Shown here one piece after another: positions 1 through 64,000 of a stretch of 64,000 bases of DNA. Position 1 is the first letter of the stretch. Every line of letters begins with the position of its first letter. Source of the DNA: Flavobacteriaceae bacterium LYZ1037 (lineage in GTDB: Bacteria > Bacteroidota > Bacteroidia > Flavobacteriales > Flavobacteriaceae). A model generated the notes under the pieces. It did not search any database, was not told where the DNA came from, and was given only the letters and a program-made list of their open reading frames with translations. The stretch lies in the NCBI GenBank assembly GCA_003144015.1, contig QFWS01000009.1:1-64000 (forward strand), written 5' to 3'. A program made the position numbers and the translations under genes.

Positions 1-347
1 GACACATCGCAAGTAGCTGCATCAGCATAAGGGCTTGTTGTTGGTATGTAGTTTGAGCTACGTAAGTTATCGTTCATCAGTCCTGCATTTACAGGGTTTA
101 AAAGTGGACCTTGCAAAAAGACTTTCGGATCGATCTTAATCTTCATACTCCCATTGATAAAGCCTTCGGAAACCTGAATGTTTCCAGCACTTAATTCTTG
201 AACGTTCACCTCGCCTATGGTGTAGAGAATTTCTATACCTCCAGCTGTGGCACTGGCACCTCCACTATCGATACTGAATTTTTCGATGGTTTGAGTCATT
301 CCTAAAAAAGGCACCAAAAGGCATAAAATTGCAGAGATTGTTTTCAT
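1..347 (-). CDS. Exported hemagglutinin-like surface protein, 5' part only (runs off the window)
   Basis: Reading the minus strand from an ATG at 345-347 gives an open frame that continues past base 1, so only about 115 N-terminal residues are visible. It begins with a signal peptide (hydrophobic ILCLLVPFLGMTQ). It then has a segment ending in GEVNVQELSAG and a stretch reading KVFLQGPL, GLMNDNLR and IPTTSPY. That K-V-x-L-x-G-P ... L-R ... I-P-T-x-x-P-Y pattern is familiar from Bacteroidota secreted hemagglutinin-like and T9SS cargo proteins, where it is usually near the C-terminus of a stalk. Function is not determinable from the fragment. Its first 61 codons are duplicated immediately upstream, so it is now preceded by a truncated copy of itself. 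Confidence 0.7.
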   Translation of the reverse strand, partial: MKTISAILCLLVPFLGMTQTIEKFSIDSGGASATAGGIEILYTIGEVNVQELSAGNIQVSEGFINGSMKIKIDPKVFLQGPLLNPVNAGLMNDNLRSSNYIPTTSPYADAATCDV

Positions 348-566
348 GATACTACTTGTTTTTATGCGGAAACCTGAATGTTTCCAGCACTTAATTCTTG
401 AACGTTCACCTCGCCTATGGTGTAGAGAATTTCTATACCTCCAGCTGTGGCACTGGCACCTCCACTATCGATACTGAATTTTTCGATGGTTTGAGTCATT
501 CCTAAAAAAGGCACCAAAAGGCATAAAATTGCAGAGATTGTTTTCATGATACTACTTGTTTTTATG
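167..566. repeat. Perfect 200-bp direct tandem duplication
   Basis: Bases 167-366 and 367-566 read identically throughout by eye (unit 200 bp, head to tail). Each copy carries the same start codon region and the first ~60 codons of the hemagglutinin-like gene on the minus strand. Absence of any divergence suggests a very recent duplication or an assembly artefact. Confidence 0.93.
362..547 (-). pseudogene. Duplicated 5' fragment of the hemagglutinin-like gene (61 codons)
   Basis: This frame repeats the first 60 codons of the gene that starts at 347, including the signal peptide, then reaches an Ala codon and TAA created by the duplication junction. The stop is 14 nt upstream of the intact start codon at 347. 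The native upstream region (567-681) therefore now precedes the truncated copy, and the intact gene lies second on the presumed transcript. The product would be a 61-residue exported peptide of doubtful function. It is best treated as a by-product of the 200-bp duplication. Confidence 0.75.
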
Positions 567-681
567 ATTCTTTATAAAAGCAATTCTAATTTTATTAATC
601 AAATATACTTATAAAATTAAATATTACTTTACTAATTGTTAATTAATTGCAATCAAATTATGATTTATATAGCTAAAATAT

Positions 682-2277
682 CTACTGAAGATTGACTAAT
701 ACCAAGACAAAACCTTGTCCAGATGGTAAAGACGACATTGCCTTTCCAACTATGGCTCCTTGTGCTCTTGAATACTCCGTTACTTTCATGGCATAACCAG
801 GAGTTGTAGAGGACGTAAGCAAATCTCCAACTTCAATACTTCCATTAGATGCATCAGCATACACATAAACTTTACCAGTTAAGGCTAATGGATGTTTACC
901 ATCGCTAGTTGCATATCTATTCTCTTGGCTTAAAGTACTTTCGTCTGAAGTCATTTCTCCTCCCATTAAAATTGCTGGCCGTATGCCATTAGCGCCACTA
1001 ATAATACCTGCTACTTTTTTATCATAAGGTTGATTAGACACCATCATCTCGCCAGGCTTATTTGGATCTAAACAAAGGATCATGCCTGGTTTTGCTTGTG
1101 AAGCATTAGAAACCGCATAAAACTCGGCCAAATCAGCTCCTGTAACTTCTATTTCCTGAGTTATCACTCTTCCAAGACCTAAAAAATCGGCATCTAAAGA
1201 TATTCCTAATGACCCATCAGATTTATACATTTGTATTTGCGAGCCAGTATTGGCTGTTTCAGAAGCTTGTAATTCAAGTGTTCTAAATCCACTATTCATA
1301 TAATACTCCGTTTCTCCACCGGTTCCTGCTCCAGAATATCTTGTTCTTACAGTGGTAGTATCTGCATTTCTAACGTAAAGATCTTTTTGATTCACATTAA
1401 GTCCTGTTCGTCCGTGTGAATCAGTTCCAATCATAAGTCGATCGGAAATTTGAGTTCTTCCATTAAAATATGCGGCATATCCCTGCTCATCGTTATTGTA
1501 TGCATATATGCCATAGTTACCGGGACCACTGGCATACCCATATAGTGCATAATGATTTCCTGTACCATTAGCCGAGATATAAGAGTAAACACCGTACATA
1601 TTACCTGAAGCTCCAGTTGTGCTTAATGTATTATATATACCGTAAGTTGAAGACGTAGCATCATTGGAACTCATATTATTATACAAACCATATCTAGTTC
1701 CTGTTCCATCGGATGTGGTATAATTATATATCCCATATTTAGAACCACTACCAGCATAATTGTTTTGGAAATATGTCGTAATTGTTTGGTCATCACTTAT
1801 AACATGTAATTTTCTTGCTGGATTAGCAGTACCTATACCAACATTACCATTTAATCGGTGAATTCCATTTCCGTTATCCTCCCATTTAGAGGTATCTGGT
1901 GCAGAGAGTGCATAAGGGACGGCTTTAAATTCTGTAGTACCCATATCTTGCAATCCGTCTCCTGTATTAATCTGCACATTTAAAAAATGGAGATTTCCAG
2001 CCCAATCAATATCATTAAAAACACCACTTAAAGGATTTCCTTCTCCTATATTTATTATAATAAGTCCGTTATCATCTGTATTAGGTGTATGAGATTCTTG
2101 GTACACAGTAGGTCCTACTGCGCTGGTAGAATGAATTGTAAACTCAACAACAATAAGGTCGTTTGCAATAACATTACCACTATTGTCTTTTACAACAGCT
2201 TTGTAATTAATGCCATTTTGAGCAAAACTTGTAAATGAAATAAATAAAACAAGAAATACTGTAGTAATGTTTTTCAT
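682..2277 (-). CDS. Exported INYKA-module surface protein with G2/collar-like C-terminal domain
   Basis: A 531-residue protein with a signal peptide ending near SFTSFAQ, followed by the ~100-residue module shared by six proteins here (GINYKAVVKD ... GLIIINIGEG ... IDW ... VPYALSA). The centre (about 140-290) is rich in short YGIYN/YGLYN/YGVYS turns, which look like a repetitive beta-structured fibre, beginning with the tail-fibre-like phrase GNVGIGTANPARKLHV. The last ~150 residues (from about ITQEIEVTGADLAEFY to GFVLVLVNLQ) resemble the C-terminal domain seen in many bacterial fibre-like proteins related to phage Peptidase_G2/collar domains; that assignment is by pattern and uncertain. It has no S74 domain and no recognisable T9SS sorting domain. 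It is the last gene of its minus-strand series, with its own 219-bp upstream region containing the TGTAAC direct repeats. Confidence 0.7.
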   Translation of the reverse strand: MKNITTVFLVLFISFTSFAQNGINYKAVVKDNSGNVIANDLIVVEFTIHSTSAVGPTVYQESHTPNTDDNGLIIINIGEGNPLSGVFNDIDWAGNLHFLNVQINTGDGLQDMGTTEFKAVPYALSAPDTSKWEDNGNGIHRLNGNVGIGTANPARKLHVISDDQTITTYFQNNYAGSGSKYGIYNYTTSDGTGTRYGLYNNMSSNDATSSTYGIYNTLSTTGASGNMYGVYSYISANGTGNHYALYGYASGPGNYGIYAYNNDEQGYAAYFNGRTQISDRLMIGTDSHGRTGLNVNQKDLYVRNADTTTVRTRYSGAGTGGETEYYMNSGFRTLELQASETANTGSQIQMYKSDGSLGISLDADFLGLGRVITQEIEVTGADLAEFYAVSNASQAKPGMILCLDPNKPGEMMVSNQPYDKKVAGIISGANGIRPAILMGGEMTSDESTLSQENRYATSDGKHPLALTGKVYVYADASNGSIEVGDLLTSSTTPGYAMKVTEYSRAQGAIVGKAMSSLPSGQGFVLVLVNLQ

Positions 2278-2460
2278 AATTTAATATATTGATTAGCAAC
2301 TAAATGTAGTTGTTTCTTGCTAGAAATTCATAAAAGAATGTATTGTTGGTCTATTTCCTTGTATGAATGGTAATAACTTTTTTAATCGATAAAATATCTT
2401 TTGCGTTAAGTTATTGTTTTAGCTTTCATCAAATTTCTTTTATTTTTTAAAACTTCTATA

Positions 2461-2494
2461 TAACATATGTAACAAAACATACCACTATTGTAAC
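2461..2494. promoter_or_regulatory. Direct-repeat element TGTAACAA, period 21 bp (element A)
   Basis: TGTAACAA occurs at 2468-2475 and again at 2489-2496, exactly 21 bp apart, in the region upstream of the 2277 start. The element aligns over about 34 bp with 25616-25651, which lies upstream of another gene of the same family. Two helical turns between half-sites is what a tandem-binding regulator would need. The regulator is unknown. Confidence 0.4.
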
Positions 2495-2496
2495 AA

Positions 2497-4320
2497 TTAT
2501 GGAGACGTGTAGTTTTCTATACGTTCTACACGTTCTAACAAGGCTTGAAATTGATTTTCTTGTTCTATATTTTTTTGTTTCTCACTAGTAATTAATTTTT
2601 GTTGCGCATCAATAACCTCTTGCTGTTCTTGAATGGCTTTTATTAATACAGGAATCAATTCTGTATAACTTACACTTAAAGTTTTATCTTCGTCATCTGC
2701 TGTGTGTACAATTTCTTTAATAACTGACTGCACATCTTGAGCGATTAAACCTAAAGACTTATTTTCTTGGTCTGGTTTTGAAATCCAATTATAAGCTTTT
2801 GGTTGTAATTGTAAAACTTGGTCTAAACCATATGGAATGGATTCTATATTGTTTTTTAATCTAATATCACTACTATGTACGACACTTCCATTTACTAACA
2901 CATTACCATTGCCTAAAATAGACATGATATCTCCAGCAGCTGAATGATAAAAGTTGAGTCTATCTGTTGATGGCGTATCGCTTATACTTCCTGCAATAGT
3001 CCAATAACCCGGTATGAATGAAGAATTAGAAAAACTGAGTCTTGCATAATCACCAGAGGTTTCTCTAATATTAATTTGTGGAGAAGTCTGCGAACTGGCA
3101 TGATCGATATCTAATTTGGCATTTACAAAATAACTTTTATTAATGCCTATATGACCATTTTTTAGAACAGTAAAGGCGTTACTTTTATTACTATTACTTG
3201 TTCCATTTCCTATTATAAACAGAGGGTCTGTTGCTATCCAAGATGTTGCGTTACCACTTCCTGTATTATACCTGCCAATTACTGTTGAAGCATATGCTGT
3301 TGCTGTTGTATTGTATCCCATTGCTGTAGAATAATTTCCTGTTGCACCACGTTCTAGACTAGAACCACTACTATAACTTAAATCTATGGCATTATTTCCT
3401 ATAGTACCATAATAAGCTGGATTTCGCCCTATTATTCTATGACCTGTATTACTACCTTCTGTTAAAACTTCAAGTCCTGAAGATGTTAAATTTGCATCTG
3501 CATATTCCTTTGTTATTAAGGCTTTGGCATCAGTAATTTCATTTAAATCAAAACTTGGCGCAGTAATGGTCCCGTTTTTTAAAACCGTTAAGGCGTTACT
3601 TCTATTTACAGCACTTGTTCCATTTCCTATCTCAAATAATGAATTAGTTGAAACCCATGACGTTGCATTTCCTCCACCAACATTATATCTACCTAACACT
3701 GTAGAAGTATAAGATTCTGCTTGAGTTACATATCCCATAGCTGTAGAATATTTTCCTGATGCTTTTGTAAAAGCACCTATTGCTGTAGAATAATCTCCTG
3801 AAGCACCATATACACCAGATGCAACAGAACTTGAACTTAAATCCACGGCATCTGCACCTATGTTATCATAATTATTTGGATTTCTTCCTTTTAAACGCCA
3901 ACCTGTGCCATTACTTTCATCTAGAGCTTCTAGACCCGTGACATTTGCAGCCTTTTCAGCTTGAATAGCATAAGGAACTGCCATAAATTGTGTGGTTCCT
4001 AAATCTGTTAAGCCAGAACCCGTATTAATTTGCACATTTAAAAAGTGGTCGTCTGTTCCCCAATCTATATCTGTAAATACATCAGATGTAGTGCCTTCAC
4101 CTATATTTACAATAATAAGTCCGTTAGCATCAGTTGTTGGTGTATGCGTTTCTTGATAGACGTTAGTAGCTTGTTGGTAAATGATGAATTGAACATCAAT
4201 AGTTTGATTGGCTACCACATTACCTATATTATCTTTTACAATGGCTTTGTAATTAATGCTTTGTTGGGCATAACTTGTTAATGTGATACAGAATGCGATT
4301 AAAAGTGATAGTTTTTTCAT
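2497..4320 (-). CDS. Modular YadA-head / Peptidase_S74 surface fibre protein
   Basis: 607 residues. Signal peptide (ITLTSYAQ) and the INYKA module come first (about 20-125). Two copies of a cassette follow, each opening with GLEAL/GLEVL...GWRLKGRNP and closing with a FxIGNGTS...SNALTVLKNG phrase; the first also carries APSFDLNEITDAKALITKEY. Inside the cassettes are YadA/Hep_Hag-type repeats (YSTAMGY, YSTAIGA). The C-terminus is an intramolecular chaperone auto-processing domain (Peptidase_S74). Its signature SDIRLK starts at about S484, with the predicted Ser|Asp cleavage site and Lys five residues on. It is followed by KAYNW, LGLIAQDV and a coiled coil (QEQQEVIDAQQKLI). In phage tailspikes this domain trimerises the fibre and is then cleaved off, so a homotrimer is inferred here. 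No T9SS sorting domain is visible, so its export route is open. Confidence 0.8.
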   Translation of the reverse strand: MKKLSLLIAFCITLTSYAQQSINYKAIVKDNIGNVVANQTIDVQFIIYQQATNVYQETHTPTTDANGLIIVNIGEGTTSDVFTDIDWGTDDHFLNVQINTGSGLTDLGTTQFMAVPYAIQAEKAANVTGLEALDESNGTGWRLKGRNPNNYDNIGADAVDLSSSSVASGVYGASGDYSTAIGAFTKASGKYSTAMGYVTQAESYTSTVLGRYNVGGGNATSWVSTNSLFEIGNGTSAVNRSNALTVLKNGTITAPSFDLNEITDAKALITKEYADANLTSSGLEVLTEGSNTGHRIIGRNPAYYGTIGNNAIDLSYSSGSSLERGATGNYSTAMGYNTTATAYASTVIGRYNTGSGNATSWIATDPLFIIGNGTSNSNKSNAFTVLKNGHIGINKSYFVNAKLDIDHASSQTSPQINIRETSGDYARLSFSNSSFIPGYWTIAGSISDTPSTDRLNFYHSAAGDIMSILGNGNVLVNGSVVHSSDIRLKNNIESIPYGLDQVLQLQPKAYNWISKPDQENKSLGLIAQDVQSVIKEIVHTADDEDKTLSVSYTELIPVLIKAIQEQQEVIDAQQKLITSEKQKNIEQENQFQALLERVERIENYTSP

Positions 4321-4563
4321 AATTGAATTTTATTTAAGCTATAAGCCGATAATATATAAATAATAAAATAACTAGTCACAGATAATGTATAGTTGGTGGA
4401 AAATCTCACTTAATTGGTCACTTTTTTATTATAACTAAAATCACTTATACTTAAACATAACTACTTATTTAATTGATTTGAAGTTTTAAGCTACAAGAGT
4501 TTGTATAAATTATACCATTATCTCCACAATAGTATATTCTATACCCTAAAACTATTGTAATTA

Positions 4564-6090
4564 TTACTCGTTATTCCAAGATAACACTTTCTTATCTAAT
4601 TCTTGAAGATGCTTTTTTATTTCACCTAATTCTTTCTTCAAAGATTCATTTTCCTCCTTTAGCATTTGTATGGTGTCGTTAGTTTCATTACTTGTTCTCG
4701 ATGATGAGCTAGTTGAACCATTAACTACATTATCAAGTTGCGTTAAACCACCTGGTGTTTTGCCATAAAAATGGCCATCGAAATAGAATATCGTTCCATT
4801 ATCTTCAGCCGCACCATTAGTGTAACCAAGCTTAAGGGTTCCATTGATATATACATTTTGACTTTTTACTTCCATAGTGTTATATAGTGCATTATTGATA
4901 TTAATACCCCATGAACTAGTAGTCTGGTTATAAAAGGTATAGGCAGCTGGAACACCATTTACACTATATCCATAAAATGGTTTAGAATATAACCCTCCAT
5001 CAACATCGATATACATTCCTCCAAATGTATTGACCTTTGTTGACTTAATCGTTAGGTCTGTATACTGGTTAAGCTGTGTATTTGTATTAATAGTGACGTC
5101 ACCGTTAAGTATAGCCCCTTCGTTAACTTTAAGCGTTGTTTTTGCTACCAAGTTATTCAGAACATGTGTAGAATCTGGACTTACTTTTAATTTATCACCT
5201 TCAACATATAATCCCCAAAAGTTTTCTATTCCATTGTAATAATGCCAAGACTTTCCTGCATTTCCAACTGCATAACCATAAAATGGTATCGCAGCATTCG
5301 TACCCAATGAATTCACGTACATGCCACCATAGCCTTCACTAGGCTGTGTTAATGTAAAACTTGCAGCTCCTATCTGAGGACCAGAATGATTGAGCCTCAT
5401 GTTTCCAGTGATGTCAATATCACCATTTACTGTTAATAAATTCGTGTCAAAATCACCATGTATTAAAGGGGTGTTTGTATCTGTATTTGCAATGTATAAT
5501 TTGTTACTGCCTGTTTCATTATATCCAGCACGATATCCTAAAGCGACGTTTCCTTCTCCTGCAGTATTTGAAGACAGGGCTTGATATCCTACTCCAACAT
5601 TCCTATTAGAGGTGCCGTTATCCTGGGCACCAGCATCTAAACCTAAAAATATGGAGGAACCATTTACGTCAGATTTCCCATCGTCTAAATCGGCTATTTT
5701 AGTAGCTGTATTTGCGGCACTTAAAGCATAAGGTACTGTCATAAACTGTGTGGTTCCCATATCTGTTAAACCAGAGCCTGTATCTATTTGTACGTTTAAA
5801 AAGTGATCGTCTGCACTCCAATCAATATCTGCAAACACATCTGTGGTTGTACCAGATCCTATTGTTACTATAATAATTCCATTAACATCAGTCGTTGGTG
5901 TGTGTGTTTCTGTATAAACAGCACTACCATTTGCGGTGGCTTCACGTATTTGAAACTGCACACCAATAGTCTGGCTGACTAGAATATTGCCTAAATCATC
6001 TTTTATAAGAGCTTTGTAGTTAATGCCTTGCTGTGCAAGACTTGATATTGTAATTAAAAATGCAATGATTAGTGTTATTGTGTTCTTCAT
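4564..6090 (-). CDS. INYKA-module surface fibre protein ending in a coiled coil
   Basis: 508 residues with a signal peptide (ITISSLAQ) and the shared module (GINYKALIKD ... VTIGSGTTTDVF ... VPYALSA). The next segment (IADLDDGKSDVNGSSIFLGLDAG ... GVGYQALSSNTAG ... GYNETGSNKLYIANT) is the G-x-A-L/G-x-x-A-G ladder found in tail-fibre-like Bacteroidota proteins. Two related blocks follow (GGMYVNSLG / GGMYIDVDG, each with FYGYAV/FYGYSV). The last ~35 residues are a strongly predicted coiled coil (NDTIQMLKEENESLKKEL) without an S74 domain, which could itself provide trimerisation. Only 6 bp separate its start from the stop of the gene at 6097-7728, so the two are probably co-transcribed. Confidence 0.72.
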   Translation of the reverse strand: MKNTITLIIAFLITISSLAQQGINYKALIKDDLGNILVSQTIGVQFQIREATANGSAVYTETHTPTTDVNGIIIVTIGSGTTTDVFADIDWSADDHFLNVQIDTGSGLTDMGTTQFMTVPYALSAANTATKIADLDDGKSDVNGSSIFLGLDAGAQDNGTSNRNVGVGYQALSSNTAGEGNVALGYRAGYNETGSNKLYIANTDTNTPLIHGDFDTNLLTVNGDIDITGNMRLNHSGPQIGAASFTLTQPSEGYGGMYVNSLGTNAAIPFYGYAVGNAGKSWHYYNGIENFWGLYVEGDKLKVSPDSTHVLNNLVAKTTLKVNEGAILNGDVTINTNTQLNQYTDLTIKSTKVNTFGGMYIDVDGGLYSKPFYGYSVNGVPAAYTFYNQTTSSWGININNALYNTMEVKSQNVYINGTLKLGYTNGAAEDNGTIFYFDGHFYGKTPGGLTQLDNVVNGSTSSSSRTSNETNDTIQMLKEENESLKKELGEIKKHLQELDKKVLSWNNE

Positions 6091-6096
6091 AATGTT

Positions 6097-7728
6097 TTAG
6101 TTGGATGATTTAGATTCTATAAGTTCAATTCTAGATAATAGTGCTTGGTAATTTTGCTCTATACTTTTTAATTGAGATTTTTGATGACAATTATCTGTAT
6201 TAAGTGTTTCTATAATACTTTGTTGTTCTTGAATAGCTTTAATGAGTACAGGAATAAGTTCTGTATAGCTAATCCCTAAAGTTTTATCGGCATTGTCTTT
6301 AGCAGTTACAATTTCTTTAATAATGGGCTGAACTTCTTGAGCTATTAATCCTAAAGATTTATAAGTTTGCTCTCTGTCTTTCCAGTTATAGGCTTTGGGT
6401 TGAAGTTGCATGACCTCATTGAGCCCGTATGCCAGAGTTTCAATATCTTTTTTTAACCTTTTATCTGAAGCATGGATTGTAGCACCATTTTGTCTGATCG
6501 CTCCTCCTTCACTCACCGAAAAGACTTCATTACCAACTCCATTTCTAACAATAAAGGAACCCGATTCATTGTCATTATAATCTAACTCTACAATTACACC
6601 ATCATAGCTTCTAATGTAAAAATCACTACTTCCGTATTGTGGATCGGATGAGATAATCGCGTCATCCTCGGCATTAGCGTTGGAATCTCCACCAAGAATA
6701 ATATCAGGATTTTGACTATTAGTTGATCTAGTATATAGACCAGCATCGTCACCTCTAAATAGTCCTCCATATACACTTGCATTATTCACATAAAAACCCA
6801 CGGAACTTCCACCACTTACATGAATACCGAAACCACTTCCATTAATTATCTCAAGACCATTTGTGACGCTATTTAATCTCATTCTACCAGTGTTAAAAAC
6901 AGTCAAAGCATTAATTCTATCAATATTAGAGGTTCCTCTACCAATTTCAAATACTGCGTCAGAGATGCTCCATTCTGTTGGGTTTCCTCCACCCATATTA
7001 TAGCGTCCAATAGCAAAAGAACCAAAAGCATCTGCATTATTATTTAATCCAAAAGCCGTAGAGAAATTCCCGTTAGCGTCATTTGAACCTCCAAATGCTG
7101 TAGAACTTGTACCGCTTGTAATATTAAATTGTCCAGTAGAAAAGGAAAAAGAACCAGATGCTTCAGATGATACTCCAAAAGCAACAGAAGAACGTCCTGT
7201 GGCTCCTCTTACATTACTTTCAATTGGCTGGCGACTAAAATCAATTGCGTATTCGCCTATATTGCCATAATTATCAGGATTACTATCAATTAGTCTCCAA
7301 CCATTACCATTTCCCTCATCAATAGCTTCCAATCCTGTAACATTTGCTGCTTTTTCAGCTTGAATAGCATAAGGAACATGCATAAACTGCGTCGTGCCTA
7401 AATCGGTCAAACCATCTCCCGTATTCACTTGAACATTTAAAAAATGATCATCGCTTGCCCAATCAATATCTGCAAACACATTTGATGTTGTACCTTCTCC
7501 TATATTTACAATAATGAGTCCATTAGCATCTGTGGTTACCGTATGTGATTCTTGATAAACATTGGTTTGTGCTGCACCTTGCTGAATGATAAATTGTACG
7601 ACTATAAGGTCGTTTGCAATGACGTTACCAGAATCGTCTTTTATAATAGCCTTGTAGTTAATGTTTTGTTGGGCAAAGCTTGACAATAAACTAAATAGAA
7701 TAATAAATACTGTAATATATGCTTTCAT
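6097..7728 (-). CDS. Modular YadA-head / Peptidase_S74 surface fibre protein
   Basis: 543 residues. The order is signal peptide (LLSSFAQ), INYKA module (about 20-130), one cassette with GLEAIDEGNGNGWRL and Hep_Hag-like repeats (GSFSFSTGQ, TSSTAFGGS, NFSTAFGLN), and a beta-rich stretch. The C-terminal S74 domain starts SDKRLK at about S421, with KAYNW, LGLIAQEV and YTELIPVLIKAIQEQQ, then a coiled coil. The S-D-x-x-x-K arrangement needed for self-cleavage in phage endosialidase-type chaperones is intact. It lies 41 bp downstream of the 7770-9482 gene and 6 bp upstream of the 4564-6090 gene. It is most similar in layout to the 2497-4320 protein but with one cassette instead of two. Confidence 0.8.
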   Translation of the reverse strand: MKAYITVFIILFSLLSSFAQQNINYKAIIKDDSGNVIANDLIVVQFIIQQGAAQTNVYQESHTVTTDANGLIIVNIGEGTTSNVFADIDWASDDHFLNVQVNTGDGLTDLGTTQFMHVPYAIQAEKAANVTGLEAIDEGNGNGWRLIDSNPDNYGNIGEYAIDFSRQPIESNVRGATGRSSVAFGVSSEASGSFSFSTGQFNITSGTSSTAFGGSNDANGNFSTAFGLNNNADAFGSFAIGRYNMGGGNPTEWSISDAVFEIGRGTSNIDRINALTVFNTGRMRLNSVTNGLEIINGSGFGIHVSGGSSVGFYVNNASVYGGLFRGDDAGLYTRSTNSQNPDIILGGDSNANAEDDAIISSDPQYGSSDFYIRSYDGVIVELDYNDNESGSFIVRNGVGNEVFSVSEGGAIRQNGATIHASDKRLKKDIETLAYGLNEVMQLQPKAYNWKDREQTYKSLGLIAQEVQPIIKEIVTAKDNADKTLGISYTELIPVLIKAIQEQQSIIETLNTDNCHQKSQLKSIEQNYQALLSRIELIESKSSN

Positions 7729-7769
7729 AATATTTGACTTTTAATTAATTGACATTTCTATATTAACTT

Positions 7770-9482
7770 TTACAGTTTATATATAATAAATTGGAAGGTT
7801 GTTGTGACTTGTGTGCCACTAGCATCAAAAATTCTGACATTAAGATCTGCATCGCTATCTCCATTACCATCAGAAATAACTGTACTAGCTGTTCTAGGTG
7901 AAGTAGAAATTGGCGTAATTAAACAAACGGTATTACCATAGGATAATGATTGTGTCCCATTGACATCAATAACAAAGACATTGCCACTAAGAAAAGCGGT
8001 GAAATTACCTGTACCACTTAAAACATTTCCGGTAGATTCTACTATGCCATAGGCAATTGGTATCAAATTAGCATTTCCTGTTGTAGCTGTATGAATTTCT
8101 TCTGTATTAATGACATCAGCATCCATTATATCAGTAGTTATTTCTTCGGTGACCTCTAAAGTGCCATTAATACGTATTAAATCGGTGTCAAATTCACCAT
8201 ATATAAGCGGATTACTTGTTTGACCATTATGTATGTATAATTTGTTATCACCATTTGGAGGAAATTCACCTGCGCTATTACCAATAAAAATATTATTGCT
8301 TCCAATGTTACCAGCCCCTGCACTGTGACCTATAGCTACATTATTATTTCCTATTATATTATTACGAAGTGCGTAACTTCCAATAGCGACATTATGATCA
8401 CCAGATGTATTCTTATTCAGTGTTAAGTGTCCTAAACTTGAATTTTGATTATCACCATCATCATCATTCCCTGCACCATTACCAAGAAATATAGAAGCAC
8501 CTATAGAGTTTTGAGGATCTGTTTTACCATCTGATAAGTCATCTATTCTAGTGGCTGAGTTTACATCTAAATATTCTTTAGTTATTAATGCTTTATCATC
8601 TGTTATTTCTGCCAAATCAAAACTAGGCGCAGTGATGGTTCCATTTTTTAAAACGATTAGGGCATTACTTCTTGCATCAAACGTTGCTCCATTACCAATA
8701 GTAAAAAGTCTATCGGTAGGATTCCATTGGGTTTCTCCATTTAGTCCAATTGTATATTGTTGGTTATATGAACCTAGAGTTGTTTCTGCAAGTGATTGTG
8801 CAAAACTATTTATTCCAACTGCAAATGAAGACTCTCCTAACGCGTGATTGTTATTGCCTATTGCAAAAGAATATTCACCACTAGCTACGGAACTATAACC
8901 CATTGCAGTTGAATAAGGACCAGACGCTTGGGTACGGAGTCCTGAAGCAAAAGAATGATTGTTTGTAGCTCCTCTATCTGTTACACTTCCATACTGATAA
9001 CTTAAATCAACCGCCTGAATGCCAATAGATCCAAACAAAGATCGATCACGTCCTTTTAATCGCCAACCAATACCATTACCTTCGTCTAGCGCTTCTAAAC
9101 CAGTTACATTAGCTGCAGATAAGGCATAAGGCACAGCCATAAACTGAGTGGTACCCAAATCTGTTAAACCAGTCCCTGTATCTATCTGAACATTAAGAAA
9201 ATGGTCGTCTGCACTCCAATTGATACTTGAAAAATCATCAGAAGTAGTACCTTCTCCAATATTTACAATAATGAGTCCATTAACATCTGTGGTTGGTGTA
9301 TGGGTTTCTTGATAGACATTGGTTTGTGCTTCACCTTCTAAAATACTAAACTGAATTTGAATTAAATCGTTAGCAACCACACTGCCAAAGTCATCTTTTA
9401 TTAAGGCTTTGTAATTAATGCTTTGTTGAGCATATGTTGCTAATGAAATTAATAATGCTAGAAGTGTGAGTTTTCTTTTCAT
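7770..9482 (-). CDS. INYKA-module surface fibre protein with YadA heads, no S74 domain
   Basis: 570 residues. Signal peptide (SLATYAQ), INYKA module, then one full cassette (GLEALDEGNGIGWRLKGRD ... SNALIVLKNGTITAPSF ... DDKALITKEYLD) carrying Hep_Hag repeats (YSTAMGYSSVASGEYSFAIG, SSFAVGINSFA). After that comes a G-x-x-A-G ladder (SIFLGNGAGNDDD ... VAIGSYALRNN ... VAIGHSAG ... IFIGNSAG ... NKLYIHNG) shared with the 4564-6090 protein. The C-terminal ~110 residues (GNANLIPIAYGIVESTG to FQFIIYKL) form a small beta-rich domain that I do not recognise. It replaces the S74 chaperone. The gene sits 41 bp downstream of the 2,004-residue T9SS cargo gene, so an operon running 15538 to 4564 is plausible. 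Confidence 0.75.
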   Translation of the reverse strand: MKRKLTLLALLISLATYAQQSINYKALIKDDFGSVVANDLIQIQFSILEGEAQTNVYQETHTPTTDVNGLIIVNIGEGTTSDDFSSINWSADDHFLNVQIDTGTGLTDLGTTQFMAVPYALSAANVTGLEALDEGNGIGWRLKGRDRSLFGSIGIQAVDLSYQYGSVTDRGATNNHSFASGLRTQASGPYSTAMGYSSVASGEYSFAIGNNNHALGESSFAVGINSFAQSLAETTLGSYNQQYTIGLNGETQWNPTDRLFTIGNGATFDARSNALIVLKNGTITAPSFDLAEITDDKALITKEYLDVNSATRIDDLSDGKTDPQNSIGASIFLGNGAGNDDDGDNQNSSLGHLTLNKNTSGDHNVAIGSYALRNNIIGNNNVAIGHSAGAGNIGSNNIFIGNSAGEFPPNGDNKLYIHNGQTSNPLIYGEFDTDLIRINGTLEVTEEITTDIMDADVINTEEIHTATTGNANLIPIAYGIVESTGNVLSGTGNFTAFLSGNVFVIDVNGTQSLSYGNTVCLITPISTSPRTASTVISDGNGDSDADLNVRIFDASGTQVTTTFQFIIYKL

Positions 9483-9523
9483 GTGATTCCTTTTTGTATT
9501 AATAAACTTGCTGGTTTTTTAGT

Positions 9524-12500
9524 TTATTTTTTTATCAGTTTTCGATGAGTTGTATGACCATTAGATGTATTAATCAACCTAATGAGATACATACCTTCTT
9601 GTAGATTATTCAGATTAGTTATTTTTAATTGTGTGCTTTCTAATGTTTTAATCGTGTTTATGATTTCCTTTCCGTTTAAATCGTATAAGATGATTTGGAA
9701 TCTGTTGTTTAATAATTTGTTTGGAATTACAAACGTTACCTCTTGGTTGAATGGATTTGGAAAACTTGTAATAGCCTCTAATTCATTTTCTACTATTGTT
9801 AGAGTTGGATCATCTACAGTTACCGTTGCTGTACATTGTACACTGTTACCATGAAAGTCTGTAATTGTTAATGTTACTGTATTTTCTCCAACATTTGATG
9901 AATTAAAACTTGAAGGGCTGACTTCCATAGTATCAATACCACAACTATCATACGATCCATTATCAATATCTGTAGCTAATATGGTTGCATTACCTGTTTC
10001 ATCCAGTTGAATGGTAATATCTTGAGTTAGACACACTGGACTGATCGTGTCCTTGTCATCTTCCATCCCATTACAATTTTCATCAATGTCATTACATTCA
10101 ATTTCAGTAGCGTCTGGGTTAATCGCATTATTAGTATCATCACAATCTAAACTATTTTCTACATAACCGGTTGGTGTGGTGCAGTCTTGAATCGGATTAT
10201 TAAAATCGCCATAGTTATCTCCATCTGAATCAGAATAATAGGTGTTTGTTCCAAAAATTGTGATACTGAAAGTTGTGTTATTTGAATTTCCAGAGTCATC
10301 AACGGCTGTTATAATAATTTCCTGAGTTGTTCCATGATTACTAATAACCGTTCCTGCTAGAGGTGATTGAGAAATGGTATTTACTGAACAATTATCGGAA
10401 ATGGTTACCAAACTGGTATAATCAGGAATTGTGAAATCACATCCAGATGTTGGTGTCACATTAAAATCGGACACGGAAGTTAAACTTGGAGGTTCGTTAT
10501 CTATAACTGTTATAGTAAAATTATCTGAATACGAATTGTTGCTACCATCAGTCACAACATACGTTATTGTAGTAATTCCTAAAGGAAACGTGCTGCCATT
10601 TGTTAAACCTATCGTTTGAACAAAACTCATAACTGAACAGTTATCTGTAGCTGTTGGTTCTGTCCAATTTACTATTGCTCCACAAACTCCTAAATCGTTA
10701 TTAACAGATATGTTTGAAGGTAATCCTACTATACTAGGGTTTTCGGTGTCTGAAATAGTTATTAATGTTACATCAGATACTGAGTTTCCAGAACCATCCG
10801 TATTTGTATAAGTAATAGTAGTTTCGCCTAATGGAAAGGTATAAGTACCTATTTGCCCTGATCCAATATCACTTATAGCTCCTGACATTATCCACGATAA
10901 ATTACTTTGACAATTGTCAGCTAAAGTTGCATCTGGAATTATTAAAGTAGCGCTACAGTCTCCGTTTGAAGTATCTGTATTTATATTTCCTGCCGAACTA
11001 ATACTTGGTGCAATAGTATCTTCAACCGTTACAATAGCTGTTTCGGTAGCAGAATTATCACTGCCATCTGTAACGGTTAACACAACTGTATTTTCTCCTA
11101 GATGGCTACAATCGAACGTCGTGATATCAGTATCGAAAGTTAAAGGACCACAAGCATCTGTTGAGCCATTATTTACAGCATCTTCAGCTATAGTTGCATT
11201 TCCATTAGCATCTAATTGAATGGTTATGTTTTGGGTAATGATAGTTGGTGCTATAGAATCTTCAACTATTACAATAGCTGTTTCGGTAGCAGAATTATCA
11301 CTGCCATCTGTAACGGTTAACACAACTGTATTTTCTCCTAGATAGCTACAATCGAACGTCGTGATATCAGTATCGAAAGTTAAAGGACCACAAGCATCTG
11401 TTGAGCCATTATTTACAGCATCTTCAGCTATAGTAGCATTCCCATTAACATCTAATTGAATGGTTATGTTTTGGGTGATAACTACAGGTACAGTTTCATC
11501 AATAACCGTAACTGTGCTTACACAACTATTTGTATTTCCATAAGAATCGGTTGCAGTAAAAGTAACATCGTTTTCACCTAAATGAGAGCAATCAAACGCA
11601 CTTATATCAATTTCCGACAGAACGATTCCACAGTTATCCGTTGAAGCCGAACCTACATCATCAGCAGTAATAGACCCATTTCCGTTAGCATCTAACACCA
11701 CTTGAATGTTTTCGCAAATAACATTTGGAGGAGTAATATCACCTATAAGACCTTGCAAAGGTGTCATATTAAAAATAGGATCTTCCTCCGTACCATTATA
11801 CTCGTATATATTGACATAATAATTGGTTAATTGTTGCAATAAATTAGGTGGAGCCAATTCTCCTGAACCTTTAAAAACAATAAAACCATTGCCAATAGCA
11901 TCTCCAAAACCATAATCAAAACTTGCAGTATAATTTGTCGCATTTACTGGTGTCGTGTTTAAAAGCGATTCGCTTAAAATAACGATACGGCCTTCGCCAT
12001 TTCCACCAATCCAATCTAATATCACATCACTATCACAAGGAGGTGTGTAATTTAAGTCACTACAAATAACTGTTGGTGGATTAGGTGTTGCTTGTGAAGC
12101 TGTACTTCCAGGTGTTAGATACAATTCACCATTTTGATTGATGGCATATTCAAAGAAAGCAAAATGATAATTGGTTGATAAATTTAAATCTGATAGCTGA
12201 AATTCATCGTCTGTACCATTGTATACCACAAAATTATTTGTGCCTATTTCTTCTCCGACACCAAAACTACCATCAGCCAAATAAGTTGTAAAATCTGATG
12301 GTTCTACATCAACTGGCGTGCCTTCTTTAGCAACAACTAAACGTGAAGAACCATTTCCTCTAGTAAATTTAACAAGCATAGAGGTCGCTCCAATTTCTTC
12401 AAATTCAATATTAGAGACTTGAATGGTTGGTCTTTCTCCATAAGTTTCGGCTTCAAACGTATATCCAGGTCTTAAATAGGCTTTTCCAGAGCTTCCATTA

Positions 12501-15500
12501 TATTCAAAAAGCGCAAAATGATAATTAGTTCCTGGTTGTAAATTATACACATTATCTGAAATGGCTGTTCCACCATACAAAACGTAATTTCCAGTTCCTA
12601 TTTCATAATTTGAATTTCCATAACCTCCACTAAAGTTGCTATAACTCACTAAATCTTGTGGTTCTACATCAACTGGATTATTTGCACGTGCAATAAGTAT
12701 ACGTCCAGAACCATCGCCATTAGTCCAATTAACATTAAAGGATGTTGTGGTTTTACTATTAATAAAAATATTATTTGTTTGTACTGTTGGATAAGAAACT
12801 GTTGCCTGACTTGTTTCGTAAACCGGATCTCCATTAGCATCATTGTTTACTAAATAATAGGTATTTGTACCAGAGCCATTATACTCAAACACTTTAAAAT
12901 GATAGGTTGTATGTGGTTGTAAATTAGTAAGTGTATGACCTATGTTACCATTACCATTAAATACTACAAACTCATCGGTTGCCAATTCATAACCAGTTCC
13001 AAACGCTGTATTAGCAGTATATTCAAATCCATCTATGGGAACTGCTGTTACTGGGCTTCCTAGTTTAGCAATCACGAGTCTTTTCTCACCATTTCCTCTT
13101 TGGCTACCACTTAAATAAAAATTAAACCTATTACCATCTATACCATTAAAAGTCATGGTATTAGCGTTGATTGTTGGATAGGATTGCGTAATTTGATTAG
13201 CAATTGCGCCTGGGATTGGATTGATTGTTGAAGATGAAGTTAAATATAGCTTTCCGTGGCTCCCATTATATTCATAAAGTGCAAAGTGGTAAGTAATGTT
13301 GGGTTCTAAATTGAATAAATCAACACTTGTTCCACCTCCAGCATATAATACATAATTACCTGTGCCTATTTCGTAAGTCGAAGTACCAAAACCACCACGA
13401 TAATTATTATAATTCACTAAATCTTGTGGTTCAATATCTACTGGACTATTGGCTCGTGCAACAAGAATACGACCAGCGCCAGAACCATTGGTCCAACTAA
13501 CCGTCATACTACTACCTAATACATTGTTAAAAGTAATATTACTAGCTTGTGTGACAGGATAACTAAGGGTGGATTGACTAGTCTCAAAAACAGGATCTCC
13601 ATTACTATCATTTGTTGTTAAATAATATGTTTCTGTACCGGTCCCATTATACTCATACACTTTAAAATAATAGGTTGTATATGGCTGTAAATTAGTTAGT
13701 GTATGACCTATGTTACCAGTACCACTAAATACCACAAACTCATCGGTTGCCAATTCATGGCCGGTTCCAAACGTTGTATTAGCAGTATATTCAAATCCAT
13801 CTACGGGAACTGCTGTTACTGGGCTTCCTAGTTTAGCTATCACGAGTCTTTTCTCTCCATTGCCTCTTTGGCTGCCACTTGAATAGAAATTAAACCTATT
13901 GCCATCTATACCACTAAAAGTCATGGTATTGGAATTAATTGTTGGATAGGCATTTGTTATTTGACTAGACGTGGTTCCAGGAATTGGATTGATTGTTGAA
14001 GATGAGGTTAAATATAACTTTCCATTACTTCCATTATATTCAAAAAGTGAGAAATGGTAGGTAATGTTGGGTTCTAAATTGAATAAATCAACACTTGTTC
14101 CACCACCAGCATATAATACATAATTACCTGTGCCTATTTCGTAAGTAGAAGTACCAAAACCACCACGATAATTATTATAATTTACTAAATCTTGTGGTTC
14201 AATATCTACTGGGTTATTGGCCCGTGCAACAAGAATACGTCCAACACCAGAACCATTGGTCCAGCTAGCTGTCATGCTACTGCCCAATACATTACTAAAA
14301 GTGATATTACTTGCTTGAGTGACAGGGTAGCTAAGGGTGGATTGACTTACCTCTAGAACTGGGTCTCCATTACTATCATTTGTTTTCAAATAATAGGTAT
14401 TTGTTCCTGAACCATTATATTCATATACTTTAAAATAATACGTAGTATATGGATTTAAATTAGTTAGCGTGTGACCAATATTACCTGTACCACTAAATAT
14501 TACAAATTCATCTGTAGCTAATTCATGACCAGCTCCAAATGAAGTATTCCCTGTATATTCATAACCATCTACTGGAATAGCTGTTACTGGACTTCCAAGT
14601 TTAGCTATTACTAGTCTTTTTTCTCCATTTCCTCTTTGACTACCACTAGAATAAAAATTAAACCTATTACCATCTATACCACTAAAAGTCATGGCATTGG
14701 TGTTAATTGTTGGATACGCAAGGGTAATTTGGTCAGCAATAGCTCCTTGAGTTGGATTGGTTACAGATGTAGAAGTTAAATAGACTTTTCCGTTACTTCC
14801 ATTATACTCATAAAGCGCAAAATAATAGGTCGTGTTGGGCTCAATATTAAAGATGTTAACACTTGTTCCCCCACCAGCATATAACACATAATTACCTGTA
14901 CCTATTTCGTAAGTACCATTCCCGAAACCTCCACCATAACTATTATAATTCACTAAATTTTGTGGTTCAACATCTACAGGGCTATTAGCTCGTGCAATAA
15001 GAATACGTCCAGTACCAGAACCATTAGTCCAACTAGCTGTCATGTTACTGCCCAATACATTACTAAAACTAATATTACTAGCTTGAATTGAAGGATTAGT
15101 AAGTGTGGCTTGATTACTTTCAAGATAACTGGATGTTAAATATTCCGTTGAAAAATCACTCCCATTAAACTCAAAAATCTTAAAATAATAGGTTATTGAA
15201 TGTGTTAACCCCGTTATTGTAAAATTATTAGAAGTTCCTTCATAAACAACAAATTCACCTGGTGCAATCTCATTTCCTACACCAAAAGTACCAGCAAGGT
15301 AGTCCGTTCCATCAATAGGAATAGCAGTAACTGGAGTATCTGCTTTTACAACCATAATCCTTTTTGCGCCATTCCCTCTTGTAAAATTCACACTAAAACG
15401 GTTCCCATCAACACCTGAAATAGACAAATTACTAGAAGGTGTCGTTGGTGCTTGCGCAAAAACACAAGTTGACCATAAACTAAACAAGCTTAATAGTACA

Positions 15501-15538
15501 ATAAATGGTATTGATTTTAAAGTGGTTAGTCTTTTCAT
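9524..15538 (-). CDS. Giant T9SS cargo protein: ten FnIII-like domains, HYR-like domains, MopE motif, type A sorting domain
   Basis: The ATG at 15536-15538 is preferred over the one at 15604 because it puts a normal signal peptide (MKRLTTLKSIPFIVLLSLFS ... FAQ) at the N-terminus; the product is then 2,004 residues. Residues ~30-1265 contain ten fibronectin III-like domains, each ending in Y-x-F-x-x-x-E-Y-N-G followed by YYL/LYL. Residues ~1270-1760 are HYR/Ig-like domains (NITIQLD, GSTDACG, FDCSHLGEN, VTVTDGS). A MopE-type stretch (SDGDNYGD, DCDDTNNAINP, NCNGMEDD) is at ~1768-1830, then one more HYR-like domain. The last ~80 residues (SFPNPFNQEVTF ... GMYLIRL ... HRKLIKK) are a T9SS type A sorting domain. 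It is expected to be secreted and cell-surface anchored, as an adhesin or stalk; its binding partner is unknown. Confidence 0.85.
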   Translation of the reverse strand: MKRLTTLKSIPFIVLLSLFSLWSTCVFAQAPTTPSSNLSISGVDGNRFSVNFTRGNGAKRIMVVKADTPVTAIPIDGTDYLAGTFGVGNEIAPGEFVVYEGTSNNFTITGLTHSITYYFKIFEFNGSDFSTEYLTSSYLESNQATLTNPSIQASNISFSNVLGSNMTASWTNGSGTGRILIARANSPVDVEPQNLVNYNSYGGGFGNGTYEIGTGNYVLYAGGGTSVNIFNIEPNTTYYFALYEYNGSNGKVYLTSTSVTNPTQGAIADQITLAYPTINTNAMTFSGIDGNRFNFYSSGSQRGNGEKRLVIAKLGSPVTAIPVDGYEYTGNTSFGAGHELATDEFVIFSGTGNIGHTLTNLNPYTTYYFKVYEYNGSGTNTYYLKTNDSNGDPVLEVSQSTLSYPVTQASNITFSNVLGSSMTASWTNGSGVGRILVARANNPVDIEPQDLVNYNNYRGGFGTSTYEIGTGNYVLYAGGGTSVDLFNLEPNITYHFSLFEYNGSNGKLYLTSSSTINPIPGTTSSQITNAYPTINSNTMTFSGIDGNRFNFYSSGSQRGNGEKRLVIAKLGSPVTAVPVDGFEYTANTTFGTGHELATDEFVVFSGTGNIGHTLTNLQPYTTYYFKVYEYNGTGTETYYLTTNDSNGDPVFETSQSTLSYPVTQASNITFNNVLGSSMTVSWTNGSGAGRILVARANSPVDIEPQDLVNYNNYRGGFGTSTYEIGTGNYVLYAGGGTSVDLFNLEPNITYHFALYEYNGSHGKLYLTSSSTINPIPGAIANQITQSYPTINANTMTFNGIDGNRFNFYLSGSQRGNGEKRLVIAKLGSPVTAVPIDGFEYTANTAFGTGYELATDEFVVFNGNGNIGHTLTNLQPHTTYHFKVFEYNGSGTNTYYLVNNDANGDPVYETSQATVSYPTVQTNNIFINSKTTTSFNVNWTNGDGSGRILIARANNPVDVEPQDLVSYSNFSGGYGNSNYEIGTGNYVLYGGTAISDNVYNLQPGTNYHFALFEYNGSSGKAYLRPGYTFEAETYGERPTIQVSNIEFEEIGATSMLVKFTRGNGSSRLVVAKEGTPVDVEPSDFTTYLADGSFGVGEEIGTNNFVVYNGTDDEFQLSDLNLSTNYHFAFFEYAINQNGELYLTPGSTASQATPNPPTVICSDLNYTPPCDSDVILDWIGGNGEGRIVILSESLLNTTPVNATNYTASFDYGFGDAIGNGFIVFKGSGELAPPNLLQQLTNYYVNIYEYNGTEEDPIFNMTPLQGLIGDITPPNVICENIQVVLDANGNGSITADDVGSASTDNCGIVLSEIDISAFDCSHLGENDVTFTATDSYGNTNSCVSTVTVIDETVPVVITQNITIQLDVNGNATIAEDAVNNGSTDACGPLTFDTDITTFDCSYLGENTVVLTVTDGSDNSATETAIVIVEDSIAPTIITQNITIQLDANGNATIAEDAVNNGSTDACGPLTFDTDITTFDCSHLGENTVVLTVTDGSDNSATETAIVTVEDTIAPSISSAGNINTDTSNGDCSATLIIPDATLADNCQSNLSWIMSGAISDIGSGQIGTYTFPLGETTITYTNTDGSGNSVSDVTLITISDTENPSIVGLPSNISVNNDLGVCGAIVNWTEPTATDNCSVMSFVQTIGLTNGSTFPLGITTITYVVTDGSNNSYSDNFTITVIDNEPPSLTSVSDFNVTPTSGCDFTIPDYTSLVTISDNCSVNTISQSPLAGTVISNHGTTQEIIITAVDDSGNSNNTTFSITIFGTNTYYSDSDGDNYGDFNNPIQDCTTPTGYVENSLDCDDTNNAINPDATEIECNDIDENCNGMEDDKDTISPVCLTQDITIQLDETGNATILATDIDNGSYDSCGIDTMEVSPSSFNSSNVGENTVTLTITDFHGNSVQCTATVTVDDPTLTIVENELEAITSFPNPFNQEVTFVIPNKLLNNRFQIILYDLNGKEIINTIKTLESTQLKITNLNNLQEGMYLIRLINTSNGHTTHRKLIKK
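11021..11480. repeat. Two near-identical 240-bp tandem repeats (HYR-like domain duplication)
   Basis: The sequence from about 11021 recurs at about 11261 with very few differences (for example GATGGCTACA at 11101 versus GATAGCTACA at 11341; ATTAGCATC versus ATTAACATC). Each unit encodes one HYR-like domain of 80 residues in the giant T9SS cargo protein. It is the least diverged repeat of the gene and so the most recent duplication within it. Confidence 0.85.
13000..15200. repeat. Super-repeat of ~768 bp (two FnIII-like domains), about three copies
   Basis: The phrase CCTATTTCGTAAGT recurs at 13365, 14133 and 14901 with spacing 768 and 768 bp, and the flanking hundreds of bases align. Each unit encodes a pair of alternating FnIII-like domains (256 residues), so the gene has grown by duplicating domain pairs, not single domains. 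Outer limits are approximate. Confidence 0.75.
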
Positions 15539-15685
15539 AATAATTATTTTAAAGTTGTAATATAAAATGAGTTTATGATGAAAAGTCAGCCAAAACTCTT
15601 TCATGTTAATGTTGAAACCTGAAACTTTAATAGGTTTAAATGTTCTTTAAGGTAAAGCTTATAATTAATTGAGTTACAATTAAAA

Positions 15686-16438
15686 TTATTGTCTCACCCA
15701 TTTCTGGATATTACCTGCTCCACTGTTGTTTACATCAATTCTTAAAGTATCTGCAGGGCCTAATTCCATTTCAGCTGGATAATAATTATCATCACTACCT
15801 AATTCTTCATATATAAAACTATTACCATCTAAAGCATAAATATCTTTCCATTTAATATCATCAATATTAAAATCTGATAATGCAGCATCTGTCACTGTTC
15901 CTGTAACTTCATCCACTTCAATTACAATTCCGTTATTAACAGGGTTATTGCCTCCAACACGAATCCATTCGCCTTGCAAGACTTCCAAATACACACTTTG
16001 AGGTGTGAAATTAGCCTGACGTACCCATTTTTGTATATTTCCTGCTCCTGAATTATTTACATTGACGCGTAAAGTATCGTCCACTCCAAATTTTATAGTT
16101 GCAGGATAGTAATTATAGTCGCTTCCAAGCTCTTCATGTGTGTAATTTCCAGAACCTTGCCCGACAATATTATACCATTTAATGTCTCCAATCATAAAAC
16201 CTGATTGTTGGGGATCTGTAATTTTCCCCAAATCTGTATTGACATTAATTTTCATGCCATTATTGACAGGGTTATTCCCTCCTATTCTAATCCAATCTCC
16301 TTGTAAATCATCCAATGGATATGTTTGTTGTTGCTCTTCCTCATTAGGATCAAGAGAATCTGTCGTACAAGACACAGCTAAAATTGATAGTAGTGCCATA
16401 AATAATGCTAAATGAGTATTTTTTTGTAATGTTTTCAT
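15686..16438 (-). CDS. Small lipoprotein built of two tandem ~97-residue repeats
   Basis: 250 residues with a lipoprotein signal (LLSILAVSC, lipid-accepting Cys at residue 24) followed by an acidic linker. The rest is an internal duplication: residues ~45-141 and ~154-250 both run LQGDW/LQGEW-IR-x-GGNNPVNNG ... DIKW ... YEELGSDxNYYPA ... DTLRxxVNNSGAGNIQKWVRQ. No family is recognised. The repeat looks like a compact all-beta domain, perhaps a lipocalin-like or carbohydrate-binding unit, but that is a guess. It lies 20 bp downstream of the DUF4412-type gene, on the same strand, and is probably co-transcribed with it. Sequence identity between the halves is high enough that the duplication should be fairly recent. 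Confidence 0.7.
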   Translation of the reverse strand: MKTLQKNTHLALFMALLSILAVSCTTDSLDPNEEEQQQTYPLDDLQGDWIRIGGNNPVNNGMKINVNTDLGKITDPQQSGFMIGDIKWYNIVGQGSGNYTHEELGSDYNYYPATIKFGVDDTLRVNVNNSGAGNIQKWVRQANFTPQSVYLEVLQGEWIRVGGNNPVNNGIVIEVDEVTGTVTDAALSDFNIDDIKWKDIYALDGNSFIYEELGSDDNYYPAEMELGPADTLRIDVNNSGAGNIQKWVRQ

Positions 16439-16458
16439 AAGTGTATTATTTTAATTGT

Positions 16459-17277
16459 TTACATGAATTTTTTATAATCTTTTGTGTTTAATGAAAAATC
16501 AGTTTCATCCAATGCCACACATGTCATTTTTAGTGTTTCTGGTTTCTTTTTTGTGGTTACAGTCATGTCCATTTCAAGCATTAAACCATCCACATCTTTC
16601 ATCCATTCTTGATTGGGATTGTTTTTATTATCCATATTATAAAAGCCTTTTGGAAACGTAATATCTGCTTCTTTAGTAATCCAAAAACTTCCGTGAAAAT
16701 CTTTACTAGTAACTTTATATTCTCTACAGGTGTAGTTAAGTATGATTTTAGTATTGTTAGTTTTTTCAATTTTTACATCGTTATTAGACGATTGATCGTC
16801 GTCCACAAAGTCGTTTAGATTTAAAGATGTGGACATCAGCATTTTTCTTCCGCCAGCCTCGGTAAACATAAACATGGTTGCTTTATCTAAATCCATAACG
16901 TTTACCATGGTGCTGGCATTTTCAATAGTGTTACCAAAATAATTAGCATCTTTAGCTAAGTAATACGTGAAGGTTGTTTTGTATTTATCACTTTCCATTT
17001 GCATCACATATTTATGTGAAAAATTATAGATGCTTTCTGGAGTTTTATTATTTGTAGTTTCAGCCTCTTTTTTAGAAGGTTTAGATTTTTTAGAATTATT
17101 TCCTTCAAAAACGGAGTCGAAAGCTTTATCTGTTTCTTTTTGGGCCTTTTGCTCTACTTTTCTATCCAAAGCTCGTTCTGCAGAGTTTGCTGCTTTATTA
17201 GCCAATCTATCAAAGATTTGCGCCTTTGCTGTAAATACGCAAAAAACACAAATAATGATTGTTAGTATATTTTTCAT
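16459..17277 (-). CDS. Exported DUF4412-type protein
   Basis: 272 residues. A signal peptide (IIICVFCVFTAKAQ) is followed by a charged, probably helical segment (about 22-75: ANKAANSAERALDRKVEQKA ... FEGNNSKKSKPSKKEAE). A beta-rich domain from about YNFSHKYVMQMESDKYKTTF to the C-terminus follows. Phrases such as YVMQMESDK, MLMSTSL, YTCREYKV and the closing VTTKKKPETLKMTCVALDET match what I know of DUF4412 proteins, which are common exported or periplasmic proteins of Bacteroidota with no established function. It precedes the duplicated-domain lipoprotein by 20 bp, suggesting a two-gene unit. The name is by pattern only. Confidence 0.6.
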   Translation of the reverse strand: MKNILTIIICVFCVFTAKAQIFDRLANKAANSAERALDRKVEQKAQKETDKAFDSVFEGNNSKKSKPSKKEAETTNNKTPESIYNFSHKYVMQMESDKYKTTFTYYLAKDANYFGNTIENASTMVNVMDLDKATMFMFTEAGGRKMLMSTSLNLNDFVDDDQSSNNDVKIEKTNNTKIILNYTCREYKVTSKDFHGSFWITKEADITFPKGFYNMDNKNNPNQEWMKDVDGLMLEMDMTVTTKKKPETLKMTCVALDETDFSLNTKDYKKFM

Positions 17278-17381
17278 AATATCTGTTTTTTTTTTAATTG
17301 TTTCAAGTTTTTTTTATTAATAATAAATGCTACAAGTCCATAGAGAAACTATCTGCCTGTAGCTTTTAAATTGTTGTATTT

Positions 17382-17519
17382 TCATTTGATAATCTTAACC
17401 GATTTAATGACTTTATTATTTAATAAAATCTTAAGTTCATATTGCCCGTTTTTAAGATGGTCGATGTTTAAATAAATTTTATCGTCTTCTTCTTTTTGGC
17501 TGTTTGAAATACTTTTCAT
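17382..17519 (-). CDS. Small ORF of 45 residues behind the HTCS regulator
   Basis: The minus strand has an ATG at 17517-17519 and TGA at 17382-17384, encoding a 45-residue protein starting MKSISNSQKEEDD. After a charged start, the remainder alternates like two or three beta strands (IYLNIDHL, GQYELKILLNNK, VIKSVKIIK). The L-x-x-G-x-Y-x-L-x-I-x-x-x-x-K-V-I-K-S-x-K pattern recalls the final strands of a T9SS type A sorting domain, but there is no signal peptide. It fills the otherwise empty gap between the HTCS gene (111 bp upstream, same strand) and the DUF4412-type gene. Coding status is supported only by composition and this pattern; it could be chance. Confidence 0.4.
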   Translation of the reverse strand: MKSISNSQKEEDDKIYLNIDHLKNGQYELKILLNNKVIKSVKIIK

Positions 17520-17630
17520 TCATCTATTCTTTAAGGAGTGATAAATGTATAGGAGAGTTCAACCTTTGAATACCAGATATGTTTCAAAAGTTAGAAGATA
17601 TGTTTCAGAAGCTTTAAATTTCCTTATTTA

Positions 17631-20600
17631 TTAGGAATTCGAGATGTATTCGCTTGGAGTTGTATTGTATGTGTCCTTAAAACATTTTATAAAATATGAA
17701 GGTGTGTTGAATCCAACTTGATAGGCAATTTCAGATACCGTAGCATCCGATTTTTTAAGAAGTTCTACTGCCAGTTTTAATCGTTGAGAACGTATAAACT
17801 CACTAGTTGTCATTCCTGTAATGGCTTTTAATTTTCGGTGTAGTTGTGTTCTACTTACATGCATGTATTTGCTAAAAGCATCGCTTGTAAATTCAGAATT
17901 GGTAATATGTTTATCTAAAACTAATTGCATTCGTTTTAAAAACTCTGCTTCTGTAGAGGTAATAGCCAATTCTGGATTAATACTTAAGGTTTTACTGAAA
18001 TGTTTTTGAAGTTGCTGCCTACTTTCTATAAGTTTTTTAACTCTAATTTTTAATTTTTTGCTATTAAAAGGTTTTGTAACATAGGCATCTGCTCCAATTT
18101 TAAGTCCTTCAATTTCATTTTCTTCACCTACTTTTGCTGTTAGTAAAATAACTGGAATATGACTGGTAAGTTCGTTAGTTTTAATAGCATGGCATAATGC
18201 GATACCATCTTGAACAGGCATCATAATATCGCTAATAATAATATCTGGCAGGTTTTTTTGTGCTTTTTCCTCACCAATTTTACCGTTTGCAGCCTCAATA
18301 ATTTGATAATCTGTTTTAAAGGTTGAAACGATGAAAGTACGAATATCGGTTTCATCTTCTACAATTAAAACTGTTGGCTTATCTGTATTTATATTTTTAT
18401 TATTGTCTGAAAATTCAGGACTGTTTGGTTCTTCTGTATTAAGAATTAATTCTGTTTCATTAAAAGCCGTTTTATTAACTGGTAGCGATATGGTAAACTG
18501 AATTTTATTATCGTCAATATTATTTGCAATAATGGTACCCTTTGATAATGTAACTAAATCTCTAACTAATGCCAAGCCAACACCTACACCTTCAGATAAT
18601 GTATTATCCTGATAAAAACGTTGGAATAATTTGCTTAAATCTGTTTTGCTTACATGTTGTGTTTCATTAATTATAGATACAACCAGCATGCCTTCTTGTT
18701 TATTGGCTTCAAACTGAATAACACTCTCCTTTGGCGCATACTTTACAGCATTAGATAATATGTTTGAAATAACTTTTTCTATAATATCCTTATCGTACCA
18801 AACCAGGTCTAAATTCTGAATTTTAGATTTTATTTCCGTTTCATTTTTATTTGCCTTATACTGAAATGCGCTAACTATTTGTTTTAACAATACTCCTAGA
18901 TTGCCTTGTGAGACTTTTAGTTTAATCTGTCCAGAATCTAACATGGATAAGTCCAGCATCTGATTGACAAGTTTAAGTAGTCTATCTGCATTTTGTTTGA
19001 TCAATGACAATTCTTTTTTATCGGATTTTGAAAGTTCTGGTTTAGCCAATTGGTTATCAATAGGTCCCGAAATTAGTGTTAAAGGCGTTCTAAATTCGTG
19101 TGAAATATTCGTGTATAATTTTGTTTTTAATTCGTCTAATTTTTTTAAACGTGCTGTTTCTTCATGCTCTAATCGTAATTGATTTTTAATGTGCCAACGC
19201 CACTTCAAATAATTATAAAGACTTAAAATAAAAATTATAAATAATAACAGATAGGTAATTTTAGCCAACGTATTTGCATACCAAGGTTCTAAAATTGTAA
19301 AAGAATACGTATCTGGATTGGTGTTCCAAACACCATCATAATTGCTTGATATTACTTGAAATTGATAATTATTGGGTGGTAAATTGGTATAATGCGCTTT
19401 ATTATTATTTCCAGATGAAATCCACTGTTCGTCGTTATTAATTAATCGGTATTGGTATTGATTTCTTTCTGGTTGCGAAAAATGTAGCGATGAAAACGTA
19501 AAAGTAATGGTGTTCTCGTTATATTTTAATTTTAAATGGTCTTCTAATTTTCTTTTTTTGTTATAAACCTCAAAATTAGTAATGACTGTTTTTGGCTTTG
19601 TTGGATTAAATTCTAATTGATTTGGGTTAAACCAATTTAAGCCTTCTAAACCACCAAAATATAACGTGCCATTGGCATCTTTAAAATAGGCTCCTGTATT
19701 AAATTCAAAAGCTTGCAAACCGTCGTAATTACTATAATTCTCTAATGTTACATCTTGATTTTCAATATGAAATTTTGAGATTCCCTTATTAGAACTCAAC
19801 CACAAATCCCCTTGATTATCTGGTAAAATACCATAAATAACATTGTTTGGCAACCCTTGTTCTTTGGTATAAGTTGTGACTTTTTTTGTAGAAATTTGAT
19901 ATTTAATTAAACCATTCCCATTGGTGCCTATCCAAAGGATGTCTTTATTAAAATATAAAGATTTTATTGGGTTTAAAACAATCTTAATGTCTTCTATAGA
20001 ATTTGTATTGGTGTCTAATCTAAATACGCCTGCATCTTCTGTTCCAATCCAAAATGTATTTAAACCTCCTTTTTCAATGGTACGAATGTTATTTGATGTT
20101 AAATTTGAGTTTTCCTGATTGAATTGTTTTATAATTCCTTTTTCAGGATCAAATAAAATCAGGCCATTATTCCTAGTACATAACCATAACTTTCCTTCTG
20201 AAGCTTCATATATTTTCCAAATAGTAAACGACGCTATTTCTGAAAAAGAAACAATGTCTCCTGTCTGAGTTACTTTTTGAAGTCCATGTGTTTGATGTCC
20301 AATCCATAAATCTTTATTATAGTACAACAAGCTCATAATCCGGTTGCCGCTTAAATTCGAATTATCGGTTGTAAACGTAATAGGTTCTTGATTATTAGTG
20401 TTTATTTTTGTGAGTCCTTTTCCTGAAGTTCCTAACCAAATATCAGCATCATTTACTGCAATAGCACGAATTACATCAACATGAATATCTTTAGGCATTT
20501 GATTATTAGTCAACACATTAAATTTCACTAAATATTCATCAAAATAACTTAATCCTGCACCATCTGTGCCCAACCAAATGGTTCCTGTAAAGTCTTTAAA

Positions 20601-21515
20601 CAAACACAAAACATCATTATAATGCAAAGCATATGGATCGTTTTTATTAGCTAAAAAATGCTGTATGGTTTCTTGTTCAAAATCAATAATAAAAAGCCCT
20701 TGTCCATAGGTAGCCAACCATAATTTTTGATATTTATCAACTAATACATCTTGTATCATTAGATTCGTAGGCAAAACATCTGTTGAAAAACCTTTAAATT
20801 GTTTAAAAGCATCATCCGTTTTATGCTTTACAAATAAACCATCGCTAAAGCTGCCTAAATAAAGTGTTTCATCTATCGATAGAGCCAAGGAGCTAAAATT
20901 AGTGTCTTCAAAACCTGGAATTTGTTTAAAGTTATAGGCGTCCCCTTCAATGGTTAAAACACCTTTTGAAGTTGCTGCTAATTGATGCTCCCCATATTGA
21001 ATAATATCGTAAGTATCTATTGTTTTATCTTTAGTTTGAAGCAACTGGATAGTATCTTTAGATTGATTATCAATCTTAAACAAACCACTTCCATAGGTTC
21101 CAATAAAATAATCTAAATTCTTATTTTGAAAAACAATACTTGAATTTTTAAACGTATTAAAAACTTTAAAACTATCTGAAGTTATATCATATTTTTGAAG
21201 AATTCCGGAATTACTGATAATCCAAAGTGTACCAGATTTATCTGTGTAAATTTTTCCTAACTTACTAAATGTTGGCCGTGTAACATCTTCAAATTGAATG
21301 TTGTAATGTGTAAACTCTCTCCCATCATATTTATTTAATCCATCTTGTGTAGCAAACCACATAAAACCCAAACTATCTTGAGCTATACTAACAACACTAT
21401 TTTGTGAAAGACCTTGAGCAACTGTTAACTCCCTAAACGCTACTTGCTTATTACTTTGCGCAAAAGCAACACAAGAAAAACAACATATAAAAAGTATTCT
21501 AAAGTAATTCATCAA
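17631..21515 (-). CDS. Hybrid two-component system (HTCS) sensor kinase / response regulator with AraC-type output
   Basis: 1,294 residues, full length for the family. The order is a signal peptide (CCFSCVAFAQ), two-component-regulator propeller repeats to about residue 660 (DSLGFMWFATQDGLNKYDG, GTIWLGTDGAGLSYFD, and similar), a Y_Y_Y domain (NQYQYRLINNDEQW), and one membrane span near 755-775 (KITYLLLFIIFILSLYNYL). Next are HisKA with H806 in NISHEFRTPLTLI, HATPase_c (GVGVGLALVRDLV), a receiver with D1096 in IIISDIMMPVQDG, and a C-terminal AraC/XylS helix-turn-helix (FSKYMHVSRTQLHRKLK ... VAYQVGFNTPSYFIKCF-like). HTCS proteins usually sense oligosaccharides in the periplasm and activate a neighbouring polysaccharide utilisation locus. 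No SusC/SusD or glycoside hydrolase genes lie in this window. Its targets are unknown. Confidence 0.93.
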   Translation of the reverse strand: MMNYFRILFICCFSCVAFAQSNKQVAFRELTVAQGLSQNSVVSIAQDSLGFMWFATQDGLNKYDGREFTHYNIQFEDVTRPTFSKLGKIYTDKSGTLWIISNSGILQKYDITSDSFKVFNTFKNSSIVFQNKNLDYFIGTYGSGLFKIDNQSKDTIQLLQTKDKTIDTYDIIQYGEHQLAATSKGVLTIEGDAYNFKQIPGFEDTNFSSLALSIDETLYLGSFSDGLFVKHKTDDAFKQFKGFSTDVLPTNLMIQDVLVDKYQKLWLATYGQGLFIIDFEQETIQHFLANKNDPYALHYNDVLCLFKDFTGTIWLGTDGAGLSYFDEYLVKFNVLTNNQMPKDIHVDVIRAIAVNDADIWLGTSGKGLTKINTNNQEPITFTTDNSNLSGNRIMSLLYYNKDLWIGHQTHGLQKVTQTGDIVSFSEIASFTIWKIYEASEGKLWLCTRNNGLILFDPEKGIIKQFNQENSNLTSNNIRTIEKGGLNTFWIGTEDAGVFRLDTNTNSIEDIKIVLNPIKSLYFNKDILWIGTNGNGLIKYQISTKKVTTYTKEQGLPNNVIYGILPDNQGDLWLSSNKGISKFHIENQDVTLENYSNYDGLQAFEFNTGAYFKDANGTLYFGGLEGLNWFNPNQLEFNPTKPKTVITNFEVYNKKRKLEDHLKLKYNENTITFTFSSLHFSQPERNQYQYRLINNDEQWISSGNNNKAHYTNLPPNNYQFQVISSNYDGVWNTNPDTYSFTILEPWYANTLAKITYLLLFIIFILSLYNYLKWRWHIKNQLRLEHEETARLKKLDELKTKLYTNISHEFRTPLTLISGPIDNQLAKPELSKSDKKELSLIKQNADRLLKLVNQMLDLSMLDSGQIKLKVSQGNLGVLLKQIVSAFQYKANKNETEIKSKIQNLDLVWYDKDIIEKVISNILSNAVKYAPKESVIQFEANKQEGMLVVSIINETQHVSKTDLSKLFQRFYQDNTLSEGVGVGLALVRDLVTLSKGTIIANNIDDNKIQFTISLPVNKTAFNETELILNTEEPNSPEFSDNNKNINTDKPTVLIVEDETDIRTFIVSTFKTDYQIIEAANGKIGEEKAQKNLPDIIISDIMMPVQDGIALCHAIKTNELTSHIPVILLTAKVGEENEIEGLKIGADAYVTKPFNSKKLKIRVKKLIESRQQLQKHFSKTLSINPELAITSTEAEFLKRMQLVLDKHITNSEFTSDAFSKYMHVSRTQLHRKLKAITGMTTSEFIRSQRLKLAVELLKKSDATVSEIAYQVGFNTPSYFIKCFKDTYNTTPSEYISNS

Positions 21516-21702
21516 TTAAGAGTTAATTACTTAAACATACTAAAAAAACTGTTGATAAAAAAAGTTATAAAACAGAAGTGAATATAGCAGTCATTAATTG
21601 TGTATTATTTTTCATTTTTATAGAGGCTAAAAAAATTTTATTATGTAGAGAACATTCCAGCTTTTAAAATGATTTGTTAGAACAATATTAAATACTTTAC
21701 TA

Positions 21703-22665
21703 TTAATCATGTACATTAAAAACTTTAAATAAGCCTTTACTTTTTGAGTTAGGAACCTCTGAAATAAATGCATATTTACCTGGTTTTAGATCGGCATAAA
21801 AATAACCTGTACTTCCTGCAGGCATGTCGTTAACACCTCCTAAAAAGATCACCCCTTTAGGAACTGGTGTTATTAACCCTTTTGGGTCTGACCAATCCAG
21901 CCATGCTTCTAAAGTATCTTCATTGGCAGTTTCTTCTAACTTTACTAGATTGACATCGTGCCAAATAAAATTTTCATGTGGTTTTTGGTCTTTTACAAAA
22001 ACAGAAAAAATGTGTTTCCCTTTAGTTATAGGCTTATCATAACTGATACCATCTTCACCAGAAAGTGTTATGTTAATGTTTGCTTCTGGAGGTAAGTGAT
22101 CATTCACTTCATCAGTTACAATAATAGGTTTTGCCATTCCCATGGCTGAATGAAATGTGCCATTTGGCATTTTTACATAACATTCCATGATATAATAGCC
22201 AGGCTCTAACTTAATTGTTGTTATAGCAGTATGTTTAGGCGCTATTAAACCAACACCTCCACTAAAAACAATATTAAAATACCATTGTGGCAATGCGCTA
22301 AAAGCAGCAAACCCTTCTTCAGATTTCCCTTGATTTATTAAATCCATGCCTTTTACAAATACTGGCACAACATCAGTAATCGTGTTTTCTATCGTTTTGC
22401 CTTCAGGGTATTTATCTAATAAAAAGAAATGTGTTTCGTTAGAGAGATTTTGGTACTTAAACGTATTCCACCCTGAAGAAATGGTATCTACCGACTGAAA
22501 TTCCATGCTTCTAGTAATGACATCGATAACAATTGAAGCTTCAGTTACAACTTCTTTTATCTCAACCTGAGGCTCTAAAATAGATTCTACTTTTTTTTCG
22601 TTTTTGCAATTGTAAACAAAAAGAACGACTAGTAAAAAAAGGAGTTTTAATATATTTTTTTTCAT
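21703..22665 (-). CDS. Cupredoxin-like lipoprotein
   Basis: 320 residues with a lipoprotein signal ending LFVYNC (Cys20) and then a Glu/Lys-rich linker. The body looks like a plastocyanin/cupredoxin-type beta sandwich used in Bacteroidota exported proteins: an N-terminal strand pattern (SSGWNTFKYQNLSNETHFFLL) typical of 'TxxGxxxFxxxNxGxxxHxF' cupredoxin-like domains, then LEPGYYIMECYVKMPNGTFHSAMGM, and near the end LKPGKYAFISEVPN. Candidate metal ligands (His in NETHFF, Cys in IMECYV, His/Met in FHSAMGM) are present, so a copper site is possible but not proven. It starts 14 bp after the S74 fibre gene on the same strand and is presumably translated from the same message. Confidence 0.55.
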   Translation of the reverse strand: MKKNILKLLFLLVVLFVYNCKNEKKVESILEPQVEIKEVVTEASIVIDVITRSMEFQSVDTISSGWNTFKYQNLSNETHFFLLDKYPEGKTIENTITDVVPVFVKGMDLINQGKSEEGFAAFSALPQWYFNIVFSGGVGLIAPKHTAITTIKLEPGYYIMECYVKMPNGTFHSAMGMAKPIIVTDEVNDHLPPEANINITLSGEDGISYDKPITKGKHIFSVFVKDQKPHENFIWHDVNLVKLEETANEDTLEAWLDWSDPKGLITPVPKGVIFLGGVNDMPAGSTGYFYADLKPGKYAFISEVPNSKSKGLFKVFNVHD

Positions 22666-22679
22666 TTTTACTCTATTTT

Positions 22680-25481
22680 TTAGTTTTTAACTAATTTCAC
22701 ATGAGTATTTGAGGTGTTTTTCTCTAAAGCTTCTACTCTATCTAAAAGTGTTTGTAAAACTACCGCTTGGTCTGTACTAGCTTGGTTTTGGTTTGCTAGT
22801 AAAGTTTTTAGTTTTATATTTTCTTCTGATAGTGATTTGACTTCCTTCTTTAATTCTTGTATGGCTTTTATAGCTACCACTCCAAATCCTGAATAATTAA
22901 GTTGATAAAGGTCAACTTCTTTATTGTAATTCACCAATTCTGGGTAAATTGACTCTACATCTTGGGCAACAAAACCAATTTGTGATTGGTTATTTTTATC
23001 GGTATTATAATGATAGGTTAAGGGCTTTAACTGCATAAAATTTTGCCAGTTAAAATACAGGTCTTTAAAATTGTCTTTAACGCGTCTATCAGACAAGGCA
23101 GAATACACACCGGAAGTGCTGTTAAAAGAACCTACTGGATTGGTATTACCACCAGCTTTAGAATACAAATAAAGGGAACCGTTACTATTAAGCGTATAAA
23201 AACGCCACCAATTTTTGTTAGCACCTTTGTTTAGTAATTTAAACCCATTCTCAGTCCCTCCATTATCATGATATACTTGAAAATCTGTAGTAGGCTCTTC
23301 ATTATGTTTACCTACAGATGTATAACCATTTTGTAAAACCGTGATTACATTGCTGCGATCTGCTGTACCAGTACCATTTCCTACTTGAAACAATGTTTGA
23401 GATGATATATTAGCGTCATTATACCTGCCTATTACTGTAGAATAATAATCGTCTGCTATGGTTCCATATCCAAATGCCATAGAATTACTTGCTGAAGCAT
23501 TTGCATACACCCCTATAGCTACAGAGTTTTCTCCAGCAGCATCAGAATTAAATCCGAACGCCATTGAACCATATGCTGAAGCATTTGCGTAAGTTCCCAT
23601 TGCAATTGAACTAATCCCAGTTGCACTTGGCTCATTACCTATTGAAAATGAATTAATTCCCAATGCTCCGTTTGTGTCTGAAGCATAAAAAGAGTAACTT
23701 AAATCAACAGCATTCGATCCTATATTTCCATATTTTTCAGGATCTCTACCTTTTAACCTCCAACCTATACCATTACCTTCATCTATAGCTTCTAAACCAG
23801 TTGCTGTTGATGCATTTACTTCTAAATACTCTTTAGTAATTAGCGCTTTATCATCAGTAATTTCTGAAATATCTAAACTTGGAGCAGTAATAGTACCATT
23901 TGAATCTATGTTAAAAGCATTACTTCTAGTACTCGTACTGCCACCATTACCAACTTGAAATAAAGACGTTGTAGATGTTGTATTATCGTTAAATGTTCCC
24001 ACAACTGTTGAATATATATCATCTGCTATTGTTCCCCGTCCCATTGCTGTGGCACTTCTACTAGAGGCATTTGTTGTTTCCCCTATTGCTGTTGAATTTA
24101 TTCCAGAAGCTACTGTAAAAGATCCTATTGCAGTTGAAGTTGAACCAGATGCTAATGTACCGTAACCCATAGCTGTAGAATAACTTTCAGATGCAGTCGT
24201 TTGAAAACCCATAGCTGTAGAAACATCATTAGACGCAATTGTTTCTCTTCCCATTGCTGTGGAATAATCTCCAGAAGCATTATTAATCATACCTAATGCT
24301 GTTGACGTATTTCCTGAAGCAATAGCTCTTCTTCCAACAGCAAATGAGTTATTACCTGTAGCACCATTAGTTGTAGAATTGATATCGCTAAATGAAACAT
24401 CAATACTATTCAATCCTATACTACCATAATTGTTAGAATTCCTACCTATCATTCTCCAACCTATGCCATTCCCTTCATCTAAAGCTTCCAAACCTGTAGG
24501 ATTACTACCAGAACCACCTCCAGAATAGTTAGCATCTGCAAACTCTTTAGTAATTAAAGCTTTATCATCTGTTATTTCTGCTATGTCGAAGCTTGGTGCT
24601 GTAATTATCCCATCATTATCAACCACAAAAGCATTAGATCGATTATTGGTATTTGTACCATTCCCTATTTGAAAAAGAGTATTACTTGCTGTTGTGTTAT
24701 CATTAAAAATTCCCAACACCAAACTATTTTGATCATCGGCTATGGTACTGCTTCCAAATGCTGTTGAGTATGGAGCTGATGCTGTTGTATAAAAACCAGC
24801 TGTTGTTGAAAATAACCCCGATGCTGTGGTTACATTTCCCATAGCTGTTGCATATTGTCCAGACGCAGTTGAATTATAGCCCATAGCTACCGATCCATTA
24901 CCTGCTGAAGTGTATTGACCCATGGCAACTGATCCTGTGCCATAAGCGCCAAGTCCTGCGTCATAACCTGCATCTCCTCCATAACTTAAATCGACTGCTC
25001 TATTTCCAATATTATTATAATATGTAGCATCTGTACCTACTATTCGCCAACCAATACCATTACCTTCATCTAGAGCTTCTAAACCAGTAGCATTCCCACC
25101 AGAACCCGAAGTTTCGGCATAAAGTGCATAAGGCACTGCCATAAATTGTGTAGATCCTAAATCTACCAAGCCAGAACCAGTATCTATTTGTACGTTTAAG
25201 AAATGGTCGTCTGTTCCCCAGTTTATAGAAGAAAAGTCATCCGATGTAGTGCCTTCACCAATATTCAGAACGATTAATCCATGAGCATCTGTTGTTGGTG
25301 CATGAGTTTCTTGGTAAACGTTTGTTGTTCCTTCTAAAATAGCTAATTGTACGTCTATGGTTTGGTTCGCTATGACATTGCCTAAATTATCTTTTATGAT
25401 GGCTTTGTAGTTTATAGCCTGTTGTGCAAAACTTATTACTGAAATTAATAAGGTGATGAGTAATGTGATGAGATGTTTCAT
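22680..25481 (-). CDS. Largest YadA-head / Peptidase_S74 surface fibre protein, three cassettes
   Basis: 933 residues. Signal peptide (ISVISFAQ) and INYKA module occupy residues 1-125. Three consecutive cassettes follow at about 132-313, 329-551 and 561-720, each opening TGLEA(L/I)DEGNGIGWR. The first two close with TAPS(F/L)DI(A/S)EITDDKALITKE. Within each are Hep_Hag/YadA-type repeats (SGQYATAMGNVTTASG, SESYSTAMGYGTLASG, ASASNSMAFG). The C-terminal Peptidase_S74 domain starts SDRRVK at S797, with the Ser|Asp site and Lys802 in place, then IGFVAQDVESIYPELV and IKAIQELKKEV leading into a coiled coil. It is separated from the other five paralogues by about 10 kb and precedes the cupredoxin-like lipoprotein by 14 bp. 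Element B of the direct-repeat motif is 135-170 bp upstream of its start. Confidence 0.82.
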   Translation of the reverse strand: MKHLITLLITLLISVISFAQQAINYKAIIKDNLGNVIANQTIDVQLAILEGTTNVYQETHAPTTDAHGLIVLNIGEGTTSDDFSSINWGTDDHFLNVQIDTGSGLVDLGSTQFMAVPYALYAETSGSGGNATGLEALDEGNGIGWRIVGTDATYYNNIGNRAVDLSYGGDAGYDAGLGAYGTGSVAMGQYTSAGNGSVAMGYNSTASGQYATAMGNVTTASGLFSTTAGFYTTASAPYSTAFGSSTIADDQNSLVLGIFNDNTTASNTLFQIGNGTNTNNRSNAFVVDNDGIITAPSFDIAEITDDKALITKEFADANYSGGGSGSNPTGLEALDEGNGIGWRMIGRNSNNYGSIGLNSIDVSFSDINSTTNGATGNNSFAVGRRAIASGNTSTALGMINNASGDYSTAMGRETIASNDVSTAMGFQTTASESYSTAMGYGTLASGSTSTAIGSFTVASGINSTAIGETTNASSRSATAMGRGTIADDIYSTVVGTFNDNTTSTTSLFQVGNGGSTSTRSNAFNIDSNGTITAPSLDISEITDDKALITKEYLEVNASTATGLEAIDEGNGIGWRLKGRDPEKYGNIGSNAVDLSYSFYASDTNGALGINSFSIGNEPSATGISSIAMGTYANASAYGSMAFGFNSDAAGENSVAIGVYANASASNSMAFGYGTIADDYYSTVIGRYNDANISSQTLFQVGNGTGTADRSNVITVLQNGYTSVGKHNEEPTTDFQVYHDNGGTENGFKLLNKGANKNWWRFYTLNSNGSLYLYSKAGGNTNPVGSFNSTSGVYSALSDRRVKDNFKDLYFNWQNFMQLKPLTYHYNTDKNNQSQIGFVAQDVESIYPELVNYNKEVDLYQLNYSGFGVVAIKAIQELKKEVKSLSEENIKLKTLLANQNQASTDQAVVLQTLLDRVEALEKNTSNTHVKLVKN

Positions 25482-25881
25482 AACTTTATGTGTTACTTGT
25501 AGATGTTATAATTAATTTATTGAATAGATTTATTAATAAAAACCCTCTCTAAGCGGTAATGATTCAAGTAGATATCTAATGTTTAGTAAAAGTAGAGGTA
25601 AACAAATAAGAAGTATAACACGTATGTTACAAAAGGTGCAACTATTGTTACATTTAAAATAAAAATTTGAATGTAAGCAGTGACACCTCTATAAAAAAAT
25701 AATAAAACACGTTTTAGTGCTTTAGTAATTTACGATTGCAAATTCTATTTAAAACACACTGAAATTATGAGGAGAATTTAGTATTAGAATGTTATAAAAA
25801 AAACAATTCAATACCATTATATGTAAAAGGTAAAAAATACATGATTCTGTTGCCAGTAGATTAATTGCTAATTTGGAATTT
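25482..25881. other. 400-bp AT-rich intergenic region
   Basis: No gene was found. The region separates the S74 fibre gene (start at 25481) from the end of the aminotransferase gene and should hold the promoter of the former. The only structure seen is the direct-repeat element at 25616-25651. No convincing TAnnTTTG element was found on the minus strand. Confidence 0.6.
25616..25651. promoter_or_regulatory. Direct-repeat element TGTTAC, period 21 bp (element B)
   Basis: TGTTACA begins at 25625 and at 25646, 21 bp apart. The block TAACA..TATGT(T)AC AAAA...ACTATTGTTACA aligns with 2461-2494. In element A both half-sites read TGTAAC, here both read TGTTAC; the two halves have changed together, which argues for a functional pair. 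It lies about 145-170 bp upstream of the fibre gene start at 25481. Confidence 0.4.
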
Positions 25882-27075
25882 TTAAAGACTATTCTTAATA
25901 GCCTCAACCATCTTTTCCAATCGTACTTTAACTTCTGCTTCGGTCCAAGATAATTTTATTAAACAGGAAATGTTTCTTCCAATATAATGGTCTGATTGTT
26001 CAAAAGTTTTCGTTTGAAGATAATGAAGTCCGTCTTTCACCTCTTGAGATAAAGGGTACAACGTTTTTAACTTTTTAAGATGTTGCCACTCACGAATATA
26101 ATGCCAACTATTATCGTAATAATGAAAACAGGCATCTACTCCAGCTTCTTTTAATGCAGCAGACGCTTTTCTGGTTGTTTCTAAATTTGGCAAAAAGAAA
26201 CTTAAAAACGAATAACTTTCTTCACCTCCTATTGGAACAGTTCTAAAAGTAACCTCAGGAATTGTTGAAAGTCCTTCACGAAAAATGGTATAGTTTTTCT
26301 TTTGAATGGCTACAAACTCATCCAAACGTCTTAATTGAGCTAATCCAACAGCTGCATGCAATTCTGAAATTCTAAAGTTATATCCTAAAAACGGGTGGGT
26401 TTCTGCACCACGATCATTGCCTTTATGATCGTGACCATGATCTGAAAAATGGTCTGCATGGGTATAGAATTTTTCATTATTTGTTAAGACTGCTCCTCCT
26501 TCACCAGCTGTAATAATTTTCACAAAGTCTAATGATAAACAACCCAAATCACCAATACTACCAAGAGGCTTACCATTGTATGTTGCTCCTGTTGCCTGCG
26601 AAGAATCTTCTATCAAAAGCAAATGATGCTCTTTACAAATGGCTTGCAATGCATCCATATTTGCCATACTACCACACATGTGTACTGGCATGATGGCTTT
26701 TGTTTTTGGAGTTATTGCTGCCTTTACAGCTTTTGGGTCTAATGTTAAGGTATCATCAATATCTACTAAAATAGGAACGGCTCCAAGCATCATGATAGCT
26801 TCAAAACTAGCCACAAAAGTAAAGGTTGGCATAATAACTTCATCTCCAGATCCAATACCAGCAGATGCTAATGCTACAGAAACTGCTGCTGTTCCACTAG
26901 ATACTAACTGAGCATGTTTTACTTGTAATTGATTTTCAAGTTCGAGTTCGAGTTCTTTAGCTTTCCAATGACCATTTCGTATTCCATCAAAACCATAGCG
27001 CATTAAAACACCATTGTCTAAAACATCGTTTAATTCGTTTCGTTCTTTATCTCCAAATAATTCAAATCCTGGCAT
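25882..27075 (-). CDS. DegT/DnrJ/EryC1 aminotransferase, KdnA-like
   Basis: 397 residues, typical length for PLP-dependent sugar aminotransferases of fold type I. Recognisable elements are VSSGTAAVSVALASAGIGSGDEV, PVHMCGSMANMDA, EDSSQATGATYNG and the Schiff-base Lys186 in SLDFVKIITAGEGG. The opening MPGFELFG and the block SDHGHDHKGNDRGAE followed by NFRISELHAAVGLAQL closely resemble Shewanella KdnA as I remember it. KdnA is the 8-amino-3,8-dideoxy-manno-octulosonate transaminase that makes the Kdo8N of some lipopolysaccharide cores. The oxidase partner KdnB is not adjacent: the neighbour 28 bp upstream is a nitroreductase. A related sugar aminotransferase with another substrate remains possible, so no symbol is given. 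Confidence 0.75.
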   Translation of the reverse strand: MPGFELFGDKERNELNDVLDNGVLMRYGFDGIRNGHWKAKELELELENQLQVKHAQLVSSGTAAVSVALASAGIGSGDEVIMPTFTFVASFEAIMMLGAVPILVDIDDTLTLDPKAVKAAITPKTKAIMPVHMCGSMANMDALQAICKEHHLLLIEDSSQATGATYNGKPLGSIGDLGCLSLDFVKIITAGEGGAVLTNNEKFYTHADHFSDHGHDHKGNDRGAETHPFLGYNFRISELHAAVGLAQLRRLDEFVAIQKKNYTIFREGLSTIPEVTFRTVPIGGEESYSFLSFFLPNLETTRKASAALKEAGVDACFHYYDNSWHYIREWQHLKKLKTLYPLSQEVKDGLHYLQTKTFEQSDHYIGRNISCLIKLSWTEAEVKVRLEKMVEAIKNSL

Positions 27076-27103
27076 AGTTTCTTTATTAATTTTTAAAATT
27101 AAA

Positions 27104-27736
27104 TTAATTATAGTGAATTACAGAGTTTGGTAATTCTTTTCTAACTTTTTTAAAATCGGCAAACATATCATCCTCGTCTCGATAACCAATTGGCAACAAT
27201 AAAACGGATTTTAATCCTCGTTGTTTTAGCCCTAAAATTTCATCGTATTTTTCAGGAGCAAAACCTTCCATTGGACAAGAATCAATACCTTCCAAAGCAC
27301 AAACAGTCAACAGATTACCCATAGCTAAATACGCTTGTTTGGTTGCCCATACTTCAATTTCTTCCAAAGGTTTATTTTCAAAATCTGAAATTAAAAAATC
27401 TTGAAATGGTTTTAAGATGTTTTTGGGGGTTTGACGTAATTTATGAACCCGATTAAAATATTCTAAAACAAATTCTTCATCTATATTGGTTTCAATACAA
27501 AAAACTAGAACATGCGATGCTTGTGCTATTTGTAATTGATTCATGGAATGTTCAACCAACTTTAATTGTAATTTTTTATCTTTTATAACAACCAATTTAA
27601 TAGGTTGTAACCCATACGAAGTAGCAGTTAAATTAAACGCTTGACAAAGCACACTTAACTTTTCTTCAGGTAAATATTTAGTAGAATTAAATGATTTAGT
27701 GGCATATCGCCATTGCAATTGATGTATTATATCCAT
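27104..27736 (-). CDS. NAD(P)H-dependent nitroreductase family protein (FMN)
   Basis: 210 residues, normal for NfsB/FRP-type oxidoreductases. The N-terminal phosphate-binding pattern RYATKSFN, the segment LTATSYGLQPIKLVVI, then QAYLAMGNLLTVCALEGIDSCPMEGF and the closing LLLPIGYRDEDD are typical. These enzymes are FMN-binding cytosolic dimers that reduce nitroaromatics, quinones or flavins with NAD(P)H; the natural substrate cannot be told from sequence. It is followed by the KdnA-like aminotransferase 28 bp downstream and transcribed away from tRNA-Ser. A candidate promoter lies just upstream. Confidence 0.88.
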   Translation of the reverse strand: MDIIHQLQWRYATKSFNSTKYLPEEKLSVLCQAFNLTATSYGLQPIKLVVIKDKKLQLKLVEHSMNQLQIAQASHVLVFCIETNIDEEFVLEYFNRVHKLRQTPKNILKPFQDFLISDFENKPLEEIEVWATKQAYLAMGNLLTVCALEGIDSCPMEGFAPEKYDEILGLKQRGLKSVLLLPIGYRDEDDMFADFKKVRKELPNSVIHYN

Positions 27737-27758
27737 TTCATTTCAATAATAAGAATAG

Positions 27759-27786
27759 CAAAAATACTACTTGCATTTTGTTTCAA
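27759..27786 (-). promoter_or_regulatory. Candidate promoter of the nitroreductase gene
   Basis: On the minus strand the -7 element reads TATTTTTG (27766-27759), matching TAnnTTTG, about 23 nt before the start codon. A TTG at 27786-27784 is a possible -33 element, but the 17-nt spacing is shorter than the usual ~19-21. Confidence 0.4.
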
Positions 27787-27849
27787 CTAGCAGATAATCA
27801 AAATATTCTTTGATCTTTAAAAAATCTTTAAAAATTTTCAGTTTATTTA

Positions 27850-27881
27850 TTTGAAAGAATCAAAAAAGGGTTCTATATTTG
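27850..27881 (+). promoter_or_regulatory. Promoter of tRNA-Ser
   Basis: TTTG (27850-27853), a 20-nt spacer, then TATATTTG (27874-27881). This is a near-ideal Bacteroidota sigma-A promoter (TTTG-N19/21-TAnnTTTG), placed about 36 nt before the mature tRNA. Confidence 0.75.
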
Positions 27882-27916
27882 CACCCGCAATTAGGGATAC
27901 CTAATGAGACACTCAA

Positions 27917-28001
27917 GGAGAAATGGCAGAGTGGTCGAATGCGGCAGTCTTGAAAACTGTTGAGGGTCACACCTCCGGGGGTTCGAATCCCTCTTTCTCC
28001 G
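27917..28001 (+). tRNA. tRNA-Ser (anticodon TGA)
   Basis: The acceptor strands GGAGAAA (27917-27923) and TTTCTCC (27994-28000) pair fully. The anticodon loop CTTGAAA gives TGA. A long variable arm typical of tRNA-Ser (TGAGGGTCACACCTCCGG region) and the T-loop GGTTCGAATCC are present. The discriminator is G at 28001; CCA is not encoded. Confidence 0.95.
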
Positions 28002-28004
28002 CTG

Positions 28005-28046
28005 AAACCCTTGTAAATATTTGATTTACAAGGGTTTGTTTTTTTT
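28005..28046 (+). terminator. Intrinsic terminator after tRNA-Ser
   Basis: A perfect 14-bp stem (AAACCCTTGTAAAT at 28005-28018 with its complement at 28024-28037), a 5-nt loop and a following T tract (28039-28046) form a strong rho-independent terminator just behind the tRNA. Confidence 0.9.
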
Positions 28047-28141
28047 GTTACATTTTAGTTGACAGTTTAATTTTAAAAATTAAATCGATTTAGCTGTACA
28101 ATATTTATCAATCTCTTAATGGTCAATTTTTAAACTTTGTT

Positions 28142-28149
28142 TACATTTG
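28142..28149 (+). promoter_or_regulatory. Candidate -7 element for the exported-protein run
   Basis: TACATTTG fits TAnnTTTG and lies 18 nt before the ATG at 28168. No clear TTG is found at the expected -33 distance, so confidence is limited. Confidence 0.4.
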
Positions 28150-28167
28150 ATGGTTAAATAAATTAAT

Positions 28168-29094
28168 ATGAGGAACTCTTTATCATTAATTAGCAAAACA
28201 ACTTGTGTACTTTTGTTCTTTCTTGTTTATAATCCTATATTTTCTCAAGATATTGAACCAAGACGTTGGACATCCATGCCTTTAGGTAGCAATGCTATTG
28301 GTGGTGGGTTTGGCCATGTCTTTGGCGATATTGCATTTGATCCTGTTTTACAAGCTGAGAATGCTACAGTAACCGTAAACTCTTTTGCGTTACAATATGT
28401 ACGCCCTTTTAGAATTGGCAATAAACAAGCGAGAATTGATGTTCTAATTCCTTATACGTTTGCTAAATGGGAAGGCTTATTAAATGGAGAACCTAAAGAA
28501 ATCTCTAGAAATGGATTTGCGGATCCTCGATTGAGACTATCACTTAATTTTATAGGACCAAAAGCCATGAGTTTAAAAGAATTACAAGAGTTTTTGAAAG
28601 ACAATCCTACGTATACAACAGTAGGTGCTTCAATTGCTATTAGTTTTCCGTTTGGACAGTACTATGGTGATAAATTATTAAACATAGGATCTAATACCTT
28701 TGTTTTTAGACCACAAATTGGAATGACGCATAATTGGGGAGCTTGGTCTTACGAACTATCTACCTCAGTCTTTTTGTATACTAATAACAACGATTTCTAT
28801 ATTGATAAAACAAGAAAACAAGAACCTCTTTTTGCCATGCAAACACATCTTACACGAAAATTCAAAAAACGCATATGGACAACTGTTAGTTTTGGTTATG
28901 GATTGGGAGGTAATTCTATCGTGAATAGACAACATAAAGACGATGAACGTGGAAATTTTCTTGGAGGTCTTTCTGCCGGAATGCCTATTACTAAAAAGCA
29001 ATCAATTAAATTTGCTTACGGCACAACACTTACCTTAAAAGATGTTGGAGCAAATACAAATGGTTTTATTTTAGGATGGTCTGCCATTTTCTAA
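28168..29094 (+). CDS. Outer-membrane beta-barrel protein, phenol MetA-type
   Basis: 308 residues. A long signal peptide (TTCVLLFFLVYNPIFSQ) precedes RRWTSMPLGSNAIGGGFGH, the characteristic start of the Phenol_MetA_deg family of putative outer-membrane transporters. The rest alternates amphipathic strands with aromatic ends (NSFALQYVRPF, ARIDVLIPYTFAKW, TTVGASIAISFPFGQYYG, GWSAIF) and finishes in a C-terminal aromatic residue, as barrels do. The family's role in phenol degradation is a historical label, and the substrate here is unknown. It heads a plus-strand run with the DUF3108 protein (67 bp on) and the acidic membrane protein. Confidence 0.75.
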   Translation: MRNSLSLISKTTCVLLFFLVYNPIFSQDIEPRRWTSMPLGSNAIGGGFGHVFGDIAFDPVLQAENATVTVNSFALQYVRPFRIGNKQARIDVLIPYTFAKWEGLLNGEPKEISRNGFADPRLRLSLNFIGPKAMSLKELQEFLKDNPTYTTVGASIAISFPFGQYYGDKLLNIGSNTFVFRPQIGMTHNWGAWSYELSTSVFLYTNNNDFYIDKTRKQEPLFAMQTHLTRKFKKRIWTTVSFGYGLGGNSIVNRQHKDDERGNFLGGLSAGMPITKKQSIKFAYGTTLTLKDVGANTNGFILGWSAIF

Positions 29095-29161
29095 AATAAG
29101 AATAATTATTTTCGGCACAATAAATGATAATACCTACGTTATAAAAAAAACATATATCTAA

Positions 29162-29941
29162 ATGCAAAAATCCTTTTTCATTTTAGCCTTAATTATTTCC
29201 ACAATTGGCTATTCACAAAACAATGCTTTTAAAGCTGGTGAAAACTTAACATTTACAGCTTCATATAATATGTCTGGTGTTCTTACAGAGCTTGCTCAAG
29301 TAAATATGGTAACTAGCGAGGTTAAAACTTCAAAAGCCACTTTATTGCGTTTGAAATGTACAGCTACAACGTATAGCAAATGGGACAGCTTCTTTAAGAT
29401 TAGAGATTTATACGAAAGTTATGTTAGTCCTACTTCTGTTAGACCTTATCTTTATAAAAGAGATATTTATGAAGGTGGTTATTCAAAATTTGTTCAGTAC
29501 AAATACAGTCATTCCAATGGAACTGTTGCTAGTTTAATAAAAAAGAAAAAGAAATCTGGAGGAACTTACGACCAAAATAAAACCTTAAACATATCGAGTA
29601 ATACCAAAGATATTGTTTCAACTATTTATTATTTAAGAACTTTAGATTTAAAGAATTATTCTGTTGGGTCTTCAAAAACATTAACTGTATTATTCGACAA
29701 CAAACCTACAGAAGTTGTTTTTAATTATTTAGGCAAAGAATCGATTTCCACTAATATAGGAAGCCAAACGTGTTATAAATTATCTATTTCTATAAAAAAT
29801 AGCAATGTTTTAAAAGGTAATAACGATAACATTCTTTGGTTGACAGCAGATGAAAACAAAATCCCTGTTTATGCAAAATTTAAAGTAGCTGTTGGTAATG
29901 GAGAATTAAAAATTAAATCTGCAACGGGTCTTAAAAATTAA
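29162..29941 (+). CDS. Exported DUF3108-type protein
   Basis: 259 residues with a signal peptide (ILALIISTIGYSQ) followed directly by FKAGENLTFTASYNMSG, the usual opening of DUF3108 proteins. Further family-like phrases are LKCTATTYSKWDSFFKIRDLYESYV, RPYLYKRDIYEGGY, STIYYLRTLDL and the closing DNILWLTADENKIPVYAKFKV. The fold is expected to be a large beta sheet that wraps a hydrophobic ligand, in the periplasm or outer membrane; function is not established. It precedes the 133-residue membrane protein by only 5 bp, so the two are probably translationally linked. Confidence 0.7.
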   Translation: MQKSFFILALIISTIGYSQNNAFKAGENLTFTASYNMSGVLTELAQVNMVTSEVKTSKATLLRLKCTATTYSKWDSFFKIRDLYESYVSPTSVRPYLYKRDIYEGGYSKFVQYKYSHSNGTVASLIKKKKKSGGTYDQNKTLNISSNTKDIVSTIYYLRTLDLKNYSVGSSKTLTVLFDNKPTEVVFNYLGKESISTNIGSQTCYKLSISIKNSNVLKGNNDNILWLTADENKIPVYAKFKVAVGNGELKIKSATGLKN

Positions 29942-29946
29942 ATATT

Positions 29947-30348
29947 ATGAAAAAATTATGTATCGTTTTAGGTCTTATTGCAGCAGTATTAGCACTAATA
30001 TTATCCGTTTTACCCGTTTCTAATTTGGCGTTTTTCCCTGCCATTGTAGCTTTTATTTTTGCATTAGGTGCTTTCTATTTTTCTAATAAAGAGAATAGCT
30101 CAAAAAAAACCGTTCAACTTATCTTTTTATTAACTATCATATCGCTTTCAATCTCAACTTATAAATCCTTATTTAATACTGTTGAAGTTGGTAATACGGA
30201 AGAACTACAAGAAAGAGAGCAGAAATCTGAAGAGAATGCCATTGAGGAACTTGAAGGATTAGATTTTGATGAAATGGACCTCGAAGATGTTCCTGTAGAT
30301 GAAATTGATATTGAAGAAGCTGGTCTTGAAGAACTTGAAATAGAATAA
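29947..30348 (+). CDS. Small inner-membrane protein with an acidic tail
   Basis: 133 residues. Two hydrophobic N-terminal segments (LCIVLGLIAAVLALILSVLP and LAFFPAIVAFIFALGAFYF) and a third (VQLIFLLTIISLSISTY) indicate a three-span membrane domain of ~75 residues. The remaining ~50 residues are extremely acidic and low in complexity (EELQEREQKSEENAIEELEG, then LDFDEMDLEDVPVDEIDIEE). I do not recognise a family. The tail could bind cations or a basic partner in the cytoplasm or periplasm. It starts 5 bp after the DUF3108 gene, so it shares that transcript. Confidence 0.55.
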   Translation: MKKLCIVLGLIAAVLALILSVLPVSNLAFFPAIVAFIFALGAFYFSNKENSSKKTVQLIFLLTIISLSISTYKSLFNTVEVGNTEELQEREQKSEENAIEELEGLDFDEMDLEDVPVDEIDIEEAGLEELEIE

Positions 30349-30416
30349 AACTAAAAATAACTTTTCTTTATCAATATTTTTTTAGTTTATTTGAATGATA
30401 AGTAAGCTATTTATTA

Positions 30417-31460
30417 ATGAAAGTTTTATTAATTGTTACCGTATTCTCACTTGTAGGTTCTTGTGCTACGTCTAAGTACAGCACAAAAATTGAAACACTT
30501 AATAATAATATTAAGATAAACGATAGTACCACTATTAGCAGATATGCTAACACCATTACTGTACCAGAACTAAGAAAACATTTATACAAATATGCAAGTG
30601 ATGAATTTCAGGGTAGAGGAACTGGAGAAATAGGACAAAAAAAAGCTGCCGAATTTTTAAAAAATTATTATATTTCTGAAGACATCACTTCACCGATTAA
30701 TGATTCTATATATTTTCAAATCATTCCAAAATCTTATTTTCTTGATGAAACAAAAGCTTCAGAAAATGTTTTAGCATTTATTAAAGGAAATGAAAAACCT
30801 GAAGAAGTTGTTATAGTATCTGCCCATTATGATCATCTTGGAATAAAAGACTCCATAATCTATTATGGAGCAGACGATGATGGCTCTGGAACTGTTGCTC
30901 TAATGGAAATTGCTCAAGCTTTTAAGTTAGCTTCAATTGAAGGGCATAGACCAAAACGTTCAGTTTTATTTCTTCATTTAACTGCTGAGGAAATTGGTTT
31001 AGAAGGCTCAAGATTTTATACAGAAAACCCTATTTTTCATTTAAATAAAACCATGGCCAATTTAAATATTGATATGATTGGAAGAGTAGATAAACATCAT
31101 GAAGATATAAATCAAGAAAACTATATCTATCTTATAGGAGCAGATAGATTAAGTAAAGAATTACATTTAATATCTGAAAAAGTAAACAATGCATTTGTAA
31201 ATTTAGAATTAGATTACAAGTATAATGCAGAAACAGATAAAAATCATTACTACTCTAGAAGCGACCATTATAATTTTGCCCAACATAATATTCCAGTCAT
31301 TTTTTATTTTAATGGCGTTCATGAAGACTATCATAAGCCCACAGATACACCAGATAAAATAAACTACAACTTACTTCAACAAAGAACCAAGTTAATTTTT
31401 GCAACCGCTTGGCAATTAGCAAATCGGGAGAACCGATTAATTTTAAATGAAAACTTGTAA
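30417..31460 (+). CDS. M28-family zinc aminopeptidase lipoprotein, short form without PA domain
   Basis: 347 residues with a lipoprotein signal (VTVFSLVGSC). The M28 metal ligands are all visible in order: SAHYDHLG (His), GADDDGSGT (bridging Asp), LTAEEIGLEGS (Glu pair), NIDMIGRVD (Asp) and YHKPTDTPD (His). It is a co-catalytic di-zinc exopeptidase presumed to act in the periplasm or at the outer membrane. The segment that carries the protease-associated (PA) domain in its downstream paralogue is missing: after YFQIIPKSYFLDETKASEN it joins directly to the catalytic domain. The paralogue starts 96 bp downstream on the same strand. Confidence 0.88.
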   Translation: MKVLLIVTVFSLVGSCATSKYSTKIETLNNNIKINDSTTISRYANTITVPELRKHLYKYASDEFQGRGTGEIGQKKAAEFLKNYYISEDITSPINDSIYFQIIPKSYFLDETKASENVLAFIKGNEKPEEVVIVSAHYDHLGIKDSIIYYGADDDGSGTVALMEIAQAFKLASIEGHRPKRSVLFLHLTAEEIGLEGSRFYTENPIFHLNKTMANLNIDMIGRVDKHHEDINQENYIYLIGADRLSKELHLISEKVNNAFVNLELDYKYNAETDKNHYYSRSDHYNFAQHNIPVIFYFNGVHEDYHKPTDTPDKINYNLLQQRTKLIFATAWQLANRENRLILNENL

Positions 31461-31520
31461 AATACCATATTTTGGTGTTAAAGTTTGTTAAATACTCCAA
31501 ACCAACCTACTTGGTTTGAT

Positions 31521-31528
31521 TATTTTTG
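31521..31528 (+). promoter_or_regulatory. Candidate -7 element before the second M28 gene
   Basis: TATTTTTG matches TAnnTTTG and ends 28 nt before the ATG at 31557. No TTG is placed at the right -33 distance, so the second peptidase may or may not have its own promoter. Confidence 0.3.
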
Positions 31529-31556
31529 TCTGAATACATAACTAAATAGAATTTCA

Positions 31557-33125
31557 ATGAAAAAAGCTTTATTAATTATTTGTTGTACTGGGCTTATTTT
31601 TGCTTGTGGTACTCAAAAGAGCGACACAACATCTCAAACAAGCTCAACCGTAGCATCAAAACAATTAGATGTTACTGAATATGCAGAAACGATTACTTCT
31701 GAACAGCTCAAAACGGACTTATACATTTATGCTTCAGATGAATTTGAAGGAAGAGGAACTGGAGATCCAGGACAGAAAAAAGCAGTTAATTTCTTAAAAG
31801 AAAGATACATCGCATTGGGTATCCCTGCAGCTCAGTCTAATAACGATTACTTCCAAAATGTTCCATTAGAAAAATTAGGAGCACCAGATGTTTCTTTTTC
31901 TGTAAACAATAAAGATTATAAAACTGTTGATGATTTTGTTTCAATATCATCTCCAAAAGATGGTTCATTAAATACTAATGAAATAATATATGCAGGATAC
32001 GGAATTGAAGACGATGCATATTCAAGCTATACAGATTTAGATATCAAAGGTAAAATTGTTTTCATTAAATCTGGAGAGCCTATAGATGCAGATGGAAATT
32101 ATGTTATTACAGGAACAAAAGAAGGCTCGAAATGGTCTAACTTTAGACAAGCTTATGCTTCTAAAAGAGACATAGCTAAAGAAAAAGGAGCAGCAGCTTT
32201 ATTAGTATATTATCCTGAAATTTATGCTATGGCAACAGCTCGTTTTGGAGGAGCTAGTGGCGCTATATCTTTAAAAGGGAATGCAGACGACATGTATTAC
32301 TTTTTAGTCAACACCGATTTAGCAAAAAACATCTTACCAAGCATTGAAGCAGAAGAAAAAAATCAGACTATCAAGATGCCTGTACGTTTAGAATATAAAA
32401 ATGTTTCTGAACAAATTAGTTCAGAAAACGTTGCAGCCATAATTAAAGGTTCAGAAAAACCAGAAGAATACATAGTTATTTCTGCCCATTTAGATCACGA
32501 AGGAATTAAAAATGGAGAAATATACAATGGTGCCGACGATGACGGTTCTGGTTCGGTTGCGTTGTTAGAAATAGCAGATGCTTTTAAAACAGCAGTTAAA
32601 AACGGACAAGGACCAAAGAGATCCATTGTGTTTTTACATGTTACTGGAGAAGAAAAAGGCCTTTTAGGTTCTCGTTACTACACAGATATTGATCCTATTT
32701 TTCCATTAGCAAATACGGTTGCAAATTTAAATATTGATATGATTGGTCGTGTAGATCCAAAACATGAAGATGGTGATGGGAATTATGTATATTTAATTGG
32801 AAGTGATAAATTAAGTTCTGAATTGCATACAATTTCAGAAGAAGTAAACAATAAGTATATGCAAATGGAATTTGATTATACATTTAATGCAGATGATGAT
32901 CCAAATCGTTTTTACTACAGAAGTGATCATTATAACTTTGCTAAAAACAATATTCCTGTTATCTTCTATTTCAATGGAACTCATGCAGATTATCATAAAC
33001 CGACAGATACACCTGATAAGATTAGATATGACTTATTACAAAACAGAACAAGATTAATATTCTATACAGCGTGGGAACTAGCAAATAGAGACAATAGAAT
33101 TGTTGTAGATAAAGCAACTGAATAA
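31557..33125 (+). CDS. M28-family zinc aminopeptidase lipoprotein with inserted PA domain
   Basis: 522 residues with lipoprotein signal (ICCTGLIFAC). After DLYIYASDEFEGRGTGDPGQK it carries a ~170-residue protease-associated insertion (EIIYAGYGIEDDAYSSYTDL, KGKIVFIKSGEP, KGAAALLVYYPE). It then resumes the M28 catalytic domain with SAHLDHEG, GADDDGSGS, VTGEEKGLLGS, NIDMIGRVD and YHKPTDTPD, so all five ligands are present. Proteins of this type release N-terminal residues from peptides in the periplasm. It is clearly paralogous to the gene just upstream, the match being strongest in the catalytic half. A strong terminator follows its stop. Confidence 0.93.
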   Translation: MKKALLIICCTGLIFACGTQKSDTTSQTSSTVASKQLDVTEYAETITSEQLKTDLYIYASDEFEGRGTGDPGQKKAVNFLKERYIALGIPAAQSNNDYFQNVPLEKLGAPDVSFSVNNKDYKTVDDFVSISSPKDGSLNTNEIIYAGYGIEDDAYSSYTDLDIKGKIVFIKSGEPIDADGNYVITGTKEGSKWSNFRQAYASKRDIAKEKGAAALLVYYPEIYAMATARFGGASGAISLKGNADDMYYFLVNTDLAKNILPSIEAEEKNQTIKMPVRLEYKNVSEQISSENVAAIIKGSEKPEEYIVISAHLDHEGIKNGEIYNGADDDGSGSVALLEIADAFKTAVKNGQGPKRSIVFLHVTGEEKGLLGSRYYTDIDPIFPLANTVANLNIDMIGRVDPKHEDGDGNYVYLIGSDKLSSELHTISEEVNNKYMQMEFDYTFNADDDPNRFYYRSDHYNFAKNNIPVIFYFNGTHADYHKPTDTPDKIRYDLLQNRTRLIFYTAWELANRDNRIVVDKATE

Positions 33126-33148
33126 CAATATTTAGTAGAATAAACCTT

Positions 33149-33190
33149 AAAAGCTGTTTAAAAAGTATTCTTTTTAAACAGCTTTTTCTT
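33149..33190 (+). terminator. Intrinsic terminator after the M28 pair
   Basis: A 16-bp perfect stem (33149-33164 with 33171-33186, core AAGCTGTTTAAAA), a 6-nt loop and a trailing T-rich stretch 24 bp after the stop codon. Confidence 0.85.
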
Positions 33191-33297
33191 TTAAAAAAAT
33201 AAATGAATGCTCTTTAGAAGTAGTTGAAATTATAAAAATAAATTACTTTTACAAGTATATTAAACGTACACACTAATCTTATAGAAAAGAATTATAA

Positions 33298-35283
33298 ATG
33301 CACATACCCTTATTACAAGACATACTCATTTTATTAGGTTTTTCAGTAGTTATAGTTTTTCTATTGCAACGTGCCAAACTCCCATCTATTTTAGGCTTTT
33401 TAATTACTGGAGTTATTATTGGACCTTATGGTTTAAGTCTTGTTAAAGCTGTTGAAGAAGTTGAAATTATTTCTGAAATAGGTGTAATATTATTACTGTT
33501 TGTTATTGGCATGGAACTTTCTATAAAAAAATTAGCTTCTATGAAAAAAACAGTTTTCATTGGAGGCTCTTTACAGGTTGGGGTAACTGTTTTAATTGCT
33601 GGAAGTTGCTATTATTTTTTAGGGAATACTTGGAACGAATCTGTATTTATTGGTTTCTTGTTTTCACTTTCCAGTACAGCAATTGTTTTAAAAGTGTTTC
33701 AAGATAGAAACGAAATGTCTACACTCCATGGTAGAAATGCTTTGGCTGTTCTAATTTTTCAAGATATTATTGTGGTACCCATGATGCTCTTTACTCCTAT
33801 TATTGCTGGAGAAAGCACCAATGTAACAGCTAGTATATTAACTTTATTATTAAAATCGGTTGTGGTTATTGTTATTACTATTTTAAGTGCTCGTTATGTG
33901 GTTCCAAAACTTATGTATGCTATTGCTAAAACTAATAATAAGGAGTTGTTTTTATTAACAACCATAACCATCTGTTTTGCAGTTGCCTTTTTAACCTCTC
34001 AGGCTGGATTATCATTAGCATTGGGAGCATTTATGGCAGGACTGATTATTTCAGAATCCGAATATAGCCATCAAGCAACAAGCATCATTTTACCCTTTAG
34101 AGAGTTATTTATTAGTTTCTTCTTTATTTCAGTTGGAATGTTACTAGATTTAGATTTCTTTATTCACCATGTTGGTGTTATTATGCTACTGGTTTTGGTG
34201 GTTTTAATTGTCAAATCGTCCATTACAGCATTGGCAATTGCTGTATTAAAATACCCATCCAGAACCGTTTTAATAACAGGTTTGTCTTTATTTCAAGTAG
34301 GTGAATTTGCGTTTATACTTTCAAAAGTAGGTATCGAATATAACTTATTATCAGCTGAAACCAATCAATACTTTTTAGCTGTTTCTATTGTTACCATGTT
34401 GCTCACACCTTTTGTAATCATTTTTTCTGAAAATATTTCAGACCGGTTTTTAAATTCCAAAATAGCTAAAGCTTTAGCTTCAAATTCAAAAGAAAACACT
34501 GAAGATGTAAACGCTAATGTAGAAATCGATTTAAGCAATCATCTAGTAATTATTGGTTTTGGAATTAATGGTTCCAATCTAGCAAAAGCATCGCAATTTA
34601 GTAACATTCCATATGTAGTGATCGAATTTAATGCTGAAACTGTAAAACGAGAAAAAGCTAATGGCATTCCCATTTTATATGGAGACGCCACGCAACCTCA
34701 CATGCTGGAAACTGTCAATTTATCGAAAGCACGTTCTGTGGTGGTAGCCATTTCAGATGCCGAAGCAACAAGGACTATAATAAGAAATATTAGAGACATC
34801 AGCCACTCGGTGTATCTGGTTGTAAGAACACGCTATGTCAAGGAAATCCCAGATCTTATAGCTTATGGTGCAGACGATGTTATTCCAGAAGAATTTGAAA
34901 CTTCTATAGAAATATTTTCTCGTGTTTTACACGATTTTTTAGTGCCAGAAAATGATATTTCCGAATTTATTGAACGAATTAGAGCCGATAACTATGGGAT
35001 ATTTAACTCTAAAAAGAAACTCCCAAACACCTTTACTTCTAATAAAATTCCTAATATAAATATTACTTGTTTACGAGTAAACATCGATAGTGGACGAATA
35101 ATAGGAAAAACACTTCAGGAGTTAAATATTAGAAAAAAATATGGTATTAACATCTTAGCAATTGAGCGTAAAGATGATGTTATTGAACACATTGAACCTA
35201 ACGAAAAACTATATCAAAATGATAGGTTATATGTAAGTGGAAGACAAGAAGCTATTGAAGAATTTCATAGAATTCTAAATTAA
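33298..35283 (+). CDS. Kef-type K+/H+ antiporter (CPA2) with RCK domain
   Basis: 661 residues. The N-terminal ~385 residues form a CPA2 Na+/H+-exchanger domain of about 12 spans (LGFLITGVIIGPYGL, EIGVILLLFVIGMELS, ALAVLIFQDIIVVPMML, LSLALGAFMAGLIISESEYSH). A cytosolic RCK_N (TrkA-N) domain follows with the nucleotide-binding GFGINGSNLAKA and DATQPHML, then a C-terminal RCK_C/TrkA-C domain (LRVNIDSGRIIGKTLQELNI). These antiporters export K+ in exchange for H+, and several respond to glutathione adducts. Bacteroidota use bacillithiol, which could fill that role, but this is inference. A thioredoxin-like gene starts 17 bp downstream. Confidence 0.92.
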   Translation: MHIPLLQDILILLGFSVVIVFLLQRAKLPSILGFLITGVIIGPYGLSLVKAVEEVEIISEIGVILLLFVIGMELSIKKLASMKKTVFIGGSLQVGVTVLIAGSCYYFLGNTWNESVFIGFLFSLSSTAIVLKVFQDRNEMSTLHGRNALAVLIFQDIIVVPMMLFTPIIAGESTNVTASILTLLLKSVVVIVITILSARYVVPKLMYAIAKTNNKELFLLTTITICFAVAFLTSQAGLSLALGAFMAGLIISESEYSHQATSIILPFRELFISFFFISVGMLLDLDFFIHHVGVIMLLVLVVLIVKSSITALAIAVLKYPSRTVLITGLSLFQVGEFAFILSKVGIEYNLLSAETNQYFLAVSIVTMLLTPFVIIFSENISDRFLNSKIAKALASNSKENTEDVNANVEIDLSNHLVIIGFGINGSNLAKASQFSNIPYVVIEFNAETVKREKANGIPILYGDATQPHMLETVNLSKARSVVVAISDAEATRTIIRNIRDISHSVYLVVRTRYVKEIPDLIAYGADDVIPEEFETSIEIFSRVLHDFLVPENDISEFIERIRADNYGIFNSKKKLPNTFTSNKIPNINITCLRVNIDSGRIIGKTLQELNIRKKYGINILAIERKDDVIEHIEPNEKLYQNDRLYVSGRQEAIEEFHRILN

Positions 35284-35300
35284 AATACGCAATAATAAGC

Positions 35301-35735
35301 TTGAACAAAATAAACCACATAACAGTAAACACACTAGATGGCGAAGCAACAGACTTAATAAAAGCATACAAAGGTAAACCCATTTTAATTCTGTTTTATA
35401 ACAACCAGTGTTTGGGTTGTACTGGTCGTGCCATTCCATTAGCTTATCAATTCTCAAAAGAATATCCAGAACTTTCAGTACTTGCCATTCATAGCACCTT
35501 TGGAAATCAAACAATAAGTAAGCAAGATATATTAGATGTTTTTACGTCAAAAGAAATACCTTTTCCTATTTACTTGGATCAACATCATAAATGGTTTGAT
35601 TTTTTTAAATGCGAAGGCACACCACATTGGATTATATTGAATGTCGAGGCCAAAGTATTTAAATCCTTTTATGGCTCTCAGGAAAACTCTCAAAACAGAT
35701 TGTATTACGCTCTTGAAGAGCTTTTAAACAGTTAG
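35301..35735 (+). CDS. Thioredoxin-like (TlpA/redoxin) protein, TTG start
   Basis: 144 residues with a thioredoxin fold: GKPILILFYNNQCLGCTGRAIPLA contains the CxxC redox motif (Cys-Leu-Gly-Cys). It is followed by VLAIHSTFG, a cis-Pro-like region (EGTPHWIILN) and a C-terminal helix. No in-frame Met exists anywhere in the protein, so the TTG at 35301 is the best start. That start is 17 bp after the antiporter stop, and an unusual start codon here may reduce translation. There is no signal peptide, so it is probably cytosolic. Being behind a Kef-type antiporter suggests a redox-linked pair. Confidence 0.75.
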   Translation: MNKINHITVNTLDGEATDLIKAYKGKPILILFYNNQCLGCTGRAIPLAYQFSKEYPELSVLAIHSTFGNQTISKQDILDVFTSKEIPFPIYLDQHHKWFDFFKCEGTPHWIILNVEAKVFKSFYGSQENSQNRLYYALEELLNS

Positions 35736-35770
35736 GAAAAAAAGGTTGTTAGTCTAGTAATACAAACAAA

Positions 35771-35798
35771 AAAAGCTCCACATTTCTGTGAAGCTTTT
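35771..35798. terminator. Bidirectional terminator between the thioredoxin-like gene and tRNA-His
   Basis: AAAAGCTCCACA (35771-35782) pairs with TGTGAAGCTTTT (35787-35798) with one mismatch and a 4-nt loop. A-runs on one side and T-runs on the other give a T tract in both directions, so it can end both the plus-strand gene and tRNA-His. Confidence 0.75.
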
Positions 35799-35806
35799 GT
35801 TTTTTG

Positions 35807-35881
35807 GGTGGAAGACGGGATTCGAACCCGCGACCCTTGGTACCACAAACCAATGCTCTAACCAACTGAGCTACAACCACC
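35807..35881 (-). tRNA. tRNA-His (anticodon GTG)
   Basis: On the minus strand it reads GGTGGTTGTAGCTCAGTTGG from 35881, with anticodon GTG in TTTGTGG, T-loop GGTTCGAATCC and the 3' end CCACC. An extra 5' G (position -1, base 35881) can pair with C73, the tRNA-His identity element. CCA is not encoded. Acceptor positions 5-68 and 6-67 are both U opposite U. Confidence 0.92.
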
Positions 35882-35958
35882 ATTTTAAATTGGACTGCAA
35901 ATGTAATTTATTTCCCTTTTTCTACAAAGACTTTTATAAATATTATTTTTTTATTTTT

Positions 35959-36684
35959 TTACTTCAAATCAAACAGACTGTTAACCACAGGATAACGCTC
36001 TACAGTAAATCCTTCTCCATATGCTACTCCAACTATTCTGCCTATATCTTTTGCTCTATATTCTATACTATCGGTAAAATTTTTGCTTGAGATAGGCGTT
36101 TCAGGAGCCTTACTATCTGGATTATAAAATTGTGTTTTATAAGCCATAACACACTCTATCTTTTTAGACATAAAATCTGATACATCTACAACAAAGTCGG
36201 GTTCTATATTTTGCCATTGAATATAATGATAAACTTGTTTAGGTCTCCAAGGGGCTTGCCATTCAGTATCATGGTCATCAAACTTGGTGTCTATTTTAAT
36301 CAACCCACTTAGAAAACAGGCATCACTTACTAATTTGCTGCCTTTACCATGATCAATATGCCTATCTACAATAGCATTACAAAGCACAATCTCGGGCTTA
36401 TATTTTCTTAACATTTTAATGATTTCCAATTGATGTATCTTGTCATTTACAAAAAATCCATCAGCAAATTCTAAATTATGGCGTATGGAAGCTCCTAAAA
36501 TTTTTGAAGCTGCTGCAGACTCTTCATCTCTAGTTTTTGCAGTACCTCTAGTACCAAGCTCTCCTCTAGTTAAATCTATTAAGCCCACCTTTTTACCAGC
36601 AGCTATCTCTTTCGCTAAAGTAGCTCCACAGCCTAATTCCACATCGTCTGGATGTGCTCCAAACGCAAGTATATCTAATTTCAT
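35959..36684 (-). CDS. bshB1: N-acetyl-alpha-D-glucosaminyl-L-malate deacetylase (bacillithiol synthesis)
   Basis: The ATG at 36684 is preferred: it gives MKLDILAFGAHPDDVELG, the standard start of the family, 241 residues in all. The alternative at 36720 adds a Lys-rich tail that overlaps the upstream gene. It is a LmbE-like zinc deacetylase with the motif AHPDD (His11, Asp13, Asp14) and the third ligand region HIDHGKGS. The reaction removes acetate from GlcNAc-malate, the second step in bacillithiol synthesis in Bacteroidota and Firmicutes. It is 4 bp behind the TMEM175-type gene and last in a three-gene minus-strand operon with the PLP enzyme; that enzyme acts on cysteine or methionine, so a thiol link is plausible. 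Confidence 0.9.
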   Translation of the reverse strand: MKLDILAFGAHPDDVELGCGATLAKEIAAGKKVGLIDLTRGELGTRGTAKTRDEESAAASKILGASIRHNLEFADGFFVNDKIHQLEIIKMLRKYKPEIVLCNAIVDRHIDHGKGSKLVSDACFLSGLIKIDTKFDDHDTEWQAPWRPKQVYHYIQWQNIEPDFVVDVSDFMSKKIECVMAYKTQFYNPDSKAPETPISSKNFTDSIEYRAKDIGRIVGVAYGEGFTVERYPVVNSLFDLK

Positions 36685-36688
36685 TTTT

Positions 36689-37273
36689 TTATTTTTTCTG
36701 TTCTTTAATTGCTTTTTCAATTCTCATGTCAGGAATCAACCAGATGATTGCAACTAATATATAAATAGCACCACTAATCCATGCGTTAACAAAAGCAAAA
36801 ACAATTCCTAAAACATATAACACAGGTGAGATTTTACCTTTAACATCATTCCCTAATGCTTTTGCTAAAATAGCATCTTTGCCATGACTTTCAATAATGA
36901 ATTTTTGAAGTATAAAATATGCTATTGCCGCTCCTAGTAATACTACTCCATATAATGATAGAGTGGCATTAGTGAAATGATTTTCTCCCATCCAACCAGT
37001 TACAAATGGAATTAAAGATAACCAAAATAAAAGATGCATGTTTGCCCACAAGATTCTACCAGAAACATGATTAACAGTTTGCATCATATGGTGATGATTG
37101 TTCCAATATATAGCAATATAAATAAAGCTTAAAACGTAGCTTCCAAAAACAGGAAGTAAAGGTTTTAAACTTTCGAAATCTCCACCATGTGGCACTTTTA
37201 GTTCTAGTACCATAATGGTAATAATAATTGCTAAAACTCCGTCTGTAAATGCTTCTAATCTATTTTTAAACAT
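36689..37273 (-). CDS. TMEM175-family potassium channel (DUF1211)
   Basis: 194 residues with about six membrane spans. It starts with the family signature RLEAFTDGVLAIIITIMVLEL, close to the RxxxFSDxxxAI consensus that lines the pore of bacterial TMEM175 channels, though here the FSD reads FTD. It continues with SYVLSFIYIAIYWNNHHHMM and HLLFWLSLIPFVTGWM. Bacterial homologues form tetrameric K+-permeable channels in the inner membrane. It lies 4 bp after the PLP enzyme gene and 4 bp before bshB1. Confidence 0.88.
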   Translation of the reverse strand: MFKNRLEAFTDGVLAIIITIMVLELKVPHGGDFESLKPLLPVFGSYVLSFIYIAIYWNNHHHMMQTVNHVSGRILWANMHLLFWLSLIPFVTGWMGENHFTNATLSLYGVVLLGAAIAYFILQKFIIESHGKDAILAKALGNDVKGKISPVLYVLGIVFAFVNAWISGAIYILVAIIWLIPDMRIEKAIKEQKK

Positions 37274-37277
37274 GTAT

Positions 37278-38432
37278 TTAGTGTCTTATTTTATTTAATG
37301 CTTGTTCTATATCTTTTATTAAATCTTTTTTAGATTCTATTCCAAGTGAAAAACGAATCAGACCATTACTAATTCCTAATTTATCTCTTTCTTCTTGGCT
37401 TAATAACGCATGAGATGTTAGTGCTGGAAGCAACATGGTGCTTTCTACTCCTGCTAAACTCATCGATGGTTTAATTAACTCTAAAGAGTTTAAGAATTCA
37501 GAAGCATTTAAGTTATTGTTCAACTCAAAAGACAACATAGCTCCATAACTTTTCATTTGAGATTTTGCCAATTCATGCTCTGGATGGTCTTTTAAGCCTG
37601 GATAATAAACATGTTCTACATCTGGGTGATTTTGTAAAAATTTTGCCAGTTTCTTTGCGTTTTTACTTTGAGCCTTTACTCGTAAGCCAAGTGTTTTCAT
37701 GCTTCTTTCTAACATCCAAACCATAAAATCACTCAAACTACCTCCTAAGTTAATACCAACTTCCCAAATTTGATGAATATGTTCTTTAGATGCAGCTACA
37801 GCTCCTGCTAAAATATCACTATGACCTCCTAAATATTTAGTAGCAGAATGAATCACAATATCTATTCCTAGATCAATTGGGTTTTGTAATATTGGACTTG
37901 CAAACGTATTATCAATTGAAGCAACAATGTTATTTGATTTTGCTAAACTTGCAACAGCTCTAATGTCTGTAATAGTTAATAGTGGATTTGATGGCGTTTC
38001 TAAATGAATTAATTTTGTGTTTGACTGAATGGCTTTTTCAAAATCAGAAACCTGATAACCATCAGTAAACGTGTATTCTATACCATATTTTGGAAATTCT
38101 TTTCTAATAAAATTACTGGTTCCACCATATAACGGATTTTGGATCACCAAATGATCACCGGATTTTAAAAAGGCTAGAAATGTCGTACTTACTGCTGCCA
38201 TTCCAGAGCCAAAAATCAGAGCTGATTCGGCATGTTCTAAGGCTGCAATCTTTTTGGAAAGATATTCTTGATTTGGAGTATTATAATATCTTGGATATCT
38301 TTTAACTTCTACATCTTCAAATTGATAGGATGTGGACATGTAAATTGGCGAAACGGCACCTTTAAACTGCTCGTCTTTAATTTCTCCTGTATGTGTACAG
38401 ATAGTATTTAGCCCTAATTTTCCTTTTGACAT
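37278..38432 (-). CDS. Cys/Met metabolism PLP enzyme (cystathionine gamma-synthase/lyase family)
   Basis: 384 residues, standard length. Pyridoxal phosphate is bound by Lys199 in SATKYLGGHSD. Other family motifs are YSTSYQF-like YMSTSYQFEDVE, RYYNTPNQEYLSKKIAALE, LIFGSGMAAVSTTF, PLYGGTSNF, ETPSNPLL, DNTFASPILQNP and the substrate-carboxylate region (ESTMLLPALTSH ... LIRFSLGIE). It catalyses a beta- or gamma-elimination/replacement on cystathionine, homocysteine or cysteine; which one cannot be settled from the sequence alone. First gene of the operon with the TMEM175-type channel and bshB1 (4-bp spacings). Confidence 0.88.
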   Translation of the reverse strand: MSKGKLGLNTICTHTGEIKDEQFKGAVSPIYMSTSYQFEDVEVKRYPRYYNTPNQEYLSKKIAALEHAESALIFGSGMAAVSTTFLAFLKSGDHLVIQNPLYGGTSNFIRKEFPKYGIEYTFTDGYQVSDFEKAIQSNTKLIHLETPSNPLLTITDIRAVASLAKSNNIVASIDNTFASPILQNPIDLGIDIVIHSATKYLGGHSDILAGAVAASKEHIHQIWEVGINLGGSLSDFMVWMLERSMKTLGLRVKAQSKNAKKLAKFLQNHPDVEHVYYPGLKDHPEHELAKSQMKSYGAMLSFELNNNLNASEFLNSLELIKPSMSLAGVESTMLLPALTSHALLSQEERDKLGISNGLIRFSLGIESKKDLIKDIEQALNKIRH

Positions 38433-38495
38433 GATATGTATTTAAGTATACATAAAATTAAGAAAATAAGGGCTAAAAACTACTTTAATAATGTA

Positions 38496-40505
38496 TTAAA
38501 GTTTTATTATTTTTTTAATATCTACTCCTTCATCTGTTGAAATTCTAAAGAAATACATTCCGGATGCTAGTTCATCTAAACGAATTGTTTCCTTAATTAC
38601 ATTATTAAATCTGAAGGTTTTAATTGTTTTTCCTTGCGTGTTTAAAACTTGAATTTCATTTAGTTTTAATCCGTTTGCTAAAGAAATTGTCATTTGATTA
38701 TTAGTAGGATTAGGATACATAGATATATTAGACGCTAAGCTTACTTCATTTGTTGAAAGGACGTCACTTTCATATAATTTTACATTTCTAAAAAATGACG
38801 TAGCATCGTTATACCTTCCTCCTCCTGGATAATACAAACCATTATACCATACTTCACTATAGATATCATTTCCTGCTGTAAAGAATAAATAAGGTGCATT
38901 TCCATTAAACAAATCACCAATAGGAATGGAATAATGTTTATATGTAAATAAATCGGCATCTTGATAGGTGTCGTAATCTACATTGTAATTAACTGTGGGA
39001 GTTATAGATTCAGTTCCATAAAGTTTAAAAGCTAAAATGGGATCTAGTTGTAAATCGTTATCTATACCAATATAATGAGTCTCTCCATCTATAGTACTTT
39101 TAAAATCGAATTCTAATATGGTATTTGGAGTGATATTGTAATTTAAAGGTATGGCTTTCCATGCATTTACAGACACATGAATGGTAGCTCCTTGGTTATA
39201 ATTTATGGTGACACCACGATCTTCAGAAACATCGTAAGGTAAAACAGTTTCTGTATTGAAATTTATAATTGGCAATAATGGATCGCAGGCATCTGAAGCT
39301 GCAGGATTTGCATCAAGGTTCACATCTGTAAACCCATGACATTCATCTACATCATCGCAAATACCATCTTCATCGCTATCATTATAATAATCATTAGGAC
39401 AAGTATCGCAAGCATCTGGAATCATATCTAAATCTGAATCTACACCACCAGAACAGCCATATAATGTTTCTAAAACATTGCTAACAGACCATAAATTATT
39501 TCTATCTGCCACAGAAGAGTTTAAAGTAGCTTCCATTCGTGCTTTTTGACCTTCAGTAAACATCGCATAAGTAGAAGATGTATAATCCATCATATTCGTA
39601 TAATTATCTTTGGTCCCACAAGTAGAAACAGCACCTACACCAGGAAAATAATCTAAATCGCTTAACGAATTTCCTTGTGTATTTGGCGTGTCTGCAACAG
39701 CATCGTCAAAATTACAATAATATGGATCTCCATTACCACCAGCATTAGCCCAAATATGATACACATTTAACCAATGCCCTACTTCATGCGATAAATTATG
39801 ATACCAAGTTTGCCACATTTCTCCATGTTCTCCAAAAGCCCATGCAGACATAACATGTCCATCTAAATAAGCATTAGCAGGGCTATCGACACTTGGAGGA
39901 AATGTTGCAAATCCCGAGCTTGTACTATTGGTCCAAGATTGCGCAACAACATAAATATTGAAATATTTTTCTCTAGGCCAATGGTATAACAATCTCATAT
40001 TGCTATTATCTCCTTGATATGTATAGGTTGCATCTACTTGCCGATCGATACCATTTGTAGGGTTTCCATCTGGATCAAATTTAGCCAATACAAATTTTAA
40101 TTTTTTAGCTGTAAAGGCGCCACGAACTGGAACAAAATCTGGATCTATATTTTGATCGAAAGCAGATTCTCCAGCATAAAACACATTTAAAAGTTCAAGA
40201 GCTCTTTCAACTGCTTGATCTGAAATATTTTCTACTCCGTTATTATGAATAATATGAACAACGACTGGAATAATGTAATCTGATCCAATTTCAAGACCTC
40301 CTATATTTGAATTTCTTTCATATGAAGATGAAGGTATAAAGTTTTTTGTGAATTCTTCTAACTCTTGATAAGCTGGATTGTTTTCAGGTCTTAATGAAGG
40401 GTTTTCATTATAAATTTTTTGCTGATATTCTTCTTGAGCACATTGTTTTTGTGCAGAAACACCATAGCAGACTAAAACACTAAATAATAGTAATAGTTTT
40501 TTCAA
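38496..40505 (-). CDS. Secreted M43 (pappalysin-type) metalloprotease with T9SS sorting domain
   Basis: 669 residues. After the signal peptide (LFSVLVCYGVSAQ) comes a propeptide-like stretch, then the M43 catalytic domain with the zinc motif HEVGHWLNVYH (His240, Glu241, His244, His250) and the Met-turn NMMDY. Conserved Cys pairs surround the site (YYCNFDDAVADTPN, VSTCGTKDNYTN). Calcium-binding thrombospondin type 3-like repeats (DSDLDMIPDACDTCPND, DSDEDGICDDVDEC) follow at ~353-395. Then comes a beta-sandwich of unknown role, and a type A T9SS sorting domain in the last ~75 residues (SMYPNPTNNQMTISL ... GMYFFRI ... IKKIIKL). A secreted, Ca-stabilised protein-degrading enzyme is expected. It has 262 bp upstream with no clear promoter. 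Confidence 0.92.
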   Translation of the reverse strand: MKKLLLLFSVLVCYGVSAQKQCAQEEYQQKIYNENPSLRPENNPAYQELEEFTKNFIPSSSYERNSNIGGLEIGSDYIIPVVVHIIHNNGVENISDQAVERALELLNVFYAGESAFDQNIDPDFVPVRGAFTAKKLKFVLAKFDPDGNPTNGIDRQVDATYTYQGDNSNMRLLYHWPREKYFNIYVVAQSWTNSTSSGFATFPPSVDSPANAYLDGHVMSAWAFGEHGEMWQTWYHNLSHEVGHWLNVYHIWANAGGNGDPYYCNFDDAVADTPNTQGNSLSDLDYFPGVGAVSTCGTKDNYTNMMDYTSSTYAMFTEGQKARMEATLNSSVADRNNLWSVSNVLETLYGCSGGVDSDLDMIPDACDTCPNDYYNDSDEDGICDDVDECHGFTDVNLDANPAASDACDPLLPIINFNTETVLPYDVSEDRGVTINYNQGATIHVSVNAWKAIPLNYNITPNTILEFDFKSTIDGETHYIGIDNDLQLDPILAFKLYGTESITPTVNYNVDYDTYQDADLFTYKHYSIPIGDLFNGNAPYLFFTAGNDIYSEVWYNGLYYPGGGRYNDATSFFRNVKLYESDVLSTNEVSLASNISMYPNPTNNQMTISLANGLKLNEIQVLNTQGKTIKTFRFNNVIKETIRLDELASGMYFFRISTDEGVDIKKIIKL

Positions 40506-40767
40506 AATAGCTGGTTTTAAATTAATAATTCGTTTAAATAATACTATTGTATTTCAGTAAAAAATAGATTCTTACAGAAATATTATTATGGAATAAAGCT
40601 AAAGCATTACATCTATAACAAAAAACGCTATTAATTTGAAAATGGAGAAAATTAATTATTAAGAGGATTTCAAATATACTAAATTCATTTAAATACCACC
40701 ATTGCTATATAAACAATTATATAAAAACAACAATTTATTGGTTTACATATAAAAAATTATACAGTTT

Positions 40768-41739
40768 CTAATGTAGAGGACTTTGTGTACATGGACAGTC
40801 GCTAATCCCTTGTAAAAAGTCTAAACCAATAGTTACCATATGCGTTCCTGAATTATATCCAGCTAAATCATTGGTTGTAATTTGATATGCATACGCAAAA
40901 TAGAAATTAGATTTCTTTACTCCAACCATAGGGCCAATATTTAATGGTTTTAACACCTGGTCATTTAGGAAGCGATATGAAATACCTCCCCAAAAATAAT
41001 CTTCTCTTCTATCGTACTTTCTAATCTTGATATTAATATCTGTACTTGAACGATTGTCACTATCGAAGTATTGAAAAAAGACTGAAGGTTCAAATTCCAG
41101 TTTTTTATTGGTTTTACTTTGAATTCTTATTCCTGAATATATTTGATAGTTTAAAAGTAAATCGGGTTCAATTCCTGTAAAATTATCAATATCTTTTGGT
41201 AAGAGGTTATTCGCATTTAAACTAAAGTAGAACCCTTTATTTCTATATAAAACACCAACATCAAAATTATTATTTGAGATGGCTCTATCATCCGTAACAC
41301 GTGGATCAATTATAGGTGTTTCATAAGTTGGTTCAAAGTTATTAATATCAATTCTGAAACTATTTAAATTATATGAAATACCAAAAGACAGATATTGCTT
41401 TGAATAATAGTCTAAAATTAAGTGATGCGCAAAAGACACTTTTAATCCTTTCTGAATGGTATTTCCATTCTTATCATTATACAATGAAACTCCAACTCCA
41501 GAACGACTAGCTATTCTAAAATCGGCATAAATAGATTGGTTGTCAGGGGCTCCTTTAATACCAACCCATTGTGTTAATCCATTGGCTCTTATTTTTAAAT
41601 TGTCGCCAATTCCTGCAAATGTTGGAGAAATTACAAAAGGATTATCTGCTAAGTATTGAGTAAATACCGGTAAATTTAACTCTTGACTATAACTTTGTGT
41701 TATAATTAGAAAAAGAGAGTATATAATTAGTTTTTTCAT
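40768..41739 (-). CDS. sprF: PorP/SprF-family outer-membrane protein, SprB partner
   Basis: 323 residues. Signal peptide (LFLIITQSYSQ) then LNLPVFTQYLADNPFVISPTFAGIG, the hallmark start of PorP/SprF proteins. Amphipathic beta strands follow (SGVGVSLYNDKNG, LSFGISYNLNSF, KGFYFSLNANNLLP, KLEFEPSVFFQYF, FYFAYAYQITTNDL, HMVTIGLDF). The family forms a 14-strand barrel that binds a T9SS cargo protein at the cell surface. In F. johnsoniae, SprF is needed to deliver SprB. Here it lies 41 bp downstream of the SprB-like gene, in the same order, so the symbol is assigned by similarity and synteny. Confidence 0.85.
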   Translation of the reverse strand: MKKLIIYSLFLIITQSYSQELNLPVFTQYLADNPFVISPTFAGIGDNLKIRANGLTQWVGIKGAPDNQSIYADFRIASRSGVGVSLYNDKNGNTIQKGLKVSFAHHLILDYYSKQYLSFGISYNLNSFRIDINNFEPTYETPIIDPRVTDDRAISNNNFDVGVLYRNKGFYFSLNANNLLPKDIDNFTGIEPDLLLNYQIYSGIRIQSKTNKKLEFEPSVFFQYFDSDNRSSTDINIKIRKYDRREDYFWGGISYRFLNDQVLKPLNIGPMVGVKKSNFYFAYAYQITTNDLAGYNSGTHMVTIGLDFLQGISDCPCTQSPLH

Positions 41740-41780
41740 TTTGATTCGTTTTTAATTATAAATATTAACCCGTATTTAAA

Positions 41781-44700
41781 TTATCTGTAAAGTGTAAAGT
41801 GACCTACAAAACTTCTATCGTCTTTAGGGTCGTTTAGCCTAACAACATACCAGTAATCTCCAGTAGGGAGTTCTTCTCCGTGATACATCCCATCCCAAGT
41901 CTGACCTATTCTTAAGCTTGCAACTTTTCTACCATAACGATCGAAAATATCGAAATCTAAGTTTGGATAATGAATGGTACATCCAGGCGCCCAACCATCT
42001 AAAACACCATCGCCATTTGGAGTGAAGTAATTAGGTATACAAACATCTACAAAGTCAAAATGTCTTGAAGCAACAGCCATACAACCATTACTGTCTGTAA
42101 CCGTTACTGTGTATGTTCCAGATTCAGTAATAACAAAGACATTGGTACTTCCATAATCCTCTCCATTTAATGTGTAAACATAATCGCCAGAACCACCAGC
42201 TGCTATTGCTACTATTTCGTTTATTTCACCATCGTTTAATACTAAGGTTACAGGGTCGAAAGTAGTTATGTCGAAAAGAGGAGTTCTTTGTATACAACCA
42301 TTGGTATGTCTAACATCTATAAAATGTCCAGTTCCAGGAATTACATCCATAAAAATATTACTCGCTTGGTAAGTGCCCCCATTTAATGAATAATCTAAAT
42401 CGTCAAGATTCACATTACTATCATCAACAGAAACTCTAACAATATTACTAGGTGCATTATTAACACATTCATATTCTATAGTAACCAAAGGATTAATTCT
42501 TACAGATTCAGGGAAAGTAATATTCCATTCAGATTCACAACCAGAACTATCACGAACATAAACCATATGATCTCCACCACTTAATCCAGTAAAATCAAAC
42601 TGAGTTTGTCCTGGAGCACCTGTAGTATAAGGCCCATTATAATCGTCTATACTTACAGAGTAAGGAGGAGTTCCTCCAGCAATATCAATACTAAATTCAC
42701 CATCTAAATCTCCCTCACAAACTTCTGGAATAATCGTTGAAGGAACGATAGTAATTATTACAGGTGCTGGTTCGTTAATTGTAAAATTAAGTGTTAAGTA
42801 GCATCCTAATTCATCTTGAACAATCACATCATAAGTCCCTGGTTCTAAGTTTTCAAAAACATTAGTGTCGAAAAACTGATTCAATTGTGGAGAAATAGCA
42901 TATTTAATAATACCTGTTCCGCCTGAAGCATTGATTGTTACAGATCCATCATTAGCTCCGAAACATGTAACATCTGTTACTGTAAATGGCGCTATCAAAG
43001 GTGCCGAAGGCTCTGTAATTGTAAAAGGAGCAGTCGTCGTTAAACAATCACCACTTACTACTTCTACTTGATATGTTCCTGCAGGAAGTAAGGTAAATAC
43101 ACCTGGGCTATTTTGAGTAGCAGGAATTGGGTTACCTAAGGTGTCTTGTAAAGTATATATATAATTTCCTAAACCACCTTGAGCTGTTGCTACAACAACT
43201 CCAGTAGAATCTCCTGCACAATTAATAGTTGCATTAGTTAAAGATAAATTTAAAAGTAAATCTGGTAGTGGATCAATAGTTATTTCATTAGAAACAATCG
43301 CCAAACAACCATTCGCATCCTGAACATAATACTCATGTGTTCCTACTGGAACAGAGAATGTTGTTGAAGTTGCAAACGAACCTAAAATTGGTGTAAAACT
43401 AGGGTTATCACTATAAGTATATGTACCAGTTCCTCCAGTAGCACTTAATGTAAGTGTCGCTTGTGTAAGACATGTTTGAGATGTTTCACTTACTAAACTA
43501 GCTTCTATTGGTGTTGGTTGTGTGATTACTATATCTGCTGAAGTAAAACTACAGCTGAATGCATCTGTAACAACAACTTGATAAATTCCAACTCCTAACC
43601 CTCCAAATATTGGTGAGGATTGAGGTCCAGAAGAACTAGTAGTAGGCGAAATCATGTTAAGTGTATATAAATAATCACTACCTGAACCACCTGTTGTAGC
43701 TGATACCGTTATAGTTGCATTGGCATCATCAAAACAAGATAATAAAGTGGTACTTGCTGTAGCAGTTGCATCTATAGGATTTGGTATATCTAAGGTCACA
43801 GTGTCGGAAGCTATACAACCACCAGCATCCATAACATTTACTGTATAAGTGCCAGCTGCTAAGTTTTCAAACGTGCCATTTGTAGAGTAAGGGACGGTTG
43901 CTGCTCCTGTTAATTCATATTGATAAGTTCCCCAACCACCAGTGGCAGTTGCTGTAATGGTTCCTAAATCATTGGTACAGGTCACGTTTGAAGTCTCTAA
44001 TGCCACAACAGCTAAAGGCTCAATTGGTGACATAATAGTTACAACATTAGTTGTTGTAACACAAAACGGACTCGCTGTTTCTGTAACCTCAACGGTATAA
44101 TTTCCTGCCAATAATCCTGTAATAGCTTGAGGGTTTGTACTTGTATTAGCTGCAATTGGTCCTAATACTGATGTAGCAGTGTTATCAAAAACTTCATAAG
44201 TATAAGCTCCAGAATAACCACTTACATTAATTTCTATGGCACCATTATTATCTCCAAAACAAGTAACAGCATTAGTAGCTGTCGCAACAACATCAACCGT
44301 ATCGAATGGCGAAACTGTATATGCTGCAGTAGCCATTGTACATCCTGTATCTAAATCGGTTACTAAGAAATAATAATCTCCTGGCATTGTAACGGTAAAG
44401 ATGTTTGAAGCTTGTGGTGTACCACCTGGCAACATTTGATATTCAAAATTCCCAGAACCTCCAGTAACAATAATTTCAATAGAACCTGTGTTATTACAGT
44501 CTATAGGGGTCGATTCAACAACAGTTGCAGCAGTTAAAGTAGGTAAAGGTAAGATAGATACTGTGTTTGTAGTAATACACCCATTGGCATCTTTCACATA
44601 AATAGTAATCGTTTGTGTACTTCCTGTATCAATAATATTGAACACATTTGAAGTAAAATAATTCGTACCATCAATACTATAAGTATAAGTACCTGTTCCT

Positions 44701-47700
44701 CCAACTTCAGTGATTGTTAAAACAGAGGTGTTTACTGTACCATCGGCAGCACATGCAAAATCGGTTGCTGTTCCCGAAACGGTGAGCATTGTTGGTTCTC
44801 CAACTGTAACATCCATAGTATTTGAACAACCTCTACCAGAATTTACTTGAACTGTATAAGTTCCTGCAACTAATCCAGTAAACACATTCGAATTTTGAGG
44901 AGCTACAACAATTGGAGCTGTTATTTCATAAGTATAAATAGGGTTGTCGTTTCCAGCATCTAAAGTAACTGTTATCACGCCTTCGTTACTTCCATTACAA
45001 CTCACATCTGTAACAGATGTCGTAAAAGATACAGGAATTGCAGCATCTAAAGTAATGGTCGCATCCTCAGTACAACCTGTTGTTGCATCAGTAATCGTTA
45101 CCGTATATGTTCCCGAAGGCACTCCAGAAAACACATTACCTAATAGTGTAATAGAAGCAGGATTTGGACTAATAGAATAAGTATATGCACCTGTTCCTCC
45201 TAGAGCTGTCACTGTTATTTCACCATCATCATCAGAACAGGTTGTAATTCCTGTTACTGCTGGAGTAATACCTAATGGTGGCTCAATAACAACACTTACA
45301 GCATTTTCACATCCATTCACATCTCTTACTACAATTGTATGACTTCCAGAGTTTAAATTTGAGATTGTAAATGGAGTCGTTTGCGATTGAAATGCGCCCC
45401 CATCAATACTAAAAGTATAAGGTGGCATTCCAGCAGTAGCTAACGTAACATCAATTTCAAAATTACCTTCAGAAGTATTACATTGATTATTCACTGTAGC
45501 CGAAACAACTGGTGAAGGGTCCATTGGTAATACTAAAACTGGTGTTGTTTTAATACATCCGTAAGCATCCATCGCATGCACATAATAACTATTAGCATCC
45601 ATATTGAATACATTGGCAGAAGCCCAAGAAGGGTCTGTTGCAACTGGTGGCGTTGCTATGGTTGTGATTTGATACATATATGGTGGTGTTCCATCTGTAG
45701 CAATAGCGCTTATAACACCAGAATTTGGATGACAATTCGCATTTTGATCGACTGTAGCAGTCAAGCTTAATTCTATAGCCGACTCAGTAATATTAAAAGG
45801 TACTGTTACCACACTACATCCTGTATTAGGTCCAGAGGTTTCACTAATTAATACAAAATAATTCCCAAAAGGTAAAGGCCCTAAATTCGCAACAGGTAAA
45901 GTACCATTGGCTGGTACTGTTCCAGTTCCACTAATTCCGGTTGTTACTAATGTAAAAGAATCAAATATCTCATAAGTCACATTAGTAGCTGAAGCATACG
46001 TACTATTGATAGTAAATGATACATTACCATCTGCGCTACCAGTACATGTAATATTATTCGCTGTTACAGCTGTTGCTGTTAATGTGGAATTTGTTGGAAT
46101 TGGACTCGTTGCTGTTTCATAGTAACTACAACCTGTAGAAGCATCAAATACAATAAACGTATAAGTAACACCCGGTAATAAATTAGAAAAAGTAGCACTT
46201 CCTGGAGTCAATTCTGGAATCCATGATCCACCAGGAGGAGTACCAACTGCTGGATAAATACTAAAGTAGAATGGGCCAGGACTAATTAAAGTGGTTCCAA
46301 TAGTTACAACGGCTTCACCACCTAAAAGACAGTCGGCTGTTGCGGTAATATTAATATCTAAATCATCTGGTGGAGATGCAACAAGTACATCTTGAACCAA
46401 AATAGAACAGCCATTAGCATCAACCACATTAATTTGATATAATCCGAAATCAACAACATCAAAACTAACCGATGTTGATCCTGTAGTATTTAATTCAGAA
46501 TTAGAATAACCATTCGTTCCTGTTACAAAATAATTATAAGGAGGTGTTCCTCCTGTTACACCATCGACTATAACAGATCCTTGTGAAACACCTAGAGGTC
46601 CACAAGTAATATCTACAGCATGATAATTTACTACAATTGGTGTTGGTTCTGCAATGATTATAGTTGCAGTATCTGTACATGAATTATTATCGGTTAAAGT
46701 AATGGTATAAGAACCTGCTGAAAGACCCGAGGTTTGTGTACCATAATCAGTTCCTGTTGTTGTATTAAACACATTAATAACATAAGCTGGCTCACCAACT
46801 GTTGTATTTATAACCACATCTATAGCTGCATTTTCATCACCATGACATAAAATAGGTTGGATTTGAGTTACAGAAATAATTTCAGGCAGCGTAAGAGCAT
46901 CAATTATATTGACACCTGAAAGTGACGTACAACCTTGAGCATCTGTTATTTGAAATTGATATGTTCCGTTTGTTGCTGTAGTATATGTAAATGGCGAACC
47001 TGTTGTACCTAAGGCAGTGAATGCTCCTCCATTTATAGAAACTTCGTAGGTATATGGAGCATAACCACCAGAAATAGTTCCAGTAATAACGGCATCTGGC
47101 GATGAAGTACAATCTAAGTCTTTAGTAACAATAGTATTAACTGTTAATTCTGAAGCTATAGTTTCAGCTGGTAGTGTAAAAGTACAACCAAATGCATCTC
47201 TTACTATAATTGTATAAGTACCAGGAACTAAATTGTTAAAAATATTATTTGAAGTAAATGGTGCACCATTAATACTATACTGATAAGGTGGCTGACCACC
47301 AGATGCAGTCACTTCAAGTGTTGCTGCATTGGTTGCATCATAACAATAATTTGAAGTTACATCAATTGATGCTGTTGGGCTTGTAGGAACTGTTAAATCG
47401 AATGTTGTTGAAACCGTACATCCTTGAGCATCAATAACTGTTGCTGTATAAGTTCCTGTTTGCGTTAAATTAACAAAAGTATTACTAGCCTGTGCAGGAA
47501 GAACTGTACTATCTGGCAAAGTAAGACTATAGGTGTTTCCTCCCCATCCTCCAGTAGCATTAATAACAACTTGTCCATTTCCATTACAGGTAATTGGACT
47601 AATTGTAGTTGTGATACTTAAAGCAGAAGTTGGTGCATCTACAGTTAAGGTTGCAGTCGCATCACAGTTTGTTGTGGTATCTGTAACAACAATGGTGTAA

Positions 47701-50700
47701 CTGCCAGAAGCTAAACCTGTTAAAGTTATTGGTGAAGTACCAGCTGTTACACTTCCTCCATTTATAGTATAATTAAATCCTGTTGAACCAGATACAGTAA
47801 ATTGAATTGAGCCATTTAAATCTCCAAAGCAAGTTACATCACTCATATTCTGTCCTACTACCGTTAATGCTGGTAAAGGATTAATTGTATAAGATTCTGA
47901 ATATGTACAATCATTTTCATCAATCACTTGGAAAGTGTAAGTTCCAGGAGCTAAATTGGCAAAAACATTTGATGTCTGGTAAGGTGTCGCAGCAGAAGCT
48001 GGAGCAATAATTTGGTACTGCAGAGTACCAGTACCTCCTGTTGTTCCAGTAATTGTTATTGATGACGTATTTAATGGACAACTTAAAGGTGTATTATCAA
48101 ACGTTAAATCTGTTGGAGGATTTAATGGATCAATGGTTATAGTATCTACAATAAAAACACAACCACTATCATCTTGAACTGTTACTGTATAAGTTCCATT
48201 TGATAAGCCAGTAAAAACGTTACCATTTTGAAAAGTGATTCCATCAATACTATAGGTAAAAGGTGGTGTTCCTCCTGTAACTCCTGTAACTGTAATTTCA
48301 CCGTTAGTAGTACAAGTATATTGCGCTGTTAAAGTAGCAGTTCCTGTTAGTGGATCACTTTCGGTAATTGTTATTGTTTGTGGGTCAGTAAGGCATACAT
48401 CCGTACCTATTGTATATTGTACTACCACATTATAATTACCAACAGAAAGTCCCGTAAATACATTTGAATTCACAAAAGTTATACCTCCATCAATACTATA
48501 CATCAAACTGTTTCCATTAGTATTGGTAACATTTATTGTAATAGTTCCATTATCTGATCCTGCACAAGAAATATTTGTTTGATCTACAGTAAATTCTGGA
48601 GCTAAAGATGCATCGACTGTAATGGATGTTGTTGCTTCACAGTTATTAGAGTCTATAACTGTAATGTTATAAACTCCTGGAGCAGTAACAACAATTTCTG
48701 GCACTGTTTGGAATACTGTTGTACTATTTACAAAGTAAAAATATGGTGGCGTTCCTCCAGTGGCATACACCGTAATTTCACCATCCGTACAAGTTAATGG
48801 ACTTGTAAGTGCTGAGGTTGCTGTTAATAGAGGTGGTTCTATTATTTCAACATCTTCAGTATGTGTACACCCGTCTTCTGTTTCCACTAAAGTGGTATAA
48901 ACTCCAGGATTTAGGTTAGAAAATGTATAATTATTTTGAGTGATTGGTCCTACACTATTTACAAGTGTAGCGCCATCGTAAATTGAAAAGAAATATTGTG
49001 GTTCAACATCATTAGCTGCCAAAGTAATACTTCCTTTATCTCCATAACACAAAGGTTGAGCTACAGTTAAAGAAACTGTAAAGTCTCTTTCTCTTATTTG
49101 AACATCTGGCACTGTAAAAATACACGGGTTAGTTGGTGCCCCAACTTGTCTAATATAAATTGTATAGGTACCAGCAACTGTTACTGTAAAAATATTACTT
49201 GTTTGATAGGTGATTCCATCAATACTATATTCGTAACCATTTGGTACACCACCAACAGTAATTTGTCCTGGTGTTGTACAAATAATATCGTTGCTTGTAA
49301 CCGTTGGGTTTAATACATTTTGATAGACATTAAAGTAGAACTGATTAAAACAACCGCCTTCATAATTTAAGGTTAGTCTAAATTGTCCAGATGTGTTTGC
49401 GTTAAAAGTTGGACCTGTTCCTACTTGGTTCCATGAACAAGCGGCATTTTCATTTGCACAGTCTGTATTACTAACAGGTGTACAACTACCTTCATCTAAT
49501 TGCTCCCAAATAATAGATGAAGCATCTGTAATATTTGTTTCAATTAATCTAAAGTCATTAGCACCACATAAAAAGATGTTTGGCAATAGTTTTCCATTGT
49601 TCGGACAAGTAACCACTTGATCTGCAAATGGAATAACAGGATTTGTTAATGTTGTACCTCCATAATTAGTAACAACAAAAGTTTGATCAATAGACTGACA
49701 TGGAGCAACAGCTGTATTATGAACATAATAAGTTCCAACAGCAGTAACTGTAATCGTTTGAGTGGTTCCTATTACAGGTGTTCCAGTAGGACTGGTAGAC
49801 CAGGAATACGAATCGTAACCATTAGCAGCTGTTAATTGAACACTATCTCCACAAAGAATAACGTTTTCTATAAATTCGCAATCTAAATCTACTAAAAAAT
49901 TGGTTGCTTGAGGCGTAATTAAACAGCCTGTATTAGAATTTAAACTTGGATCATCTGAAATTACAAAAAATGGATTAGTAACACCACTGTAAGTTGCAAA
50001 TGCTTGATTATTAATAATATTCGAACAGGCATCTGCAAGTTCGTTACAACTATCTACAACTTGAGCATGAATTCTAATTTCTGTAACTGGGTCACCTTGT
50101 TCAACTATGGAATTATCAACACTAAAAACTATCTCCCTTGTTGCTGGAGTGTAACTAAGTACTGTTACTCCAGGTGGTAATACTCCTAAATCTGCTGGAT
50201 AATTAAAAATAATATTTACAGGTAAAATATCCCGAATGATCAAGTTATTTGCGTCATCATTCCCTGAATTATGAAAACCAATAATATAATTTAGAGGTTG
50301 TCCTAAGCCAATAGCTAAACCGCCAATATCATTTCCAAGATCATCTTCAACAATTTTAGTAAGAACAATCTTGGGCTCAATAATATCTACAGCAAATGCA
50401 CAGAAATATGCAAAATATTGATCCTGATTACTCTCCATCCGGATAGTAGCAGTTGTATCATCATTTCCAATAACAGTATTGCCAGGGTTTGGAACTACCA
50501 TAACTCCTGTATCAAAACCTAGAGTATTTGTACTATTTGGAACTCTATTGTTAACAGGTAAAGCACTTAATTGTGTAACCGAAGAGTTGAAAAAGTTATT
50601 TGCTGGTCGATCGACAGCAGACATGGTCACACCATTTAATATCAACCTATCATTCTGAATTGGGCTATCTCCTTCTAAGGCAGCAAAAGCAAAGTTTGCT

Positions 50701-51431
50701 CGAACTGGTATTGGGGCTGGAACTGTACGGAATCCAGACACTGGAATATCGACATTTACAGAGCTATTTATAGAACTAAAACCATCAAAACTTGTAATTG
50801 ATTTACCAGGTAAAGTTGGGTCTTCGAAAACAATAAACAGAGACCATCCTGCCGAATAACCTGTTCCGTTATATGGATTAAATGTTGAGGTTTCCCCAAC
50901 TGCTGTGGACACATTTCCTACTGTATATGTTCCTAAATTAGCAGCCAACCCTGTAACAATTGATGTTACATCCGCAAAACAAGAATAAGGATAACTATTT
51001 CCAGTTTCTACGCCATTGGCTTCGTAAATGACAGTACCTACTACATCATTATAACCGCCAGTGGGTCCTTTAAATTTTACTTGAGTTATTGGATCATTTC
51101 CGTTAGTAACGGCTCCCCAATATAAACCTGCATGAACAATTTTATAACATCCTGGGTTTGGTATTTCTAAATCCGCACTTGAGGAATTAAATGTAGATCC
51201 ATCGCCGTCAATATCAATATATTGCATATCAACATTATGGTTATAAACAGAATTGTCATTAAATGGACTATTGCTTGGTCCTAGAATGTTATTCCCAATT
51301 AAGCGAATATCTCCTTTTAAATCACTATTAAATCTCGGTGTGAAGGGCACAAAGTTTTGAGCAAATGTTTGCATGCTCAACAGTAGTATGATTACAACAA
51401 TGCCAATCTTAAAAAAAGTAGGTTTTTTCAT
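41781..51431 (-). CDS. sprB: SprB-like giant gliding adhesin with T9SS type B C-terminal domain
   Basis: 3,216 residues. The signal peptide (LLLSMQTFAQ) precedes an N-terminal head of ~340 residues (CYKIVHAGLYWGAV, GWSLFIVFEDPTLPGKSIT) and a DUF11-like domain (~350-480). The stretch from ~700 to ~3120 is a tandem array of SprB repeats. I count 29 occurrences of their closing strand G-x-Y-x-x-x-V-x-D-x-x-G-C, each unit ~80 residues starting near VxCxGxxxG and containing P-Y-x-Y. The C-terminus (CIPNYFTPNGDGVLDGW ... FDRYGRKV ... LPTGDYWYVV ... FVGHFTLYR) is a gliding motility-associated CHU_C/type B sorting domain. SprB is the mobile adhesin moved along the cell surface by the Gld motor; this copy is about half the size of the F. 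johnsoniae protein. Confidence 0.87.
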   Translation of the reverse strand: MKKPTFFKIGIVVIILLLSMQTFAQNFVPFTPRFNSDLKGDIRLIGNNILGPSNSPFNDNSVYNHNVDMQYIDIDGDGSTFNSSSADLEIPNPGCYKIVHAGLYWGAVTNGNDPITQVKFKGPTGGYNDVVGTVIYEANGVETGNSYPYSCFADVTSIVTGLAANLGTYTVGNVSTAVGETSTFNPYNGTGYSAGWSLFIVFEDPTLPGKSITSFDGFSSINSSVNVDIPVSGFRTVPAPIPVRANFAFAALEGDSPIQNDRLILNGVTMSAVDRPANNFFNSSVTQLSALPVNNRVPNSTNTLGFDTGVMVVPNPGNTVIGNDDTTATIRMESNQDQYFAYFCAFAVDIIEPKIVLTKIVEDDLGNDIGGLAIGLGQPLNYIIGFHNSGNDDANNLIIRDILPVNIIFNYPADLGVLPPGVTVLSYTPATREIVFSVDNSIVEQGDPVTEIRIHAQVVDSCNELADACSNIINNQAFATYSGVTNPFFVISDDPSLNSNTGCLITPQATNFLVDLDCEFIENVILCGDSVQLTAANGYDSYSWSTSPTGTPVIGTTQTITVTAVGTYYVHNTAVAPCQSIDQTFVVTNYGGTTLTNPVIPFADQVVTCPNNGKLLPNIFLCGANDFRLIETNITDASSIIWEQLDEGSCTPVSNTDCANENAACSWNQVGTGPTFNANTSGQFRLTLNYEGGCFNQFYFNVYQNVLNPTVTSNDIICTTPGQITVGGVPNGYEYSIDGITYQTSNIFTVTVAGTYTIYIRQVGAPTNPCIFTVPDVQIRERDFTVSLTVAQPLCYGDKGSITLAANDVEPQYFFSIYDGATLVNSVGPITQNNYTFSNLNPGVYTTLVETEDGCTHTEDVEIIEPPLLTATSALTSPLTCTDGEITVYATGGTPPYFYFVNSTTVFQTVPEIVVTAPGVYNITVIDSNNCEATTSITVDASLAPEFTVDQTNISCAGSDNGTITINVTNTNGNSLMYSIDGGITFVNSNVFTGLSVGNYNVVVQYTIGTDVCLTDPQTITITESDPLTGTATLTAQYTCTTNGEITVTGVTGGTPPFTYSIDGITFQNGNVFTGLSNGTYTVTVQDDSGCVFIVDTITIDPLNPPTDLTFDNTPLSCPLNTSSITITGTTGGTGTLQYQIIAPASAATPYQTSNVFANLAPGTYTFQVIDENDCTYSESYTINPLPALTVVGQNMSDVTCFGDLNGSIQFTVSGSTGFNYTINGGSVTAGTSPITLTGLASGSYTIVVTDTTTNCDATATLTVDAPTSALSITTTISPITCNGNGQVVINATGGWGGNTYSLTLPDSTVLPAQASNTFVNLTQTGTYTATVIDAQGCTVSTTFDLTVPTSPTASIDVTSNYCYDATNAATLEVTASGGQPPYQYSINGAPFTSNNIFNNLVPGTYTIIVRDAFGCTFTLPAETIASELTVNTIVTKDLDCTSSPDAVITGTISGGYAPYTYEVSINGGAFTALGTTGSPFTYTTATNGTYQFQITDAQGCTSLSGVNIIDALTLPEIISVTQIQPILCHGDENAAIDVVINTTVGEPAYVINVFNTTTGTDYGTQTSGLSAGSYTITLTDNNSCTDTATIIIAEPTPIVVNYHAVDITCGPLGVSQGSVIVDGVTGGTPPYNYFVTGTNGYSNSELNTTGSTSVSFDVVDFGLYQINVVDANGCSILVQDVLVASPPDDLDINITATADCLLGGEAVVTIGTTLISPGPFYFSIYPAVGTPPGGSWIPELTPGSATFSNLLPGVTYTFIVFDASTGCSYYETATSPIPTNSTLTATAVTANNITCTGSADGNVSFTINSTYASATNVTYEIFDSFTLVTTGISGTGTVPANGTLPVANLGPLPFGNYFVLISETSGPNTGCSVVTVPFNITESAIELSLTATVDQNANCHPNSGVISAIATDGTPPYMYQITTIATPPVATDPSWASANVFNMDANSYYVHAMDAYGCIKTTPVLVLPMDPSPVVSATVNNQCNTSEGNFEIDVTLATAGMPPYTFSIDGGAFQSQTTPFTISNLNSGSHTIVVRDVNGCENAVSVVIEPPLGITPAVTGITTCSDDDGEITVTALGGTGAYTYSISPNPASITLLGNVFSGVPSGTYTVTITDATTGCTEDATITLDAAIPVSFTTSVTDVSCNGSNEGVITVTLDAGNDNPIYTYEITAPIVVAPQNSNVFTGLVAGTYTVQVNSGRGCSNTMDVTVGEPTMLTVSGTATDFACAADGTVNTSVLTITEVGGTGTYTYSIDGTNYFTSNVFNIIDTGSTQTITIYVKDANGCITTNTVSILPLPTLTAATVVESTPIDCNNTGSIEIIVTGGSGNFEYQMLPGGTPQASNIFTVTMPGDYYFLVTDLDTGCTMATAAYTVSPFDTVDVVATATNAVTCFGDNNGAIEINVSGYSGAYTYEVFDNTATSVLGPIAANTSTNPQAITGLLAGNYTVEVTETASPFCVTTTNVVTIMSPIEPLAVVALETSNVTCTNDLGTITATATGGWGTYQYELTGAATVPYSTNGTFENLAAGTYTVNVMDAGGCIASDTVTLDIPNPIDATATASTTLLSCFDDANATITVSATTGGSGSDYLYTLNMISPTTSSSGPQSSPIFGGLGVGIYQVVVTDAFSCSFTSADIVITQPTPIEASLVSETSQTCLTQATLTLSATGGTGTYTYSDNPSFTPILGSFATSTTFSVPVGTHEYYVQDANGCLAIVSNEITIDPLPDLLLNLSLTNATINCAGDSTGVVVATAQGGLGNYIYTLQDTLGNPIPATQNSPGVFTLLPAGTYQVEVVSGDCLTTTAPFTITEPSAPLIAPFTVTDVTCFGANDGSVTINASGGTGIIKYAISPQLNQFFDTNVFENLEPGTYDVIVQDELGCYLTLNFTINEPAPVIITIVPSTIIPEVCEGDLDGEFSIDIAGGTPPYSVSIDDYNGPYTTGAPGQTQFDFTGLSGGDHMVYVRDSSGCESEWNITFPESVRINPLVTIEYECVNNAPSNIVRVSVDDSNVNLDDLDYSLNGGTYQASNIFMDVIPGTGHFIDVRHTNGCIQRTPLFDITTFDPVTLVLNDGEINEIVAIAAGGSGDYVYTLNGEDYGSTNVFVITESGTYTVTVTDSNGCMAVASRHFDFVDVCIPNYFTPNGDGVLDGWAPGCTIHYPNLDFDIFDRYGRKVASLRIGQTWDGMYHGEELPTGDYWYVVRLNDPKDDRSFVGHFTLYR

Positions 51432-51509
51432 GATATTTTTATTTATATATAATCATTTCATCTTTTTAAGGGGCATTAAAAAGACCAAATGGGGGCTTTC
51501 ATATTTTTA

Positions 51510-53849
51510 CTATTCTTCTATTTTAACAACAGACATTTTTTCATTATATGGTAAATTTCCTTTGTTTTCTAATCCTCTCATAGCTTCTTCTACATATTCA
51601 AATTTTTGAGAATAGATATAATACTTACTGGTATTAACATCATAGAAGAAATTAATATTTGATTGTCCAGCAGATACCACTTTTTCTAAAAATTCATCTC
51701 TATCATTTATATTTTCATGTACAGCTAATATCATATAGTAGCCTTTTTCTACATTTTGTACACCTTTTAATATTTGAACATTACTACTTTGTTCTTCTCC
51801 AAAATTAAAGTCTTCTGCAGTTAAAGGCTCTGTACTTAATGGCGTGCTATTAATAATTCTTTCTAAGCTAGCCATATCTTTTTGATGTCTATCCTTTTCA
51901 TTATCATAAAGAGCTCTTTTAATTCTTCGTTTTCTCTCTATTTCTGTAGCTACTTTAATAGACTCTAAAGACGAAACTAAACTGGCTCTTGTTCTTTCAA
52001 ATTCTGCCTGTTCTTCTTTTAAAGTTTGAATTGTATCTAAATAATATTGACTTGTCTCATCATTTCTGTTTGATCCTTTTTTAATACGTTGGTTATATAT
52101 ATTTTCTAATTCAGTAATGGTCTTGTTACGTTCTGAAATAGCTGCATCTAAATCTGATTTTAAAGCTTCTAAAGCTCTATTTTCTGCTGAAATACTCTTA
52201 AACGGTTTTGGTTCAAGATAAATACCTTGCTCACTTAAATCGTTTTCTTCTTTTAAGTCTTTAAGATCTTTTTCTTTGGTAACAACAACCTCATTTAACC
52301 TTATTAATAAAGCGTCTTGTTCTTCTTTAGATGCTTTTGTTTCCTCTGTCAATGCATACATAGATTTAGCTAAAGCATCTTTTTGAGTTACCTCAATATC
52401 AGCTTGAGCTGCTGCTGCTTCGGCCGCTAATCTAGCTTCTTCATCTGCTTGTGCTTGAGCTGCTGCTTCGGCTGCTAATCTAGCTTCTTCATCTGCTTGT
52501 GCTTGAGCTGCTGCTTCGGCTGCTAATCTAGCTTGTTCGTCTGCTTGTGCTTGAGCTGCTGCTTCGGCTGCTAATCTAGCTTGTTCGTCTGCTTGTGCTT
52601 GAGCTGCTGCTTCGGCTGCTAATCTAGCTTGTTCGTCTGCTTGCGCCTGAGCATCTGTATCTTGAGTTTGTGCTGCTGCTGCTTGAGCTTCAGCTAATGC
52701 TTGTGCTTTTGCTTCACCTTCTAATTTAGCACGTTCTTGAGCTTCAGCCCTTTCTAATGCTCTTGCTTCTGCCGCCAATCTAGCTTCTTCTTGAGCTGTT
52801 GCTCTTTCTGCAGCTTTTTGCTCAGCTAATTGAGTTCTTTCTTCTGAAGACAATGTTGGCTTATTGGAAACGGCAGGTTTGTGCTTTTGATCTTTTATTA
52901 GTAATGCTTCTTCCCTATCATCACCACTATATTGGTACCTGTTTCTTGTATTAAATTTATAAGCTAATGTAAATTCATGTGAAGAGCCGAAAGTAGATAA
53001 ATCTCCCATCGCTTTTTCATAATTATACTCTACAGAAATTTGTTTGGTAACATTAACACCAACACCACCTGTTAATCCATAAACTGTGTTATAACCTAAT
53101 TGTGCCCAAATACCTTTTGGAACAGCAAGCATAGCAATACCTGAAAAAATTGTTTGATCTTTTTTGAATTCAGATTTCACCAAAGCTGAGAATTTGCTCT
53201 GATCAAAAAAACCACGACTGTACATATATCCTGTATACATAAGGTGTGCTTGAATACTTTGCTGAGGATCTTCTTTAATTAACTCGGAAGTCTTAATATT
53301 ATACTGTACTAAATTGTTTACAGATAATCCGAAATCGAAAAACACCAATCCATAATTAATACCTGGACTTACACTTAAAACCGTGTTTTTAGGAATGTTA
53401 TCTAAAGATGGGTCGTCTTGATTAACAACCACTTTACCATCATTCAGACTACTTTTATAAAAGCCAAGGTTTAATCCAAAGGTTAAATTACTATCTGTTT
53501 GAAGTCTGGCATTATATGCGAAGTTTAATACACCTCCAAAAGTTGTTAATACACCATGGTTTTGTTGAAACAAGCCAACTCCTACTCCAATGTTTTCACT
53601 GTATCTACCTGTATAATTTATTAAATATGTTTGTGGTGCATTCTCAAACTGAACCCATTCTCTTTTATTAGTAATGTTGATATACGTGTTTTGTTCTCTA
53701 ACAAAACTAAATGTAGGATTGGTTAAATATCTATTAAATTTTAAAGAGCTTCTTACTGGAATAGCTAAAGACACCACACCATCTTCCTGAGAGAAAGTAA
53801 GTTGTGTTGTACACATGATTATAGCTATTATCAGTAAATATGCTTTCAT
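51510..53849 (-). CDS. sprD: PorP/SprF-like barrel fused to Ala-rich coiled coil and SPOR-like domain (SprD position)
   Basis: 779 residues. Residues 1-300 look like a PorP/SprF outer-membrane barrel (signal VVSLAIPVRSSLKFNRYLTNPTFSFV; strands GVGVGLFQQNHG, LTFGLNLGFYKSSL, HEFTLAYKF). After a linker come ~350 residues of charged and Ala-rich coiled coil, including five 16-residue repeats (about AAAQAQADEQARLAAE). The C-terminal ~90 residues (GYYMILAVHENINDRDEFLE ... INFFYDVNTSKYYIYS ... EEAMRGL) resemble a SPOR-type peptidoglycan-binding domain. The order relative to sprB and sprF matches sprD of F. johnsoniae; the symbol rests on synteny. It could link an outer-membrane SprB-related pore to the cell wall. 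Confidence 0.7.
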   Translation of the reverse strand: MKAYLLIIAIIMCTTQLTFSQEDGVVSLAIPVRSSLKFNRYLTNPTFSFVREQNTYINITNKREWVQFENAPQTYLINYTGRYSENIGVGVGLFQQNHGVLTTFGGVLNFAYNARLQTDSNLTFGLNLGFYKSSLNDGKVVVNQDDPSLDNIPKNTVLSVSPGINYGLVFFDFGLSVNNLVQYNIKTSELIKEDPQQSIQAHLMYTGYMYSRGFFDQSKFSALVKSEFKKDQTIFSGIAMLAVPKGIWAQLGYNTVYGLTGGVGVNVTKQISVEYNYEKAMGDLSTFGSSHEFTLAYKFNTRNRYQYSGDDREEALLIKDQKHKPAVSNKPTLSSEERTQLAEQKAAERATAQEEARLAAEARALERAEAQERAKLEGEAKAQALAEAQAAAAQTQDTDAQAQADEQARLAAEAAAQAQADEQARLAAEAAAQAQADEQARLAAEAAAQAQADEEARLAAEAAAQAQADEEARLAAEAAAAQADIEVTQKDALAKSMYALTEETKASKEEQDALLIRLNEVVVTKEKDLKDLKEENDLSEQGIYLEPKPFKSISAENRALEALKSDLDAAISERNKTITELENIYNQRIKKGSNRNDETSQYYLDTIQTLKEEQAEFERTRASLVSSLESIKVATEIERKRRIKRALYDNEKDRHQKDMASLERIINSTPLSTEPLTAEDFNFGEEQSSNVQILKGVQNVEKGYYMILAVHENINDRDEFLEKVVSAGQSNINFFYDVNTSKYYIYSQKFEYVEEAMRGLENKGNLPYNEKMSVVKIEE
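52414..52653. repeat. Five 48-bp tandem repeats in the SprD-position gene
   Basis: The unit GCTTCGGCTGCTAATCTAGC plus about 28 further bases recurs five times with period 48, encoding 16 residues each. Differences are few (CTTCTTCATCTG versus CTTGTTCGTCTG), so copy number is likely to vary between strains. Ends are approximate. Confidence 0.85.
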
Positions 53850-53850
53850 T

Positions 53851-55311
53851 TTATTTTATTAAGGTTATAGAACCTTTTTTTGTTTTATTATCTGAAGTGG
53901 TAATCACGTAATAATAAACAGGATTCACACTTTTAAAATCAATCTCGTTTTCTGGCCAATTATTTTGGTAATCAGTTGTATTTAGAGACACTTTCCCATA
54001 AGCATCCATTATAATGACTTGCGTATTTGTTCCACTTACATATTCGTTTGGAATAATCCAAGTATCGTTAACTCCATCTCCATTAGGACTTATTAAATTT
54101 GGAATATCTGCCACATTTGGAAAAGGATCTATTGGTTCTTCAATAACAAACAAAAACTCTTTTGAAACCACACAACCAGTTGTCTGACTAATAATCACTT
54201 TATAATTTCCAAATTCGGTTGCATCGTATGTGTTTCCAGTTTCTCCTGGAATAATGGTTTCATTAAGATACCATTGAAATTCTGGGTTTGAAGCTGTAGT
54301 AGTCACTTCAACATATAACAAATCTCCTGGTTCCATAGTATTCACCTCGTCTACATTTATACTGCTTACAAACCCTTCGCTTACTAAATCGATTGAAGCT
54401 GATGTAGAGCATGAACCTAAATCGATACTTACTGAGTAAGTTCCTGATAAAACAGCATTAATACTTTGATTGGTTGCTCCAGAAATAGCCTGGCCATCTA
54501 AATACCATTGATAACTATTCCCTGTTGTGGTTGTTAATGTAGTTGGACCTCCGCTTGGACAAAATGGATTTCCAAGGCTTGATATAATTTCGCTTGTTGA
54601 GCCAGAACTAGATTCGGTAACTGTAACCCGATTTGAGAAAGAATCTGAAGTACAAGTCCCATAATCTGTTTCAACAAAATAAGTTCCTGGTGTATTAACA
54701 GTTAAACTTTCTCCATCTGCAACAAAAACAGAGGTAGTTGGACCTGTCTCTCTATACCATTTAAAAGTTAGATTTGGATAATTTAAAGGCGAATCGTTCA
54801 TTCCTGTTCCAGGGTTATCAATTGTTAATACATAAGATCCACCTGCACAATAAGCTGCAGTAGATATTAAATTATTAATTGAAAATGGTGTGTCTTGAAT
54901 TTTATAATAAGCTGCAAATGTTGGCGAACCAGAACTTGTAGCCACTGGAGCAGTACTCTTAATTCTAAGTCGGTATAATTCTCCTGAAGTTTCTGTTGGT
55001 AATGAAAAACTTAAAGTTGCTGGTGACGTTGTTACGCTTCCTGCTGCAGAAGTAAATACAACTGTAGGACTGGCAAAGCTACCATCTGCATCCGACAGTT
55101 CTATGTTAAATTGGTTTGTAGGACTTAATCCTGCTTCAGGTGAAAAGACAAACGTTACATTAAATGTATTAAATGATTCGTTTGCACAAGCTTGACTAAA
55201 CCCAATATTTGGAGCACCAATTACTATCTGTGCTTTTAAGTTCTGGTTTAAAAATAGAACAAAAAAACACATTACAAAAAAAAGTTTTTTTACAATAGTA
55301 GTTTTATTCAT
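53851..55311 (-). CDS. sprC: Ig-like surface protein with gliding-associated type B sorting domain (SprC position)
   Basis: 486 residues. Signal peptide (VMCFFVLFLNQNLKAQ), then a jelly-roll-like N-terminal domain (FNIELSDADGSFASPTVV). Three Ig/PKD-like domains follow, each with a central Trp and a C...W...Y core (LTFKWYRETG, YQWYLDGQAISGATNQSI, FQWYLNETIIPGETGNTY). The last ~85 residues (ISPNGDGVNDTWIIP ... IIMDAYGKV ... YYYVITTSDNKTKKGSITLIK) are a CHU_C/T9SS type B domain, so it should be exported by the type IX system. One base separates its stop from the start of the SprD-position gene, indicating tight translational coupling. The symbol is by position, not by strong sequence recognition. 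Confidence 0.7.
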   Translation of the reverse strand: MNKTTIVKKLFFVMCFFVLFLNQNLKAQIVIGAPNIGFSQACANESFNTFNVTFVFSPEAGLSPTNQFNIELSDADGSFASPTVVFTSAAGSVTTSPATLSFSLPTETSGELYRLRIKSTAPVATSSGSPTFAAYYKIQDTPFSINNLISTAAYCAGGSYVLTIDNPGTGMNDSPLNYPNLTFKWYRETGPTTSVFVADGESLTVNTPGTYFVETDYGTCTSDSFSNRVTVTESSSGSTSEIISSLGNPFCPSGGPTTLTTTTGNSYQWYLDGQAISGATNQSINAVLSGTYSVSIDLGSCSTSASIDLVSEGFVSSINVDEVNTMEPGDLLYVEVTTTASNPEFQWYLNETIIPGETGNTYDATEFGNYKVIISQTTGCVVSKEFLFVIEEPIDPFPNVADIPNLISPNGDGVNDTWIIPNEYVSGTNTQVIIMDAYGKVSLNTTDYQNNWPENEIDFKSVNPVYYYVITTSDNKTKKGSITLIK

Positions 55312-55473
55312 ACGCTTTATTTATTAGCTATCTGCAAAAGAAACATGGTTTTGAATTAAACGTCATTTCTTTTATAAACTAAAGGGAATTATAAGTTTTA
55401 GGATTAATTTAAAAGAATTCTCAAAAAAGTAACTTGAGAATTGTTGGCTCGATAAAATCTCTATATAAATTTA

Positions 55474-56775
55474 TTAATCAGAGTTTGAAGCAATAATTTT
55501 ATTAATACGCAATCTAAAGTCTGGTCTTTTTGAGTCTCTAATATCAATAAACGTTTCAGAATCTAGTCCTTTAGAATACACATTAAAAAAACTGCTGTTA
55601 CCGTACCAGTTCTCTAAATCTTCGTTATTATTGTTGTATTCTGTAAATATATTTCCATTACAATTGTTGAAATACATTTCAGTAAATTTTACTCTATCTA
55701 GATTTTCGTTATTAATTTTAATTTTATTTTCTAGTAATACTGCAGGATTAAAACCTGAAATTACACTCTTACTCATATCAAGTGAAGCATATTCTGATAT
55801 ATAAATAGCCTCTCTTACCAATCCAAGTTTAATTTCAGATCGTAAATTATCACTTGCATTAATCAATGTTAAATTTGTAGCAATTACAGATGTCCCCTTT
55901 TTAGAAAAGTCTACTTCCTCTTTTTCATCACCATAAGAAGCAACATGCATTGTTCTAGAACCATCTGGACTAGACACATAAGAAGATCTTACAGCTAAAG
56001 AGTTGTAGATATTGCATTGGGTTCCAAAATTAAAATTGTAATCAATCTTATTAGATTTATAAGAAACTAGTCTACTTAAATTAACTTGACCACCAAAAAC
56101 ATCGAAGGAATTTCCTGAAGAAAAACTTACCATGATATTTTCTAAAATGGTTTGACTTCCAACACCTGCTAGTAATAAAGCGTTAAAGTTACTGCCATCT
56201 TTCATTTTCTTTCCAGCATATTCAATTCTTACATATCTTAATATTCCAGAATTACTTTCTATGTTTTCTCCACCGTAGCTTATGTTATCATATGACGCTG
56301 CTTTAAAGTTGTGATTTATCGAAGATCCGCTACCAAACTTATTAATGGGAGCATCTCCAAGAAGAATGATCCCTCCCCAATCTCCTGCTTTTTTTACACT
56401 TCTATTTGAAGTAAAAATAATGGGATCGGTTACCAAACCATCTGCGATGATGGTGGCTCCTTTTGTAATTATTAAAGACCCTTTAGTTTTAAAGTCTCCA
56501 ATAATAACAGTTCCAGGTTCTATAGTAAGCGTGGCATTGTTAGTAACAAAAACATCTCCTAACAACATGTAGGTGTTCTTCTTTAATAGCTTGGTGTCGG
56601 TAGAAATGTTACCTGTTAAGATTTCGGTAGCTTCGCCATATTCAATTTGACTAGGACTAAACTCGGTCCAAGAATTCAACCAGTTATTAGTTCCAATTAT
56701 GCCTTTCTCTTGTTGAGAATAGGCACTTGAAAAGACTAATAGAAAAATACTTAAGAGTTGGGGCAGATTTTTCAT
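55474..56775 (-). CDS. Exported right-handed beta-helix protein upstream of the spr genes
   Basis: 433 residues. A signal peptide (LLVFSSAYSQ) precedes a repetitive beta pattern typical of right-handed parallel beta helices: ATLTIEPGTVIIGDFKTKGS, LIITKGATIIADG, DPIIFTSNRSVKKAGDWGGI, LRYVRIEYAGKKM, TILENIMVSFSSGNSFDVFGG. The DPIIFTS...GDWGGI phrase is common in Bacteroidota exported beta-helix proteins. I see no T9SS type A or B sorting domain at the C-terminus (it ends RLRINKIIASNSD), which is odd for such a protein. It is 162 bp upstream of the SprC-position gene on the same strand and may belong to the same operon, as hypothetical genes do before sprC in F. johnsoniae. Confidence 0.7.
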   Translation of the reverse strand: MKNLPQLLSIFLLVFSSAYSQQEKGIIGTNNWLNSWTEFSPSQIEYGEATEILTGNISTDTKLLKKNTYMLLGDVFVTNNATLTIEPGTVIIGDFKTKGSLIITKGATIIADGLVTDPIIFTSNRSVKKAGDWGGIILLGDAPINKFGSGSSINHNFKAASYDNISYGGENIESNSGILRYVRIEYAGKKMKDGSNFNALLLAGVGSQTILENIMVSFSSGNSFDVFGGQVNLSRLVSYKSNKIDYNFNFGTQCNIYNSLAVRSSYVSSPDGSRTMHVASYGDEKEEVDFSKKGTSVIATNLTLINASDNLRSEIKLGLVREAIYISEYASLDMSKSVISGFNPAVLLENKIKINNENLDRVKFTEMYFNNCNGNIFTEYNNNNEDLENWYGNSSFFNVYSKGLDSETFIDIRDSKRPDFRLRINKIIASNSD

Positions 56776-57026
56776 AATACAAATGTTATTTATTTATCAT
56801 AAAGATTTTTTTCAATTTAGCTCAAACATATAAAAAATATTCCATTAAACACAATAAATAACGATGAAATGCACATATTATTTACTATTGAAAGTTTTTT
56901 CTTACTAAAATTATTTGTTTTTAAATAATAAACGTAGAATAAATTTATGATGGTTAAAAAAATATCAAGTAAAAACTTGATATTTTAAAATTAGAACTGA
57001 AAATAGGTTTTAATAATCTTATAATA

Positions 57027-57479
57027 TTAAAATCTATTATTCTCACTATATATATGTAGTGCTTTTAAAGTTTCTTCGTAAAATAAGATAGCAGCAATCA
57101 AGTTTGATCTATCTGAATAGGGAAGAATTTTATTTTGAAAATCCATGGTGCTCAAAAAGTAATTTCTTGTAGCATCTATTTGATTGTCTAAAGCACTTCT
57201 ATTTTCTTTAGTATCAGGAATACCAAAGGTAGACATAGTCACACCTGGTTTAGTTGCAAAAGCAATATAAGGTAATATTTTAATGATAATTTCAATACGC
57301 TCATTGTACAAGCCTAATAAAACGCCTTTTTGCATTTGTTCCAGTTCTTTTCGATCGTGGTATTTAGAAATAGATACATCTTGACTGATAATACTTTTTG
57401 GTGCATCTTTATTTTGAGCAGTTCCAATGCCTGTCATCAGTAAAAAAGTAAGACAAATTAAAGTAATTCTAGATTTCAT
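57027..57479 (-). CDS. Small exported protein of unknown function, first gene before the spr block
   Basis: 150 residues with a signal peptide (TFLLMTGIGTAQ). The mature part seems mostly helical (YHDRKELEQMQKGVLLGLYN, RIEIIIKILPYIAF, RSALDNQIDATRNYFLSTM, LIAAILFYEETLKALHIY). No family is recognised. It is the promoter-proximal gene of the minus-strand run that leads through the beta-helix protein to the sprCDBF-like genes (251 bp gap to the next gene). The placement suggests, but does not prove, a role with the gliding machinery. A good promoter lies just upstream. Confidence 0.6.
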   Translation of the reverse strand: MKSRITLICLTFLLMTGIGTAQNKDAPKSIISQDVSISKYHDRKELEQMQKGVLLGLYNERIEIIIKILPYIAFATKPGVTMSTFGIPDTKENRSALDNQIDATRNYFLSTMDFQNKILPYSDRSNLIAAILFYEETLKALHIYSENNRF

Positions 57480-57505
57480 ATTAAAGATTTTGGGATTCTA
57501 TATGA

Positions 57506-57535
57506 CAAATTTATGCAATTAAACGAAAAAAACAA
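57506..57535 (-). promoter_or_regulatory. Promoter upstream of the small exported protein and spr block
   Basis: On the minus strand, TTG (57535-57533), a 19-nt spacer and TAAATTTG (57513-57506) give a canonical Bacteroidota promoter. The predicted start of transcription is ~20 nt before the ATG at 57479. Confidence 0.65.
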
Positions 57536-57906
57536 GCGTTTTGTCGATTATTTGATAAAAATCTATATAATATTTTAGAAAAAAATGAAATCGGTATATA
57601 ACTCTCAGAAAATAATAAGGTTATAGTTCACATCATTTGATCTATTATTAAAGAACGTAATAATCAAGAAAACATCTTATAAATGCTAATGATTGGTTTT
57701 ATATTAGTTTAGAATAATTTAAACATAGATTATTTACTTCTCCTATTCAGAATTATTTTCCTTATTATTTATTACCTCTTCTAAGAATTATAAATACGAA
57801 AGCCTTAGCGTTTTTACTAACATTAACAAACTATGCGTAGTTTGAATTTCCATGCTTTTTCAACTTTTCTAATTCTTTAAAAAATTATAACTTTTTTAAT
57901 ATTGCT
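57536..57906. other. AT-rich intergenic region, 371 bp
   Basis: No gene was found between the promoter above and the end of the phosphoesterase-barrel gene. The only structure noticed is a 7-bp stem with a 4-nt loop (CAAACTA/TAGTTTG, 57827-57844), which lacks a T tract and is not convincing as a terminator. Confidence 0.6.
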
Positions 57907-60900
57907 TTAAAATCCAAACCCAAGTCCAAAAGCAACACGCATGCCATCCACAGAATGAAAGGCTCCTAAATTGGCAGATATAACGTCTATGCCATTAATA
58001 AAGAAACCTCCTCCATAGGTGTTATGCCATTTTTTAGAACTATCATCTTCCATCCAAACTCGACCATAATCAAAACTTCCATATACACCCATTTTTATTG
58101 GAATAATGGGTGTTTTTATACGACTAAAGCTATAGCGTACATCGGTATTTTGATAAATAGAATTTTTAGCTGTGAAGCGTTGATTTCTAAATCCACGAAG
58201 ACCATCTTCACCACCAATAGAGGCAGCTTGATAAAATTCGAAACCATCACCAAAATTTATATGACTTTTCACTTTAGAAGCTAACACCAAACGTCCGGAA
58301 GGATTTAATTTTCTTGCAATTCCTAATTCTGAAATAAGATAGCCAAAACTACGTTTGCTTACATCTACATTATCCTTAAAACCAGCTTCAAGCGAAAAAA
58401 TCAAACCATTGGTTGGATAGGCCTTATTATCATAATTAGTATAATCATATTTAGCACTTACACCAATAAAATGTTCTTCATCGAATATGTTATCTGGGAG
58501 AATGATGTTATTAGACACATAGCGATTATCTGTATTATGAATTTCATTGATTTCATAACTCACTCCCATATGAATGATGCTTCCCCGTTTTGAATTCCAA
58601 ATTAACTGTGGACTTATAGTAAACATTCTAGTTTTAACTCTATTATAATCCATACCAAGCGCATCGTCGAAATTCTTTGTTTCATTTCCATAACCAAAGA
58701 AGTTGATACTATAATTGGGACTTTGGAAATGAGACTCTAAACCAAAATTTAAATTTCCCACCACATTTGCAAATTCTCCATTGTAGTTTATTTCATAACC
58801 ATTGGTTGCAAAAAAATAAGCTCCTTTTATTTTGTGTTGCGATGTGAAAGGATTTCTTTCAAAGCCATATACGGTATAGGTATTAGCAAAACCTAATTTT
58901 AATCCATCGTCTGGGTTGGCCCCTAAGAGAGGAAGAAATTGGTTGTGATTGTTCCTTACCTTTCTATAGTCGTACACATTGGTATTATAGTCGTCTGTTA
59001 ATTTAATCTTTGTTTTATTTGCTTGGGTTACATTATTTTTCTTCGACTTATAATCGTAAATAACAATGTTTTTTCCATGTTCTACTTTATAATCGTCATT
59101 ATTTTGTCCGCCAATTAAACGAATTTTAATTTTAGAAATTTTTCCTTGTACTTCAAAACTATCGGTATCATCTAAACCATATATCCAGATTTCTTTAGTG
59201 GATGTAGGTTCGTAGGTTTTATGATGAAAGCGATCTTTTATAGTATCATCTTTTTTACGAAATAAGGACACTTCAACAGCTCCTTTTTCTAATGCCTTAA
59301 CAAGAATATAGTCGTCTTTATTTGTAGCGGTTAAAACAGCTTTTTTACTAATTAACTTAAAATATCTATCAGAAATGTGCTGGAGATTCTTTCGTCGATC
59401 TTTTAAAATATTCTTAATTTCTACAAGCGTTTCAACATCTACTTCTTTCGGCATATACTCAAAAGCTTGATCTATAACCTCATCTGTTATTTGAGACTGA
59501 ATCCATTGTACTTGTTCATCCCAAATAGTTTTACTAGAATCTGTAATAAAAGCAACATCTAAAGGGAATACAGAAACATTAAACCCTTTCACATCTTTCA
59601 AATCTGGTTCATATTTTCTAAATTTTCTAGCTGCAGGAATAAGCTTCACTCCTGCTCCAAATATAAATCCATCAGACATTCTAGAGAAGGCCAAATCCCT
59701 ATCTCTTGGCAAAGGTTTATATACTGTTTTTTGATTTTCTTCAAACACCATCCAACGCCATTGGTCTTGATGTCTATCGGCATCTCCAATTAACATATCA
59801 AATAAACGCGCTTTAACAAATTCAATTTCATCAATCACTTTGGACTCATCACTTAACACTTCATCTAACATATCAATTGTGCTAACAATCTCTCCGGTGA
59901 AGTTTCCTGAAGCTAATGCTATATGTCCATCGGAAGCATGCTCTTCAAAAAGGTACAATTCATCTCCAAAATCTTCATTAAACAACCCTAGAGCATCTTG
60001 TTTAGGAATGTAATATAGTTTGGGGTTTAAATGCGATAAATTGATAGCGTCTGATAATGTAGCAAGTGTAAAAGGTGCGTAAGGATGTGCGCCTGTAAAA
60101 ACATCTTCAATTAAATCTTCGGAAGCCGTATCTTTAAACTGCCCTTCTACATATTGGTCTTTAAAAATTGCTGCTTGTAAAAACTGGTCTGCTTGCTTTT
60201 TTATGGCACGCATAACATAGCGTTTTCCGTCTGAAGTTTTTAAATGTAGACTTTTCGACTGTGTTCCACCTCCTTTTCGAAAAGGAATTAACCCTCCCAT
60301 TAACGTATCTAAATAAACAACTTGAGCAGAAATGGATGTGCTATAATCATCTCGATATCTTTTTCCCCAAAGAAACTTATGAAAACTTGATTTGTCGGTT
60401 TCCTCTTTTGTATAAATTGAAGCATTTATAAAAGTTGAGTCCATTTTAGCATATGTGAATTCAGACATGACTTCAGGCTTCTTTATTTGCTTAAAAAACT
60501 CTACTTGCTCTGTGTTTGAATTAACAAACTGAACATCTACAGCCTTATCTTTAGAGATGTTAAGCACTGCATAACCGGGAACTGAATGCCCGTAATTATT
60601 GGAATCACGCATTCTAATTGGTGTTGTTTTAGATCCAGCACCACTTATAATCTGTACAATATTATCAAACTCTAAATACTGTAAACTGTGCTCATGCCCT
60701 GAAAGAAAAATAACGTTTTCATTTTGCTGAGCAGCAGCTATTAAATTTTTCCTTAATTCATTATAAAATTGGTTTGAAAAATCGGCATTAACAATGCCAC
60801 TTGTTGATCTAATAACATTTTTAATAGTACCAAGAACTGGCAACGGACTCATGTGTTCTTTAACATCATATCGGCCATTATGTGGCCCTTGGCTATGCAT

Positions 60901-61572
60901 GGGATGATGAATGGCTACTAAGGTTATTTTTCCTCTAGCTTTTTTTATTTCGCTTCTAAATTCGTCTAAAAAATCTGTTCTGGTTTTTAATTCGCAATCT
61001 TCATTGATGGTTGGATGATTGTTCCAATTAGTAATGTACCAATGAGAATCAACAATTAATAATACCGTATCATCATTCAAATTAACTCTCTTAATGGCAC
61101 AGCCATTTTCTGGTTGAAACGTATTTTTACCTAAGGCAGTTTCTACCATTTTTTCTTGGAGTTTTAACCCTTTTAAACCACTATACCAATCGTGATTACC
61201 AGGTACAAAATATACCTGTCCAGGAAAGGTTTTAGCAACATCTAATTGTAAATTTAAAGCCGTTTCAGCATCTTTAATAGCTTTTTCTCCTTTTAACGGA
61301 ATTCCTTTAGGATATATATTGTCTCCTAAAAATAAAAGCAAATCGTTTTTATCTGCTTTTTTAAATTGGTTTTGTAGTTTCCCTAATGTTTTAGGAGGCG
61401 TCCCATCTTCATTAGGCATACCAGCATCTCCAATTAAAAAAATATTAGTTGTTTCTTTATTTATTTGTTCTAGTTCTAGTTTATTTACATTAGAATTATG
61501 TGGCTTATAAGTAGCACAACCACTTAAAATCAATATCATAGTAATAAAACCAACTAATATATTTCTTTTCAT
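57907..61572 (-). CDS. Lipoprotein fusing metallophosphoesterase, kinase-like motif region and Omp85-type barrel
   Basis: 1,221 residues. The N-terminus carries a lipoprotein signal (MILILSGC, Cys19). Residues ~40-360 are a calcineurin-type metallophosphoesterase with its motifs in order: LIGDAG, LFLGDNIYP, PGNHDWYSG, AIHHPMHSQGPH, LSGHEHSLQY. A central domain (~400-760) contains RYVMRAIKKQ, then IGDADRHQDQWRW with Asp599-Arg600-His601, and LPRDRDLAF with Asp624/Asp626. These resemble the catalytic loop and metal site of HipA/FAM20C-like kinases. The C-terminal ~360 residues are an Omp85/surface-antigen-type barrel (GGEDGLRGFRNQRF, YGSFDYGRVW, closing VAFGLGFGF). A lipidated N-terminus plus a transmembrane barrel in one chain is unusual. 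It lies 17 bp downstream of the GAF-like gene. Confidence 0.85.
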   Translation of the reverse strand: MKRNILVGFITMILILSGCATYKPHNSNVNKLELEQINKETTNIFLIGDAGMPNEDGTPPKTLGKLQNQFKKADKNDLLLFLGDNIYPKGIPLKGEKAIKDAETALNLQLDVAKTFPGQVYFVPGNHDWYSGLKGLKLQEKMVETALGKNTFQPENGCAIKRVNLNDDTVLLIVDSHWYITNWNNHPTINEDCELKTRTDFLDEFRSEIKKARGKITLVAIHHPMHSQGPHNGRYDVKEHMSPLPVLGTIKNVIRSTSGIVNADFSNQFYNELRKNLIAAAQQNENVIFLSGHEHSLQYLEFDNIVQIISGAGSKTTPIRMRDSNNYGHSVPGYAVLNISKDKAVDVQFVNSNTEQVEFFKQIKKPEVMSEFTYAKMDSTFINASIYTKEETDKSSFHKFLWGKRYRDDYSTSISAQVVYLDTLMGGLIPFRKGGGTQSKSLHLKTSDGKRYVMRAIKKQADQFLQAAIFKDQYVEGQFKDTASEDLIEDVFTGAHPYAPFTLATLSDAINLSHLNPKLYYIPKQDALGLFNEDFGDELYLFEEHASDGHIALASGNFTGEIVSTIDMLDEVLSDESKVIDEIEFVKARLFDMLIGDADRHQDQWRWMVFEENQKTVYKPLPRDRDLAFSRMSDGFIFGAGVKLIPAARKFRKYEPDLKDVKGFNVSVFPLDVAFITDSSKTIWDEQVQWIQSQITDEVIDQAFEYMPKEVDVETLVEIKNILKDRRKNLQHISDRYFKLISKKAVLTATNKDDYILVKALEKGAVEVSLFRKKDDTIKDRFHHKTYEPTSTKEIWIYGLDDTDSFEVQGKISKIKIRLIGGQNNDDYKVEHGKNIVIYDYKSKKNNVTQANKTKIKLTDDYNTNVYDYRKVRNNHNQFLPLLGANPDDGLKLGFANTYTVYGFERNPFTSQHKIKGAYFFATNGYEINYNGEFANVVGNLNFGLESHFQSPNYSINFFGYGNETKNFDDALGMDYNRVKTRMFTISPQLIWNSKRGSIIHMGVSYEINEIHNTDNRYVSNNIILPDNIFDEEHFIGVSAKYDYTNYDNKAYPTNGLIFSLEAGFKDNVDVSKRSFGYLISELGIARKLNPSGRLVLASKVKSHINFGDGFEFYQAASIGGEDGLRGFRNQRFTAKNSIYQNTDVRYSFSRIKTPIIPIKMGVYGSFDYGRVWMEDDSSKKWHNTYGGGFFINGIDVISANLGAFHSVDGMRVAFGLGFGF

Positions 61573-61589
61573 TTTATAACTCTATGCAA

Positions 61590-63941
61590 TTAAACGGCCT
61601 GTATGTCCTCTAGTGTAAAAAGGTCAGATACTTTTTGAAGTTCTTTATTTAAATCTACGCGAATAGCTTTCAAACCACTTGCTCCTTGTAATTCTTCTAC
61701 TTCAAGTAATTCTATGTTCTGTCCGATATAATTTTTTGCTTGTAGAAACTCAAAATAAGACAAATACTCTCGCTCGATAGCTTTACTAGAATAAACAACA
61801 CTCAGCTTGTGGGCTTGTGTTAAACGTTCATTGGTGTTTTTGATATGTGCTTTATCTATTCGTTTTTTTATCATTTCGTATCGCACATTATAAGCTCCAT
61901 CTACATCAAACTGTTTTTCATCTATTCGATATCGAATGGTAATAGGCTCATCGTACGCTAAGATTAAAGATGCAACTTCAAGTTGTAATGGAAACTCTTT
62001 TTGTTTTTCATAATACATGGCTTCCATTTCACAAGTTACTTGAAGTTGCCATAAACGCAGATTATATAACACGGTTGGATGAAAGTTAAATTGCTTTGTA
62101 ATAGATTGTCCGATATATAAATTGTGCTCAACGCCATCTGTGTTAAACTTTTCGAAATAATGAGGGAAAATAGCCTGAGCTTTTATTTGTTGTTTTTCTA
62201 GAAATGTAGCCAATGCTTTATTTCCCATTTTAATGGTCTCATCATAAGCTTTTCTAGCATCATACAAGCTATTAGTGGTCTTGTCTATGGATTTTAGAAA
62301 TTCTTCTAAATCATTTTTATTTTTGGAATTACTTTGAAAATGTTTAAATAAAGGAATGAGTTGTTTATCAAAAAACAAATTAATTTCTTGTTCTGAATTG
62401 GTGTTGAAATTTTCTTTCAAGTCGAATAAATAATTATCTATTTGAAAGATTAACTGCTCGTAGAATGGTAAGTTTATTTTCGTTCTATCTCTAAGTATTT
62501 GTTTGCTTATTTCTAACTGCTTTGTTAAATCTAATTGAATGGCTTCGTTTCTGGCATTCGAAGAACCAACCACATCAACTTGTCCAAAAAGTGGTACCAC
62601 ATCTTTAAAAACAATTTCATGAAAAACAGGGTTTTCTCCATAATTCCTTTCTTGAATATACAGTTCTGCTTCTTCTTGAAAACGCCATTGTACAGAAGGA
62701 TGTATTGCTGTACATTCTTGCTGTATTACAGCACTAATTTCGTTTTGATATTCTGAAAATGTACGTCTAGAATAACTTAAAATAAACGGCATAATGGTAT
62801 CTAACTTTACCATGTTAATGGCATTTAACTGGTTTGGCTTAAATGCTGCCAATTCCACAATAAAACCCAATTCCCCATTAATGGGAATAGGAATTAAAGC
62901 CACACTTTTCAAGCCTCTTTCCAATAAAATTTTACTTAACCTGTTCCCTTTGGTTTGTTTGTGATAGGTTTCAACATTTGCAATAATGGACGGTTTACAG
63001 TCTTTAAACAATTCGTTGTTGATATGGGAGCAGGCGTATTTTCCAACAGACATATGTTCATCTGGCAATAGGGTAAGCATATCAAAATTCTTGTCAAAAG
63101 GTGGCGTAATCATGTTTTCTAACACGCTATAACTTCCAACTTGTAAATCTGGAATATTGAAGATGCGCCTAATGTCCTGAAGAAGGTGTTGAAAACTTTC
63201 TGTGTTGGGTTCAATTAAGTGCGTTTTAAAATCGTCTATACGTTCATCTAAAGAGGTGTCAATTAAGCTTACTATTCCAAACCCTTCAATAGTCCAAGAA
63301 TTTTTAGGAAAATACTTTTCCCAAATTTCAAATTTATCGGCATGACTTAATAATTCATCTAAAATTTCATTGGTAATTTCTATGGCATTTTTGTTCGGAT
63401 AAATATCAATAAAGTCTGCATTAAAAGCCACACGGTATCTTTTCCTTTCCCCATTCTTATCCGTAATCGATAAAGTTTTTGGTCTTTCGAAATCTACTTG
63501 ATATTTATAATAAACATTTAATATAATAGCATATATAAATAAATCTAACGAGTCTTCATAATCTTTATAAAGGTCATAAAAAATATTTTCATCCGTATTT
63601 GCCCTATTTATAATGTTTTGCAATCTGGAGCTACAAAAAAATATCTCATTTGTATAAGGGGTTACAGCTGCTTTTATTTCGTTTTGCGTTAAAGCTGTTG
63701 GAAATATAAAGGACATTACCTGATCTAAAATAGCCTTTTTGCTAAAGAAGTCTTGTATTGAGTCTGTTCCTGTTGTCAAAGTGGGATGCTCTTTTAAAAG
63801 ATCTAAAGCTTGCTTGGCCTGTGCTTGAATAGTTAAATTATTTGAATCTAATAATTTTTCAAGCTTTTCCTTTAACAAACGTAAAGACATAATTACTTTA
63901 AATGGTCCTTTATTTCTTATTTTCATTGGTTTGTTTTTCAT
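61590..63941 (-). CDS. GAF-like domain protein of unknown function
   Basis: 783 residues from the ATG at 63941; in-frame ATGs at 63926 and 63890 are also possible and the sequence does not settle the choice. No signal peptide is present, so it is cytosolic. The middle (~235-400) has a GAF-like pattern (FGIVSLIDTSLDERI ... SYSVLENMITPPFDKNFDML ... ERGLKSVALIPIPINGELGFIVELAAF). The remainder is mostly helical, with a long coiled-coil-like region (~440-620) and a beta-containing end (LASLILAYDEPITIRYRID-like). Bacteroidota have such large GAF proteins of unknown role. It precedes the phosphoesterase-barrel lipoprotein by 17 bp, suggesting a shared transcript. Confidence 0.65.
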   Translation of the reverse strand: MKNKPMKIRNKGPFKVIMSLRLLKEKLEKLLDSNNLTIQAQAKQALDLLKEHPTLTTGTDSIQDFFSKKAILDQVMSFIFPTALTQNEIKAAVTPYTNEIFFCSSRLQNIINRANTDENIFYDLYKDYEDSLDLFIYAIILNVYYKYQVDFERPKTLSITDKNGERKRYRVAFNADFIDIYPNKNAIEITNEILDELLSHADKFEIWEKYFPKNSWTIEGFGIVSLIDTSLDERIDDFKTHLIEPNTESFQHLLQDIRRIFNIPDLQVGSYSVLENMITPPFDKNFDMLTLLPDEHMSVGKYACSHINNELFKDCKPSIIANVETYHKQTKGNRLSKILLERGLKSVALIPIPINGELGFIVELAAFKPNQLNAINMVKLDTIMPFILSYSRRTFSEYQNEISAVIQQECTAIHPSVQWRFQEEAELYIQERNYGENPVFHEIVFKDVVPLFGQVDVVGSSNARNEAIQLDLTKQLEISKQILRDRTKINLPFYEQLIFQIDNYLFDLKENFNTNSEQEINLFFDKQLIPLFKHFQSNSKNKNDLEEFLKSIDKTTNSLYDARKAYDETIKMGNKALATFLEKQQIKAQAIFPHYFEKFNTDGVEHNLYIGQSITKQFNFHPTVLYNLRLWQLQVTCEMEAMYYEKQKEFPLQLEVASLILAYDEPITIRYRIDEKQFDVDGAYNVRYEMIKKRIDKAHIKNTNERLTQAHKLSVVYSSKAIEREYLSYFEFLQAKNYIGQNIELLEVEELQGASGLKAIRVDLNKELQKVSDLFTLEDIQAV

Positions 63942-64000
63942 TAATATTAGGCAGAAAAATATATATAATAACTATAAATAAATGCTGCTGCCGAAATAAC

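Follow-up and report, generated by a model that had tools for sequence, protein, structure and literature searches.

A 64,000-nucleotide stretch of DNA from Flavobacteriaceae bacterium LYZ1037 (contig QFWS01000009.1, positions 1 to 64,000 of the forward strand; hereafter the window) was found to carry six genes for modular fibre proteins, whose N-terminal module matches that of the mosaic adhesive trimers (MATs) of Bdellovibrio bacteriovorus, together with a small partner gene of a type that is paired with such fibres, and with type IX secretion system (T9SS) sorting domains, elsewhere in Bacteroidota. We consider it rather probable that the six proteins are MAT-type trimeric fibres, the Bacteroidota counterparts of the Bdellovibrio MATs, and that they are displayed through this T9SS-exported partner; the physical link between the two proteins is what we infer. 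That MAT-type fibres are so widespread in Bacteroidota, and that they are paired with a T9SS-sorted partner, appears to be new: the titles and abstracts consulted from the open-licence literature yielded no description of the fibre-partner pairing, nor of mosaic adhesive trimers in Bacteroidota.

All six fibre genes are encoded on the minus strand, and their coordinates in the initial annotation proved correct. The 682 gene (682..2277, 531 amino acids [aa]) specifies a signal peptide, the module (1894-2277) and a non-S74 tip for which no Pfam match over the cut-off was obtained, whereas the 2497 gene (2497..4320, 607 aa) combines the module (3949-4317) with YadA head repeats and an S74 chaperone/protease end (2707-2871) bearing S484. 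Neither of these two proteins matched the sequence of any solved structure at E ≤ 0.1. In the 4564 gene (4564..6090, 508 aa), the module (5707-6090) is followed by a probable C-terminal coiled coil that gave weak matches only. YadA head repeats occur again in the 6097 gene (6097..7728, 543 aa; module at 7348-7728), which has an S74 end (6307-6468) with S421, and in the 7770 gene (7770..9482, 570 aa; module at 9105-9482), the end of which is not S74. The longest protein (933 aa) is encoded at 22680..25481 and comprises the module (25110-25481), 11 YadA head stretches and an S74 end (22932-23093) with S797. Signal peptides were recognized by eye in all six proteins. In pairwise comparisons, the first ~125 residues are 55-75% identical, versus 25-51% over local stretches of the remainder, and the mosaic pattern is therefore real; the common signal peptide and N-terminal module followed by divergence, as read from the sequence at the outset, were borne out. 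Peptidase_S74 scored over the curated Pfam cut-off in three of the six (the 2497, 6097 and 22680 genes), with the SDxxxK site intact exactly at S484, S421 and S797, and YadA_head did so in four (2497, 6097, 7770 and 22680), both in agreement with the first reading. It had likewise reported no T9SS sorting domain and no YadA membrane anchor, and neither was listed for any of the six proteins in our Pfam and NCBIfam scans.

The host genome (G000; 3.19 Mb, 36 contigs) was then searched with the 22680 module. The other five window genes were recovered at E values from 2.4e-57 to 9.8e-38, far beyond chance, and the genome was found to hold 12 strong module copies over five contigs, plus one weak match. 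The description of a six-member family thus applies to the window, where the six genes are real, but not to the genome with its 12 strong copies. All six S74 domains of this genome lie inside an open frame that bears the module. The closest named relative is Bizionia algoritergicola, with 83% identity over the 682 gene.

The affiliation of the module was revealed by profile searches. As a stand-in for the Bdellovibrio sequences, we used the NCBIfam model NF053851 (Bdello_MAT_N), which matched five of the six whole window proteins at E values of 6.5e-6 to 1.5e-9 (26-38 bits), the 22680 protein being unlisted. Against the host genome in six frames, it matched 12 of 12 module copies (E 1.7e-8 to 1.2e-3), and in 11 of the 12 a second co-linear stretch of the model was present, each such stretch being weak alone (E 0.01 to 5.7). 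All 48 modules of a diverse set matched Bdello_MAT_N at E ≤ 1, the best at 7.5e-15; the next most frequent family was seen in 5 of the 48, with a best E of 0.0057. Among fibres taken from two genome draws, 75 of 78 matched at E ≤ 0.001 (best 1.1e-14). The curated cut-off of NF053851 is 60 bits, and all these scores stay below it, at 26-38 bits for the five window proteins and 43.1 for one isolated module, with every copy in the host genome also under it; hence, the module lies outside the Bdellovibrio subfamily. Judged by these profile matches, the module is homologous to the MAT N-terminal domain, though no member of the Bdellovibrio subfamily. A profile search was also the check proposed in the initial annotation, and it placed the module not in a family of another role but beside a family of the same role, the Bdellovibrio MATs. 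A LolA-like identity was considered and set aside: the weak profile match (E 6.7e-6 to 8.5e-4) covers the first ~66 positions and was attributed to the signal peptide, and LolA models appeared in a few of the 48 modules at E 0.014 or worse.

The position of the module is nearly invariant. All 140 complete proteins from named loci and the host genome have the start of the match between residues 1 and 35, and in 89 of the 90 complete fibres of the draws it is at residue 88 or earlier. An AlphaFold2 model of the module shows a six-stranded beta fold with a mean pLDDT of 89.4. The best Foldseek match in the PDB was to GH2 enzymes (E 5.9e-3), and we take their Ig-like domains to be the matched part; VIA-align returned Z values of at most 7.3, which is in the range of a common arrangement, and a viral structure library gave one match below 0.001, which carried no name. 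Together, these three fold searches point to an Ig-like domain without singling out a specific family. Consistent with this, Pfam gave weak Big_1 (Ig-like) matches only, in 11 of 136 and 1 of 78 proteins, and no sequence of a solved structure matched the module profile at E ≤ 0.1 (one match at 0.47).

The Bdellovibrio system was described by Caulton et al. in 2024 (PMC10769870). According to that article, 21 Bdellovibrio proteins consist of a signal peptide, an N-terminal domain of ~130 residues, a fibre and a tip, the tip being S74 in 13 and of another kind in 8. Self-cleavage at the serine of SDxxxK was demonstrated for Bd3182, as was surface display for the tagged MAT members that were tested, and the Discussion states that the surface element holding the N-terminal domain awaits identification (PMC10769870). 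The string "Bacteroid" is absent from the main text of this article. It had been supposed initially that no described system has the layout seen in the window, a statement that can hold inside Bacteroidota only, for the same plan is found in Bdellovibrio (PMC10769870). The proteins studied here resemble the B. bacteriovorus MATs in their signal peptide, conserved N-terminal beta domain, long fibre and many paralogues per genome, as well as in tips that are either S74 with SDxxxK or swapped for non-S74 ends, and the N-terminal modules match by profile. They differ in that they score under the NF053851 cut-off, belong to another phylum, commonly have YadA heads or collagen and are accompanied by a T9SS-sorted partner. 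We know of no predatory setting for this host, in contrast to Bdellovibrio.

To see how the C-terminal ends vary, we compared 140 complete fibres from the window, the rest of the host genome and named loci (chiefly Flavobacteriaceae, besides a few MAGs that bear the label Bacteroidia or Chlorobiota). For 136 of them, including the six of the window, Pfam reported S74 in 79, YadA_head in 63, Lcl_C in 5 and C1q in 4. A phylum draw and a class draw of genomes provided 90 further complete fibres, and among the 78 of these that were scanned, Pfam found collagen in 23, S74 in 17, Lcl_C in 11, Fib_succ_major in 3, and Peptidase_G2 and YadA_head in 1 each. S74, collagen, YadA head, C1q and Peptidase_G2 are all known from trimeric proteins; their occurrence on one and the same module supports a trimeric fibre, and the proposal of surface fibres that are modular, have their ends swapped and are probably trimers is thus well supported. 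Phage-type self-cleaving ends, collagen and YadA heads are thereby connected through a shared base module. With YadA head repeats, four of the six window proteins also recall the YadA-type trimeric autotransporters; unlike those, the fibres lack a C-terminal YadA membrane anchor, of which there was none in the Pfam scans of the 136 named and host-genome fibres and the 78 draw fibres.

Since three of the six window proteins end, like phage tail fibres and spikes of the S74 type (PF13884), in a C-terminal S74 domain with SDxxxK, and since the S74-ended proteins match many phage tail families, one may ask whether these are phage tail-fibre genes or the remnants of a tailocin or prophage. We regard this as barely credible. 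The window fibres, unlike those of phages, have a signal peptide, seen in all six, and a MAT-type module, and visual inspection of the ORFs listed for 1-27 kb revealed no phage structural gene. Moreover, one window module had no match in 50,697 phage records, and the 11 IMG/VR stretches that fit the one pattern tried included none that was confirmed as a relative of the module. A phage origin was rejected on these grounds.

The fibres are widespread: modules were present in 59 of the 296 genomes of the phylum draw and in 183 of the 295 of the class draw. A sorting domain (Por_Secre_tail or CHU_C) was detected at E ≤ 0.001 in none of 214 of them (136 named and host-genome fibres plus 78 from the draws), a count that a divergent signal could escape. 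Given a fibre that lacks a recognized outer-membrane sorting signal, we propose that its display depends on a separate, adjoining partner. By eye, a Sec signal peptide is the only export signal on these proteins, and they could accordingly be read as periplasmic proteins with a structural or stress-related role. This we consider very improbable in view of their adhesin-type domains (collagen, C1q, YadA head and Lcl_C), of the T9SS-sorted neighbour described below and of the surface display of the tagged Bdellovibrio MAT proteins tested (PMC10769870).

The most consistent neighbour of the fibre genes at the named and host-genome loci encodes a small protein in which the signal peptide is followed by a segment of ~50 residues, IEKFSIDSGG...YTIGEVNVQEL...SEGFINP, and which we refer to as the SEGF or SGG partner. 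Of 76 loci, 74 with a fibre, 55 contain a SEGF gene. Its strand is that of the nearest fibre gene in all 55, and in 46 loci it lies directly downstream of a fibre gene when ORFs of <120 aa are ignored. The host genome has three SEGF copies, each adjoining fibre genes. Two are in the window, on the minus strand: the first (362..547) encodes 61 aa, namely, a signal peptide and the SEGF module followed by a stop, and is located ~135 bp downstream of the 682 fibre gene; the second (3..347), of the long-form type by eye, is seen for 115 aa and runs off the contig end. These two copies belong to one perfect 200-bp duplication, and they extend the cluster beyond position 682, where it had been thought to start. 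The third copy is on contig C33 beside an S74 fibre gene.

Short and long SEGF forms differ with respect to the sorting domain. Both short forms that were scanned (150-169 aa) have a Pfam sorting domain, and a sorting motif was found in 18 of 19 forms under 215 aa. By contrast, the motif is absent from 32 of 34 forms over 215 aa, and in 29 of these 32 the next gene on the same strand bears it. Por_Secre_tail was reported for 30 of 59 proteins (30 next genes plus 29 long SEGF forms), a figure that fits all of the next genes and no long form, although the output does not tell which 30 they are. The arrangement is illustrated by the locus of B. algoritergicola, where the fibre gene with 83% identity precedes a 321-aa SEGF gene, and a 262-aa T9SS-A gene comes next. 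In the shortest SGG proteins, nearly the whole chain is taken up by signal peptide, SGG module and sorting domain. When the SGG segment was modelled alone, no confident fold was predicted (pLDDT about 40, from a shallow alignment of 19 sequences); this would be compatible with a segment folding on its partner, yet it may only reflect the shallow alignment. Among named organisms, an independently annotated example is provided by Aureispira anguillae with its plasmid pAUEa, on which the gene of a 161-aa T9SS type A protein ends 3 bp before that of a 633-aa fibre, and both the SGG segment and the fibre are, by eye, as expected.

The pairing was followed through the genome draws. In 40 fibre regions of the phylum draw, small proteins beside the fibre gene, usually directly upstream, carry a related segment, SGG...SYSxGQ...QGVQQP, which a profile detected in 28 of the 40, twice at no better than E 0.01-0.02; inspection by eye added a few more. 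Por_Secre_tail was identified in 67, and CHU_C in 6, of the 77 SGG proteins of the draws, so that fibre and partner are complementary with respect to the sorting domain, which none of the 214 fibres showed. An SGG profile of 36 segments was then searched through the 296 whole genomes of the phylum draw, yielding 47 SGG matches in 35 genomes, compared with 102 fibre modules in 59 genomes, and 34 genomes had both. As many as 44 of the 47 SGG matches are located ≤5 kb from a fibre module, where about 0.3 would be expected by chance if 4 Mb per genome is assumed, and all 44 share its strand, 35 upstream and 9 downstream; the remaining three (in G088, G101 and G208) have no fibre within 5 kb. This count is partly circular, because the phylum draw had supplied 23 of the 36 rows of the profile, and the second draw of 295 genomes was used for that reason. 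Over at most 255 held-out genomes, 157 had both fibre and SGG, 14 had the fibre only, 3 had SGG only and 81 had neither. We also inspected 40 SGG-centred regions from genomes outside the profile, spread among the matches listed, with weaker matches left out. A fibre module was present in 33 of the 40, giving 34 pairs, all on the same strand, with SGG upstream in 31 and downstream in 3; among the seven regions with no fibre, three are at contig ends and four are not (L162, L181, L182 and L194). The SGG gene is mostly upstream in the draws, versus mostly downstream in the named Flavobacteriaceae loci, a shift that counts against the proposed mode of display.

SprA, the T9SS translocon, was present in 59 of 59 fibre genomes, versus 169 of the 237 others. 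Shared ancestry partly contributes to this co-occurrence, for a single family, f17, accounts for 16 of the 20 genomes listed, out of 68, that have no SprA.

In the reverse direction, the association is weaker. SGG was found within 5 kb of 48 of the 102 fibre matches in the phylum draw, and in 12 of 20 fibre-centred regions, 6 upstream and 6 downstream (one region repeats another); some fibres for which the profile detects no SGG are members of arrays or have divergent partners that were read by eye. The 54 of 102 fibre matches that have no SGG detected within 5 kb would agree with SGG being an independent T9SS surface protein, for example, a co-receptor or a neighbouring adhesin, while the fibre exits otherwise or by an unrecognized T9SS signal of its own. 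Such an explanation, unlikely in our judgement, also draws on the several fibre genes per SGG gene in the host genome (12 versus 3), on the fact that gene pairing is evidence of shared function and not of binding, and on Bdellovibrio, which displays MAT fibres (PMC10769870) though T9SS is described as limited to another superphylum. It is difficult to reconcile with the shortest SGG proteins, which leave little room for a receptor, or with the lack of a detected sorting domain in any of the 214 fibres and the presence of SprA in every one of the 59 fibre genomes.

A distinctly less probable role for SGG is that of an assembly or release factor, which caps or sheds the fibre or aids its trimerization and takes no part in anchoring or export. 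The long SEGF forms, which have an additional region and mostly lack a sorting domain themselves, could be read in this manner, and the SGG segment, not confidently folded alone, might act as a strand donor does. Against this, the missing sorting domain is usually supplied by the next gene (29 of 32 by motif), so that the link to T9SS is kept.

We therefore return to display through the T9SS-exported partner, for which the following route is proposed. The fibre protein would leave the cytoplasm by its Sec signal peptide and trimerize in the periplasm via its fibre and tip domains, and S74-ended members would cut themselves at the serine of SDxxxK. The conserved N-terminal Ig-like module, suggested at the outset as a possible anchor, would serve as the fibre's base, with swapped adhesive tips at the C-terminus. 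In the periplasm, the SGG segment may bind the fibre base, and the sorting domain of the SGG/SEGF partner, on the same chain or, in the long form, supplied by the next gene, would carry the pair through SprA and attach it to the surface. Sorted proteins of type A are described as linked to anionic lipopolysaccharide (LPS) (PMC9143113). The route by which the fibres reach the surface, which had been called unclear, now has a candidate in the T9SS-sorted neighbour found by gene pairing. Whether the same device, that is, a two-chain piggyback T9SS display in which a dedicated SGG adaptor binds the fibre base and its sorting domain both exports the pair via SprA and anchors it, serves the entire phylum is a more tentative matter, and we offer it as a possible generalization.

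There are partial precedents in Bacteroidota, since display of the surface proteins in SprB/SprF (SprB being a gliding adhesin) and PG1035/PorP is likewise tied to T9SS and a partner (PMC9143113). In SprB and PG1035, the sorting domain is on the surface protein and the partner is an outer-membrane barrel (PMC9143113); here, it is on the small partner, and the fibre has none. If our proposal is true, a shared fibre base is separate from a lineage-specific anchor, which would explain MAT-type fibres in phyla with and without T9SS. It would also mean that proteins devoid of a sorting signal are exported by T9SS, and hence that signal-based lists of T9SS cargo miss a widespread class of adhesins. 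For the question left open by the MAT authors, namely, what holds the N-terminal domain (PMC10769870, Discussion), a testable candidate is now available in Bacteroidota.

Two further genes of the cluster deserve mention. A T9SS type A cargo of 2026 aa with fn3 and HYR repeats (9524..15604, minus strand) is located inside the cluster as a neighbour, with at most a putative role in the system. Proteins like it, lipoproteins and a DegT-type neighbour recur near fibre genes and were examined as core partners, but they look like local cluster content and were set aside. The second gene (17631..21515, minus strand) encodes a hybrid two-component sensor/regulator of 1294 aa with a propeller, HisKA, a receiver and an AraC HTH; with the Reg_prop model, no match was obtained in the host genome at E ≤ 1e-5, which says nothing for a model of only 24 residues. 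Elsewhere in the host genome, the regulator has one strong relative, located shortly upstream of the contig C1 fibre genes, and a second, weak one. Relatives at E ≤ 1e-50 occur in 35 of the 74 fibre loci (named and host genome), and in 29 of the 74 a fibre gene on the same strand follows within two genes. Located just upstream, the regulator probably controls fibre expression in many Flavobacteriaceae. It was seen in 3 of the 40 phylum-draw regions, which places it outside the core pair, and it looks like a lineage-specific controller.

Fibre arrays were frequently flanked by a DegT-type aminotransferase gene on one side and a conserved gene block, presumably ribB, lptF/G, an lolA-like gene and ftsK, on the other. 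Such flanks were recorded at the fetched loci L038, L052, L057, L059, L063, L068, L091 and others, and the arrays are placed as if they occupied a fixed chromosomal site.

Within the window, two neighbours of the fibre genes carry internal repeats. The gene of a T9SS type A protein of 2026 aa with fn3 and HYR repeats (9524-15604) contains two long DNA repeats (11001-11239 versus 11241-11479, 96%; 12472-14350 versus 13240-15117, 82%). The gene of a 250-aa protein (15686-16438), a putative lipoprotein as read by eye, is internally duplicated as well (15696-15988 versus 16023-16315, 66%), and relatives of this protein are also held by some other fibre loci. At the contig end lies a perfect direct repeat of 200 bp (167-366 = 367-566), which doubles the start of the gene for the SEGF partner, a small protein encoded beside the fibre gene, and the first copy reaches a stop after 61 aa. 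This repeat could be either a genuine duplication or an assembly artefact of the contig end.

For the non-S74 tip of the adjacent fibre (GADLAEFYAVS... to the C-terminal end, within 682-2277), a Pfam scan gave no match over the cut-off, and a sequence search of solved structures found no relative.

Among the genomes that only the second draw contributed, three were SGG-only, including G538, in which the SGG module (L194, C6:24068-24208) lies within an open frame of 3703 aa, and no fibre module was present in the 13 kb retrieved for this locus. A fibre-partner pair is also carried by the 122-kb plasmid pAUEa of Aureispira anguillae (L215, 6443-8833).
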